From Xestospongia muta (taxonomy: Eukaryota; Porifera; Demospongiae; Haplosclerida; Petrosiidae): a stretch of 64,000 bases of DNA. The DNA is taken from assembly GCA_963693285.1 (NCBI GenBank), contig OY848918.1:8621156-8685155 (forward strand), in the 5' to 3' direction. Numbering within the stretch: position 1 is the stretch's first letter; each line of letters begins with the position of its first letter. The position numbers and the translations under genes are program-made. Positions 1-64,000 of the stretch are shown here, piece by piece. The notes under the pieces are model-generated. The model was not told the DNA's origin. It saw nothing but the letters and a program-made list of their open reading frames with translations, and made no database searches.

Positions 1-84
1 CCTCCTAAACCTGGTCCCAAACCTGGCTCCCATGGTAGTGGAGGCCAGACAACAACAGTAATTCCCTCCATACATCACCTGTAA
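1..84 (+). CDS. Final coding exon of an upstream type A receptor (5' part outside window)
   Basis: The frame is open from base 1 and ends at TAA 82-84. It encodes a Pro-rich piece (PPKPGPKPGS) and the C-terminus VIPSIHHL. The same exon ends the receptors at 8,711-8,860 and 45,237-45,386, so this is the cytoplasmic C-terminus of a further receptor lying to the left. In the complete copies the preceding residues form a PxxPxK SH3-type site. It shows that the cluster extends beyond the window. Nothing else of that gene is visible, so its ectodomain and integrity are unknown. Confidence 0.75.
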   Translation, partial: PPKPGPKPGSHGSGGQTTTVIPSIHHL

Positions 85-1655
85 AATGATCATAACTCAC
101 TGCTGACTTATATAATGTTAAATATGTCACTTTTTTAGTTCATTATTTAATTTTGTCATGTTTTACATATTAATCTGATGCATCATCCTTATATCAAAGG
201 TAAACTTATTTTATCTCATAAACAAACACACAGTACTATAGACCATATAAAGCATAGAACAATATAGTAACTTGTGTACTACTTAAAATTAGTGTTAATT
301 GACTGATGATATGAGTATGGTTAGCATATGTAAGGCAAGTCGTAATTGTCTGGGTATTTCATTTATTATTAGTGTCATAACATGAAACTGATAATGATAA
401 AGTTAATTATAAATAGTTTTATCTTACCAGAATATATTCAATGAAATATAATAACACAACAAACACGAAACTTACAAAAATCATCAAAGGAATTAACTAA
501 AAATGGACCAGTTATTAATAAAACAAACGAGTTAACAGGTTTTGAACTTTTAGTCACAAAATCTAATCAGACCATCTTCCAAAATACATACACATGTACT
601 TGTACAAATATTAATTAAAAGAAGGGTAGCTTATAGAGGCAGTGACTAGATATAGCCTGCTGCCACCACAATAGACAAAGCCGACCCCACTGAGTCACAC
701 CAATGTTACCTTCACCAGATAATGATAAAAAGATGTCTTGTTTATTTTATTTATTTATTGACTAATACATCTTATTTTTCTAATGTATATAGTTTAATAC
801 TTTTACTACCCCTCTCCCAGACCAACTCTCTGTAATGTAACATCTATCCAATGGACCATATTGTATGCATTTAAAACATAACTGGGTTAATTAAATAAAG
901 GAGAGAAATCAGAATAGTAGGTAGTTGTAATGGTGGTCTCGGAACCAGATATTCTCCTAATGAAACTTCTGATTTCGAGACTGCTTTATTAAATTTATTA
1001 AAGTCATTTGAATTGCTAGGTATATTCATATATATTTTAGTTGTAAAGTAATCCACCAAATAAGAAATTTTATTTGAAAGTTCTGGCTGTCATTGGCTAT
1101 CTTCATCAGTAATATTACAAAAAGCATAGAGAGACAGTCAATAAATAAAACTAAAATGAATAAACAAATAAAGATAAGAATGTACTTTAAAACATGGGGA
1201 CAATATAAGGATGAATAGTTAAGCTATATACTAGTACTGGATAAAAGGTTAATAGTACTTGTACTACATAATACATAACAATACTACATACTGAGTTATA
1301 TCAGTGTATGGAGTATATGATATGTACTATCTATATATATTATGTAATACTTAGTTGGCAATTTATATTGATTGTGTATGTGTTTGTATATTATGAACTC
1401 ATAATGAAATAAACATTGATGATGTTGTTACATATTTCAACTAATTACTTAATTGTAAACAGTATACCTTGTACAAACATTATTTGAACTACAATCAATA
1501 CCACTTTTATTATACGTGTTACATACATGGTACATAACATATAGTATTATGTGTTGTTCATGGAACAATGTTAGTTTGTGATCCAACTAATCTAGGCGAT
1601 AATAAGATGTCTTAACAATAATATATTGTAATAAATAACCATGTTATAATAAAAC
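85..1655. repeat. Intergenic repeat block, copy A
   Basis: AT-rich non-coding DNA that recurs almost unchanged at 3,307-4,740 and 8,861-10,500. Shared landmarks include the stretch around 650-720 (also near 9,660), the region 800-1,060 and the run up to the Ig-tail relic. An open frame on the minus strand (1,059-871) recurs at 10,075-9,860 but not as an open frame in copy B. I see no domain or codon conservation that would make it a gene. The blocks are the spacers that travelled with the receptor units. Confidence 0.7.
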
Positions 1656-1656
1656 A

Positions 1657-3306
1657 AGTCAGGTGTGTTGATGTAATAAATACAACTTCAATGACTTGTA
1701 CTATTATGATATCAGGTATGTCACTAACAGTATCATATATAACTAACATGTACTATCATTATAAGGTCCTTCAGGGATACTCCTACAGGACTGGGTTTAC
1801 AGCTCTCACAAACACTTCAGTCACTCTCTACTGATCAACTCCTACTCTTCATTTTAACTGTATAGTCAATATAGTGTCTTCACCCTCTCCACTCACCCAC
1901 CTCTCTTGTATTACAAAGTCTATCACAACATATCAGGTTCACTAACTGTTAATATAACTACTGTTACTAACATTACATTGACTAGAATACTAGCTGGATA
2001 TATCTACATTATAACAGTGGTACCAGTTAATATACTAGAAGATGGATACCCTAATAAGACTATAGGTTATTTAAATATTATTATAAAGTGTGTTATGTTT
2101 ACTTCTCATACAGTTATCATTCCTAAACAACCAATATATACTAGTACTAGTATTGTAACAACATCATCTGAACATTGTAAGAGTGTAACATACAAAATTA
2201 ATTACATATTATTTGTATTAGTAACACCAGTAAATGTAACTAGTCTCTTTTCTACAAATGTAAGTGATACATCAATTATTAGTAAGTGCAAAACATTTAT
2301 TATCACTTACTTAATGATGAATATAGACACTTTGGTCCCTTTGATGTTTTTATTACAAAGTGCAACTAAAACAAGTACAATATCTTTAAACTCAACAGGT
2401 ATGCTCTTAGAAATTATTATAATTTAAGTATTACAATATAATGAAATGTCTATATATATACTCTATTTTTTGTATAGCAGTATCTATCTATAGTCTGTCA
2501 GGTTCATCTCCTACAAGTAATTTAATTAATCTAATATAACATTGCTATTTCTATTTGACAATAGCAGTAATTACTACTACAACAACATCAACATCTGCTG
2601 GAATATATTATGTTATTGGGACTGTTGGAGGTATTATTGTTTTCATACTAATTGCTGTAGTACTAGTTCTAGCTGGTTGTATAATAATTAGAAGACAAAA
2701 TAAAAGTCAGGTGTTCCTAAAATTACTTAATCCTTTAATACTCTCAATATAGACAACAAACCAAATGGTAGTCCAGTAACTGTTTCTCTGAGGTAAGCTC
2801 ATATATACTAATATTCATTTTAATGATTATTCCTTAGAAACATTAAAGACAATAACAGAGAAGAGGTATGATGTTATTATTTATATGTAGATAGTTTATA
2901 CCTGCATAAGTAAATGAACATTTATTGATACAAAATATGTGATTGATCATCATGACTCATTATTAGTTTATGTTATCTAATTTGGAGTTACTCATCATTT
3001 CTTAAAATAATTTGGTCTTTACTATAGTTATCTTCAGACCCCACCTATGATGAAGTAAACAAGAAACCACAACCTCTATCTCTACAATATGACGAGGTCC
3101 CTCCTCCAGTGCCTCCTTATTTAGCTGATAATGACCAGCCACCTCCTGAACCACTGTTCCATTCTGAGGATAATCCTTCTGTACCCCATTACAATGATGA
3201 ACCTGTGATAACTCAGTATTCTGAAGTCAAGAGAGAGCATATAGCACTTCATACAGCTGAAGGAAATTATTCTGTTTTGAAGAGAGAAGAGAGAGAAGTC
3301 AGTTAA
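1657..3306 (+). pseudogene. Type A receptor pseudogene (no signal or Ig exon, no last exons)
   Basis: Only the last bases of the Ig exon remain (to 1,715). They are followed by the usual 50-base intron and an FN3 exon from 1,766 that has lost one base near its start. That exon has an in-frame-position TGA where other copies have TGG, and it is fused directly into the second FN3 exon (to 2,065). Downstream parts still look good: stalk exon 2,114-2,176, membrane exon 2,565-2,705, tail exons 2,753-2,792, 2,838-2,865 and 3,028-3,297. The tail keeps TYDEV, LQYDEV, TQYSEV and NYSVL. The exons carrying the IIYAEL/VIYSDI sites and the Pro-rich end are missing and replaced by spacer repeat. Without a signal peptide and with the frameshift it cannot make a normal receptor, but the intact tail exons could donate sequence by recombination. 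Confidence 0.75.
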
Positions 3307-3521
3307 ACATAGGTACATTATTTAATTTTAGTTCATTATTTAATTTTGTCATGTTTTATATATTAATAGTTTTTAGCTTTTGTCAAACTAGTATCATGTA
3401 TTTATTAACTATAATATGTTAACTAGTATTTGTTTACATATGAACTTCATATGATCACTTTATATCATTATAGCAGCTGTCAGTATTAATTATTATCACT
3501 AGTCTTCTCAATATTCATTGT

Positions 3522-3595
<74 letters not shown>

Positions 3596-4750
3596 GCTAA
3601 TGTATGTTTATTTAATATATTTACATTATCTGATACATCATCCTTATATCAAAGGTAAACTTATTTTATCTTCATAAACAAACACACACAGTACTATAGA
3701 CCACATATAGCATAGAACAGTATACAAAGTAACTTGTGTACTACTTCAAATTAGTGTTAATTGACAGATGATACATGTATGATTAGCATATACAATAGTT
3801 GAAATGTAAGTGGTAACTGACTGGGTATTTTATTTATTATTATTGTCATAACATGAAACTGATAATGATAAAGTTAATTATAAATAGTTTTATCTTACCA
3901 CAATATTATCAATGGAATATAATAACACTTAATACTTTTACTACCCCTCACCCAGACCAACTCTCTGTAATGTAACATCTATCCAATGGACCATATTGTA
4001 TGCATTAAAAGCATGACTGAGTGAATTAAATAAAGGAGGGAAATCAGAATAGTAGGTAGTTGTAATGGTGGTCTCTAAACCAGATATTCTCCTAGTGAAA
4101 CGTCTGATTTCAAGACTGCTTTATTAAATTTATTAAAGTCATTTGAATTGCTGGGTATACTTATATATATTTCAGTTGTAAGTTCTGGCTGTCAATGGCT
4201 ATCTTCATCAGTAATATTATAAAAAAACATAGAGAGGCAGTCAATAAATAAAATTAAAATGAATAAACAAATAAAGATAAGAATGTACTTTAAAACATGA
4301 TGAGGACTATATAAGGATGAATAGTTAAGCTATATACTAGATAGTATTGGATAAAGGATTAGTACATATACTTGTACTACATAATACATAACACTAATAC
4401 ATACTGAGTTATATTAGTGTATGAAGTATATGATATGTACTATCTATATATATTATGTAATACTTAGTTGGCAATTTATATTGAGTGTGTATGTGTTTGT
4501 ATATTATGAACTCATAATGAAATAAACATTGATGATGTTGTTACATATTTCAACTAATTGTAAACTGTATACCTTGTACAAACATTACTTGAACTACAAT
4601 CAATACCACTTTTATTATACATGTTACATATATGGTATATAACATATAGCATTAGGTGTTGTTCATGGAACAATGTTAGTTTGTGATCCAACTAATCCAG
4701 GCAATACTTGATGTCTTAACAATAATATATTGTAATAAAACAAGTCAGGT
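3307..4750. repeat. Intergenic repeat block, copy B
   Basis: Second copy of the spacer seen at 85-1,655 and 8,861-10,500, with internal deletions relative to them. The segment present at about 470-760 in copy A is absent here. It starts inside the tail region of the preceding pseudogene and runs into the next Ig-tail relic. No coding exon is visible. Confidence 0.7.
3524..3592. repeat. (AT)n microsatellite
   Basis: Uninterrupted AT dinucleotide run of about 70 bases in spacer copy B. The same position in spacer copy C (9,112-9,137) has a run of about 26 bases, so this is a length-variable locus shared by paralogous spacers. Confidence 0.95.
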
Positions 4751-4754
4751 GTGT

Positions 4755-5350
4755 TGATGTAATAAATACAACTTCAATGACTTGTACTATTATGATATCA
4801 GGTATGTCACTAACAGTATCATATATAACTAACATGTACTATCATTATAAGGTCCTTCAGGGATACTCCTACAGGACTGGGTTTACAGCCTCTCACAAGC
4901 ACTTTAGTCACTCTCTATTGATCAACTCCTACTCTTCATTTTAACTGTATAGACTGTCTTTACCCTCTCTTCTCGTCCTCTTCTCTTGTACTACAAAGTC
5001 TATCACAACATATCAGGTTCACTAACTGTTAATATAACTACTGTTACTAACATTACATTGACTGGAGTACTAGCTGGATATATCTACATTATAACAGTGG
5101 TACCAGTTAACATACTAGAAGATGGATACCCTAATAAGACTATAGGTTATTTAAATATTATTATAAAGTGTGTTATGTTTACTTCTCATACAGTTATCAT
5201 TCATGATTAATCAATGATAATTAGTGTCAACATATTATAGAATATCATAGAAAGACTATTTCAAGTGATTTATCTAGAATAAGTAAGTACAGATTTAGTT
5301 AATATATATTTTAAATGAATATAGTAATTGCGTGTCCTTTCATGTTCTTG
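4755..5350 (+). pseudogene. Short receptor relic (Ig tail, FN3 pieces, type B-like stalk)
   Basis: Carries the same Ig-exon tail and the same one-base-deleted FN3 exon as the relic at 1.7 kb, with the TGA at the same codon position. It then jumps straight into the second FN3 exon (up to about 5,145). After about 5,205 the sequence leaves the type A pattern and resembles the degenerate stalk of the type B gene near 13,100-13,290. It then runs into promoter-like DNA shared with 13,980-14,500. There is no signal peptide and no membrane exon. It looks like a recombination scar between type A and type B copies. Confidence 0.65.
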
Positions 5351-5979
5351 TCAACTCCAACTTTACTCTAATTTCAAGTCAGTAATATTAATATATAAAT
5401 GTACCTAGCTCTTTCAACAACTGTAGCAATATTTAATAATTGTTTCATCATATAATGTTGAATATGTTAAGAATCTATCAGTCCTTTGATGTTTATTACT
5501 AGACTCCGCTAATTCTACATATTCACTGTTCACTCTATATATGTAATTTGTTTTAAGCAATCATTACATTTATGACTCCATACATGCAATTATTAATTTA
5601 ATTATTTCCACTCTCATAATGACAATATTATTATAATACTTTATTAGTCATTTTTTAATTTTTTTATTAGTCAGTAAAGTAAACTTTCATCTTCATATAT
5701 ATCAGTAAAAGAGCTCTCATCAAATTCCAACAATTGATTATAAACGCATTCAATACAGGTACATCAAAGTCAAACTTGTATGTTGACAACCATTGTAGTT
5801 AACACAGAAGTCAATTTTAAGAACAGAATGAGTATTTACAATGAGTAACACAATAGTTGAGTTATAATGTAAACTCAACCCACAAAACACACCACCTCTT
5901 TACATAAATAAGTCTAACAGGTATTATTGCCATGTATAAAACCATTGTATCATAACAATAATCTACCTATGCAGTCAAA
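5351..5979 (+). promoter_or_regulatory. Upstream region of the 5,980 receptor, shared with 13,980-14,501
   Basis: This non-coding stretch is homologous to the DNA directly upstream of the signal exon at 14,502, including a conserved block ending in the start codon. A TATA-like ACATAAATAAG lies about 75 bases before the ATG here; the paralogous site at about 14,422 reads ATATAAATAAG. The conservation suggests a promoter copied with its gene. No transcription data are available to me. Confidence 0.4.
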
Positions 5980-8860
5980 ATGAAAGAGTATGGTACAATA
6001 CTGATTTGTCTTCTATTACCAGTCATAAGTGAGTTAATATATAATATTTGTTAGTATGACCTTACAGTGAACATAGAAGCTTCAGTTACAAGTCTAGACT
6101 GTAATCATGGAGTATGTCCACATACACAAGGAGCACTCACTTGTACAATAACAGGAAGTGTAGCAGCTTGGTATAGTCCTCCATCAGATAGTAGTCCCAT
6201 TGCTACAGTAAGTTCTGGACAAGTTAGTAATGTTGATAATTCTGGGTTTACTGCTGCTCTTGTGAGCAATACTTCTGAACTAACAACTAATTTAAGTTTT
6301 ACTGCCACTACTGATAAGAATGGAACAAAAGTCAGGTGTGCTGATTTAATAGATACAAACTCAATGACTTGTACTATTGTGATATCAGGTATGTCACTAA
6401 CAGTATCATAATATATAACTAACATTTACTATCATTATAAGGTCCTTCAAGTGATGCTCCTACAGGACTGAGTTTTACAGCTCTCACAAACACTTCAGTC
6501 ACTCTCTACTGGTCACCTCCTACTCTTTATCCTAACTGTATAGTTAACTACACTGTTGAGATCAAGACAACCAGTGATAATACATTGATCAGTAGTCTTA
6601 GTACTGGTAGTAATATCACCAGTATTAATGTATCTACTGGTCTCAATCAGTCAGTAGAGTATCAATACAGAGTAGTAGGGTCTGATGCTATTAATAGATT
6701 AGGACCCTATAGTCAATACACTAAATTCACTTTAGATGGTAAGAGTTAGATTATTCTAGTTCCCTTGAGGAGTGCTAATTTTTAGTTCTACAGGCTGTAC
6801 CATTAATTACTTATAATATCACAAAGAATACAGACAACTACACAATTGTTGTAATGTGGGAGGTATGTATTTCTGTTTATAATAACTGAGTCTAGTTTTT
6901 ATTTAGTCATCTCCTCTTTCCTCTCATTCTCCTCTCTTGTACTACAAAGTCTATCACAATATATCAGGTTCACTAACTGTTAATATAACTACTGTTACTT
7001 ATATTACATTGACTGGAGTATTAGCTGGATATACGTACATTATAACAGTGGTACCAGTTAATATACTAGGAGATGGATACCCTAATAAGACTATAGGTTA
7101 TTTAAATATTATTATAAAGTATGTTATGTTTACTTTTCTCATACAGTTATTATTCCTAAACAACCAATAATTACTAGTACTAGTATTGTAACAATATCAT
7201 CTGAACATTGTAAGAGTGTAACATACAAAATTAATTACATATCATTTGTATTAGTAACACCAGTAAATGTAACTAGTCTCTTTTCTACAACTGTAAGTGA
7301 TACATCAATTATTAGTAAGTGCAAAATATTTATAATCACTTTAACTTAATGATGAATATAGAAACTTTGGTCCCTTTGATGTCTTTATTACAAAGTGCAA
7401 CTAAAACAGGTACAATATCTTTAAACTCAACAGGTATGTCCTCAGAAATTATTATATTTTAAGTATTACAATATAATAAACTGTCTATATATATATACTC
7501 TATTTTTGTATAGCAGTTTCTATCTATAGCCTGTCAGGTTCATCTCCTACAAGTAATTTAATTAATCTAATATAACATTGCTATTTCTATTTGACAATAG
7601 CAGTAATCACTACAACAACATCATCAACATCTGCTGGAATATATTATGTTATTGGGACTGTTGGAGGTATTATTGTTTTCATACTAATTGCTGTAGTACT
7701 AGTTCTAACTGGTTGTATAATGATTAGAAGACTAAATAAAAGTCAGGTGTTCCTATAATTACTTAATCCTTTAATACTCTCAATATAGACAACAAACCAA
7801 ATGGTAGTCCAGTAACTGTTTCTCTGAGGTCAGTTCAAATATACTAATATTTATTTTAATGATTATACTTTAGAAGCATTAAAGACAATAACAGAGAAGA
7901 GGTAAGGTATTGTTACTTATATGTACATAGTTAATACCTGCATGAGTAAATAAATGAACATTTATTGATACAAAAGTTGGATTGATCATCATGACTCATT
8001 ATTAGTTTATGTTATCTAATTTGGAGTTACTCATCATTTCTTAAAATAATTTGGTCATTACTATAGTTATCTTCAGACCCCACCTATGATGAAGTAAACA
8101 AGAAACCACAACCTCTATCTCTACAATATGATGAGGTCCCTCCTCCAGTGCCTCCTTATTTAGCTGATAATGACCAGCCACCTCCTGAACCACTGTTCCA
8201 TTCTGAGGATAATCCTTCTGTACCCTCTTACAATGATGAACTTGTGATAACTCAGTATTCTGAAGTCAAGAGAGAGCATATAGCACTTCATACAGCTGAA
8301 GGAAATTATTCTGTTTTGAAGAGAGAAGAGAGAGAAGTCAGTTAAATGTAGGTACACAATCACATGACCATATTATTGTAGAGCAGAGAGAATAATTCTC
8401 AGTTATAACAGACTGGTTTGTATTCAACTCTAAATAATGAAGTATGAAATAAAACAGTCAATTATATCATAATAACTTACATCATATTAGATAAACAAAC
8501 CAATTGGAGGCAGAGCTGAGCCAAGAGGAGCTGGAGGTATAATATATGCTGAACTAGGCAATGTCCCTAAGAACAGACCAATGGTACCTCCTCCATCTAA
8601 TTTAGAGTATTCTGTTATCTACTCTGATATCAAAGCACCAACTAACCCTAATAAGGTATCTTGTGTGATATAACAATGTTGCCATAATCTTCTTCAATTG
8701 TCACTAACAGAGGCTCTCTACAAAAGGTATTATGATACAGGCTCAGTTAGGAGAAATGGAGTTACCTCCATCACGTCCTCCTAAACCTGGTCCAAACCCT
8801 GGTTTCCATGGCAGTGGAGGCCAGTCAACAACAGTAATTCCCTCTATACATCACCTGTAA
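5980..8860 (+). CDS. Type A receptor: signal peptide, Ig-like, 2 FN3, stalk, TM, ITIM/ITSM tail
   Basis: Predicted exons: 5,980-6,028 signal peptide (MKEYGTILICLLLPVI); 6,077-6,388 Cys-rich Ig-like domain with CTITG and W; 6,442-6,738 FN3; 6,786-6,862 and 6,907-7,096 second FN3; 7,147-7,209, 7,255-7,314, 7,362-7,433 and 7,514-7,552 Ser/Thr stalk; 7,601-7,741 TM; 7,789-7,828, 7,874-7,901, 8,067-8,336, 8,382-8,441, 8,491-8,655 and 8,711-8,860 tail. All ectodomain junctions are phase 1. Tail motifs are TYDEV, LQYDEV, TQYSEV (ITSM-type), NYSVL, IIYAEL and VIYSDI (ITIM-type), then a PxxPxK site. The role is inferred: a surface receptor recruiting SH2 proteins after tyrosine phosphorylation. Oddity: the 60-base symmetric exon 8,382-8,441 has TAA at 8,406-8,408. 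Including it truncates the tail before the ITIMs; skipping it restores about 650 residues. Reading through at 8,337 also stops (VS*). The ligand is unknown. Confidence 0.75.
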
Positions 8861-10500
8861 AAATGATCATAACTCACTTCTGACTTATATAATGTTAAAT
8901 ATGTCACATTTTAGTTCATTATTTAATTTTGTCATATTTTATATATTAATAGTTTTTAGCTTTTGTCAAACTAGTATCATTTATTTATTAACTATAATAT
9001 GTTAACTAGTATTTGTTTACATATGAACTTCATATGATCACTTTGTATCATTATAGCAGCTGTCAGTATTAATTATTAATCACTAGTCTTCTCAATATTT
9101 ATTGTGACATGTATATATATATATATATATATATATTTAGCTAATGTATGTTTATTTAATATCCTTACATCATCTGATGCATCATCCTTATTTCAAAGGT
9201 AAACTTATTTTATCTCATAAATAAACACACATTACTATAGACCACATAAAACATAGAACAGTATACAAAGTAACTTGTGTACTACTTCAAATTAGTGTTA
9301 ATTGACTGATGATATATGTATGATTAGCATATGTAATAGTTGAAAGGTAAGTAAGTGGTAACTGACTAGGTATTTCATTTATTATTATTGTCATAACATA
9401 AAACTAATAATGATAAAGTTAATTATAAATAGTTTTATCTTACCACAATATTATCAATGAAGTATAATAACACAACAAACATAAAACTTACAAAAATCAT
9501 CAAAGGAATTAACTAAAAATGGACCAGTTATTTATAAAACAAACGAGTTAACAAGTTTTGAACTTTTAGTCACAAAAACTAATCAGACCATCTTCCAAAA
9601 TACATACACATGTACTTGTACAAATATCAATTAAAAGAAGGGTAGCTTATAGAGGCAGTGACTAGATACAGCCTTCTGCCACCACAACAGACAAAGCCCA
9701 CCCCACTGAGTCACACCAAAGTTACCTTCACCAGATAATGATAAAAAGATGTCTTGTTTATTTTATTTATTTATTGACTAATACATCTTATTTTTCTAAT
9801 GTATATAGTTTAATACTTTTACTACCCCTCTCCCAGACTGACTCTCTGTAATGTAACATCTATCCAATGGGCCATATTGTATGCATTAAAAGCATGACTG
9901 AGTGAATTAAATAAAGGAGGGAAATCAGAATAGTAGGTAGTTGTAATGGTGGTCTTGAAACCAGATATTCTCCTAGTGAAACTTCTGATTTCAAGACTGC
10001 TTTTTTTAATTTATTAAAGTCATTTGAGTTTCTAGGTATATTCATATATATTTTAGTTGTAAAGTAATCCACCAAATAAGAAATTTTATTTGAAAATTCT
10101 GGCTGTCATTGGCTATCTTCATCAGTAATATTACAAAAAGCATAGAGAGGCAGTCAATAAATAAAATTAAAATGAATAAACAAATAAAGATAAGAATGTA
10201 CTTTAAAACATGATGAGGACAATATAAGGATGAATAGTTAAGCTATATACTAGTACTGGATAAAAGATTAGTACATATACTTGTACTACATAATATGTAA
10301 CAATATTACATACTGAGTTATATTAATGTATGAATATTGTACAAACAATATTTAAACTATAGTTAATACTACTTTTATTATACATGTTATATATAAGGTA
10401 TATAGCTTATAGCATTAGGTGTTATTCATGGAACAATGTTAGTTTGTGATCCAACTAATCCAGGCGATACTTGATGTCTTAACAATAATATGTTATAATA
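8861..10500. repeat. Intergenic repeat block, copy C
   Basis: Third copy of the spacer block, the closest to copy A because it keeps the 470-760 segment. It includes a short (AT)n run at 9,112-9,137. No coding exon is recognisable. Confidence 0.7.
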
Positions 10501-10511
10501 AAACAATTCAG

Positions 10512-11815
10512 GTGTGTTGATGTAATAGATACAACTTCAATGACTTGTAATATTATGATATCAGGTATGTCACTAACAGTATCATATATAACTAACATGT
10601 ACTATCATTATAAGGTCCTTCAGGGATACTCCTACAGGACTGGGTTTTATAGCTCTCACAAACACTTCAGTCACTCTTTACTGGTCACCTCCTACTATTC
10701 ATTCTAACTGTATAGTTAACTAGACTGTTGATATCAGAACAACCAATGATATTATATTGATCAGTAATCTTAGTACTGGTAGTAATATCACCAGTATTAA
10801 TGTATCTTCTGGTCTCTCTCAGTCAGTAGAGTATCAATACAGAGTAGTAGGGTCTGATGCTGTTAATAGATTAGGACCCTACAGTCAATATACTATGTTC
10901 ACTTTAGATGGTAAGAATTAGATTATACTAGTTTCCTTGAGGAGTGCTAATTTTAAGTTCTACAGGCTGTACCACTAATCACTTATAATATCACAAAGAA
11001 TACAGACAACTACACTATTGTTATAATTTGGGAGGTATGTATTTCTGTTTATAATAACTGAGTCTAGTTTTCTATATAGTCACCTCCACTCTCCACTCGT
11101 CCTCCTCTCTTGTACTATAAAGTCTATCATAACATATCAGGTTCACTAACTGTTAATATAACTACTGTTACTAACATTACATTGACTGGAATACTAGCTG
11201 GATATATCTACATTATAACAGTGGTACCAGTTAATATACTAGGAGATGGATACCCTAATAAAACTATAGGTTATTTAAATATTATTATAAAGTGTGTTAT
11301 ATTTACTTCTCATACAGTTATCATTCCTGATGAGGAACCAATAATTACTAGGACTAGTATTGTAACAATATCATCTGAACATTGTAAGAGTGTAACATAC
11401 AAAATTAATTACATATTATTTGTATTAGTAACACCAGTAAATGTAACTAGTCTCTTTTCTACAACTGTAAGTGATACATCAATTATTAGTAAGTGCAAAA
11501 CATTTACTATCACTTACTTAATGATGAGTATAGAAACTTTGGTCCCTTTGATGTCTTTATTACAAAGTGCAACTAAAACAAGTACAATATCTTTAAACTC
11601 AACAGGTATGTCCTTAGAAAATATTATAATTTAAGTATTACAATATAATGAAATGTCTATATATATATACTCTATTTTTGTATAGCAGTTTCTATCTATA
11701 GCCTGTCAGGTTCATCTCCTACAAGTAATTTAATTAATCTAATATAACATTGCTATTTCTATTTGACAATAGCAGTTATCACTACCACAACATCATCAAC
11801 ATCTGAACAAAATGT
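10512..11815 (+). pseudogene. Receptor pseudogene, broken inside the TM exon and joined to the next copy
   Basis: Remnant Ig tail to 10,564, then FN3 10,615-10,910 (296 bases against 297, so frameshifted near the start, with a TAG where others have a Tyr codon). Next come 10,958-11,034 and 11,080-11,269 (second FN3), and stalk exons 11,318-11,383, 11,429-11,488, 11,534-11,605 and 11,686-11,724. The TM exon starts normally at 11,773 but after about 30 bases turns into the intron that precedes the Ig exon of the following gene. There is no signal exon. The downstream exons keep correct phases and splice sites, so decay is recent or sequence is being refreshed by gene conversion. Confidence 0.7.
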
Positions 11816-11852
11816 AGGATGCTATAAATATCATTATATATAGTTTATATAG

Positions 11853-13773
11853 AAGTTTCAGTTACAAGTCTTGAATGTAATCATGGAGTATGTCCACAGA
11901 CACAAGGAGCACTCACTTGTACAATAACAGGAAGTGTAGCAGCTTGGTATTCTCCTTCATCAGTTAGTACTCCCATTGCTACAGTAAGTTCTGGACAAGT
12001 TAGTAATGTTGATAATACTGGGTTTACTGCTGCTCTTGTGAGCAATACTTCTGGACTAACAACTATTTTAAGTTTTACTGCCACTACTAATAATAATGGA
12101 ACACAAGTCAGGTGTGCTGATTTAATAGATACAAACTCAATGACTTGTACTATTATGATCTCAGGTATGTCACTAACAGTATCATATATAACTAACATGT
12201 ACTATCGTTATAAGGTCCTCCAAGTGATGTTCCTACTGGACTGTGTTTTACAGCTCTTACAAACACTTCAATTACTCTCTACTTTTACAGTTTACAGTTT
12301 TACAGATTTACAGTTATCTCAAACACTTCAGTCACTCTCTACTGGTCACCTCCTACTCTTCATCCTAACTGTATAGTTAACTACACTGTTGAGATCAGGA
12401 CAACCAGTGATAATATATTGATCAATAGTCTTAGTACTGGTAGTAATATCACCAGTATTAATGTATCTACTGGTCTCAATCAGTCAGTAGAGTATTAATA
12501 CAGAGTAGTAGGGTCTGATGCTATCAATAGATTAGGACCCTATAGTCAATATACTATGTTCACTTTGGATGGTATGAATTAATTAGTTTTAATATTATAT
12601 TAAGTGATCTGCTTTATTAGTTCTAGAAGCTGTACCACTAATCACTTATGCAATTACAAACAACATAGACAGCTATAATATTTTTATTTTTTGGGAGGTA
12701 TGTTATTTATAATTACTTGAAATGTTATTCTAGTTTCATTTAGTCTCCTCCTCTCTCTTCTCGTCCTCCTCTCTTGTACTACAAAGTCTATCACAACATA
12801 TCAGGTTCACTAACTGCTAATATAACTACTGTTACTAACATTACATTGACTGGAGTACTAGCTGGATATACCTACATTATAACAGTGGTACCAGTTAATA
12901 TACTAGAAGATGGATACCCTAATAAGACTATAGGTTATTTAAATATTATTATAAAGTGTGTTATGTTTACTTCTCATATAGTTATCATTCCTAATGAGGA
13001 ATTAATAATAACTAGTACTAGAGTTGTCATATCCTCATCTAAATATCACGGTAAGACTATTTACATATAGGTAATATTACTTATATAAACTGTAATAGTA
13101 TCAAAATCATTGATAATTATACATAGTTCATATTCTACAACAATAATGATCACAAGTGATTCATACAGAATATGTAAGTGTAGGTTCAATGATATATATT
13201 TTTTATAATTAATATAGCAACTACACATACATGTCCTTTCATATCCTTGTCAACTTTAACAAATACTATGTCTTCACAGTCAACTAGCAGTATGACATAC
13301 ATAATCTCATTGAACACTATCTTTTTTACATTGTAGATACAATTTATTTAAGTTCCTTAATGATTTCTACTTTGAAAGTGACTGTATCTTCAACTGTAAC
13401 TACTTCAACTTGTCCATTTACATTATAATAATAGTTGAAGTTTATATAATTATCTTGCCCATTACAGCTATTGTAAACCAACAAACATCATGTTTAGCAG
13501 GTAATTTATAAAACAAACATGTTACATTAATAAATTATTTACTTAACAGTGAGTATACCAGTCAGTATGTTCCTCTCTTTTCTATTAACTGCTGTTATTA
13601 CTACACTTATTGTCTATCTCATTATGAGGAGGAGGAGCTACAATAAAGACACTCCACCCATTACTACTACCCAATTAGGTCCAATATATGATGATGTTAA
13701 GTTACCAGAGACCTCAGAACAGAAAGAGATCATTGAATTAGAAGGAAATACTGCTTATGGATATATTACTTAG
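11853..13773 (+). pseudogene. Type B receptor copy with premature stop and no signal exon
   Basis: Exons: Ig-like 11,853-12,164; FN3 12,215-12,571; second FN3 12,621-12,697 and 12,744-12,933; stalk 12,982-13,050, 13,218-13,289 and 13,468-13,500; TM and tail 13,550-13,773. The FN3 exon carries an in-frame 60-base insertion that duplicates its NTSxTLY segment, and a CAA-to-TAA change at 12,495-12,497. The Ig exon follows directly on the broken preceding gene, so no signal peptide is available. The final exon is open and encodes the type B TM, an MRRR stop-transfer, IYDDV and TAYGYI. Probably non-functional, or at best a source of short products. Confidence 0.7.
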
Positions 13774-14501
13774 AGAATTTCATACTTTATATCATAAAAT
13801 AGACATTTTTGGACATGATTGTGTCAAGTTTTAAGTGTTACACATATAAGTTATACATAATATTTGATGAAAATTAGATTTTATTAATTTAAATGACCCA
13901 AGATGGTAAGTGTGTTGAGACTAAAGAGAGACTTGCAGTTATTATTACAATAAAAATGGAGATGAATAACTTCAGGTCAGTAAGATTATTAAATGTACAT
14001 AGTCCTTTCAACAAAAGCAGCAAGATTTAACAAATTATTTTATCTTATAATGTTGATTATGTTAAGAATCTATAAATCCTTTATACTAGACTCTACATCT
14101 TTATTGCTCAACATATATAATTTTGTAATTTGTTCAAACAACACTTGTAGTTATTACTCAATAAACTTCATTCAATTTCTAGTTTGATTGTTTCCACTTT
14201 CAGAGTGAAAGTATTTTAATGAGTAAATAATCTTTATTATTAGTCAGTAAAGTGGAAGTATAATGCAATGTTAATCCTCCTATATATTATTAGTAAAAGA
14301 ATTCTCATCAAAGGTCCAACAATTGATTTAAAACACACACAATACAAGCATGTTAAACTCAAATTTGTATATTGACCAATTAATCCTAATATAAACTCAA
14401 CCCACATAACACACCACCTCCAAATATAAATAAGTCTAACAGGTATCATTGTCGTTCATAAATCCATTGTGTCATAATGATAGTCTACCTATCAAGTCAA
14501 A
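13774..14501. other. Intergenic, promoter-like 3' half
   Basis: No coding exon seen. From about 13,980 on the sequence matches the DNA upstream of the receptor start at 5,980. A TATA-like ATATAAATAAG lies near 14,422, roughly 80 bases before the next ATG. Confidence 0.4.
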
Positions 14502-14862
14502 ATGAAAAAGTATAGTACAATATTGATTTGTCTTCTCTTACCAGTCATAAGTGAGTCAATATATTATAACACAATATTTGTAATTTATTTCTTATGGTTT
14601 ATATAGAAGCTTCAGTTATAAGTCTAGACTGTAATCATGGAGTATGTCCACGGACACAAGGAGCACTCACTTGTACAATAACAGGAAGTAGAGCATATTG
14701 GTATTCTCTTCCATTTGCTACAGTAAGTTCTGGACAAATAAGTAATGATAATACTGGGTTTACTGCTGCTCTTGTGAGTGTTAATAATCCTGGACTAACA
14801 ACTTAATTTAAGTTTTACTGCCACTACTGATAAGAATGGAACACAAGTCAGGTGTGTTGATG
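14502..14862 (+). pseudogene. Receptor 5' fragment (signal exon and broken Ig-like exon)
   Basis: The signal exon 14,502-14,550 is intact (MKKYSTILICLLLPVI with a GT donor in phase 1). The Ig-like exon starts at 14,607 and keeps the C-x4-C-P and CTITG core. It has lost several codons after the Trp and has an extra base in its 3' part (near 14,803) that shifts the frame. At about 14,862 the exon stops abruptly against inverted repeat DNA, and no FN3, TM or tail follows. A promoter with a signal exon but no body. Confidence 0.75.
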
Positions 14863-17010
14863 CATATATGTCATAATGTACTACTTAAGGTTCTGTTGAA
14901 ATAGTATTGGAATAAAATATGTGGAATAGAATACGTCTTGGTATGCGTTTATGTACTTATGTACTTTTGTGTTCATTAGATATATATTTATGTTAATGTT
15001 TGTATCATTTAATTTACTCTTTTTTATATAAGACATACTAGGAACACTGTTCATTAATTATTTCAGTTTTGTATCATTATTTGTGAAAACATATCATTAT
15101 AACAACAACAAATAAACTAACATTGTTTAATGAACAACACTTAATATTATAAGGTATAGTCTTCATAGTAGTATAATATTTATTGATTTAATAGTAAAAA
15201 TGATATTGATTAAAATTTAATTAATGTTTAAACAAATATATTGTTTACATTAAATTGAAATATGTAACAACATTGGCAGTGTTTTAATTTTATTATTAGG
15301 TCACATGTAAACATAATATAAATTGTCAATTAAGTATTATCTAATACATATAAATAGTACATATGCTTAGATAACTGTATTATTGTGTATTATCTATATG
15401 TAATACAAATACATATACTGGTCTCTAGGGTAATTTAGCAAAGCAGTCTTATTGTCATAGTTGATCAGTAAATATGATCACTGTTATTATAGTATAGATA
15501 TCCTTAATTATATTATTATCACTAATACTAGTACATACCAGTTTAGTATGTGTCCAGTATGTGGTTATCGTAAGTATGATAGGTTTAGTGAATACATGAC
15601 TGAATGGAACAATAAAGAAGGGAATACACTTTAGGGCAGCTGTAATAGTGTACTTTAATATGAAGGAACAATATTGGGTTATATATTAAAGGAAAGCTTT
15701 GAACTGTCATCCTTCCAGATATTATAAACACATCAGTATACATAACAATATCCTTAGTAGTTTGTTAACCTAGACCATACCAAACATCCACAATATCTGA
15801 TGATATCACTTTATATGTGTTCATTTGTTTTATTCTAATAGAAAATAGAGTTGTTAACATATATAACTATTGGAGACTAAAGAGAAACAAATATTTAAAT
15901 TAGCTACACATCATAAATTTTCTTAAAATACTATACAAAACAATCTTGTTCATACTTATTAAAATAGAACTGTTCTATATTGTGCTCAAATATATATGAT
16001 GTAGGAGATAATGAAGTACATTTGTTATGATAAACTGAGCAGACCACAAGTTATAATTACTCTGTGTGTGGGTGCTGTTGGATCTATACATGTAGTACAT
16101 CTATATGTTACTTGTGAAGATGCTTTGAATATAGCTTTTGTGAGAGAAATCACAAAACTTGATGACACATTAAAATTATTTGATTAACTGGTTCATTCTA
16201 AATTAAGTCATTCATTGAAATATAAAATTTAAATGTTTATATATTCATCATTATGTTTTGTTTTTCATTTTGTTGGTCATTAAGCTATAATTAACCTTGC
16301 CATTACCAGTTTCATGTCATGAAATGTTTATCTCAAGAACATTATTAGAATTGGATATAAATACCCAGCCCAGTAAGTTACAATTCATCTATCCTGCTGG
16401 TATTAGTTGGATCCCAAACTAACATTGTTCCATGAACAACACTTAATGCTATAAGCTATATACTTTATATGTAACATGTATAATAAAAGTGGTATTGATT
16501 ATAGTTCAAATAATATTTGTACAAAGTATGCTTAAAAGTCATTTTTATTCTTCCTTGTTAATTTCACTTGATTTTTATTTAATGATTGGTTTTCTGTGCA
16601 TTTGTAAAATATCACTGACAAAGGCACTTGACAAGTAGCCAAATTGTTTTAAATTCTTGTTTGGTTAACTACTTTACAACTCAAACATACATGTACACAT
16701 GCACCCAGACATTTCACACACACATAATACCCATATGCTGTACTGATCACATGTTACATGCTACAGTCTGGGAGGACAGGAGGAACCAGTGGACTAATGT
16801 GGCAGTGTTTATGTTATTATTAGGTCATATGTAAACATAATATAAGTACTATCTAATACATATAAATAATACATATGCTTAGATAACTGCATTATTGCGT
16901 ATTATCTGTATGTAATACAAGTACATATACTGGTCTTTAGGGTAATTTAGCAAACCAGTCTTATTGTCATAGATTATTAGTTTAACACAAACATTATATA
17001 TGGTTGATAA
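14863..17010. repeat. Inverted and duplicated spacer mosaic
   Basis: The part from 14,863 to about 16,050 is the reverse complement, in order, of DNA found near 20,940-21,650 and its copies near 27 and 34 kb. Examples are the blocks around 14,875-14,940 and 15,965-16,015. The part around 16,400-16,520 is the reverse complement of spacer near 10,335-10,455. A segment of about 160 bases at 15,300-15,465 recurs as a direct repeat at 16,820-16,980. I see no coding exons. The block marks an inversion boundary between the left array and the type B array. Confidence 0.6.
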
Positions 17011-17407
17011 TATAAAATTGTATTTCTCAAACAAGCTAACTACTTCAACCATAACTATATATCATGTAGATATTAATATATATCAAAGATCAAAAATGAT
17101 TATAGATCAGCTAACAACTAAACAAATAACTCATGTATGTATTATTACTTGTCTAGATGATGATGTTTTCTAATCATAATGTATAAAAAATACATGATTA
17201 TGCAACATATTTAACATAATTAAATTTAAGCAATAGATGATGTAGATGATGATGTTGTCTAGTAATATATGAGTATGCAACATGGTTGACCAATAATTAA
17301 ATATAAGCAATCAATATTTGTTCAAGAAGTCTAAATAGATAATAGATTTTTTTTTAAATTTCATTATTTTTAAAAATTTAATCTAAAGATGCAGAATTCA
17401 AACATGT

Positions 17408-17446
17408 CTAAAATATTATCATCACTCAGTGATGCTAATATTTTAG
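17408..17446. promoter_or_regulatory. 39-bp near-perfect palindrome upstream of a type B gene
   Basis: The arms CTAAAATATTA and TAATATTTTAG enclose a second nested dyad, CATCACT/AGTGATG, around a single central base. By my count 18 of 19 base pairs match. It lies about 75-115 bases before the ATG at 17,522. Copies occur at the same place in the next three units. It could be a dimeric transcription-factor site or a cruciform/hairpin; which one cannot be told from sequence. Confidence 0.6.
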
Positions 17447-17521
17447 GGATGTTAAATAAGTTGTATGATTCACCTCAGTCTTATTAAAAATTTAACCAAA
17501 CAATTACCACACCCAACAAAT

Positions 17522-18949
17522 ATGAAGAAGTATGTAAGACTGGTTTACTTTCTTTTTTATCTTATACGTAAGTTATCATTAAATTATTTTTCATACACAT
17601 TGCAATAAATCTGTATACCCACATATAGGTAGCACAGAAGCTTCAGTTACAAGTCTAGAATGTAATCATGGAGTATGTCCACAGACACAAGGAGCACTCA
17701 CTTGTACAATAACCGGAAGTGTAGCAGCTTGGTATTCTCCTCCATCAGATAGTACTGCCATTGCTACAGTAAGTTCTGGAGAAGTTGTTAATAGTAAAAC
17801 TGAGTTTACTGGTGCTCTTGTGAGTGTTAACAATCCTGGACTAACAACTAATTTAAGTTTTATTGCCACTACTGATAAGAATGGAACACAAGTCAAGTGT
17901 GTTGATACATTTGATATAAACTCAATGACTTGTACTATTATGATATCAGGTATGTCACTAACAGTATCATATATAACTAATATGTACTATCATTATAAGG
18001 TCCTCCAAGTGATGATCCTACAGGATTGGGTTTTACAGCTCTCACAAACACTTCAGTCACTCTTTACTGGTCACCTCCTACTCTTCATCCTAACTGTATA
18101 GTTAACTACACTGTTGAGATCAGGACAACCAGTGATAATATATTGATCAGTAGTCTTAGTACTGGTAGTAATATCACCAGTATTAATGTATCTACTGGTC
18201 TCTCTCACTCAGTAGAGTATCAGTACAGAGTAGTAGGGTCTGATACTATCAATAGATTAGGACCCTATAGTCAATATACTGTGTTCACTCTGGATGGTAT
18301 GAATTGAATAATTTTTATCCATTAATGAATATTTCATTAGTTCTACAGGCTGTATCACTAATCACTTATAATATCACAAAGAATACAGAGAACTACACTA
18401 TTGTTGTGATTTGGGAGGTGTATATTATTGTTTATAATAACTGAGTCTAGTTTTTTCATTTAGTCTCCTCCACTCTCCTCTCGTCCTCCTCTCTTGTACT
18501 ATAAAGTCTATCACAACATATCAGGTTCACTAACTGTTAATATAAGTACTGTTACTAACATTACATTGACTGGAGTACTAGCTGGATATACCTACATTAT
18601 AACAGTGGTACCAATTAATATACTAGGATATGGATACCCTAATAAGACTATAGGTTATTTAAATTTACACTTTTATCAGGTAACTAACTTTACAAGATAT
18701 AATTATGAACTTTATATTATAGTTGCTATACCAGTCAGTATGTTCCTCTCTTCTCTATTAACTGCTGTTATTACTACACTTATTGTCTATCTCATTATGA
18801 GAAGGAGGAGCTACAATAAAAACACTCCACCCACTACTACTACCCAATTAGGTCCAATATATGATGATGTTAAGTTACCAGAGACATCAGAACAGAAAGA
18901 GATCATTGAATTACAAGGAAATACTGCTTATGGATATATTCGTCATTAG
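17522..18949 (+). CDS. Type B receptor without stalk exons: signal peptide, Ig-like, 2 FN3, TM, short tail
   Basis: Exons: 17,522-17,567 signal peptide (MKKYVRLVYFLFYLI); 17,629-17,949 Ig-like; 18,000-18,296 FN3; 18,341-18,417 and 18,464-18,653 second FN3; 18,723-18,949 TM and tail. Phases agree throughout and give 385 residues. The Ig-like exon keeps C-x4-C-P, CTITG, W and the distal KC...C pair. The tail has MRRR, IYDDV and TAYGYI, the latter fitting the ITSM form TxYxxI. The four stalk exons of the sister genes are absent: a deletion joined the intron after the second FN3 to the end of the last stalk exon. Splicing the resulting 69-base intron, or retaining it, both keep the frame. Likely a surface receptor with a membrane-close ectodomain; ligand unknown. 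The Ig acceptor could also lie at 17,638. Confidence 0.75.
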
Positions 18950-19375
18950 TTTTAATAGACTTATAGACTAGTTATTGTTTTACTTTAATCTCACTATGTT
19001 TACCCTAAATATAGATAATAATTAAAATGTTGCAATGTTATAGATTATTATCATGTTAATGAAAAACATGTTATTTATTAGGACAGCAAACAACAGCATC
19101 ATAATGATTTTAAAGATATTATATAAGTTTTGGCAAGATTACAGTGCTTTAAAATAACAGTACAAATCCTAGACATCACATGCCATTATTCTTTTAACTA
19201 TAAGAAAATTCATATGTATCAACTTCTAAATTTAATTTTGCCCATATATGGCAAAACACACAATTACTAATAATAGTTCTTGTACAGTGTGCAATTATCA
19301 AAATGTGTATTTACTATATTTACTTAAAATTACATAAAATTATTATTTCTTTTTTCTTAAACAATCCCAAAGTAA
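18950..19375. other. Convergent intergenic spacer
   Basis: Lies between the stop of the plus-strand type B gene and the stop of the minus-strand receptor relic. The same spacer recurs at about 25,057-25,483, 31,660-32,085 and 38,103-38,527. It presumably holds the two 3' UTRs. I see nothing coding in it. Confidence 0.5.
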
Positions 19376-20511
19376 TCATATTGGCTTTGCAACATCATCT
19401 ATTAATAAACAAGATTTAATAAAGATATAAACTATATGGTGACGTACCTCTTAAATTGTCTTCATGTTGATATTTGCAAATACATCCAATCAATATGATC
19501 ACTAGCACTAGAAGTAAAACTATTACCAGGGCCAAGATTACCACAGTTACCCCAAAAATTATAATACCTATTAGAAAGAATACAGTTGAATAAAAATGTA
19601 ATGTCAATGTTAAAAGGTCTTAGTTAATTTTATTGGTTCTAATAGAGGAAACATCTAAACTGAGACTGGTGAATTAGCAGAGGCTATGGCATACCTTCCA
19701 GTTGTATACCGATTGTCATAATGCTTGAGGTAAGTAATTATATTATTAGTATATTATTCAAAGCTTCTGATAGTCATATATACTTCATGCCATAGTCCAC
19801 AATAGCAATGGATGTAACAAAAAGTAAATCATGCATTTTTCTGTTTTGATCAAACTAAAAGTTATACTCAGTTATTGTGTATGTATGTCATATGTATGTT
19901 GGCTAGAACAATATTTGGTTATCAAAACAATTCATATCCACAATAAAATAACCATGATAAGAAAAGGGAGACAACAAGTCCCTTGAGGAAATATTAACTG
20001 ACTTAGCAATTATAACTTGTGTATGTAGTACTTGTGTTAAAGCAAATTTAATCAGTTAGGGTGTGTATTGGTAGCAGTTTTTGTCAAATTTGAGAAAACA
20101 TCATATACTAACCAGTTGTTTGAAAATATGGACAATCTTGTGACATATTAGGTGAACAACTTGGAGTTGAAATTGGACTTGGACAACTTGATGGAGATGG
20201 AACTAAGTTAACCACTGAAACAAATCAATAGTATTAATATAATTATTATTATTTCAATGTCTAAGTCTTACAGAAAAATGATGATGATGTCTGACAGGTT
20301 GGTCCTCTTGTTCCTAAGAAATCAATTGGAGTAATGGTCACATTATAAAGAGTTCCATCAGCCGGAACACCAGTAATAGAAACAAAAGTCATGTTAGTAG
20401 TGTCCTCAGATACATATGCAATAGGTGGATTTAACTTGTAATGATAAATTACAGCACAGTCTGAAGCAGACCAGGTCACATTTCTATTAACTGTACTTGT
20501 GTTACTATTAA
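19376..20511 (-). pseudogene. Truncated minus-strand receptor, copy 1
   Basis: Read on the minus strand, the surviving exons are: part of an FN3 exon (about 20,511-20,272), stalk 20,214-20,113 (Pro/Ser/Cys-rich), TM 19,567-19,448 and a 7-codon end exon 19,398-19,376 (DDVAKPI). The FN3 exon has lost its first third by a deletion that joined it to flanking DNA, and there is no signal or Ig-like exon. The complete version of this gene is at 38,528-41,060. The TM segment is a long aliphatic stretch without charged residues. Confidence 0.7.
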
Positions 20512-20519
20512 TTAGAAAA

Positions 20520-22480
20520 TATAATATAATAACATAACATGATAAACACAAACTTTCAATAAATCATCAAAGAAATTAACTGGATCAGTTACTTATATAA
20601 CTAGTGAATTAACATATTTTTGAAATATATATCATAAAAACTAATCAGACCATCTTCCAAAAATATATACATGTATAGTAGACATCTACATCTCAACAAC
20701 ACCCACACATAACTCAATAATTACACTATGTAGTTGGTTTAAATTACATTACTATGTTCTTCTTATACTAGTAAACATTAGATCTCACACCACCCACACA
20801 TATCAAAATAATTTCACTATGAGTATTATATTATCAAATAAGTTTAATATATCATCAAATACTGGGATTTCTCCCACAAAAGCTATATTCAAAGCATCTT
20901 CACAAGTAACATATAGATGTACTACATGTATTAAGTCAACAACACCCACACACAGAGTAATTATAACATGTGGTTTGTTCAGTTTACATTAACTATCATA
21001 ACAAATGTACTTCATTTCCTCCTATACATCATATATATTTGAGCACAATATAGAACAATTCTATCTCAATATGTATATTAATAGTGTTAGACTATTGACA
21101 ATTAAAAATTTGACATGTACATTTCATAGTAAGCACTTCTAATTTGTTGAAACAATTGGCTAAATTACACTAAAGACCAGTATATGTACTTGTATTACAT
21201 ATAGATAATACATAATAATACAGTTATATAAGTATGTGTATTATTTATATGTATTAGATAGTACTTAATTGACAATTTATATTGTGTTTACATGTGACCT
21301 ACTAATAATATAAACACTGCCAATGTTGTTACATATTTCAATTGGATGTAAACAACATATTTTTTACAAACATTAATTAAATCATAATCAATATCACTTT
21401 TACTATTAAATCAATAAATGTTATAATATTATGATGACTATACCTTATAATATTAAGTGTTGTTCATTAAACAATGTTAGTTTATAACCTTAACATAAAT
21501 ATATACCTAATGAACACAAAGTACATAAGTACATGAACATATATCAAGACTTATTCTATTCTACATATTTTATTTCAATACTACTTCAACAGAACCTTAA
21601 GTAGTACATTATGACATATATGATAATATAAATAATCATCTGATATCAAGGCAGCTATGATGGTCCTGCAAGACAATAGACATTAATATTTAATAATATA
21701 GTAATAATAATGAATGTACTAATTAAATTTAAAGCCATCTAGTAATTGTGATAAGGAAAAAGAGTCTATCTATATTTGTGAGAAGAGGTACAAAATTGAA
21801 ATAAATGATTTGGTGAATATGAGATAGAAGAAGGAGCATTTTACAGTATTATTATATTAAAATTTTTTACACAACATTACAGCCTATGGAAAAAGTATCA
21901 TATAATAATGTTGTAAAAGCTACTTTTTCTATCTATGTTCACCGAGTCATTATTTCAACTTTATACCTCTACTCACAAATATAGATAGACTGTTTGCATT
22001 GTGTGAAAAAATTTATTATTATATAAAAAGTTCCTTATTCTATATCTCATATTTACCAAACTATTGTTTCCTCTTTATTGGCATTGGTGGAGGATTGGCT
22101 GTCATTCAGTGAGTTTCTTGCATTTCACAAACAAGCTAATTACTTCAGCCATAACTATATATCATGTAGATATTAACATAATAATGACAACAAAATTCAT
22201 AAACAATTATAGATCAGCTAACAACTAAAGATATAACTCATGTATGTATTATTATATCTTACTTGTGTAGATGATGTTGTCTAGTCATAAACAGAAAACA
22301 ATATACGAGTATGCAACTAAGGTTGGTAACATAATTAAAATTGACAATCAATATTCCTCCAAGAAGTCTAAATAGATAATAGATTTTCATTATTTTTTTT
22401 ATTATTTAATCAAAAGATGAAGAATTCAACCATGCCTTTAATACTATGTTGTATCGTTCACCTTAGTCTCATTAAAAATT
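20520..22480. repeat. Unit spacer, copy 1
   Basis: Non-coding DNA that recurs at about 26,340-28,330 and 33,330-35,230. It lies 5' of the truncated minus-strand receptors and before the signal-exon relics. It contains the long hairpin at 21,764-21,990. Its central part (20,940-21,650) is present inverted at 14,863-16,050. No exons were found. Confidence 0.65.
21764..21990. repeat. Long imperfect inverted repeat (hairpin), copy 1
   Basis: The left arm begins GTCTATCTATATTTGTGAG and the right arm ends with its reverse complement. Similarity between the arms continues inward for roughly 100 bases with scattered mismatches. A further half-arm in inverted order follows at about 22,000-22,070. Equivalent hairpins are at 27,615-27,841 and 34,516-34,741. 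It may be a foldback/MITE-type element carried along in the unit duplication. I could not identify a target-site duplication. Confidence 0.6.
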
Positions 22481-22496
22481 ACCACACCCAACAAAT

Positions 22497-22809
22497 ATGA
22501 AGAAGTATGCAAGATTGGTTTACTTTCTCTTTTTTCTTATATGTATCTTAGTACTGATAGTAATATCACCAGTATTAATGTATCTACTGGTCTCTCTCAG
22601 TCAGTAGAGTATCAATACAGAGTAGTAGGGTCTGATACTATCAATAGATTAGGACCCTATAGTCAATATACTGTGTTCACTCTGGATGGTAAGAATGAAA
22701 TAGTTTTAATACGTCATTTAATATTTTATTAGTTCTAAAAGCAGTACCAATAATCATTCATAATATTACAAAGAACACAGAGAACTACACTATTGTTGTG
22801 ATTTGGGAG
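22497..22809 (+). pseudogene. Signal exon fused to FN3 remnant, copy 1
   Basis: A type B signal exon (ATG 22,497, MKKYARLVYFLFFLI) runs directly into the second half of the FN3 exon (ends 22,688). That is followed by the first exon of the second FN3 (22,733-22,809). The Ig-like exon, the first half of FN3 and everything downstream are deleted. Read unspliced from the ATG, the sequence gives a hydrophobic peptide of 36 residues ending at TAG 22,605-22,607. It may be junk, or a tiny membrane peptide driven by a duplicated promoter. Confidence 0.65.
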
Positions 22810-23056
22810 GTGTATATTATTGTTTATAATAACTGAGTAATAATGATTATGCAACATATTTAACATTATTAAATTTAACCAATAGATGATGTAGATGATG
22901 ATGTTGTCTAGTAATATATGAGTATGCAACATGGTTGACCAATAATTAAATATAAGCAATCAATATTCCTCCAAAAAGTCTAAATAGATAATAGATTTTT
23001 TTTAAATTTTATTATTTTTTTAATATTTAATCAAAAGATGCAGAATTCAAACATGT

Positions 23057-23095
23057 CTAAAATATTATCATCACTCAGTGATGCTAATATTTTAG
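23057..23095. promoter_or_regulatory. 39-bp palindrome, copy 2
   Basis: Identical dyad to the one at 17,408-17,446, again about 75-115 bases upstream of a type B start codon (23,171). Confidence 0.6.
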
Positions 23096-23170
23096 GGATG
23101 TTAAATAAGTTGTATGATTCACCTCAGTCTTATTAAAAATTTAACCAAACAATTACCACACCCAACAAAT

Positions 23171-25056
23171 ATGAAGAAGTATGCAAGACTGGTTTACTTT
23201 CTCTTTTATCTTATATGTAAGTTATCATCAAATTATTTTTCATATACATTGCAAACAATCTGTATACCTACCTATAGGTAGCACAGAAGCTTCAGTTACA
23301 AGTCTAGACTGTAATCATGGAGTATGTCCACAGACACAAGGAGCACTCACTTGTACAATAACAGGAAGTGCAGCAGCTTGGTATTCTCCTCCATCAGATA
23401 GTACTCCCATTGCTATAGTCACTTCTGGATTAGTTAGTAATGTTGATAATACTGGGTTTACTGCTGCTCTTGTGGGCAATACTTCTGGACTAACAACTAA
23501 TTTAAGTTTTATTGCCACTACTGATAAGAATGGAACACAAGTCAGGTGTAGTGATGTAATAGATACAAACTCAATGACTTGTACTATTATGATATCAGGT
23601 ATGTCACTAACAGTATCATATATAACTAACATGTACTATCATAATAAGGTCCTCCAAGTGATGTTCCTACAGGACTAGGTTTTACAGCTCTCACAAACAC
23701 TTCAGTTACTCTCTACTGGTCACCTCCTACTCTTTATCCTAACTGTATAGTTAACTACACTGTTGAGATCAGGACAACCAGTGATAATATATTGATCAGT
23801 AGTCTTAGTACTGGTAGTAATATTACCAGTATTAATGTATCTACTGGTCTCTATCAGTCAGTAGAGTATCAGTACAGAGTAGTAGGGTCTGATGCTATTA
23901 ATAGATTAGGACCCTATAGTCAATATACTGTGTTCACTCTGGATGGTATGAATTGAATAATTTTTATCTTAATTAATACTTTATTAGTTCTACAAGCTGT
24001 GCCACTAATTACTTATAACAATACAAAAAATATAGAAAACGACTCTATTCTTATACAATGGGAGGTATAAATATATTATTTATGACTTGATATTATTCTA
24101 GTTTCATTTAGTCTTCTCTTCTCTCCTCTCGTCCTCCTCTCTTGTACTACAAAGTCTATCACAATATATCAGGTTCACTAACTGTTAATATAACTATTGT
24201 TACTAACATTACATTGACTGGAGTACTAGCTGGATATACCTACATTATAACAGTGGTACCAGTTAATATACTGGGAGATGGATACCCTAATAAGACTATA
24301 GGTTATTTAAATATTATTATAAAGTGTGTTACATTTACTTCTCATACAGTTATCATTCCTAAAGAACAAATAGTTTCAATATGTTTTAATAGTGAGAAAA
24401 ATAAATAAAGGTATTAACTTTCATTAATTTTGTGTATTCCTTTGTTAGTTTCACAAATAACATCAATAATTGGAAGTGGGTCTTTAACAACTTCAGGTAA
24501 TATTAGGCTAATCAATGACTACAGTCATACTCCAATGGCTAATTTATAATGACTTATGCTATTATTTGTCTTTAATATATAGCAAATAATATTATGTCAT
24601 CAATTTACACTACTAATACATTCGTTTCGAGTGCTATCACCCGTATTGTTCCATCTGCCACTATAACATCAACCACATTGATAACTACATCAATAATTCT
24701 ATTGTCAGGTAAATCCATTAATAACTCTGCTATTAAAATTAAATATATAATTATATATGCAGATGAACTAACAGTTACACTTTTATCAGGTAACTAACTT
24801 TACAAGATATAATTATGAACTTTATATTATAGTTGCTATACCAGTCAGTATGTTCCTCTCTTCTCTATTAACTGCTGTTATTACTACACTTATTGTCTAT
24901 CTCATTATGAGGAGGAGGAGCTACAATAAAGACACTCCACCCACTACTACTACCCAATTAGGTCCAATATATGATGTTAAGTTACCAGAGACATCAGAAC
25001 AGAAAGAGATCATTGAATTACAAGGAAATACTGCTTATGGTTATATTCAGCATTAG
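23171..25056 (+). CDS. Type B receptor with four stalk exons (unit 2)
   Basis: Exons: 23,171-23,216 signal peptide; 23,278-23,598 Ig-like; 23,649-23,945 FN3; 23,988-24,064 and 24,112-24,301 second FN3; 24,350-24,391, 24,449-24,496, 24,583-24,708 and 24,763-24,789 stalk; 24,833-25,056 TM and tail. Every junction is phase 1 except the one inside the second FN3, and the joined frame encodes 465 residues. If the Ig acceptor is at 23,277 a Cys is created at the junction, giving six Cys in the domain. The tail has IYDV in place of IYDDV, which moves the +3 hydrophobic position, then TAYGYI. The stalk is Thr/Ser/Ile-rich and likely O-glycosylated (inference). The gene faces a truncated minus-strand receptor. 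Confidence 0.78.
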
Positions 25057-25483
25057 TTTTAATAGACTTATAGACTAGTTATTGTTTTACTTTAATCTCA
25101 CCATGTTTACCCTAAATATAGATAATAATTAAAATGTTGCAATGTTATAGATTATTATCATGTTAATGAAAAACATGTTATTTATTAGGACAACAAACAA
25201 CAGCATCATAATGATTTTAAAGATATTATATAAGTATTGGCAAGATTACAATGCTTTAAAATAACAGTACAAAATTCTAGACATCACATGCCACTATTCT
25301 TTTAACTATAAGAAAATTCATACGTATCAACTTCTAAATTTAATTTTGCCCATATATGGCAAAACACACAATTACTAATAATAGTTCTTGTACAGTGTGC
25401 AATTATCAAAATGTGTATTTACTATATTTACTTAAAATTACATAAAATTATTATTTCTTTTTTCTTAAACAATCCCAAAGTAA

Positions 25484-26285
25484 TCATATTGGCTTTGCAA
25501 CATCATCTATTAATAAACAAGATTTAATAAAGATATAAACTATATGGTGACGTACCTCTTAAATTGTCTTCATGTTGATATTTGCAAATACACACAATCG
25601 ATATGATCACTAGCACTAGAAGTAAAACTATTACCAGGGCCAAGATTACCACAGTTACCACAAAAATTATAATACCTATTAGAAAGAATACAGTTGAATA
25701 AAAATGTAATGTCAATGTTAAAAGGTCTTAGTTAATTTTATTGGTTCTAATAGAGGAAACATCTAAACTGAGACTGGTGAATTAGCAGAGGCTATGGCAT
25801 ACCTTCCAGTTGTATACCGATTGTCATAATGCTTGAGGTAAGTAATTATATTATTAGTATATTATTCAAAGCTTCTGATAGTCATATACACTTCATGCCA
25901 TAGTCCACAATAGCAATGGATGTAACAAAAAGTAAATCATGCATTTTTCTGTTTTGATCAAACTAAAAGTTATACTCAGTTATTGTGTATGTATGTCATA
26001 TGTATGTCATATGTATGTTGGCTAGAACAATATTTGGTTATCAAAACAATTCATATGCACAATAAAATAATCATGATAAGAAAAAGGAGACAACAAGTCC
26101 TTTGAGGAAATATTAACTGACAGTAGTGCCCTCAGATACATTTGCAAAAGGTGGATTTAACTTGTAATGATAATTTATAGCACAGTCTGAAGCAGACCAG
26201 GTCACATTTATATTAACTGTACTTGTGTTATCATCATTAATAAGTACATCATTCAATAAAGCAGACTCACAGGAATCAGGTTCAT
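25484..26285 (-). pseudogene. Truncated minus-strand receptor, copy 2
   Basis: The end exon (25,506-25,484) and TM exon (25,675-25,556) are present. The stalk exon and the C-terminal half of FN3 are deleted: the sequence jumps at about 26,120 from the intron upstream of the TM into the middle of the FN3 exon, whose first half ends at 26,285. There is no Ig-like or signal exon. Its breakpoints differ from copies 1 and 3, so the truncations were at least partly independent. Confidence 0.7.
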
Positions 26286-26299
26286 CTAGAAGAGAACAA

Positions 26300-28330
26300 G
26301 ATTAAATTGTAAAAAAATCATCTTAAAATTAATGAAATTAATGAGATTATTAATTAGAAAATATAATATAATAACATAACATGATAAACACAAACTTTCA
26401 ATAAATCACCAAAGGAATTAACTGGATCAGTTACTTATATAACAAGTGAATTAACATATTTTTGAAATATTTTATCACAAAACTAATCAGACCATCTTCC
26501 AAAAATATATACATATACTTGTACTAGTAGACATCTATATCTCAACAACACCCACACATAACTCAATAATTACACTATGTAGTTGGTTTAAATTACATTA
26601 ACTATGTTCTTCTTATACTAGTAAACATTAGATCTCACACCACCCACACATAACAAAATAATTTCACTATGAGTATTATATTATCAAATAAGTTTAATAT
26701 ATCATCAAATTCTGGGATTTTTCCCACAAAAGCTATATTCAGCATCTTCACAAGTAACATATATATGTACTACATGTATTGAGTCAACAACACCCCCACA
26801 CAGAGTAATTATAACATGTGGTTTGTTCAGTTTACATTAACTATCATAACAAATGTACTTCATTTCCTCCTATACATCATATATATTTGAGCACAATATA
26901 GAACAATTCTATCTCAATATGTATATTAATAGTGTTAGACTATTGACAATTAAAAATTTGACATGTACATTTCATAGTAAGCACTTCTAATTTGTTGAAA
27001 CAATTGGCTAAATTACACTAAAGACCAGTATATGTACTTGTATTACATATAGATAATACATAATAATACAGTTATATAAGTATATGTATTATTTATATGT
27101 ATTAGATAGTACTTAATTGACAATTTATATTGTGTTTACACATGACCTACTAATAATATTAAAACACTGCCAATGTTGTTACATATTTCAATTGGATGTA
27201 AACAACATATTTTTTACAAACATTAATTAAATCATAATCAATATCACTTTTACTATTAAATCAATAAATGTTATAATATTATGATGACTATACCATATAA
27301 TATTAAGTGTTGTTCATTAAACAATGTTAGTTTATAACCTTAACATAAATATATACCTAATGAACACAAAAGTACATAAGTACATAAAGGCATACCAAGA
27401 CGTATTCTATTCTACATATTTTATTCCAATACTATTTCAACAGAACCTTAAGTAGAACATTATGACATATATGATAATATAAATAATCATCTGATATCAA
27501 GGCAGCTATGGTGACCCTGCAAGACAATAGACATTAATATTTAATAATATAGTAATATTAATGAATGTACTAATTAAATTTAAAGCCATCTAGTAATTGT
27601 GATAAGGAAAAAGAGTCTATCTATATTTGTGAGAAGAGGTACAAAATTGAAATAAATGATTTGGTGAATATGAGATAGAAGAAGGAGCATTTTACATTAT
27701 TATTATATTAAAATTTTTTACACAACATTACAGCCTATGGTAAAAGTATAATATAATAATGTTGTAAAAGCTACTTTTTCTATCTATGTTCACCGAGTCA
27801 TTATTTCAACTTTATACCTCTACTCACAAATATAGATAGACTGTTTGCATTGTGTGAAAAAATTTATTATTATATAAAAAGTTCCTTATTCTATATCTCA
27901 TATTTACCAAACTATTGTTTCCTCTTTATTGGCATTGGTGGAGGATTGGCTGTCATTCAGTGAGTTTCTTGCATTTCACAAACAAGCTAATTACTTCAGC
28001 CATAACTATATATCATGTAGATATTAACATAATAATGACAACAAAATTCATAAACAATTATAGATCAGCTAACAACTAAAGATATAACTCATGTATGTAT
28101 TATTATATCTTACTTGTGTAGATGATGTTGTCTAGTCATAAACAGAAAACAATATACGAGTATGCAACTAAGGTTGGCAACATAATTAAAATTGACAATC
28201 AATATTCCTCCAAGAAGTCTAAATAGATAATAGATTTTCATTATTTTTTTTATTATTTAATCAAAAGATGAAGAATTCAACCATGCCTTTAATACTATGT
28301 TGTATCGTTCACCTTAGTCTCATTAAAAAT
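26300..28330. repeat. Unit spacer, copy 2
   Basis: Near-identical to 20,520-22,480, including the hairpin at 27,615-27,841. No coding exon seen. Confidence 0.65.
27615..27841. repeat. Long imperfect inverted repeat, copy 2
   Basis: Same arms and spacing as the hairpin at 21,764-21,990. Confidence 0.6.
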
Positions 28331-28559
28331 TACCACACCCAACAAATATGAAGAAGTATGCAAGACTGGTTTACTTTCTCTTTTTTCTTATATGTAAGTT
28401 AGTACTGATAGTAATATCACCAGTATTAATGTATCTACTGGTCTCTCTCAGTCAGTAAAGTATCAATACAGAGTAGTAGGGTCTGATACTATCAATAGAT
28501 TAGGACCCTATAGTCAATATACTGTGTTCACTCTGGATGGTAAGAATGAAATAGTTTTA

Positions 28560-29294
28560 TACTCTGTCCGAGTTGAGTTGAGCTACCCAGACATGTAAAT
28601 AACTTTGCCGTTTTACGTGCTATCTGCATGAAACTTGCACCAATCAATTCAGCTTGCAAATGCGCTATTTATATATAAAATTTGGCTCTCTAGTGCTACG
28701 AGAAAGTGGGAAACTATAAACTCCATACATTTTCAATGGCATACCTTCGTCATACTTCAAATTCCACACCTTCCAATAACACTTTTCACCTTGAGAAGTC
28801 AGCTGTGTGTCACGTGGCAATTCAAAATTACAGTTCTAATTATATGAACAAACGTTCTATTATAATAATTATTACTATTAAAATAATAATAAGATATTGT
28901 CTTTTGCGATTTAAGGCAGCTATAAAGCCGCTGTGGTTCTAAAAAAAACCTTTTAACAAATGATGCTGGCACGTGAAACTCCTGTGGCATCAGCAGTTTC
29001 TTTAAGAGGTCCTTGAGTACGTTGACGCCTGTGGAGTTCCTCGAAATAGTCATAGACATTTGCAACAACCTCCTTTGCTTTGTTTGTAACCTCAGTCTCT
29101 TCCCCTTGTATCTTCACAAACACGTGGAAAAACGTGGTCTGTTCGCATGACATTCACGTGAAAAAGTAATGAATAACATTAAAATGTACTTCAGTGCTAA
29201 GTTGATAAAGTAGGTGAGAAAATACCTGACTTTACATTCCATGCATACAACACCTTTTTTTTAATAAAGGGCTCAACTCAACTCGGACAGAGTA
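28560..29294. mobile_element. Tc1/mariner-like element, 735 bp, TA target duplication
   Basis: Terminal inverted repeats start TACTCTGTCCGAG and end CTCGGACAGAGTA, and are perfect for at least 24 bases. TA flanks both ends (28,558-28,559 and 29,295-29,296). The paralogous relic at about 35,737-35,745 is an unfilled site with a single TA, so the insertion boundaries are directly visible. The interior keeps only part of a transposase on the minus strand. It is more GC-rich than its surroundings. It inserted after the unit duplication, because only one of the copies has it. Confidence 0.85.
28920..29153 (-). pseudogene. Transposase N-terminal remnant (helix-turn-helix region)
   Basis: The minus-strand frame from 29,153 encodes a segment with ANVYDYFEE and ETADATGVSRASI. 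This resembles the N-terminal helix-turn-helix of Tc1/mariner-type transposases (DNA-binding half). The frame shifts near 28,960 and no catalytic DDE/D region is present, so the element is non-autonomous. The family assignment comes from recall of similar sequences plus the TA duplication. Confidence 0.55.
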
Positions 29295-29644
29295 TAATAC
29301 GTCATTTAATATTTTATTAGTTCTAAAAGCAGTACCACTAATCATTCATAATATTACAAAGAACACAGAGAACTACACTATTGTTGTGATTTGGGAGGTG
29401 TATATTATTGTTTATAATAACTGAGTAATAATGATTATGCAACATATTTAACATTATTAAATTTAAGCAATAGATGATGTAGATGATGATGTTGTCTAGT
29501 AATATATGAGTATGCAACATGGTTGACCAATAATTAAATATAAGCAATCAATATTCCTCCAAAAAGTCTAAATAGATAATAGATTTTTTTAAAATTTTAT
29601 TATTTTTTTAATATTTAATCAAAAGATGCAGAATTCAAACATGT

Positions 29645-29683
29645 CTAAAATATTATCATCACTCGTTGATGCTAATATTTTAG
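29645..29683. promoter_or_regulatory. 39-bp palindrome, copy 3 (centre changed)
   Basis: The outer AT arms are intact, but the central CACTCAGTG has become CACTCGTTG, which breaks the innermost pairs. It sits at the same place upstream of the start at 29,759. Confidence 0.5.
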
Positions 29684-29758
29684 GGATGTTAAATAAGTTG
29701 TATGATTCACCTCAGTCTTATTAAAAATTTAACCAAACAATTACCACACCCAACAAAT

Positions 29759-31659
29759 ATGAAGAAGTATGCAAGACTGGTTTACTTTCTCTTTTATCTT
29801 ATATGTAAGTTATCATTGAATTATTTTTCATACACATACACATACACATTGCAAACAATCTGTATACCTACCTAAAGGTAGCACAGAAGCTTCAGTTACA
29901 AGTCTAGACTGTAATCATGGAGTATGTCCACAGACACAAGGAGCACTCACTTGTACAATAACAGGAAGTGCAGTAGCTTGGTATTCTCCTCCATCAGATA
30001 GTACTCCCATTGCTATAGTCACATCTGGATTAGTTAGTAATGTTGATAATACTGGGTTTACTGCTGCTCTTGTGGGCAATACTTCTGGACTAACAACTAA
30101 TTTAAGTTTTATTGCCACTACTGATAAGAATGGAACACAAGTCAGGTGTAGTGATGTAATAGATACAAACTCAATGACTTGTACTATTATGATATCAGGT
30201 ATGTCACTAACAGTATCATATATAACTAACATGTACTATCATAATAAGGTCCTCCAAGTGATGTTCCTACAGGACTAGGTTTTACAGCTCTAACAAACAC
30301 TTCAGTCACTCTTTACTGGTCACCTCCTACTCTTCATCCTAACTGTATAGTTAACTACACTGTTGAGATCAGGACAACCAGTGATAATATATTGATCAGT
30401 AGTCTTAGTACTGGTAGTAATATCACCAGTATTAATGTATCTACTGGTCTCAATCAGTCAGTAGAGTATCAGTACAGAGTAGTAGGGTCTGATGCTGTTA
30501 ATAGATTAGGACCTTATAGTCAATATACTGTGTTCACTCTGGATGGTATGAATTGAATAGTTTTTATCTTAATTAATACTTTATTAGTTCTACAAGCTGT
30601 GCCACTAATTACTTATAACAATACAAAAAATATAGAAAACGACTCTATTCTTATACAATGGGAGGTATTAATATATTATTTATGACTTGATATTATTCTA
30701 GTTTCATTTAGTCTTCTCCTCTCTCCTCTCGTCCTCCTCTCTTGTACTACAAAGTCTATCACAATATATCAGGTTCACTAACTGTTAATATAACTATTGT
30801 TACTAACATTACATTGACTGGAGTACTAGCTAGATATACCTACATTATAACAGTGGTACCAGTTAATATACTGGGAGATGGATACCCTAATAAGACTATA
30901 GGTTATTTAAATATTATTATAAAGTGTGTTACATTTACTTCTCATACAGTTATCATTCCTAAAGAACAAATAGTTTCAATATGTTTTAATAGTGAGAAAA
31001 ATAAATAAAGGTATTAACTTTCATTAATTTTGTGTATTCCTTTGTTAGTTTCACAAATAACATTAATAATTGGAAGTGGGTCTTTAACAACTTCAGGTAA
31101 TATTAGGCTAATCGATGACTACAGTCATACTCCAAAGGCTAATTTATAATGACTTATGCTATTATTTGTCTTTAATATATAGCAAATAATATTATGTCAT
31201 CAATTTACACTACTAATACATTCGTTTCGAGTGCTATCACCCGTATTGTTCCATCTGCCACTATAACATCAACCACATTGACAACTACATCAATAACTCT
31301 ATTGTCAGGTAAATCCATTAATAACTCTGCTATTAAAATTAAATATATAATTATATATGCAGATGAACTAACAGTTACACTTTTATCAGGTAATTAACTT
31401 TATAAGATATAATTATGAACTTTATATTATAGTTGCTATACCAGTCAGTATGTTCCTCTCTTCTCTATTAACTGCTGTTATTACTACACTTATTGTCTAT
31501 CTCATTATGAGAAGGAGGAGCTACAATAAAAACACTCCACCCACTACTACTACCCAATTAGGTCCAATATATGATGATGTTAAGTTACCAGAGACATCAG
31601 AACAGAAAGAGATCATTGAATTACAAGGAAATACTGCTTATGGATATATTCGTCATTAG
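29759..31659 (+). CDS. Type B receptor with four stalk exons (unit 3)
   Basis: Exons: 29,759-29,804 signal peptide; 29,878-30,198 Ig-like; 30,249-30,545 FN3; 30,588-30,664 and 30,712-30,901 second FN3; 30,950-30,991, 31,049-31,096, 31,183-31,308 and 31,363-31,389 stalk; 31,433-31,659 TM and tail. The joined frame is open for 466 residues. It is nearly identical to the genes at 23,171 and 36,205 across exons and introns, indicating recent duplication or conversion. The tail has the IYDDV form. The Ig acceptor is AAAG here instead of ATAG (29,877), or the later CACAG at 29,886. Confidence 0.78.
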
Positions 31660-32085
31660 TTTTAATAGACTTATAGACTAGTTATTGTTTTACTTTAATC
31701 TCACTATGTTTACCCTAAATATAGATAATAATTAAAATGTTGCAATGTTATAGATTATTATCATGTTAATGAAAAACATGTTATTTATTAGGACAGCAAA
31801 CAACAGCATCATAATGATTTTAAAGATATTATATAAGTTTTGGCAAGATTACAGTGCTTTAAAATAACAGTACAAATCCTAGACATCACATGCCATTATT
31901 CTTTTAACTATAAGAAAATTCATATGTATCAACTTCTAAATTTAATTTTGCCCATATATGGCAAAACACACAATTACTAATAATAGTTCTTGTACAGTGT
32001 GCAATTATCAAAATGTGTATTTACTATATTTACTTAAAATTACATAAAATTATTATTTCTTTTTTCTTAAACAATCCCAAAGTAA

Positions 32086-33269
32086 TCATATTGGCTTTGC
32101 AACATCATCTATTAATAAACAAGATTTAATAAAGATATAAACTATATGGTGACGTACCTCTTAAATTGTCTTCATGTTGATATTTGCAAATACATCCAAT
32201 CAATATGATCACTAGCACTAGAAGTAAAACTATTACCAGGGCCAAGATTACCACAGTTACCCCAAAAATTATAATACCTATTAGAAAGAATACAGTTGAA
32301 TAAAAATGTAATGTCAATGTTAAAAGGTCTTAGTTAATTTTATTGGTTCTAATAGAGGAAACATCTAAACTGAGACTGGTGAATTAGCAGAGGCTATGGC
32401 ATACCTTCCAGTTGTATACCGATTGTCATAATGCTTGAGGTAAGTAATTATATTATTAGTATATTATTCAAAGCTTCTGATAGTCATATATACTTCATGC
32501 CATAGTCCACAATAGCAATGGATGTAACAAAAAGTAAATCATGCATTTTTCTGTTTTGATCAAACTAAAAGTTATACTCAGTTATTGTGTATGTATGTCA
32601 TATGTATGTTGGCTAGAACAATATTTGGTTATCAAAACAATTCATATCCACAATAAAATAACCATGATAAGAAAAGGGAGACAACAAGTCCCTTGAGGAA
32701 ATATTAACTGACTTAGCAATTATAACTTGTGTATGTAGTACTTGTGTTAAAGCAAATTTAATCAGTTAGGGTGTGTATTGGTAGCAGTTTTTGTCAAATT
32801 TGAGAAAACATCATATACTAACCAGTTGTTTGAAAATATGGACAATCTTGTGACATATTAGGTGAACAACTTGGAGTTGAAATTGGACTTGGACAACTTG
32901 ATGGAGATGGAACTAAGTTAACCACTGAAACAAATCAATAGTATTAATATAATTATTATTATTTCAATGTCTAAGTCTTACAGAAAAATGATGATGATGT
33001 CTGACAGGTTGGTCCTCTTGTTCCTAAGAAATCAATTGGAGTAATGGTCACATTATAAAGAGTTCCATCAGCCGGAACACCAGTAATAGAAACAAAAGTC
33101 ATGTTAGTAGTGCCCTCAGATACATATGCAATAGGTGGATTTAACTTGTAATGATAAATTACAGCACAGTCTGAAGCAGACCAGGTCACATTTATATTAA
33201 CTGTATTTGTGTTATCATCATTAATAACTACATCATTCAATAAAGCAGGGTCACAGGAATCAGGTTCAT
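32086..33269 (-). pseudogene. Truncated minus-strand receptor, copy 3
   Basis: Complete FN3 exon (33,269-32,982), stalk (32,924-32,823), TM (32,277-32,158) and end exon (32,108-32,086), all open with matching phases. Upstream of the FN3 exon the sequence enters the unit spacer with no Ig-like or signal exon, so no secretion signal is available. It is the best preserved of the three incomplete copies. Confidence 0.7.
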
Positions 33270-33279
33270 CTAGAAGAGA

Positions 33280-35230
33280 ACAAGATTAAATTGTAAAAAA
33301 ATCATCTTAAAATTAATGAAATTAATGAGATTATTAATTAGAAAATATAATATAATAACATAACATGATAAACACAAACTTTCAATAAATCACCAAAGGA
33401 ATTAACTGGATCAGTTACTTATATAACAAGTGAATTAACATATTTTTGAAATATTTTATCACAAAACTAATCAGACCATCTTCCAAAAATATATACATAT
33501 ACTTGTACTAGTAGACATCTACATCTCAACAACACCCACACATAACTCAATAATTACACTATGAGTATTATATTATCAAATAAGTTTAATATATCATCAA
33601 ATTCTGGGATTTCTCCCACAAAAGCTATATTCAGAGCATCTTCACAAATAACATATATATGTACTAAATGTATATAGCACTCAACAACACCCACACACAT
33701 ATAGAGTAATTATAAACTGTGGTTTGTTCAGTTTACATTAACTATCATAACAAATGTACTTCATTTCCTCCTATATATCATATATATTTGAGCACAATAT
33801 AGAACAATTCTATCTCAATATGTATATTAATAGTGTTAGACTATTGACAATTAAAAATTTGACATGTACATTTCATAGTAAGCACTTCTAATTTGTTGAA
33901 ACAATTGGCTAAATTACACTAAAGACCAGTATATGTACTTGTATTACATATAGATAATACATAATAATACAGTTATATAAGTATATGTATTATTTATATG
34001 TATTAGATAGTACTTAATTGACAATTTATATTGTGTTTACACGTGACCTACTAATAATATTAAAACACTGCCGATGTTGTTACATATTTCAATTGGATGT
34101 AAACAACATATTTTTTACAAACATTAATTAAATCATAATCAATATCACTTTTATTATTAAATCAATAAATGTTATAATATTATGATGACTATACCATATA
34201 ATATTAAGTGTTGTTCATTAAACAATGTTAGTTTATAACCTTAACATAAATATATACCTAATGAACACAAAAGTACATAAGTACATAAAGGCATACCAAG
34301 ACGTATTCTATTCTACATATTTTATTCCAATACTATTTCAACAGAACCTTAAGTAGAACATTATGACATATATGATAATATAAATAATCATCTGATATCA
34401 AGGCAGCTATGATGACCCTGTAAGACAATAGACATTAATATTTAATAGCATACTAATAAAAATGAATGTACTCCTTAAATTGAAAGCCATCTATTAATTG
34501 TGATAAGGAAAAAGAGTCTATCTATATTTGTGAGAAGAGGTACAAAATTGAAATAAATGATTTGGTTAATATGAGATAGAAGAAGGAGCATTTTACAGTA
34601 TTATTATATTAAAATTTTTCACACAACATTACAGCCTATGGTAAAAGTATAATATAATAATGTTGTAAAAGCTACTTTTTCTATCTATGTTCACCGAATC
34701 ATTATTTCAATTTGTACCTCTACTCACAAATATAGATAGACTGTTTTCATTGTGTGAAAAAATTTATTATTATATAAAAAGTTCCTTATTCTATATCTCA
34801 TATTTACCAAACTATTGTTTCCTCTTTATTGGCATTGGTGGAGGATTGGCTGTCATTCAGTGAGTTTCTTGCATTTCACAAACAAGCTAATTACTTCAGC
34901 CATAACTATATATCAGGTAGATATTAACATAATAATGACAACAAAATTCATAAACAATTATAGATCAGCTAACAACTAAAGATATAACTCATGTATGTAT
35001 AATTATATCTTACTTGTGTAGATGATGTTGTCTAGTCATAAACAGAAAACAATATACGAGTATGCAACTAAGGTTGGCAACATAATTAAAATTGACAATC
35101 AATATTCCTCCAAGAAGTCTAAATAGATAATAGATTTTCATTATTTTTTTTATTATTTAATCAAAAGATGAAGAATTCAACCATGCCTTTAATACTATGT
35201 TGTATCGTTCACCTTAGTCTCATTAAAAAT
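33280..35230. repeat. Unit spacer, copy 3
   Basis: Third copy of the spacer at 20,520-22,480. The hairpin is at 34,516-34,741. A small segment near 33,560 present in the other copies is deleted. No exon found. Confidence 0.65.
34516..34741. repeat. Long imperfect inverted repeat, copy 3
   Basis: Same hairpin as at 21,764-21,990 with a few substitutions. Confidence 0.6.
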
Positions 35231-35247
35231 TACCACACCCAACAAAT

Positions 35248-35842
35248 ATGAAGAAGTATGCAAGACTGGTTTACTTTCTCTTTTTTCTTATATGTAAGTT
35301 AGTACTGATAGTAATATCACCAGTATTAATGTATCTACTGGTCTCTCTCAGTCAGTAGAGTATCAATACAGAGTAGTAGGGTCTGATACTATCAATAGAT
35401 TAGGACCCTATAGTCAATATACTGTATTTTTTTATTATTTAATCAAAAGATGAAGAATTCAACCATGCCTTTAATACTATGTTGTATCGTTCACCTTAGT
35501 CTCATTAAAAATTACCACACCCAACAAATATGAAGAAGTATGCAAGATTGGTTTACTTTCTCTTTTTTCTTATATGTATCTTAGTACTGATAGTAATATC
35601 ACCAGTATTAATGTATCTACTGGTCTCTCTCAGTCAGTAGAGTATCAATACAGAGTAGTAGGGTCTGATACTATCAATAGATTAGGACCCTATAGTCAAT
35701 ATACTGTGTTCACTCTGGATGGTAAGAATGAAATAGTTTTAATACGTCATTTAATATTTTATTAGTTCTAAAAGCAGTACCACTAATCATTCATAATATT
35801 ACAAAGAACACAGAGAACTACACTATTGTTGTGATTTGGGAG
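35248..35842 (+). pseudogene. Signal exon/FN3 remnant, tandemly doubled
   Basis: Two signal-exon/FN3 fusions lie in tandem (ATG at 35,248 and 35,530, period about 282 bases). The first breaks off at about 35,425, just before the end of the FN3 exon, and re-enters upstream sequence. The second continues through the FN3 end (35,721) and the first exon of the second FN3 (35,766-35,842). Its intron carries the unoccupied insertion site that matches the transposon at 28,560. Confidence 0.65.
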
Positions 35843-36090
35843 GTGTATATTATTGTTTATAATAACTGAGTAATAATGATTATGCAACATATTTAACATT
35901 ATTAAATTTAAGCAATAGATGATGTAAATGATGATGTTGTCTAGTAATATATGAGTATGCAACATGGTTGACCAATAATTAAATATAAGGAATCAATATT
36001 CCTCCAAAAAGTCTAAATAGATAATAGATTTTTTTTTAAATTTTATTATTTTTTTAATATTTAATCAAAAGATGCAGAATTCAAACATGT

Positions 36091-36129
36091 CTAAAATATT
36101 ATCATCACTCGTTGATGCTAATATTTTAG
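36091..36129. promoter_or_regulatory. 39-bp palindrome, copy 4 (centre changed)
   Basis: Same altered centre as copy 3, upstream of the start at 36,205. Confidence 0.5.
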
Positions 36130-36204
36130 GGATGTTAAATAAGTTGTATGATTCACCTCAGTCTTATTAAAAATTTAACCAAACAATTACCACACCCAAC
36201 AAAT

Positions 36205-38102
36205 ATGAAGAAGTATGCAAGACTGGTTTACTTTCTCTTTTATCTTATATGTAAGTTATCATTGAATTATTTTTCATACACATACACATACACATTGCAA
36301 ACAATCTGTATACCTACCTAAAGGTAGCACAGAAGCTTCAGTTACAAGTCTAGACTGTAATCATGGAGTATGTCCACAGACACAAGGAGCACTCACTTGT
36401 ACAATAACAGGAAGTGTAGCAGCTTGGTATTCTCCTCCATCAGATAGTACTCCCATTGCTATAGTCACATCTGGATTAGTTAGTAATGTTGATAATACTG
36501 GGTTTACTGCTGCTCTTGTGGGCAATACTTCTGGACTAACAACTAATTTAAGTTTTATTGCCACTACTGATAAGAATGGAACACAAATCAGGTGTAGTGA
36601 TGTAATAGATACAAACTCAATGACTTGTACTATTATGATATCAGGTATGTCACTAACAGTATCATATATAACTAACATGTACTATCATAATAAGGTCCTC
36701 CAAGTGATGTTCCTACAGGACTAGGTTTTACAGCTCTAACAAACACTTCAGTCACTCTTTACTGGTCACCTCCTACTCTTCATCCTAACTGTATAGTTAA
36801 CTACACTGTTGAGATCAGGACAACCAGTGATAATATATTGATCAGTAGTCTTAGTACTGGTAGTAATATTACAAGTATTAATGTATCTACTGGTCTCTAT
36901 CAGTCAGTAGAGTATCAGTACAGAGTAGTAGGGTCTGATGCTATTAATAGATTAGGACCCTATAGTCAATATACTGTGTTCACTTTGGATGGTATGAATT
37001 GAATAATTTTTATCTTAATTAATACTTTATTAGTTCTACAAGCTGTGCCACTAATTACTTATAACAATACAAAAAATATAGAAAACGACTCTATTCTTAT
37101 ACAATGGGAGGTATAAATATATTATTTATGACTTGATATTATTCTAGTTTCATTTAGTCACCTCCTCTCTCCTCTCGTCCTCCTCTCTTGTACTACAAAG
37201 TCTATCACAATATATCAGGTTTACTAACTGTTAATATAACTATTGTTACTAACATTACATTGACTGGAGTACTAGCTGGATATACCTACATTATAACAGT
37301 GGTACCAGTTAATATACTGGGAGATGGATACCCTAATAAGACTATAGGTTATTTAAATATTATTATAAAGTGTGTTACATTTACTTCTCATACAGTTATC
37401 ATTCCTAAAGAACAAATAGTTTCAATATGTTTTAATAGTGAGAAAAATAAATAAAGGTATCAACTTTCATTAATTTTGTGTATTCCTTTGTTAGTTTCAC
37501 AAATAACATCAATAATTGGAAGTGGGTCTTTAACAACTTCAGGTAATATTAGGCTAATCGATGACTACAGTCATACTCCAAAGGCTAATTTATAATGACT
37601 TATGCTATTATTTGTCTTTAATATATAGCAAATAATATTATGTCATCAATTTACACTACTAATACATTCGTTTCGAGTGCTATCACCCGTATTGTTCCAT
37701 CTGCCACTATAACATCAACCACATTGATAACTACATCAATAATTCTATTGTCAGGTAAATCCATTAATAACTCTGCTATTAAAATTAAATATATAATTAT
37801 ATATGCAGATGAACTAACAGTTACACTTTTATCAGGTAACTAACTTTACAAGATATAATTATGAACTTTATATTATAGTTGCTATACCAGTCAGTATGTT
37901 CCTCTCTTCTCTATTAACTGCTGTTATTACTACACTTATTGTCTATCTCATTATGAGAAGGAGGAGCTACAATAAAGACACTCCACCCACTACTACTACC
38001 CAATTAGGTCCAATATATGATGTTAAGTTACCAGAGACATCAGAACAGAAAGAGATCATTGAATTACAAGGAAATACTGCTTATGGTTATATTCAGCATT
38101 AG
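36205..38102 (+). CDS. Type B receptor with four stalk exons (unit 4)
   Basis: Exons: 36,205-36,250 signal peptide; 36,324-36,644 Ig-like; 36,695-36,991 FN3; 37,034-37,110 and 37,158-37,347 second FN3; 37,396-37,437, 37,495-37,542, 37,629-37,754 and 37,809-37,835 stalk; 37,879-38,102 TM and tail. Open for 465 residues. The tail has the IYDV form, as at 25.0 kb, while its Ig promoter region resembles unit 3, so parts have been exchanged between copies. It converges on the only intact minus-strand receptor. Confidence 0.78.
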
Positions 38103-38527
38103 TTTTAATAGACTTATAGACTAGTTATTGTTTTACTTTAATCTCACTATGTTTACCCTAAATAGATAATAATTAAAATGCTGCAATGTTATAGATTATT
38201 ATCATGTTAATGAAAAACATGTTATTTATTAGGACAACAAACAACAGCATCATAATGATTTTAAAGATATTATATAAGTTTTGGCAAGATTACAATGCTT
38301 TAAAATAACAGTACAAAATCCTAGACATCACATGCCATTATTCTTTTAACTATAAGAAAATTCATTTGTATCAACTTCTAAATTTAATTTTGCCCATATA
38401 TGGCAAAACACACAATTACTAATAATAGTTCTTGTACAGCGTGCAATTATCAAAATGTGTATTTACTATATTTACTTAAAATTACATAAAATTATTATTT
38501 CTTTTTTCTTAAACAATCCCAAAGTAA

Positions 38528-41060
38528 TCATATTGGCTTTGCAACATCATCTATTAATAAACAAGATTTAATAAAGATATAAACTATATGGTGACGTACC
38601 TCTTAAAATGTGTTCATGTTGATATTTGCAAATACACCTAATCGATATGATCATTAGCACTAGAAGTAAAACTATTACCAGGGCCAAGATTACCACAGTT
38701 ACCCCAAAAATTATAATACCTATTAGAAAGAATACAGTTGAATAAAAATGTAATGTCAATGTTAAAAGGTCTTAGTTAATTTTATTGGTTCTAATAGAGG
38801 AAACATCTAAACTGAGACTGGTGAATTAGCAGAGGCTATGGCAAACCTTCCAGTTGTATACCGATTGTCATAATGCTTGAGGTAAGTAATTATATTATTA
38901 GTATATTATTCAAAGCTTCTGATAGTCATATATACTTCATGCCATAGTCCACAATAGCAATGGATGTAACAAAAAGTAAATCATGCATTTATCTGTTTTG
39001 ATCAGACTAAAAGATATACTCAGTTATTGTGTATGTATGTCATATGTATGTCATATGTATGTTGGCTAGAACAATATTTGGTTATCAAAACAATTCATAT
39101 CCACAATAAAATAATCATGATAAGAAAAGGGAGACAAAAAGTCCCTTTGAGGAAATATTAACTGACTTAGCAATTATAACTTGTGTATGTAGTACTTGTG
39201 TTAAAGCAAATTTAATCAGTTAGGGTGTGTATTGGTAGCAGTTTTTGTCAAATCATGAGAAAACATTATATACTAACCAGTTGTTTGAAAATATGGACAA
39301 TCTTGTGACATATTAGGTGAACAACTTGGAGTTGAAATTGGACTTGGACAACTTGATGGAGATGGAACTAAGTTAACCACTGAAACAAATCAATAGTATT
39401 AATATAATTATTATTATTTTAATGTCTAAGTCTTACAGAAAAATGATGATGTCTGACAGGTTGGTCCTCTTGTTCCTAAGAAATCAATTGGAGTAATGGT
39501 CACATTATAAAGAGTTCCATCAGCCGGAACACCAGTAATAGAAACAAAAGTCATGTCAGTAGTCCCCTCAGATACATATGCAATAGGTGGATTTAACTTG
39601 TAATGATAAATTACAGCACAGTCTGAAGCAGACCAGGTCACATTTATATTAACTGTACTTGTGTTATCATCGTTAATAACTACATCATTCAATAAAGCAG
39701 GGTCACAGGAATCAGGTTCATCTAGAAGAGAACAAGATTAAATTGTAAAAAATCATCTTAAAATTAATGAAATTAGTAGAAGCTATGGTGTCTCGATAGC
39801 ATGTGAGATGTCATTTCTTCTTGTGAATAACATTTAGACATACTTTTAAATAATACAACAAAACATGTATGACAGTTTATGTTAAACAATAGAGACTGAG
39901 TCAATTATTTTAGTCATGGGACACCCACATTAGCCATATTGGAAGGCAACTTTATAGGGACAAACTATGCCAAGATAGTGTTTATAGCTTTTTTTAGAAA
40001 ACGAGTACATTTTAATAAAGTATGTTACACATCTCAAGGTGCTATTTAATATAATATAACAAATAGTTTTAATTCAACTTGGACAACTCCAAAAATTCTA
40101 AAAGAATAAGATACTATTTTGTCAGTAATTCCCTTCAAAAAAGGCTGCCATGTCCATAAAATGCATAGCTCATCAATGACGTTTTTAATATCATGTACAA
40201 AGCCTCTATTTGATAGATTGACTTGTATCAGACAATACAGGTTATTAAAATTTTAAATTACTCCTAGCAAATAATAGTCACTTATACTAACTGTCACATC
40301 CTGTATGTCATGCCCTATTCAAAGTGCTCTCAGTAAAAGTACTAATACATATTAATTGCTATGTGCATCAATGATACTTATATTGGTTAATTTCATTTTT
40401 CAATACTCTTGAAAGACGCATACAACTATAAGTAACAATTGTGAAATGGATATATAGATATATAATTATATATACATGTTGCCTAAAACAATCCTAGGAC
40501 TATCTGGCATATTGTACATATCAGGACAGAATAATGGTCAGATAAAACTAGTTTCATCAATATAATATACTCTACATTATTGAGTAACCTTTTTGAATTA
40601 AGGAACATTCCAAACTGGATACAGCAAGTACATCAGTACACCTCAATGTGTCACTACCAATAGAACGAGACATTCCATAGTTCACAATAGCAATGGATGT
40701 AACAGTTGGTATTGTATTGTTAGTTAGAATGAATGTAAAATTTCCTTGTGTCACACTAGAATTAACAGCATTGCCAGTAGAAAATGGATGTAGACTTTGT
40801 CCTATACTTGTATCATTGAAGAAAGATCGCCATTGTAGCACTTGACCATCAATTGTACATCTGAATACTTGTTCTGAGGCTGGACAGAGCTCGTTTGGGC
40901 AAGACACATATTGTCCATTGCGTAGCACACTAAGATCTTTTACAACCCCTTCACAGAAGCCTAACAGTAGCATAGAAAATAATATATAGTACCAACGATG
41001 ATTTAAGACTAAAAATTACTACTTACCGACAGTCAACAGTAGAACAAAAAGTAAGCACAT
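38528..41060 (-). CDS. Intact minus-strand receptor: signal peptide, Ig-like, FN3, stalk, TM, short tail
   Basis: Minus-strand exons: 41,060-41,027 signal peptide (MCLLFVLLLTV); 40,960-40,589 Cys-rich Ig-like domain; 39,721-39,437 a complete FN3 domain in one exon; 39,379-39,278 stalk rich in Pro, Ser and Cys; 38,719-38,600 TM; 38,550-38,528 end (DDVAKPI). All junctions are phase 1 and the joined frame encodes 311 residues. The Ig-like exon shares the exact Cys/Trp spacing of the plus-strand family (C-x4-C-P-x7-C-T-I-x-G-x4-W, then C-x-D-x8-C) although other residues differ. The tail is short and has no YxxV/L/I motif, and the TM has no charged residue, so how it would signal is unclear: a decoy, an adhesion partner or a ligand are possible. 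It is head to head with the large type A gene. Confidence 0.78.
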
Positions 41061-42196
41061 CTCTAAGGTGACACTGTCAAGTTAACGCCGGACCCACCCT
41101 GAACGTAAGTAACGTGACTCACCCAACTCTATGTCGAAAGTCACGTGAATAACTCTCCTACGGTGGGTTATAATAGTTATTATATATCATTGTTGTACGC
41201 CCACATAATATGATTTTTTAAAATCTAAAATAAAAGTCTATCAATTAGAGCGTTCCCGGCTAACTTAGCGATTAGCATTTATAACAATATATAGTGCTAC
41301 AAATTTGGTTTGCATGTTACTATACTTTTAGTTTAGGGTCTAGGATATAACATTAATTTCTCATTGAAGTATAGACTTCTTGTGCCATAATGAATAGCCA
41401 CTCCCTAAATTTAAGATAAGAATGTGTATTGATTAGTCTTGTGTAGCTGGACCCTCGCTCCTAGATCTGTAGAAGGAAGGGTCTGGTTAACTGCAGTAGA
41501 GTGAATTGACCATTGAACTGATGGATGGTAAGTGGATAGTGAAACCACACATTGTTAATATGCAATTCATCAATTCAATAACTTAACACAAGTTTAATTA
41601 CATTGAATTTTTAGGAGGCATAGAGGTTGAAGAATGTACAAAAATCAAAGGACATAAACACTTGTCCAGTCATTGAAATTAATAATAATTAATATACATT
41701 GTATAATATTAGAATTATGCTACAACTTATTACACAGAAGGGCACATATTCTGATAATGCACTGATAATACTGAATGAAAGGATAAACAAATATAAAAGA
41801 AATACATTGGTCTAAGTTACAATGTGTTTTTTCACGGGTCACAAAAGAAAACATGGTAAATAAAGTGGCTGTGAAAGTGGAGATTATAAGCAGTGTCAGT
41901 ATTACAGAGATATGAAATAAGGAGATCCTGGCAAACAGAATAAGTTTTAATTTCTAATAATTAATGTTTTTATTATATTGTTGGTTACTACGTTTTTCAT
42001 CATCTCTTCAGTTAATGTTCTCAGGTAGTTTCTAGGAAAGAGGTTAATTTGTTTAAAGTATTCATAACAATGAGGTGTGGCCTTATGTATTTAAAAAGCG
42101 AGTGGGCGTCTCCAGAACGAGATTATCATTGTTCAGAATCGTAAAGGTGTGTCTATCATCAAATCCAATATACATGCTTGCAGCTGAGTTTTGGAC
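41061..42196. promoter_or_regulatory. Head-to-head intergenic region between two intact receptors
   Basis: About 1.1 kb of sequence not seen elsewhere in the window separates the minus-strand start (41,060) from the plus-strand start (42,197). It is less AT-rich near the minus start and includes TCACGTGA (about 41,142) and a GTGGGCG motif in each orientation (41,198-41,204 reverse, 42,102-42,108 forward). Compatible with a shared bidirectional promoter. Confidence 0.45.
42088..42095 (+). promoter_or_regulatory. TATA-like box for the 42,197 receptor
   Basis: TATTTAAA about 100 bases before the start codon, directly followed by the GTGGGCG motif. Confidence 0.4.
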
Positions 42197-45100
42197 ATGG
42201 CTGAGAAAGAACACTTCATAGTTTTACAGCTACTTTTTATAATAGCAGGTGCTCAACTAGCATAGTGTGACATAAAATTCTGATGTAGTTTATTTTGATT
42301 TTGCTTATAGAAGCTTCAGTTACAAGTCTAGACTGTAATCATGGAGTATGTCCACAGACACAAGGAGCACTCACTTGTACAATAACAGGAAGTGTAGCAT
42401 CTTGGTCTTCTCCTCCATCAGATAGTAATCCCATTGCTACAGTAAGTTCTGGACAAGTTAGTAATGTTGATAATACTGGATTTACTGCTGCTCTTGTGAG
42501 CAATACTTCTGGACTAACAACTAATTTAAGTTTTATTGCCACTACTGATAAGAATGGAACACAAGTCAGGTGTAGTGATGTAATAGATACAAACTCAATG
42601 ACTTGTACTATTATGATATCAGGTATGTCACTAACACTATCATATATAACTAACATGTATTATAACTATAAGGTCCTTCAAGTGATGCTCCTACAGGACT
42701 GGGTTTTACAGCTCTCACAAACACTTCAGTCACTCTCTACTGGTCACCTACTCTTCATCCTAACTGTATAGTTAACTACACTGTTGATATCAGGACAACC
42801 AGTGATAATATATTGATCAGTAGTCTTAGTACTGGTAGTAATATCACCAGTATTAATGTATCTACTGGTGTCTCTCAGTCAGTAGAGTATCAGTACAGAG
42901 TAGTAGGATCTGATACTATCAATAGGTTAGGACCCTATAGTCAATATACTGTGTTCACTCTGGATGGTATGAATTGAATAATTTTTCTATTAATTAATAC
43001 TTTATTAGTTCTACAAGCTGTGCCACTAATCACTTATAACACTACAAAAAATATAGAAAACGACTCTATTCTTATACAATGGGAGGTATAAATATATTAT
43101 TTATGATTTGATAATATTCTAGTTTCATTTAGTCTCCTCCTCTCTCCTCTTGTCCTCCTCTCTTGTACTACAAAGTCTATCACAACATATCAGGTTCACT
43201 AACTGTTAATATAACTACTGTTACTAACATTACATTGACTCGAGTACTAGTTGGATATACCTACATTATAACAGTGGTACCAGTTAATATACTAGGAGAT
43301 GGATACCCTAATGAGACTATAGGTTATTTAAATATTATTATAAAGTGTGTTATGTTTACTTCTCATACAGTTATCATTCCTGATGAAGAACCAGTTACTA
43401 CTAGTACTAGTGTTGTAACAACATCATCTCAATATCATAGTAAGAGTTTTTAATATAAAAATATTATTAATTTTTAAACAATCAATTATTTAACATCAAT
43501 ACACTATTAGGTGTACTTAGTACATTGTCTACAACTGTAGTCATGACAAGTGATACATCAAATATTAGTAAGTGTACAATAATGTATTAAATGTTACTGT
43601 CATAATTAACTTGTGATGGAGTATAGAAACTACAATTACTACAATGTCTTCATCACAAATTACAACTGAGACAATTACTGTATCTTCATACTTATCTAGT
43701 ACGTTCTATGTATTTTGAAAAATGTTTGTTAGTAATGTATTACAAATATATGGATATATATATATATATATATGCACACTTATATATATATTCTGTTTTC
43801 ATACATCAGGTTCTACGTTTACATTATTAAGTTCATTCCCTACAAATAATCTAACAAGTATTTAATCATTCAATAAATAAAAATATTATTTTTATCTTAA
43901 CAATAGCAGTAGTAACTACTACATCATCAACATCATCTATTGGAATATATTCTGCTGTTGGGACTGTTGGAGGTATTATTGTTTTCATACTAATTGCTGT
44001 AGTACTGGTTCTAACTGGTTGTATAATGATTAGAAGACAAAATAAAAGTCAGACCTCTTAAAATTTCTTGATCCTTTAAAACCCTCAATATAGATAACAA
44101 ACCAAGTGGTAGTCCATTAACTGTTTCTCTGAGGTAAACTAATACAGTTATGTGTTAACAGTTCAATGATCATACCTTAGAAGTATCAAAGACAATAACA
44201 TAGAAGAGGTATAATATTGTTACTTACATTTACAAAACTAAGAACAGGATTTTATATCCTATACAATAAAGCAAATAAGACATAGGAGTTATTTGATATC
44301 AAAATGAACTTACATTGAAATTACCATTAGTTGTAACATATTTAATTTCAGGAGCTAGTCATCATCCCTTTATATAAGATTCTATAGTTACATCCAGTTT
44401 TTATTAATGTCATTATAGTTATCTTCAGATCCCACCTATGATGAAGTAAACAAGAAACCACAACCTCTATCTCTACAATACGATGAAGTTCCTCCTCCCA
44501 TACCACCTTACTTAGCTAATAATGACCAACCACCTCCTATACCTCTGTTCGATGGTGGAGGTGAACCTCCTGTATCTCCTTATAATGGACCTTTGACAAT
44601 TCAGTACTCTGAAGTCAAGAGAGAAGATATGGCACCTCATTTACTACCTCATACTAGTACAGCAGCTGCAGCTGGAGAAGATTATTCAGTATTAAAGAGA
44701 AATGATATACCTAAGATACCACTACATAATGTGACAGCTGGAGGAGACTACTCTGTCATAAAGAGAGATGATGTATCTCGTGTACCACCTTATAGCACAT
44801 CAGCTGGAGGTGACTACTCTGTCTTGAAGAGAGAAGAGAGAGAGGTTAGTTAAACGTAGGTAGACAGTCATAGTCTAATTTATAATATTGTTATTATAGA
44901 GCAGAGAGAATAACTCTCAGTTACAACAAACTGGTTTGTATTCATCTCTAAATAATGAAGTATGAGATAAGACAGTTAACTATATCATAATAACTTATAC
45001 CATGTTAGATAAACAAACCAATTGGAGCCAGAGCTAAGCCAAAAGGAACTGGAGGTATCATATATGCTGAACTAAGCAATGCTCCTAAGAACAGACCAAT

Positions 45101-45386
45101 GACACCTCCTACATCAAATTTAGAGCAGTCTGTTATTTACTCTGATATCAAGCCATCAACTGATCCTAATAAGGTATCACATTTCATGATACTTCAATGT
45201 TGCTATAGTTACCATTCTCTTCTTTGTCACTAACAGAGGCTGTCTACAAGAGGTGCTATGATTCAGCCTCAGTTAGGAAACTTGGAGATTCCTCCACCAC
45301 GTCCTCCTAAACCTGGTCCCAAACCTGGTTCACATAGCAACAGAGGACAATCAATAACAGTAATCTCCTCCATACATCATCTGTAA
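42197..45386 (+). CDS. Large type A receptor with nine tyrosine motifs in its tail
   Basis: Exons: 42,197-42,248 signal peptide (MAEKEHFIVLQLLFIIA); 42,311-42,622 Ig-like; 42,673-42,966 FN3; 43,009-43,085 and 43,133-43,322 second FN3; 43,371-43,439, 43,511-43,567, 43,627-43,698 and 43,810-43,857 stalk; 43,907-44,047 TM; 44,094-44,133, 44,181-44,208, 44,419-44,844, 44,900-44,959, 45,009-45,173 and 45,237-45,386 tail. Open for 726 residues. Tail tyrosine sites in order: TYDEV, LQYDEV, IQYSEV, DYSVL, DYSVI, DYSVL, LYSSL, IIYAEL, VIYSDI, then PPPRPPKP (PxxPxK). Several fit the ITIM form. The first two are spaced like an ITAM but with Val at +3. The DYSV(L/I)KR unit is tandemly repeated three times; sister genes have one. 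Retaining the intron at 44,845 would end the protein after VS. Likely an inhibitory or docking receptor acting through SH2 and SH3 proteins (inference). Confidence 0.82.
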
Positions 45387-47879
45387 CAAATGAGAATAAT
45401 ATGTTTAACTCACTACTGACTTGTATAATGTTATAATGTGTCACTTTTTATTTTATTCTGTTGTGTTTTATTATAAGTCATTGAATTATTTATTTAGTGT
45501 TCATTATAAGACTTGTTATTAATTTATCAATATGAGCTCTGTATGGTCACCTTGTATCATTATAGCAGCTGTTAATATTATCATTCATTTGTAAGTAATG
45601 TTATTTTAGTTAATGTATGTTTACTTAATAAATTAACATCATATTTAATGTTGACATGAACATGATCCTTTTATCAAAGATAAACTTATTTTATCATCAT
45701 ACACAAACACTCATAGCAACAACCATCTATAGACTTTATAATGATATAATAACATAACTACATGTAATATAGACCAAATGACTATATGTATAATACAGGC
45801 TAATATATGTAGTATAAACCACATGATATGCACATATTATAATATTAATAACAATACACACATTGAGTACATAGTACAATATATACTATAGACTATACAA
45901 AGTACTTACAAGCCACTATGTAATATAATATACCACATAATTGACATGAAGCCATGAGCTAAACCAGATGATAAACACAGTCACATTAAGAATACAGTAA
46001 TGGCTAAAGAATTAACAGACCATGAAGTCATAAAGTCTAAATGTTCAGTATACAAGTACCACTAATGTACCTGTATATAATGTAATACCCTAATATGTAT
46101 TGGTTACTATGGGAACTAGTGTATATATGAAATGACTGATGTTATAGTTAGCAGAAACATAATGTATTAATGATAGCTAGAAATTAACTGGGTTATCTAG
46201 TTCTAATAATGTTATTGAAATTATGATATGAAACTGATAATGATAAAGTTGGTTATTACTATTATAAGTAAATTTTAACTTACCACAATTTGATGATAAT
46301 ATGAGATAATCAATCAATTGAAAAACACATCAAATAACAACATATCAAACATAAAACTTTCATTATTTACAGCGAAAGGACTTTAAAATGGGTCAGTTAC
46401 TTTTATAACAAATGAACTAATGTGTCATCAGATTTTTGCGATTTTTACCACAAAAACCAATCACTTAATGTGACATATTACATGTTCATTTCATACCACT
46501 TTTTCTTGTGACAGTATATAATGTATAAGGAAGGTCAATACAATACAATTTGTATAATACATTCATTTTGTCTTTTAACAATGAATTTAGGTTCATAATG
46601 AATTAAAGTATCAGTCTCTTAACAATCTAGTCAGCCCTCAATGGTTGCAATAATAAAATGATACACTATACTAGACCAATGATCAAATATAGGGCAGTAT
46701 CATTAGTTATTATAGCTGTTACTTGACACATAGCAATATCATACATATGGTATATATAGTAATGCTTGTATCTATAAAGGATGTTATGATATATACTGAT
46801 ATATTATTGGGAGGATGAAAGGTCTTTCCCTCTCATATCCTACATGAGTACTTCCTTATGTTAGAACAACTATCAAAATAAATCTATACATTGTTCTATA
46901 AAGTCATATGATGTGAGTCATTGTCAAGTACAATGATGAAACATTCAACAGCTGGTCATGTGTCCTCCATTCTACATATAAATACTGTTAATATGTCCCA
47001 TATTATTAACATATATGTACCACTATACCCATTATAGCTGTCCTCATTGTTTTATCATTACATGTAAAGACAGTTAGCCTATAACATGTGTACACCTGGT
47101 GCATTAAATTAGCAATTATGAACCAATTAGGAATATGTTACTATAATAACAGTGACATTGTTGATTGAGCTTCATTCAATTAATAATGATAACATATCAT
47201 AGTTAGTAAACCCCAATATATGTACTTGTATTACATATAGATAATATTACATAGTTATATTAGCACATAAAATATATGAATGTACAGTGTGTATAATATG
47301 TGTTATATAATACAAGTTGATAATTTATGTTTGACCTACTAATCTTATAAACATTAATGATGTTGTGACACATTTTAACTAATTACTTAATTGTAAACAA
47401 CATATCTAAACGATACCATTCTTTTAAAACAACAGCATCACTTACTATTATACCAGTATTGTAATATTATGTTACATCATTATATAGTTTACCTTCTAAT
47501 GTTAAATATAGATGATGTTAGTTTTCAATATTACTAATCATTTAATCTTTGGCAATCTCTGTCGTCATAACAACAAGAAGTTTCCGTTTATAAAGAATCT
47601 AAACAGACAATAATGTCCTACATGGAAACAAAAAATGAAAGAAAATAATAAATTTTATATTGTTGTGTAAAGTAAACACATGACAATTATGACAATTATT
47701 ATGATATTATTGATAAACTATACAAATCTAATAGCATTTATGTGTATTTTCCTTTAATATATGACAACAACAACAGTATAGGAAGAATGATAAACATCAC
47801 ACAGACTTAAAAATATACATTATAACTAATTACCCAATAATAATGTACACAAATGTAAGCATACTTAGAATCCACATAT
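45387..47879. other. Long intergenic region
   Basis: The first 250 bases resemble the 3' flank of the other type A genes (the block around 45,560 matches 3,470 and 9,055). Further on, stretches near 47,090-47,180 are similar to 53,680-53,770. I see no exon with supporting splice sites. Confidence 0.5.
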
Positions 47880-48110
47880 TTCATTCCAAGACCACGTGTG
47901 CTGAACTTTACTTTGATCACTCTATCTGGAACCAGTATAGAAAAGCATTACCATGGTAACCGTAGACGTCATGATATTATGGGTGGGCGCATGAATTTTA
48001 TTACAGATGTTATTGTTTTAGATTTTCTTCTATTTTATCCTCCCAATTCACTTGCTGTGTTTTCTATAACAATATTCACGATCTGTTAGTAATATTTATG
48101 AAATTATTTA
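47880..48110 (+). promoter_or_regulatory. GC-richer island with GTGGGCG and CACGTG motifs
   Basis: A patch less AT-rich than its surroundings contains ACCACGTGTG (about 47,892), a CRE-like GACGTCAT (about 47,966) and GTGGGCG at 47,983-47,989. The same GTGGGCG word occurs near the starts of both receptors at 41-42 kb. A 63-codon frame overlaps it but has no recognisable content. Possibly the promoter of a receptor whose 3' exons lie at 51.1 kb; unproven. Confidence 0.3.
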
Positions 48111-48398
48111 TACTCTTATAGTCAAAATATTGTATTACTTGGGAGAGAGAATTTATATAGTAGAGTTTATCCCTCTCATATAACTAGTATATATTATATA
48201 CCCATAAAAGGACCAGTTTGTATATCATATAAGATAGTTATTAATCTAGTAGTCATTATATCATGTAACACATAGTATAAATTGATCATTATATACATAC
48301 AAGTACATGTACATATACTATATATCATGTGATATATCCAGACTATCTATTAATACCTAAGCAATTTATTGTATTATATATTAATTGATCATAACATG

Positions 48399-48404
<6 letters not shown>

Positions 48405-48459
<55 letters not shown>
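48405..48459. repeat. (TA)n microsatellite
   Basis: Uninterrupted TA dinucleotide run of about 55 bases. Confidence 0.95.
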
Positions 48460-48460
<1 letters not shown>

Positions 48461-48984
48461 GCAGCAATTGAGTTATAGTATCTATTAGATTATTGGGTAT
48501 TGTATGTGTCAATGTCATTGTGCGTGTAGACAAGTTGTGTGTGTAATTTGTCCCAAGATTGCATCATCCTACAGATCTCTATTCTCTAATCACTAAACCA
48601 TAAACACGATAACACATTTTAGAATAGTAACCATGGAACATTGCTACATAACACATTACACATAGATGAACCCTACATATAACATACCTATAGTACCATA
48701 TTGTCATTGATCATTGTATAGATATGTACTTATATTACACTCACATATTAATGTCTATAAAGTAACAGACTTGGAATGTAATTCTGGATTGATCACTATA
48801 TAATGTACATATGATATATACTATATCTCTAGTGGGTTTTTATATGTATCCTGGATGATCTTTACCCAAATAGGGACATCCATATTATGCACTGACTTTA
48901 TGCTTTAACAGTCCCATATGCTGTACCTTCTACTTAGTTTTTATATTAAATTTCATGGTTTTTACCTATAGGTACATTCTATGA

Positions 48985-49212
48985 TAATGTTGTTTCTATC
49001 AATTGTATATTGCATGTCGTGTGTTTCTATAAATTGTATATCGCATGTCGTGTGTTTCTATAAATAGTATATAGCATGTTGTGTGTTTCTATAAATAGTA
49101 TATACAATGTCGTGTGTTTCTATAAATAGTATATTGCATGCCGTGTGTTCTATAAATTGTATATATTATGTCATGTCTTTCTATAAATAGTATATAGCAT
49201 ACCATGTGTTTT
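48985..49212. repeat. Minisatellite, about 31-base unit, about 7 copies
   Basis: The unit is built around TTTCTATAAATAGTATAT followed by a variable (A/C/G)CATG(T/C)CGTGTG part. Copies differ by substitutions and single-base gaps. Confidence 0.85.
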
Positions 49213-49911
49213 TAGAGACAAATTGGGTTAGGTACTTGTGATTTCAAGTATTGTTATGCATATGGTTACATTCAGGTTAGACATTTCTTCCAATGTGATA
49301 TGTAATTGTAGTTACCCCCTGATCAGTTGACCATAATTATTGATAAAGTAATATATCATTAATGTCAGTTACAATACTAGACAAGAATGTTTCTTCATTT
49401 ATAAGTCCTTTCACTTCACAAAATATATGACCACTGATTACGAAGTCACTGGAATAACAGCCATCTTCAACACAAAGTCCTTCATAATAAACTTCGTTAC
49501 TAATTAGCATATACAGTAATCAATATCTGTTAATTATCAGAGTTGTTATATGGTTTACTTCAAAAGTGAAAGTAAATACTGTGTCAAGTGTACTAAATTG
49601 AACAAAGTTTTGATAATAAAACTATTTCTATTGAAATGAAAAATGTTAAAATATATAAACGTATAAAAAGATATGTGATAACATATATGTACTAAAAACA
49701 ATAACTGACATTTGTTCAGAAAATAAAGTTATATTGTTCATATGTAATAAGTGATACTATCATATACTTACACTTGACCAGCTGTTATAAATACATAGTT
49801 TGTCATATATTAAAGGTATTATAGTTATAAAAGAACAACTCTTGCCAAATTTAACTCCTACTTTTAATGAAATTCTTTTCACCTTTTGGCAGAATGGATG
49901 GAGTTCCAGAT

Positions 49912-50552
49912 TTAGTAGCAATTGGAGGGAGGGTGTGTAAGAGAGATGAGTACATCATTCTGTTCTTCCATGGACAGAGGTCTCATAGGACCATTTGATG
50001 GACATATAAATCCCAGATCAGCATAGATAAGCTTCTCTATTGGTTGTTTTGTCAGAGATGGTTTGATTGAAAAGAGAGTGGCAATGGCAGAGGAAGTGAG
50101 TCATCCATTAGTGGGTCATCTTGGACATGTACTATGGAAACCTTTCAACAGGGGAGATGTGAGCTTTAGGAGTTGGTAGATATTGAGTGACCCTTATGTA
50201 AATTGTGTAATAAATAAATAAATAGTATATTTAATGATAAGTATATTAATATTATAGAACTGACCTACATGACTTCTTGACTTTAGCTAAAAGGAACAAA
50301 ACAATGATCATGATATATAGTACATAATGTAAGTCTATTATATAAATAACACTAATAACAACTTATATTAACATGTGGCATAATGTGTATCATTAATAAC
50401 TTGTTATAGTCTATATCATTAATGGGATATACCTTTTTAGTACAATAGTAACATAATGAGATCAGGAGAATCACAAACACACATACAAGTAATCCACCAA
50501 CAACTCCAACAATAATCCATATGTAGAGTGAAGTCAGTGATAACATAATGAA
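49912..50552 (-). CDS. Partial minus-strand receptor: TM and ITIM tail
   Basis: Three minus-strand exons fit together by phase: TM 50,552-50,433 (WIIVGVVGG... then CYYCTKK), linker 50,286-50,265 and tail 50,036-49,912 ending in TAA. The tail contains LIYADL, which fits the ITIM form exactly, followed by a Pro/Met-rich end. No ectodomain exons were recognised upstream (above 50,552), so it may start within the TM exon or be decayed. Its TM does not resemble the type A, type B or minus-strand families, so it is a fourth membrane type. Confidence 0.45.
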
Positions 50553-51154
50553 CTATATTTAATTACATATTATATATTATATATTTACATACTTTATTTA
50601 GGTAGATACCAAGCCTGCTGTTTCTCTCCCTTTCATCACCATAATTAACAAGATATATATTTATGGAATAATTCAGATTATATTCCAGACAGTTAATGTT
50701 AAATGATGACACCTCACAATGAAAATATAGTAGCAGTGATGAGAGAATCTAGCAAATTTACATCAACACAAGTAGTACAATAAAAAGGACTTACCAATAT
50801 TAAATATATTACTGCTAATATATGTTGATTTCTACTCTACCTCATATAACAATGATGTGACTGATATAGTATAGCTATTACCACAGGACAATTTGGTTAT
50901 ATCATATTGTTAATTGGAAACAGTGATATTGTGTAGAAGTATTTTGAAGGCAACGAGAAGTTTTATTTGATATCTTAGTGATCCTCCTCTTGGATCATAT
51001 GAATATTGTTGCCATGACAACCTCATAATATCACATGATAATACTGAGGCAATGAGATCAACAGTTTGATCAGGTTTATCTGTGAGATAATGAAGTAATA
51101 TCTGATAATATCAAGACATTAATGTTCCTAATATTAACTCCATTGATGTTCTAG

Positions 51155-51611
51155 CTATGCTACCTACTGTAACAAGTCTCCCTACAGATAGACCTAGTAG
51201 TGGTAAGTTATATATTACTACTGTTGTTTAGTATCTCTCTTATATCTAGTACTAAGTAATGGAGTTATTGCTGGTATTATTATTAGTATTGTTATCTTAC
51301 TAGTACTAATAATAATTGTTATTTTAACTATTGTAGTAATCTTGATATATAAAGGTCAGTACTATATAGTAGTGAGTTATACTATTACCACTGTATATGT
51401 GTGTGTTCTACTAGTGTCCAGTACTAAACAGAGTAGAGGTGAGACTAATCCAGTGATAAAAGAGTTCTTCTCGGAAAAAAATGAAGCCTACGTTATAATT
51501 AAAGGATCAGATGATCAGTCACCAATTGAAGTAACAGAGAATGTAGCGTATAGTACAATGGAACAACAACCATCACTTAATACTCCTGCAGTTTATGAGA
51601 CAATAAATTAA
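51155..51611 (+). CDS. Partial plus-strand receptor: stalk, TM and tyrosine tail
   Basis: Exons 51,155-51,202 (Thr/Ser/Pro stalk), 51,250-51,354 (TM, a long Ile/Leu/Val stretch) and 51,415-51,611 (tail, TAA end) join in phase 1. The tail carries YVII, VAYSTM and AVYETI. YSTM has the YxxM form known to bind PI3-kinase SH2 domains (established motif knowledge). The N-terminal exons are not identifiable between 50.6 and 51.1 kb, apart from a weak coding-looking patch near 50,975-51,070. It could be a gene with distant 5' exons or a decaying copy. Confidence 0.5.
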
Positions 51612-52861
51612 GATAATAATAATGTTTGACAATTTTATATAATGTATTCTATGGCATGATTTTTTAAGGAATTATTTTTTTATTTAAAAAAGTATGAAAG
51701 GCTAATATCACAATTTAAACAATTTCAAACTGCAAATCTTATTTAAAAATAAGTGAGACAAATGTATATTATACCAGAAGTTGTAGATTTAGAGTAAACT
51801 ACTTTGAACTGTCAAATGAATACTTTATTGTGTATATAGTAAATGAAAGAAAATAAATGAAATAATAAAATATAAGTTTATTTGTTTCATCTAAATAAAA
51901 GGTTAATAAGCACATTGTCTTGATGTTAGGTAATAAAAACTAGACTGAAATAATATTATATGTTTCAGAGATTTTGCTTAAAATATTAATAGTTGTTGTT
52001 GTCTTGTTACATTTTATAATTTGTCATGCTACATTGTCATAACTATACCACTTTAACATTAATCTTTATTAATTACAACTAAATATATTATTGACATTAT
52101 TTAAATTATCAAAAAGGCAAGACTGATCGTTCGTAGTTTGATAATAATGAAATCACCAATGATTTAAAAAAATACCAAATAATATAACAGTAAAGAAGTT
52201 TAAGCAAATGATTAATGTATCACCAGTTTTTACAATTTTTGCAATTTGCTTTCACTTTTTCAAATATGTACATAGATCAGTAGAATATCCTTAATACATG
52301 TACATATACATGTATATAATACTCAATGACACCCACATATAGTGTAATTATACCATGTGGTCTGTTCAGCTGAAATTAACTATATATTAACTTTTACATT
52401 TTATAAAAAATATTACATTTTATAAAACAAGGAAAATATATATGGGCAAACAAAGAGGCATCTTTACATATAATGAAATGACATAAAATGATAGCATTAT
52501 GACAATATGAGGTGCCAAAAGTAAGCCAATAATATATAGAGATTTGCTGTAGTAAATCAATTTCAAATAACAATTCATTTACATATAGTAACAGTTGATA
52601 TCACAATATTATAAATCTCATGTAGTGATTGTTATAATAAAATGATGTGTTATAACATTACCTTGTTTTTTACTATATGGTATTAATAGTCAGCACTGCA
52701 TATTCTGTCATTTTAAAATTGAATTTCATTACTTGTTTCCAAGATATTTTCAGTAATAGCAAAATCATATTAAGTAGTATCATGTCAATAGACATATTAC
52801 TAATAGCATATTGTAACACACTGAAAGTGTTATGACCAAGACTTAATTGACAAGCCAGAAG
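51612..52861. other. Intergenic, nothing recognised
   Basis: AT-rich, no exon-like signals, no obvious repeat structure. Confidence 0.5.
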
Positions 52862-52970
52862 TTAGACGAACAACCTCCAACATATCCTTCTAAACCTGGT
52901 CTCAAACCAGGTTCCAATGGCAGTGGAGGACAATCAACAAAAGTAACCTTCTCCATACATCATCTGTTAA
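52862..52970 (+). pseudogene. Solo relic of the type A last exon
   Basis: Matches the Pro-rich terminal exon (residues like SKPGLKPGSNGSGG and SIHHL), but the stop codon has changed to TTA and the upstream exons are gone. The 3' flank (to about 53,170) also matches that of the other type A genes, so this is the ruined end of an old unit. Confidence 0.7.
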
Positions 52971-53794
52971 ATAAAAACAATATTATTTTGACTCAATGCT
53001 GACTTTTATAATGTTATAAATGTGTCACTTTTTATTTATATTATTTTTTATTTTGTCATGTTTTACTAAGTTAATGAGTTATAAGACTAGTTATTAATTT
53101 ATCAATATGAGCTCCATATGATCACCTTGTATTGTTATAGCAGCTGTCAATATATTATCATTCATTATCAAGTATGATGCAATAACGTAACTACATGTAC
53201 CAATACATGTACTTTAGACCACATCACGATATACATGTACATGTATATAACCATATAGAACACAGATTAATACATTGAGTATGTTCACTAATTTCATATT
53301 ACTGAAGACAATATCAAAATGAGCTATCAACTTACATTCTTATTAGTGATGTATATCAAGTTTAGATGATAACTTGACAGCTATTCATACTGAATAGAGT
53401 ATGATATACTGTTGTAGTAAATATTACTATATACCAGTATATAATACACTATAATACTATAGTACTGTCAATAATATCATTATTGGTTAACACATTGCTA
53501 TATATTGTCACTGATAATAAACAAAGTACACTTAGTACAGTATTACATTCAATTACATATGCACTCATACTTTCCTTTTCCACATTCACTACACATGTCA
53601 TACACATGATTACCACATGCTCCACTAGGCACATGTTTACATTTATATACAGCTTGTCTACACTTCCTATAACATGCGTATACCTTGTGTAGGTACATTA
53701 GTAATTATAATACAGTTAGGAATATGTTACTGTAATAACATTGACCTGTTGATTGAACTTCATTGAGTTAACTATGATGAAATATCATTTTTAC

Positions 53795-54088
53795 AAAATG
53801 ACCAGTATTGACTGGAGTATTTTAGCTGGATATACCTACATTATAACAGTGGTACCAGTTAATATACTAGGAGATGGATACCCTAATAAGACTATAGGTT
53901 ATTTAAATATTATTATAAAGTGTGTTATGTTTACTTCTTATATTAGTGATGTTGTTATTAATGGGTTTACTGCTGCTCTTGTGAGTATTAATAATTCTGT
54001 ACTAACAACTAATTTAAGTTTTATTGCCAATACTGATAAGAATGGAACACAAGTCAAGTGTGTTGATGTAATAGATACAACTTTATAA
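53795..54088 (+). pseudogene. Chimeric relic: second FN3 fused to Ig-like end
   Basis: From about 53,817 the sequence is the second FN3 exon (LAGYTYIITVVPVNILG) through the following intron. At about 53,963 it switches to the latter half of the Ig-like exon (GFTAALVS to KCVDVIDT). The order is reversed relative to intact genes, and no splice sites or signal exon remain. Confidence 0.7.
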
Positions 54089-54674
54089 TAATTAAGCAAT
54101 AACAATAACATATATTACATTAAACTACAATCCATATAAATATAACATACTATATAGACCACATGTTATATGTTATATACTATACTTCATATAAGTTACT
54201 ACTTAATGATGTAATTGTTTTATTTATATTATGTAGTAATTACATCTGGTAATTAATAGGGTTTTAGTTATTATCGTTATCATTAAAATAAAATATTATC
54301 ATTAAGATAAGTTAATTATTATTAAGATTATGATATGAAATTCAAGATAACAACTTGACAATGTTGATTGTTCTTAATTTGATAATAATAGAATCACCAA
54401 TGATTTGAAAGAGATATCAAAATAATATTTAAAATTTAAACAAATTATTTAATGTATTATGTAATGATGTATAATGAATGATATTAAGACTGTTGTGTAT
54501 GTATTGCATCACTATACTAGTAACATTACAAATTAAGACAACATTATATTAATCACTATAATCACTCAAACACTAAATAAACTACTCTCAATAATTCTTA
54601 TAATAATGACACTAATACAAATAACACTCTGCAGTACATACATAACCATTACATCACATTATGGAAAAAACAGT

Positions 54675-55075
54675 GAAAAAGAAAACATTGCATTGAAATA
54701 CACTTAGAATTTATATTATATTATATCACACTTACTGGCTATTATATTTTAAATGATACATTCGGATCACAAGTAATCACAGCATTATTAATGTGAAAAG
54801 AAAAAAGCAATTTAGCAAATAAAATGAAAACATTGCATTGAAATACACTTAGAATTTATGTTACATTATATCACACTTATTGACTATTATATTTCAAATG
54901 ACACATTCTAATCATAAGTAATCACATTATTAATATGGAAAGAAAAAAGCAATTTAATAAATAAAATGAAAACATTGCATTGAAATACACATAGAATTTA
55001 TATCACACTCACTGCTATTATATGGTAAATGCCACATCATAAACATGGAAAGAAAAAATAATGCCAACAAAATGT
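54675..55075. repeat. Tandem repeat, about 142-base unit, three copies
   Basis: Each copy starts near AAAACATTGCATTGAAATAC (54,683; 54,827; 54,969) and contains a GGAAAGAAAAAA-like run near its end. The last copy is shortened. Confidence 0.75.
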
Positions 55076-55429
55076 TACACTGAAGTTAATACTTATTTTT
55101 GTCTCATGTATCACTATTTAAACATTTACAGTATCTGATCCAAGACTTTGTTAAGTAACATATTATTGTTGTTAATATGGAGAGAGTTGACATTTTGTCA
55201 TAGTAAACATAATGAAAAGCAAGGAAGAAAATTTGAATCTCTATTAGCCACAACCTTTCCTTTAGCTTACACACAAAGCTAGCTTCTGATTCTAAACTTA
55301 AATGGTTTAAAATACATCATCATATACTATTGTGACACCATATAAAGTAATTTGTTTAAAATTGTGGGTATCTGCATTTTGAAAAAGGGAGTATAAGTTC
55401 TATATGCTTTCAAAAACTTGTACTTTATC

Positions 55430-55585
55430 TGTTAATTCTGGGTCGTGTTATTGTAGATATCGACGATGAATCTACTGGTCTCTCTTAGTCAGTAGAGTAT
55501 CAGTACAGAGTAGTAAAGTCTGATGCTATCAATAGATTAAGACCCTATAGTCAATATACTGTGTTCATTCTGCATGGTAAGAAGT
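55430..55585 (+). pseudogene. Kunitz exon start fused to FN3 exon end
   Basis: A diverged copy of the first part of the Kunitz exon at 55,657 (up to about 55,470) runs directly into the second half of the receptor FN3 exon (to about 55,576, then GTAAG). The FN3 part has a TAG. A recombination scar between two gene families. Confidence 0.65.
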
Positions 55586-55656
55586 ATACCATATATATAA
55601 GTATAATTATAAAGTATAATATTCACTTAACTTTTATAAGTTCTATATACTTTCAG

Positions 55657-57170
55657 AAACTTGTACTTTATCTGCTAATTCTGGATCATATTATGGTAGA
55701 TATCCACGATGGTTCTTTAATTTAACAAGCAATCAGTGTGAACTATTTTCATAAAGTGGTTGTGGTGGTAACAGTTATAGATTCTCTACATTAGAACAGT
55801 GTATTAACACTTGTGGTAAGTATTATATGTCATTAGTTATTATCTCTATCTATGGTTATATAGGTTGTTCATTAGGTACAATGTCTCTAAACTGTAGAAG
55901 CAATCTTTGTTCTACTCCAAACAACTTTAACAGTTTAAAAGAATGCATTCAATTATGTGGTAAGTTAATGAAAGTGACAAATTTTAGGATACAGTATTTA
56001 TATCATTGTGACACAAGATTGATGCCACTAAGGCCCCCACTATTATATGAAATTAATAACAGGCTTTACTAGGCTTCCACTATTATATGAAATTAATAAC
56101 AGGCTTTACTAGGCTTAGAGCCTTGAATAAGACCTATATTTATTTTTCAGACAATATCTGTATTTTATAGTAAATTTATAATATAATAATAAATTGTTTA
56201 TTGTTTAGTGTGTGTGTATCTAGTTCATGTGGTCAATGTTCAGCTCATTACTACAACAGTTCTAGTGTGGACATAACTGACACTTGTAGTAAGTGTACTT
56301 CATAAACTATAGGAGCAAAGATAAATATACAAAGACATTTACTATGAACACTGAATGATATGTTAGTATATGACTTTAATGGGAACATTTTTATTCTTAT
56401 AGTAACATGTCCTGCTAACAAACCTCCCATTATCTTGCCTATTAATCTATGTGATCATCAAACCTGTCCTCAATATCCTGAAGCTAAATGTATAGTTGAT
56501 AGATGTGGTGAATGTAAGACTAAATTCATTGTTAATCAAGATGTCACTAATCAATGCCATAAATTAAATTGCAATATCATTAAAAACAAAATGTTTAAAT
56601 TGTTTCAGATGTGTTTCTATTTGAAGGAAAGATATTTAAATCAACGAGTACATCATGTTGTCAAAACTGTACTAATGTTTAACAGAAGAAACAACTCATT
56701 TGTTTACCTGTTTGCCTTCCAAGATATGATTGTCCAACTGGTCAAGTAAGATAATTTCATTACATGTAATCATTACATGTGCTATTTCACTCTTGCATTT
56801 ACATTCAGATATTAGATGAGGCTTCTAAAAAATGTGTCTATCCTGATCAATGTCCTTGTTCTCCTTATGAACCTATATCTCAGAATTGTTCAAACATTAT
56901 TAATTCATCCAATGACAAATGTAGTTGTCCAATATGTATAAGTATATAAAAGCTTATAAATCATATATATGGTATAATGTCTCTATTTCCAGGTTGCCCT
57001 ATAAAAAGTCAGGTTTATCAAATAAATGACACTTGTACTCATACATGTACAACACATCACTCTGTGCTCAAGAAAACCTACCCAGCTGCTTTTGTCCTAG
57101 TGGACAAGCTATAGATGAGGAGAAAGGATGTTGTGTATATCCCCAGGACTGTCCAAATAAGAAATTGTTT
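55657..57170 (+). pseudogene. Broken Kunitz/TIL Cys-rich protein gene
   Basis: Exon 55,657-55,815 has a Kunitz-type pattern (RWFFN, SGCGGN, final C-x3-C) but TAA replaces the Tyr codon before SGCGG (55,752-55,754). Exon 55,864-55,959 adds another Cys-rich half. Around 56,215-56,281 and 56,403-56,590 lie Cys-rich pieces, one with a PEAKC..RCGEC pattern often found beside Kunitz domains. Around 56,590-56,950 and 56,993-57,160 are TIL-like ends (CPTGQ, CPSGQ, CVYPxxC). In the last one the frame shifts near 57,035-57,060, and a further TAA interrupts near 56,680. Originally a secreted multi-domain protease-inhibitor-like protein (inference); now unlikely to be made. Confidence 0.6.
56028..56117. 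repeat. Direct repeat, 39-40 bases, two copies
   Basis: Two copies of a CCACTATTATATGAAATTAA-containing unit in tandem inside an intron of the Kunitz/TIL region. Confidence 0.85.
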
Positions 57171-58870
57171 ATTAAGTTTGAATTATTTAGTTTTATATAT
57201 ATATATTTATGTGACATGACATTATGACTGATATCTAGTAGTAGTTGTTGAATAACTGGATAAGTAGTAACTATTATAGTTGATACTCCCACCTGAATTG
57301 TTATTTTGTCAATTATTATTACTATTGTATTCCTTAATTAATGTGTCTTTAAAGTAATGACTTATAAAACCACATACTTATTAACTTAAACAACATCATA
57401 TCTAAGTTGTGTGTTATAAGTTAGGTAGAAATCAGTCTTCACCCACTTCCAGTATAATATCAACCAGATCATTTAGTGGTATTACATAATATGAATCTCA
57501 ATTCTTATGTGCTACTCATGTACTCTTGAAACACGTAAAAGTCATCTTGTTTTCTTTTCAAAATATTGATTGTAATGTATCAGTTATAACTTTCAATCAT
57601 ACATCTCTCTATTGTATTTTCATATTATAAATATATTTCACTGTACTAGTGGTGCCATGTTTACATTAAGAGGATATAAAGAAACACAGTATGCTTTGTA
57701 TTGTGGTGCACTGTCTGGAGTTGCTCAGACCTACTCATTAAATATAAATTCATATTGAGTTACTTTAAAAATATAATTCTGCTCAAGCAAATAAAGCTAG
57801 TATTAAAAATAGCTGTGGCAGGATAGGAGTAAGATAGAAATCTACATGAGGCTGTGAATATAATATATGAATGGTGCTGTTATGATTGCAACATTACCAA
57901 CTGATCTGCAATAAAGATATGATAAATGGTGAGTAATATAATACTGTAAAGATATAAATTAGTTTTTAGGTACAAAACCATAAAAATGATATTCTTTATC
58001 AGGTTAATAAATTTATATTAACATTTACTGATTTCAATTCTACTTCCAATAACAACAATATAAAAATGGAATTCAATTTTAAAAAATGTGCTATTACCCA
58101 AAATATTAAATTTTTAACAAATACATAAACAATTTATTGTTTAGGCATGGTACTTCCACTAAATTCATTATCATCAATATATAGTGAGTGACCTTGCTAT
58201 TATATCAACAATAATATATTTTGTGTGACCATGTACGCACTTAATATATACCACATCTTTGCACATTTGTTATGAAGAGGGAGAGTTACACCTCAAATCA
58301 ATATCAAGACATTTAATTTAAAAGAAAGAAAGAAAATATACTGTTTTTGCACATTACACATTTTTACATGTATTCTGCTTGCATGTAAATTTTACTCAAA
58401 TAGGTTTTGAAACTACTACTATAATTGGAGCTGTCAAAGACCTTAGATGAATAGTCTTCTCAACGAGACTTCCTTTGTTATAAAATTGACTTTAACTTGT
58501 AGCCTACTTTTAATTGCAGCTGTAAATACATTGTTATCACTGAACTATGGAGCTCATAAAACAATTGTTCATTAAATAATTCACTGATATATATTACACA
58601 TATTTATCTATATAAATCAAATAAACATTTGTGTTTGCATGCATACTTTATATAATAAAAATAATCAACATTAAGATCATACATTGTCATTATACATAAT
58701 ATGGTTATGCTAATAACACAACTTTGTAAATTATATTAAACTCAAGCCATAAACACCCAGTATACTGCTGCCCACAGCTAAAATAAAGAGGTAGGATGTA
58801 ATAATTATTTACCTTCTCTTTTTTGTCAGAGGTAAATTTATCTTATTATGAATAAAATGTACAATGTAAT
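57171..58870. other. Intergenic, nothing recognised
   Basis: AT-rich. I found neither receptor exons nor an upstream RRM exon for the gene at 60.4 kb, although a small exon could hide here. Confidence 0.4.
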
Positions 58871-58884
58871 AAATATTCTTATAT

Positions 58885-59290
58885 ATAGTTTATATAGAAG
58901 CTTCAGTGACAAGTCCAGATTGCAAACATGGAGTATATCCACAGGCACAAGACACAAATGATCATGCAAATTTTAGTGATAAATACAGCAACTGTTAGTC
59001 TTTTTATGTCCTTGTCAACTCCAGCAAGTACTATGTCTTCACACTTAACTAACAGTACTTCATATATAACCTCAATGAACAGTGATCTATTTTTCACATT
59101 GCTGATGTAATTTATTTAATTTTTTATATGATTTCAGTGACTGTATCTTCAATGGTAACTATTTCAACAAGTCCACATTTCAACATTATAAATATTATAT
59201 TATAAACTTTATATAAATTAAGGTTGCTATTTTCCATTATAAGTAATGAAAATCAACAAATATCATATTTATCAGGTAATTTATAAAACA
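58885..59290 (+). pseudogene. Relic of Ig-like exon start and type B stalk
   Basis: Begins with the Ig exon acceptor and its first codons (EASVTS, with the second Cys of C-x4-C lost). After about 58,950 it jumps to the stalk sequence seen near 13,220-13,330 and continues to the small exon matching 13,468-13,500 (to about 59,275). There is no TM exon. It is the rightmost trace of the receptor cluster. Confidence 0.6.
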
Positions 59291-59730
59291 AACTTAGCCT
59301 TCTTTAACCATGCTAAAAGCATTGAAAAGTTATTTGCTTAATAGTTTTGGGATGACCCTCTTAGTAAACTTTACACAAATTAACTTTTTGGCCTTCTTCA
59401 GCTATGCTAAAAACATTTAAAATATAAATATTCTTAGATATAAAATGTACATAAATTGATGTAATGTCTCCCTCCATCACCTAATTAATGTTTATTAAAA
59501 CAGGAATATTACAACAGTAACACATACTAGTAATATGTGTGTGTGTCTGTGTCTGTGTGTGTATATGTATGTATGTATATAATTATATATAATGTTATAC
59601 TAGGATTGAAGGACAGAAGAACAGAGCTCTCGCTTAGTTGCTGTTACTCCAAGTTTTACCCATTATGCGATCAGCAGACAGCTAAATACTACACTGATTG
59701 AAGGTTGGTTATATAGTATAGAGGTGTTAA

Positions 59731-60156
59731 CTATGTCTTGTCACTTGAGAAACATGCTAAATAGTACTTGTTTTCATGTTGGCATTTTGAGACGAGTTCG
59801 AGCCTTTTGTTGAGGGTGGTGGGCTTGTCAGCGTTGATAATAGAGAGTTTTTCAGTTAGGCAGAGGTTGCACCGCTTTGTTATGTTGGAGTAGGCTTGTG
59901 CTCTTTGGTTTATTGACCAGGTAATTTTGAATTCTTTGCCTTCTTTCTTCAATTGCCAAATATATTTTGATAATTCGGTACTGTTTCCATATTTCTCGTG
60001 TCTGATTGACTGTATGTGGTTAGAGTATCTCTGCTTGAAGGGGTGCTCTGTTAGGCCAATGCACAACTTTGTTTCATTTCTGTTCATGTTTTCAACCTCT
60101 GCATTGTAGATGATATTGTTGGACTGGCATTCACCTAACAGGTGAAAGGTGTACAT
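59731..60156 (-). mobile_element. Penelope-like retroelement 3' fragment (GIY-YIG endonuclease region)
   Basis: The minus-strand frame of 141 codons has NNIIYNAEV, CIGLTEHPFKQRY, TELSKYIW, RCNLCLTEK and LVSKCQHEN. This pattern is typical of the GIY-YIG endonuclease portion near the C-terminus of Penelope-like elements (family recall). The reverse transcriptase part is missing, so it is a 5'-truncated insertion. A perfect inverted repeat of about 22 bases (60,018-60,039 and 60,154-60,175) folds the 5' end back on itself. Confidence 0.6.
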
Positions 60157-60383
60157 TCAAGCAGAGATACTCTAACCAGCCAGATTGTTCTTCAAAAGTT
60201 TGACTGTTTCAATTTGATATGAACACTTTTGAAGAATCTGTATATATGCACAAATTAAAACTAATGGAAATTAAAAGTATTTTGTATAGAAGAATGTAAT
60301 TAGTTGGATTAAGGTTGTCTCAAATATTCATTGTCAAATGACAAGTCATTTTAAGGTCAGCCTTCTCTCTGTCAAACATTTAG

Positions 60384-63300
60384 GTATGGAGAGATTGTCA
60401 GTACCATAGCCATTCTTGATAAGAAGACTGCACAATGTAAAGGTTAGGTATTTAATTATATTTGTCTATATATGTGTGTTAGATTAATTATTAAGTATTG
60501 GCACATAATAAAGGCATGATTGATCCAATTAATGAATAAAATAATATAGAATTAGTTTGTGTTGTTAAAAAATCTGACTTTTTTTACATTAATGCTTTCT
60601 TGTCTGGTCCTCTTTCCTCAGGGTTTGGTTTTGTGCATTTTAGTAATGCTGTCAACACACAAAGTGCATTAAGGGGCCTTCAATCCAAAGGTGTTCTGGC
60701 AATGTTTGCCAGAGTGAGTCAATTAAGATAATTATGCATGGATGGGAGTGACACCTACCCGTTAAACATCCTATAAGTTGACAATGTTCTAAGTAAAGTA
60801 ATAGCAAGCTGTAAAGGAAAGATTAAACCTCATTTAGTTTAAGAGAGAAATCTGTAGATTTTTGGAAAGGTTTTTGGCCTGACAAGTTTGGTAACGCCTT
60901 GAGGTGATATATCTTATCCTATCATAGTTTACTTGGGTAATGCATCCAATTGCCTGTACTAAAAATAGACTAAGTGTCTCATTTAATTTACCCCCATTTA
61001 CTGTTCAATTAACTGTGTTCTCAAGAGATCATTCTATAAGTACTCACATACATTTAGGTGACTAATGTATGACTGTTTTTGTTAATCGAGTGTAGTTGCT
61101 TGTTAGTAGCAAGTCATTGAGCAGTGGTGGCGGAGCAGGTCCAGCGGCTGCCAGACTAATATTATTTGAGAGCCCAAAAGTTTCAGCAAAAGAAGCTTGA
61201 GTTTGCTCGACTGCTCAATATTCTAATTTTTCTAATTGTAATTGCCGAAGTTATTAAAATATTAATAATTATTATTAAGTAATATTCACACAAGGGAGCA
61301 CATGGAATTGCCAGAGAATTTTTATTCTTGTTGCTTGTTGCTTGACCAATGCTGAATTGCTTCTGCCACCACTATTGAGGAATGTAATACATGTATAACA
61401 TTAGTGTTTTAGTCTCTCAATACATTTGACAACCTATTTACTTTCTTTAGCACCGAGAAGAAGACCCAACCAACCTCTATATATCAAATCTACCAAAGAC
61501 ATTCTCAAAAATGGTACATACATGTAACATAGCACTTATCCTCAATATAAAGGTTGTATAATGCACTATAGTATTAGTATGAGAGTAGAACAAGTGTCCT
61601 CAATATAGAGGTTGTTGTATATAGTATGGGAGTAGAACAAGTGTCCTCTGTGTAAAGGTTGTATAATACACTAAAGTATTAGTATGGGACTAGAACAAGT
61701 GTCCTCAATATAGAGGTTGTATAATACACTATAGTATTTGTTTGGAACTAGAACAAGTGTCAATACTAATAGGCATCATAACAAAGTTATGGTGACTCAC
61801 TTGAGACCCATTTTTTTTAGTAAGATGTGGAGTGTTGACATCTGACTGCAAAAGAGGTTATCCTCTTTTAAGCTACTTGGCATTTGTCACACACCCTTGG
61901 CTTTGGTCTCATAGAGATAGTAAATTTTTTTGTCTGATAGCTTCACAATCAAAATCATTAACTAAAAAGCTTCTGTAAAAATACATTCCATAACATCCTT
62001 AGCTGTCAAAGCAAACATTTACTTTTGGAATTGTTGGTATGTACTTGTTATTAACACAGTGTGACTTCACCTTCTATTGTTTACATAATAAATGGATAGT
62101 TCTTGCTATGATCTCTCATGCTTGATGATATAGGTTTGTTATATATTAAAGCAATGAAGCAATGCTGCGATAGATGACCAGGTGTCCTAGTGGAGTTCTT
62201 AAGGAAATTATAACAAATTACATGTACTTTAATTGATTTATTACTACCCAGTTACAAGTACATATTTGAACATTATATTGTTATTAGTAACTATCTTGTT
62301 TGTAATGTGATGTCACATTTGTTATATACAATTTTAAAGTACACTGTATTATGTACTCAGTAACTATATTATGTGTACATGTCCTACATCCTTACCTTGT
62401 CTGTTATTAAAAACCTTCAAAGTATTATTAATATTTCTTATTTTCTATGATAGCATCTGATGGGATTGTTATCACCATTTGGGACAGTTATTTTGACTCG
62501 GATACTAAGAGAATCTAATGGTTATGGCCGAGGTGTCAGTTTTGTCAGGTATAAGTTTAAAACTCTATCATTACAGTAAATTAGCAATGATACATATGTA
62601 CATGTACAAGTAATGAGTGAGTATCAGTGTCATTTAGTATTATCGTCTTTAATTGTATAGTATTTAGTAATATTATATAAGAGAATATAGGAGAAGTGAT
62701 GCTGACTGTATACATGTACATGTATTATTTTTATACTCTTTTGAATACATGTATATGTATATGTATTTTTATGTCGTAATTTCTGTTTTTTAGATTAGAC
62801 AGTCAAGATAATTGTATAAAGGCAATAAATGGCCTCGATGGGGTCTATCTATTAGGTATGTCTCATGTATATGTACATGTAGTATTAACTACGTATAATG
62901 GTAAGCAGAGTTGTTATCCATGTGTATGTACTGTGATTATCTATTTTACTGTAGGGGCTAGTCAGCCAATCAAGGTTAAATTTGCTGATGCTATTTTTAA
63001 AAAAAAGTTTGACACAGGTATAATATGTGACCTATTTTGAAAAACCACACATGTTGTGCTCTAGAAAATTGCGAATGAAAGGTTACATATATGTAGTTGT
63101 TTTGCATGCATTTTGGGTGTTTGCCTAACTTGTTGTCTCAGAAGACACATCATTAAGATACTTGCATACTAAATCTGGTAAACGTCTATGCAAAATGGCC
63201 ACATAACTAGCAACTGCATTATATACAACTATTAGTTTGAAATGTTTCAGTGCAACATATACTTGATTAAATAACCTTGTATTGTAAAGTGACATTACAC

Positions 63301-63546
63301 AAATCTGTAGATATGTACATATAACAATATTCATAGTTTTAAAATCAGGAAATGTTACATTTTATACTGACCTATAAACAGGCAATTTATAAACTTGCAA
63401 ATATTTGACTAAATGTGTTCTTTCCATTACTTTGCTGTATGGCTCCACTGTACTAAGCTACAATCCATAAAATATTAATGTAACCATTCTTCTTATCTGA
63501 TCAAGGTTTATGGACAGACTATGTCATTCCTCTAGATGGTTTTTAA
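60384..63546 (+). CDS. RBMS-like RNA-binding protein, two RRM domains (5' end not found)
   Basis: Exons: 60,384-60,442 (YGEIVST, RNP2-side of RRM1); 60,622-60,713 (GFGFVHF, RNP1 of RRM1); 61,451-61,513 (DPTNLYISNLPK, start of RRM2); 62,454-62,548 (FGTVILTRILR and GRGVSFV); 62,794-62,855; 62,955-63,017 (KVKFAD); 63,506-63,546 ending in TAA. Phases match at every junction. Order and wording fit the RBMS/single-stranded-nucleic-acid-binding family, in which two RRMs bind A/U-rich RNA or DNA. The first RRM1 exon (RNP2 strand) is not seen and may lie upstream of the Penelope fragment. The last exon is less certain: another frame is open from about 63,510 to a GTGAGT donor at 63,592 but does not match the phase of the preceding exon. 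Unrelated to the receptors; marks the cluster edge. Confidence 0.72.
61122..61374. mobile_element. Short hAT-like non-autonomous element in an intron
   Basis: Ends CAGTGGTGGCGGAGCA and its imperfect inverse TGCTTCTGCCACCACTA about 250 bases apart, flanked on both sides by ATTGAG. The CAGTGG-type terminus and roughly 8-base flanking similarity fit hAT miniature elements. There is no coding capacity inside. Confidence 0.5.
61525..61765. repeat. Tandem repeat, about 60-67-base unit, four copies
   Basis: Units contain AGAACAAGTGTCCTC and AGGTTGTATAATACACTA with small internal differences. It lies in the RBMS-like gene intron. Confidence 0.8.
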
Positions 63547-63686
63547 CCTTTTATGGTCCCGATACAATGCCTCTCTACAAACCTCTTAGAGTGAGTAATG
63601 TGTATTTATAGTATTTAATGTACATTATTTATCAAATGCCTTATCAAGCATTTTTCTGAGAAAAATTGTCTCTTACCCTTCAATAT

Positions 63687-63688
<2 letters not shown>

Positions 63689-63717
<29 letters not shown>
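63689..63717. repeat. (CT)n microsatellite
   Basis: Uninterrupted CT run of about 28 bases. After it, from 63,718 to the window end, I see only AT-rich DNA with a short (TAA)n-like patch. Confidence 0.95.
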
Positions 63718-64000
63718 GTTCTAATTTCTACCCCCTACTAATAATAATAATAAATTTAATAATAATAATTTGTTGTTATTTAAGCAGCATTTAAGTGTGA
63801 CAAGATAAACCCTTAACATTAACTGACATTGGATCAAAATTAATTCTTGCATTACACCTGTTCTGTTTAATTAAAATGCTTTTTTGAAATCCACCATTAA
63901 TTAGTACTAGCTGAAATACAGAACAGTGTTAATATAAGACAAGCAAAGAGGCTGAGAGAATTGTAGTACTTTAAAGAGTGGAGATTGTGCAGTGAAGTGA

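Follow-up and report, generated by a model that had tools for sequence, protein, structure and literature searches.

The window, a 64,000-nucleotide stretch of DNA, carries a series of receptor genes, whose exons are genuine, together with their remnants. A long-tail gene lies at 42197..45386 on the plus strand. Its spliced model has 16 exons and an open frame of 726 amino acids, encoding a signal peptide, a probable V-type Ig domain (42311-42622), two FN3 domains, a Ser/Thr stalk, a transmembrane segment (43907-44047), tail exons with Yxx[VLI] and ITIM sites, and a Pro-rich end. A second long-tail gene, at 5980..8860 on the plus strand, is interrupted by an in-frame TAA within tail exon T2 (8382-8441), its other searched exons being open. 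The original prediction took both long-tail genes to be intact; given this stop, only the first is. Four intact short-tail genes, as predicted, are supported by spliced models on the plus strand at 17522..18949 (6 exons, 385 amino acids, without a stalk), 23171..25056 (10 exons, 465 amino acids), 29759..31659 (10 exons, 466 amino acids) and 36205..38102 (10 exons, 465 amino acids). AG/GT is present at every internal border of the modelled genes. A frameshift at the FN3-1/FN3-2 junction was considered and rejected, since an upstream ATTAG-type acceptor restores the frame in the window genes modelled.

Another short-tail gene, at 11852..13770 on the plus strand, has decayed, with a stop and an insertion in its FN3-1 exon. 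Plus-strand remnants at 1655..5153 consist of incomplete V and FN3 pieces, of which some contain stops, plus a long gene's transmembrane and first tail exon (2564-3300); those at 10504..11268 comprise the 3' end of a V exon, an FN3-1 exon with a stop, and an FN3-2 exon. The minus-strand relative at about 38528..41060, modelled by eye, has a signal, a V-type exon that has diverged (40587-40946), a single FN3-like exon and a transmembrane segment. Its tail, also read by eye, has about 17 residues and no YxxV/L/I site, in keeping with its earlier description as lacking any motif. Partial copies of this relative, represented by the FN3-like exon, occur near 20.3, 26.1 and 33.0 kb. A different receptor type is present at 51207..51611 on the plus strand, where a transmembrane and a tail exon carry Yxx[I/M] sites, three in all. 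Three minus-strand short genes have related tails upstream of them.

Scale and setting of the receptor array

The host genome (158 Mb) is that of an animal, most likely a sponge, judging from its mitochondrial code and tRNAs, which agrees with the simple-animal setting first proposed. The array is larger than first described. It extends over about 1.4 million bases, with nearly all copies within C2:7.37-8.75 Mb, and the window covers about 5% of it. Exon searches of the genome, tallied manually, gave at least 96 V, 80 short-tail and 60 long-tail exons free of stops. A V exon was counted if its match ran from query position 2 or earlier to 110 or later of 113, and a short-tail exon if it ran from 2 or earlier to 73 or later of 75 at 80% identity or more; the long-tail tally is that of exon T3, matched from 3 or earlier to 54 or later of 55. 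A stop disqualified any match. Two of the searches scored 150 of 240 and 150 of 228 candidates, which makes the counts lower bounds; the third scored all 99. Within 264 kb there are 62 V-exon pieces, 26 of them full-length, stop-free main-family exons, and eight long and eight short genes have stop-free ectodomain and tail exons. Near-identical blocks are repeated across the array, and numerous decayed V, FN3 and tail pieces bear out the many broken copies originally reported.

A nucleotide search of phage records gave no match to the window. With a full-length receptor as query against 5.8 billion proteins, none of the 7988 scored candidates matched, probably because the database entries are exon-sized open reading frames; single-exon queries of the same proteins matched 170 of 698 candidates in one search and 86 of 459 in another. 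The V repertoires of other ENA contigs, which may be haplotypes or other species, differ from that of this genome (best identity 88% for P0013 and 94% for P0038).

Ectodomain fold, selection and exchange of V exons

The V exon was originally described as Cys-rich and Ig-like. By sequence, main-family V exons have no significant match to any family, Ig included, in Pfam or the PDB, and a V profile searched against PDB sequences reached an E value of 0.53 at best, with no Ig protein matched. Distant V relatives reach Pfam Ig_3 at E values of 0.012-0.033, short of the cut-off. It is the predicted fold that sustains the description: an AlphaFold model from a 119-row alignment (117 of 120 listed proteins, omitting P0005, P0113 and P0115, plus two window exons) has a pLDDT of 81 and adopts a V-type Ig domain with C' and C'' strands. 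AlphaFold2 with eight window sequences alone gave a pLDDT of 38. A Cys in the B strand, a Trp in the C strand and a Cys in the F strand are invariant in all 16 aligned V exons, distant ones (20-24% identity) included. By predicted fold and invariant residues, the V exon probably encodes a V-type domain of the Ig superfamily. Its variation is concentrated in the CDR-like loops and the C'/C'' edge, and its top structural matches include chains of the Dpr10/DIP-alpha and ZIG-8/RIG-5 complexes. The FN3-FN3 arrangement was confirmed in two genes, each with two Pfam fn3 stretches per protein (39 and 51 bits against a gathering cut-off of 25; whole-protein E values of 9.5e-10 and 1.3e-13). Sequence matches of the FN3 domains include RPTP-F, titin and, weakly, Dscam.

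The FN3 exons are under purifying selection (omega 0.49, p=4e-11). Pooled over paralogues, V-exon dN/dS is near 1.3 with a bootstrap range of 0.87-2.05 that includes 1, and the maximum-likelihood omega of the V exon as a whole is 0.83, not above 1 (LRT p=0.28). Omega does not differ between the CDR-like set (1.41, CI 0.81-2.87) and the framework (1.19, CI 0.66-2.33). The site-level signal may owe something to recombination, given that site model M2a is significant for FN3 as well (p=0.0012). The long tails are weakly constrained overall (omega 0.88), with values of 1.77 for the transmembrane exon and 1.22 for T3.

V exons assort at random with respect to tail type, whereas FN3-2 exons do not. 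In one gene pair, V exons that are 96-100% identical lie between upstream and tail regions that cannot be aligned. The exchanged block in the best pair reaches beyond the V exon, taking in the greater part of FN3-1 and a portion of FN3-2. The V exon of the short-tail gene at 17522..18949 is 98.7% identical to that of the long-tail gene C2:8506044. These sequence comparisons support an exchange of V exons between the long- and short-tail classes. Gene C2:8633007, with a stop in FN3-1, was omitted from the ectodomain analyses, and the near-identical duplicates 8610841, 8567400 and 8576222 from the dN/dS bootstrap, the codon models and the V/tail assortment test. Label counts exclude two genes of unknown tail, and only plus-strand genes were taken in, which removes loci L007 and L008.

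Cytoplasmic tails and candidate effectors

In the long tail, nine of 12 tyrosines lie in Yxx[VLI], a number reached by none of 20,000 shuffles, and four strict ITIMs are present (p=0.002 against shuffles); the predicted ITIM/ITSM-consensus sites thus exceed chance. Two ITIM-consensus sites, I[IV]Y[AV][ED]L and VIYSDI, are kept in 16 of 16 complete long tails, and an LQYxxV/I site is present in 11 of 13. Motifs were counted in copies with the transmembrane exon and all four searched tail exons. Long tails 8506044 and 8562307 fall outside these counts because exon T4 is missing; in both, His replaces Tyr at Y6 (IIHAEL) and Y7 is absent. The long-tail ITIMs are consensus matches, and a consensus alone is no proof of function.

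The short tail has about 50 residues. The motif count of one such tail is within chance (ITSM p=0.054, Yxx[VLI] p=0.11), but the single ITSM-like site attributed to it recurs, AYGxI being kept in 13 of the 16 short-tail copies with an accompanying V piece (11 TAYGYI and two IAYGEI, tallied manually). The short genes at 17k and 29k keep a YDDV site, and those at 23k and 36k read PIYDVK, with the +3 Val lost. An ITAM has the form YxxL/I-x6-12-YxxL/I; none was found in the short tail, where YDDV and YGYI lie 19 residues apart. Neither form has a charged transmembrane residue, the short-form segment being FLSSLLTAVITTLIVYLIM. Classical activating partners of vertebrate paired receptors are defined by a transmembrane Arg or Lys, as set out in PMC3533184. 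A reading of the short tail as activating was rejected on both counts. Two tail types do share one ectodomain, as proposed, but the description of these tails as opposite is not supported.

Elsewhere in the genome are four single-frame SH2-SH2-PTP genes, three at C3:11.956-11.962 Mb and one at C5:8.741-8.743 Mb, each with the PTP in the same open frame. The spacing of the SH2 pair is 318 nt and the open frames span 541-629 amino acids. In a control of 14 named genomes, SH2 was found in none and PTP in three. The domain content of these genes supports SHP-type phosphatases as matching candidate effectors for the ITIM tails.

Proposed mechanism, known systems and rival readings

We consider it likely that the locus, in what is probably a sponge, encodes a recognition family diversified in the germline, whose single-pass receptors resemble paired immune receptors and work as follows. 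A V-type Ig tip, carried on two FN3 domains and, in most members, a stalk, would use its CDR-like loops and C'/C'' edge to contact a ligand that varies, whether on another cell or on a microbe. Phosphorylation at the conserved LQYDEV, IIYAEL and VIYSDI sites would let the long tails draw in SH2-SH2-PTP phosphatases and dampen the response of the cell. Short tails bearing the same tips may bind other SH2 adaptors or kinases through YDDV and TAYGYI. Gene conversion and duplication would keep shifting V exons between the two classes, so that one specificity could be read through either tail. We infer the expression, phosphorylation, ligand and signalling direction of the receptors, and their role in self/non-self or microbe recognition.

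Several known systems resemble this family in part. In Xenopus CEACAM genes, as outlined in PMC5112662, conversion between ITIM/ITSM genes and ITAM-like ones is confined to the IgV exon, and nonsynonymous change falls in the CC'C''FG face. The sponge family likewise has one cluster in which ITIM/ITSM-tailed and other-tailed genes have an IgV exon in common, recent exchange centred on that exon, variation on the CC'C''/FG side, and a similar V-exon dN/dS, although the CEACAM figure is between orthologues and the sponge figure pools paralogues. It differs in its FN3-FN3 and stalk, a short tail without an ITAM, many more genes, and an exchange block that extends into FN3; no sequence relationship was found. 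As described in PMC3533184, KIR, LILR and PILR genes are also clustered, and their ITIM tails and short tails are joined to ectodomains that differ very little, but their activating partners have a transmembrane Arg or Lys and an ITAM adaptor, both absent here. Of the features of vertebrate paired receptors, the sponge family thus has the shared ectodomain, the clustering, the ITIM in one class, exchange in the presumed ligand-binding exon and the short tail, but not the transmembrane charge.

Among invertebrates, the 41 Hydractinia Alr genes are likened by description alone: they too encode clustered surface proteins with V-set Ig domains, ITIM/ITAM-type tails and many paralogues, but combine V-set with I-set domains rather than with two FN3, and it is only there that an allorecognition role has been studied. 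Botryllus fester co-receptors (FcoR), by the account in PMC12065747, are V-type Ig receptors encoded at one locus, and their tails bear ITIM, hemITAM or Yxx[ILV] motifs; they differ in having Sushi and C2 Ig domains in place of FN3, and each is paired with a fester gene. In sponges, grafting is said to raise the levels of Ig-bearing kinases and adhesion molecules (PMC2248247). They share Ig-like domains at the cell surface, but by that description carry kinase or other tails, and no ITIM array is described for them in the portion covered. The aggregation factor, SRCR and NLR families are likewise multigene and proposed as sponge recognition molecules, but have other domains, judged by name alone. 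No report of ITIM receptors in sponges was found in the parts of the open PMC literature covered.

What the receptors recognise admits several answers. We hold tentatively that this may be an allorecognition locus, in which the V tips of conspecific sponges engage one another or a linked partner; with similar reserve, the long tails might signal "self, hold" by way of ITIM and SHP, a role suggested for Alr and FcoR. A large clustered V-domain family with ITIMs fits such a role, as do the differing repertoires on other ENA contigs, be they haplotypes or other species, and the graft-responsive Ig molecules. A recent review, as far as covered, describes the allorecognition candidates of sponges, cnidarians and ascidians as non-conserved between groups, and the cnidarian and tunicate systems as converging on ITIM/ITAM signalling (PMC12065747). 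Against the allorecognition reading, the words immunoglobulin, fibronectin, FN3 and receptor are all absent from the main text of an Amphimedon graft transcriptome paper (PMC5450542). It is also conceivable, though not our first expectation, that the receptors recognise microbes or symbionts, the ITIM form being original and exploited by pathogens and the short forms tracking it through V-exon conversion, a course of events also argued for CEACAM paired receptors. The likeness to CEACAM, the loop and edge variation, the random V/tail assortment and the exchange pair all point this way; the missing ITAM and an exchanged block larger than the V exon do not.

It seems unlikely that the family serves in cell adhesion or developmental identity, in the manner of Dpr/DIP or Dscam, and not in defence. 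The structural matches to Dpr10/DIP-alpha and ZIG-8/RIG-5 and the FN3 matches favour it, but fast turnover, many pseudogenes, V-exon exchange between tails and conserved ITIMs are unusual in developmental adhesion molecules. A mainly decaying or artefactual array of uncollapsed haplotypes with few working genes would account for the recurring near-identical blocks and the minority of V-exon pieces that are full-length and open, yet is very improbable given the stop-free long and short genes in the 264 kb and the constraint on FN3. False duplication as the whole explanation was rejected, since the genes differ and their FN3 exons are under purifying selection.

The most specific form of the recognition-family reading is rather doubtful: that the locus is a sponge allorecognition complex, a germline repertoire of about 100 V exons with CDR-like hypervariable loops, in which V-exon exchange between inhibitory (ITIM) and short-tail receptors sets self/non-self specificity. 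If true, recognition by V domains together with ITIM/SHP, on which NK-type receptors are built, would go back to the base of the animals, and the coupling of IgV to ITIM/SHP would either predate the divergence of sponges from all other animals or have arisen anew in sponges. Antibody-like variable tips, conserved ITIMs, V exons common to two tail classes and several SHP-type phosphatases make this one locus for graft genetics, haplotype comparison and SH2 binding. Its two-tail, variable-tip design is a lead on how simple animals may tell friend from foe.

Gene architecture and extent of the family

The genome assembly comprises 28 contigs and 158 Mb, and the window spans C2:8621156-8685155; its GC content is 29% and CpG is strongly depleted. 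A 4.3-kb piece of the mitochondrial contig, C28, carries nad4L, cox1, trnS(uga), trnD, trnC and nad1, with the nad genes named by reading their translations and the tRNAs, together with a tRNA-Arg, assigned by ARAGORN. TGA occurs 12 times in the cox1 open frame, 9 of them inside the family match, and of eight AGA/AGG codons one precedes the start, six stand opposite Arg in the best PDB match, and the remaining one is not aligned with Arg. A code in which AGR is Arg and TGA is Trp rules out bilaterians, and a set of four tRNAs rules out cnidarians; a sponge is thus the most probable source, with a placozoan as the alternative reading.

The spliced model of the long-tail gene at 42197-45386 of the window has 16 exons with AG/GT at every internal border. 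Its 726-aa product contains, in order, a signal peptide, the V exon (a V-type Ig tip by predicted fold), two FN3 domains, a Ser/Thr-rich stalk, a transmembrane segment, and a tail some 290 residues long. The second FN3 domain is spread over two exons, and Pfam confirmed the originally predicted FN3 domains. The four short-tail genes predicted to be intact in the window all splice as cleanly as this gene; the one at 17522-18949 has no stalk. Only one of the two long-tail genes predicted to be intact is so, as tail exon T2 of the gene at 5980-8860 is broken by a TAA. Modelling of the signal, stalk and small tail exons covered the window genes only.

When the genome was searched with the V exon, 150 matches were scored out of 240 candidates. 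By our own count at least 96 V exons are near full length and stop-free, at least 94 of these within C2:7.37-8.69 Mb, on the contig that carries the window. The short-tail exon search scored 150 of 228 candidates, and at least 80 exons are near full length, have no stop and share 80% identity or more. Long-tail exon T3 gave 93 matches among 99 scored, 60 of them near full length and stop-free, with 92 of the 93 in C2:7.47-8.75 Mb. Two V exons of the same family lie far from the cluster, at C1:33166647-33166985 (-) and C2:14852195-14852530 (-).

The contiguous 264 kb around the window (C2:8461156-8725155) holds 62 V pieces, and 26 of these are full-length, open, main-family exons; numerous decayed copies here bear out the predicted abundance of broken genes. 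Eight long genes, named by their C2 positions, have stop-free ectodomain and tail exons among those searched (8465867, 8478049, 8528432, 8576222, 8583063, 8610841, 8618453 and 8663465); one has a GC donor, and some borders fall outside the match and are hence unscored. Eight short genes have open exons, with good borders wherever checked. A large block of short and long genes at C2:8506044-8520958 is duplicated in similar form at C2:8562307-8576554, with copies approximately 55.6-56.3 kb apart. The right end of the array holds a divergent V-type family, about 23% identical (L022:8722-8988, -; L023:7237-7506, +), which has its own short-tail receptors and whose ENA relatives match Ig_3 weakly. 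Adjacent to the array, at 55755-56749 of the window, are short open frames rich in Cys that look Kunitz-like on inspection. The window also holds an open frame at 59731-60156 (-) that resembles a GIY-YIG-type mobile-element piece by eye and has no significant Pfam match.

On one large ENA contig, 6 of the 22 listed proteins are 100% identical to the 264 kb, and that contig is therefore the present assembly. No 100% match to the 264 kb came from other large ENA contigs among the proteins listed. Two related ENA proteins, P0013 and P0038, reach at best 88% and 94% identity anywhere in the genome.

Tail motifs and candidate effectors

The tail of the 42197-45386 gene has 12 Tyr, 9 of them in Yxx[VLI], a number equalled in 0 of 20,000 shuffles. 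Motifs were counted over complete long tails in the 264 kb, whether or not an ectodomain accompanies them. The Y1 Tyr and LQYxxV/I are each retained in 11 of 13, QYSEVK and YSVLK in 13 of 13, and GLYxxL in 15 of 15. Residue -2 of QYSEVK varies among copies (T 3, A 4, G 2, V 2, S 1, I 1), so that the site may be classed as ITSM, ITIM or neither. Two T3 motifs, I[IV]Y[AV][ED]L and VIYSDI, are present in 16 of 16; the pooled dN/dS of T3 is 1.22, and these motifs are therefore retained while the remainder of the exon drifts. The truncated tails of 8506044 and 8562307, outside these counts, have IIHAEL and lack VIYSDI. All 86 long-tail relatives from ENA data contain Yxx[VLI], and many sit on contigs equal in length to those bearing V exons, here taken to be identical with them. 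Short tails carry PIYDDV (PIYDV in some) and TAYGYI; AYGxI is retained in 13 of the 16 short-tail copies having a V piece, the other three being broken or changed. Neither form has a charged residue in its transmembrane segment. A transmembrane and tail exon of another receptor type lies at 51207-51611 of the window (NEAYVII, NVAYSTM, AVYETI). In ENA protein P0141 a tail of this type is fused to a long-tail piece, and tails may therefore also recombine.

An SH2 search of the genome gave 76 matches among 94 candidates. Four single open frames of 541-629 aa each contain two SH2 domains 318 nt apart, and the four best PTP matches fall inside these same frames. They are SH2-SH2-PTP (SHP-type) genes, three in tandem at C3:11956215-11961741 (+) and one at C5:8741067-8742560 (-). 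A further, split gene is probable at C8:8076976-8078868 (-). Humans have two such genes, and the five loci represent an enlarged set of candidate ITIM effectors. Dense PTP exon clusters at C11:3.76-3.99 Mb, C2:9.41-9.70 Mb, C12:0.98-1.34 Mb and C7:0.3-0.72 Mb may be arrays of receptor-type PTPs, and one of them is 0.7 Mb away from the receptor array. At C8:6.53-6.58 Mb and C6:115-238 kb there are clusters of SH2 genes with long open frames.

V-exon exchange, selection and paired-receptor likeness

We built single-exon trees for 24 genes and compared changes of tail label with those for shuffled labels. The V tree, based on 312 columns and with few well-supported branches, has 8 changes against a shuffled mean of 7.9. 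The FN3-1 and FN3-2 trees have 6 and 3 (shuffled mean 7.8-8.0), and 0 of 500 shuffles were as low as the FN3-2 value. Grouping all short-tail genes in one clade is rejected for V (p-AU 5e-53) and for FN3-2 (7e-5), and is not rejected for FN3-1 (p-AU 0.24).

The clearest exchange pair is the short gene at 17.5 kb of the window and the long gene C2:8506044, compared in 75-base steps. Identity is 33-51% across the 600 bases upstream, 96-100% in the V exon and 95-99% through the following intron and most of FN3-1; it then falls to 71-86%, returns to 96% in FN3-2 and is 33-47% from about 1 kb onward. The 8506044 tail is truncated, and its near-identical copy 8610841, omitted from the trees as a duplicate, has a complete, stop-free tail. 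One tip is therefore combined with two different upstream regions and with two tails.

In pooled comparisons the V exon has a dN/dS of 1.29 (bootstrap 0.87-2.05) and the FN3 exons one of 0.53 (0.37-0.73). With our own implementation of codon models, V exon omega is 0.83, which does not depart significantly from 1 (p=0.28), and about 3 is reached at 16% of sites (M1a vs M2a, p=1.4e-4); FN3 omega is 0.49 (p=4e-11). Since M2a is also significant for FN3 (p=0.0012), part of the site-level signal may be recombination. No difference in omega was found between a CDR-like set and the framework of the V exon.

The array pattern resembles the evidence from which Xenopus CEACAM paired receptors were inferred (PMC5112662): conversion, limited to the IgV exon, between genes whose signalling tails differ, and changes clustered on the CC'C''FG side. 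The original prediction of inhibitory/activating pairs is not supported as worded, as the short form does not qualify as an activating partner as defined for vertebrates (PMC3533184). According to reviews, ITIMs are used in the allorecognition of cnidarians and tunicates (PMC12065747), and kinases and adhesion molecules with Ig domains occur in grafted sponges (PMC2248247); receptor expression specific to individuals has been reported in a sponge (PMC8242945). We therefore call the array a paired-receptor-like V-domain family, for which allorecognition and microbe recognition are about equally likely uses.
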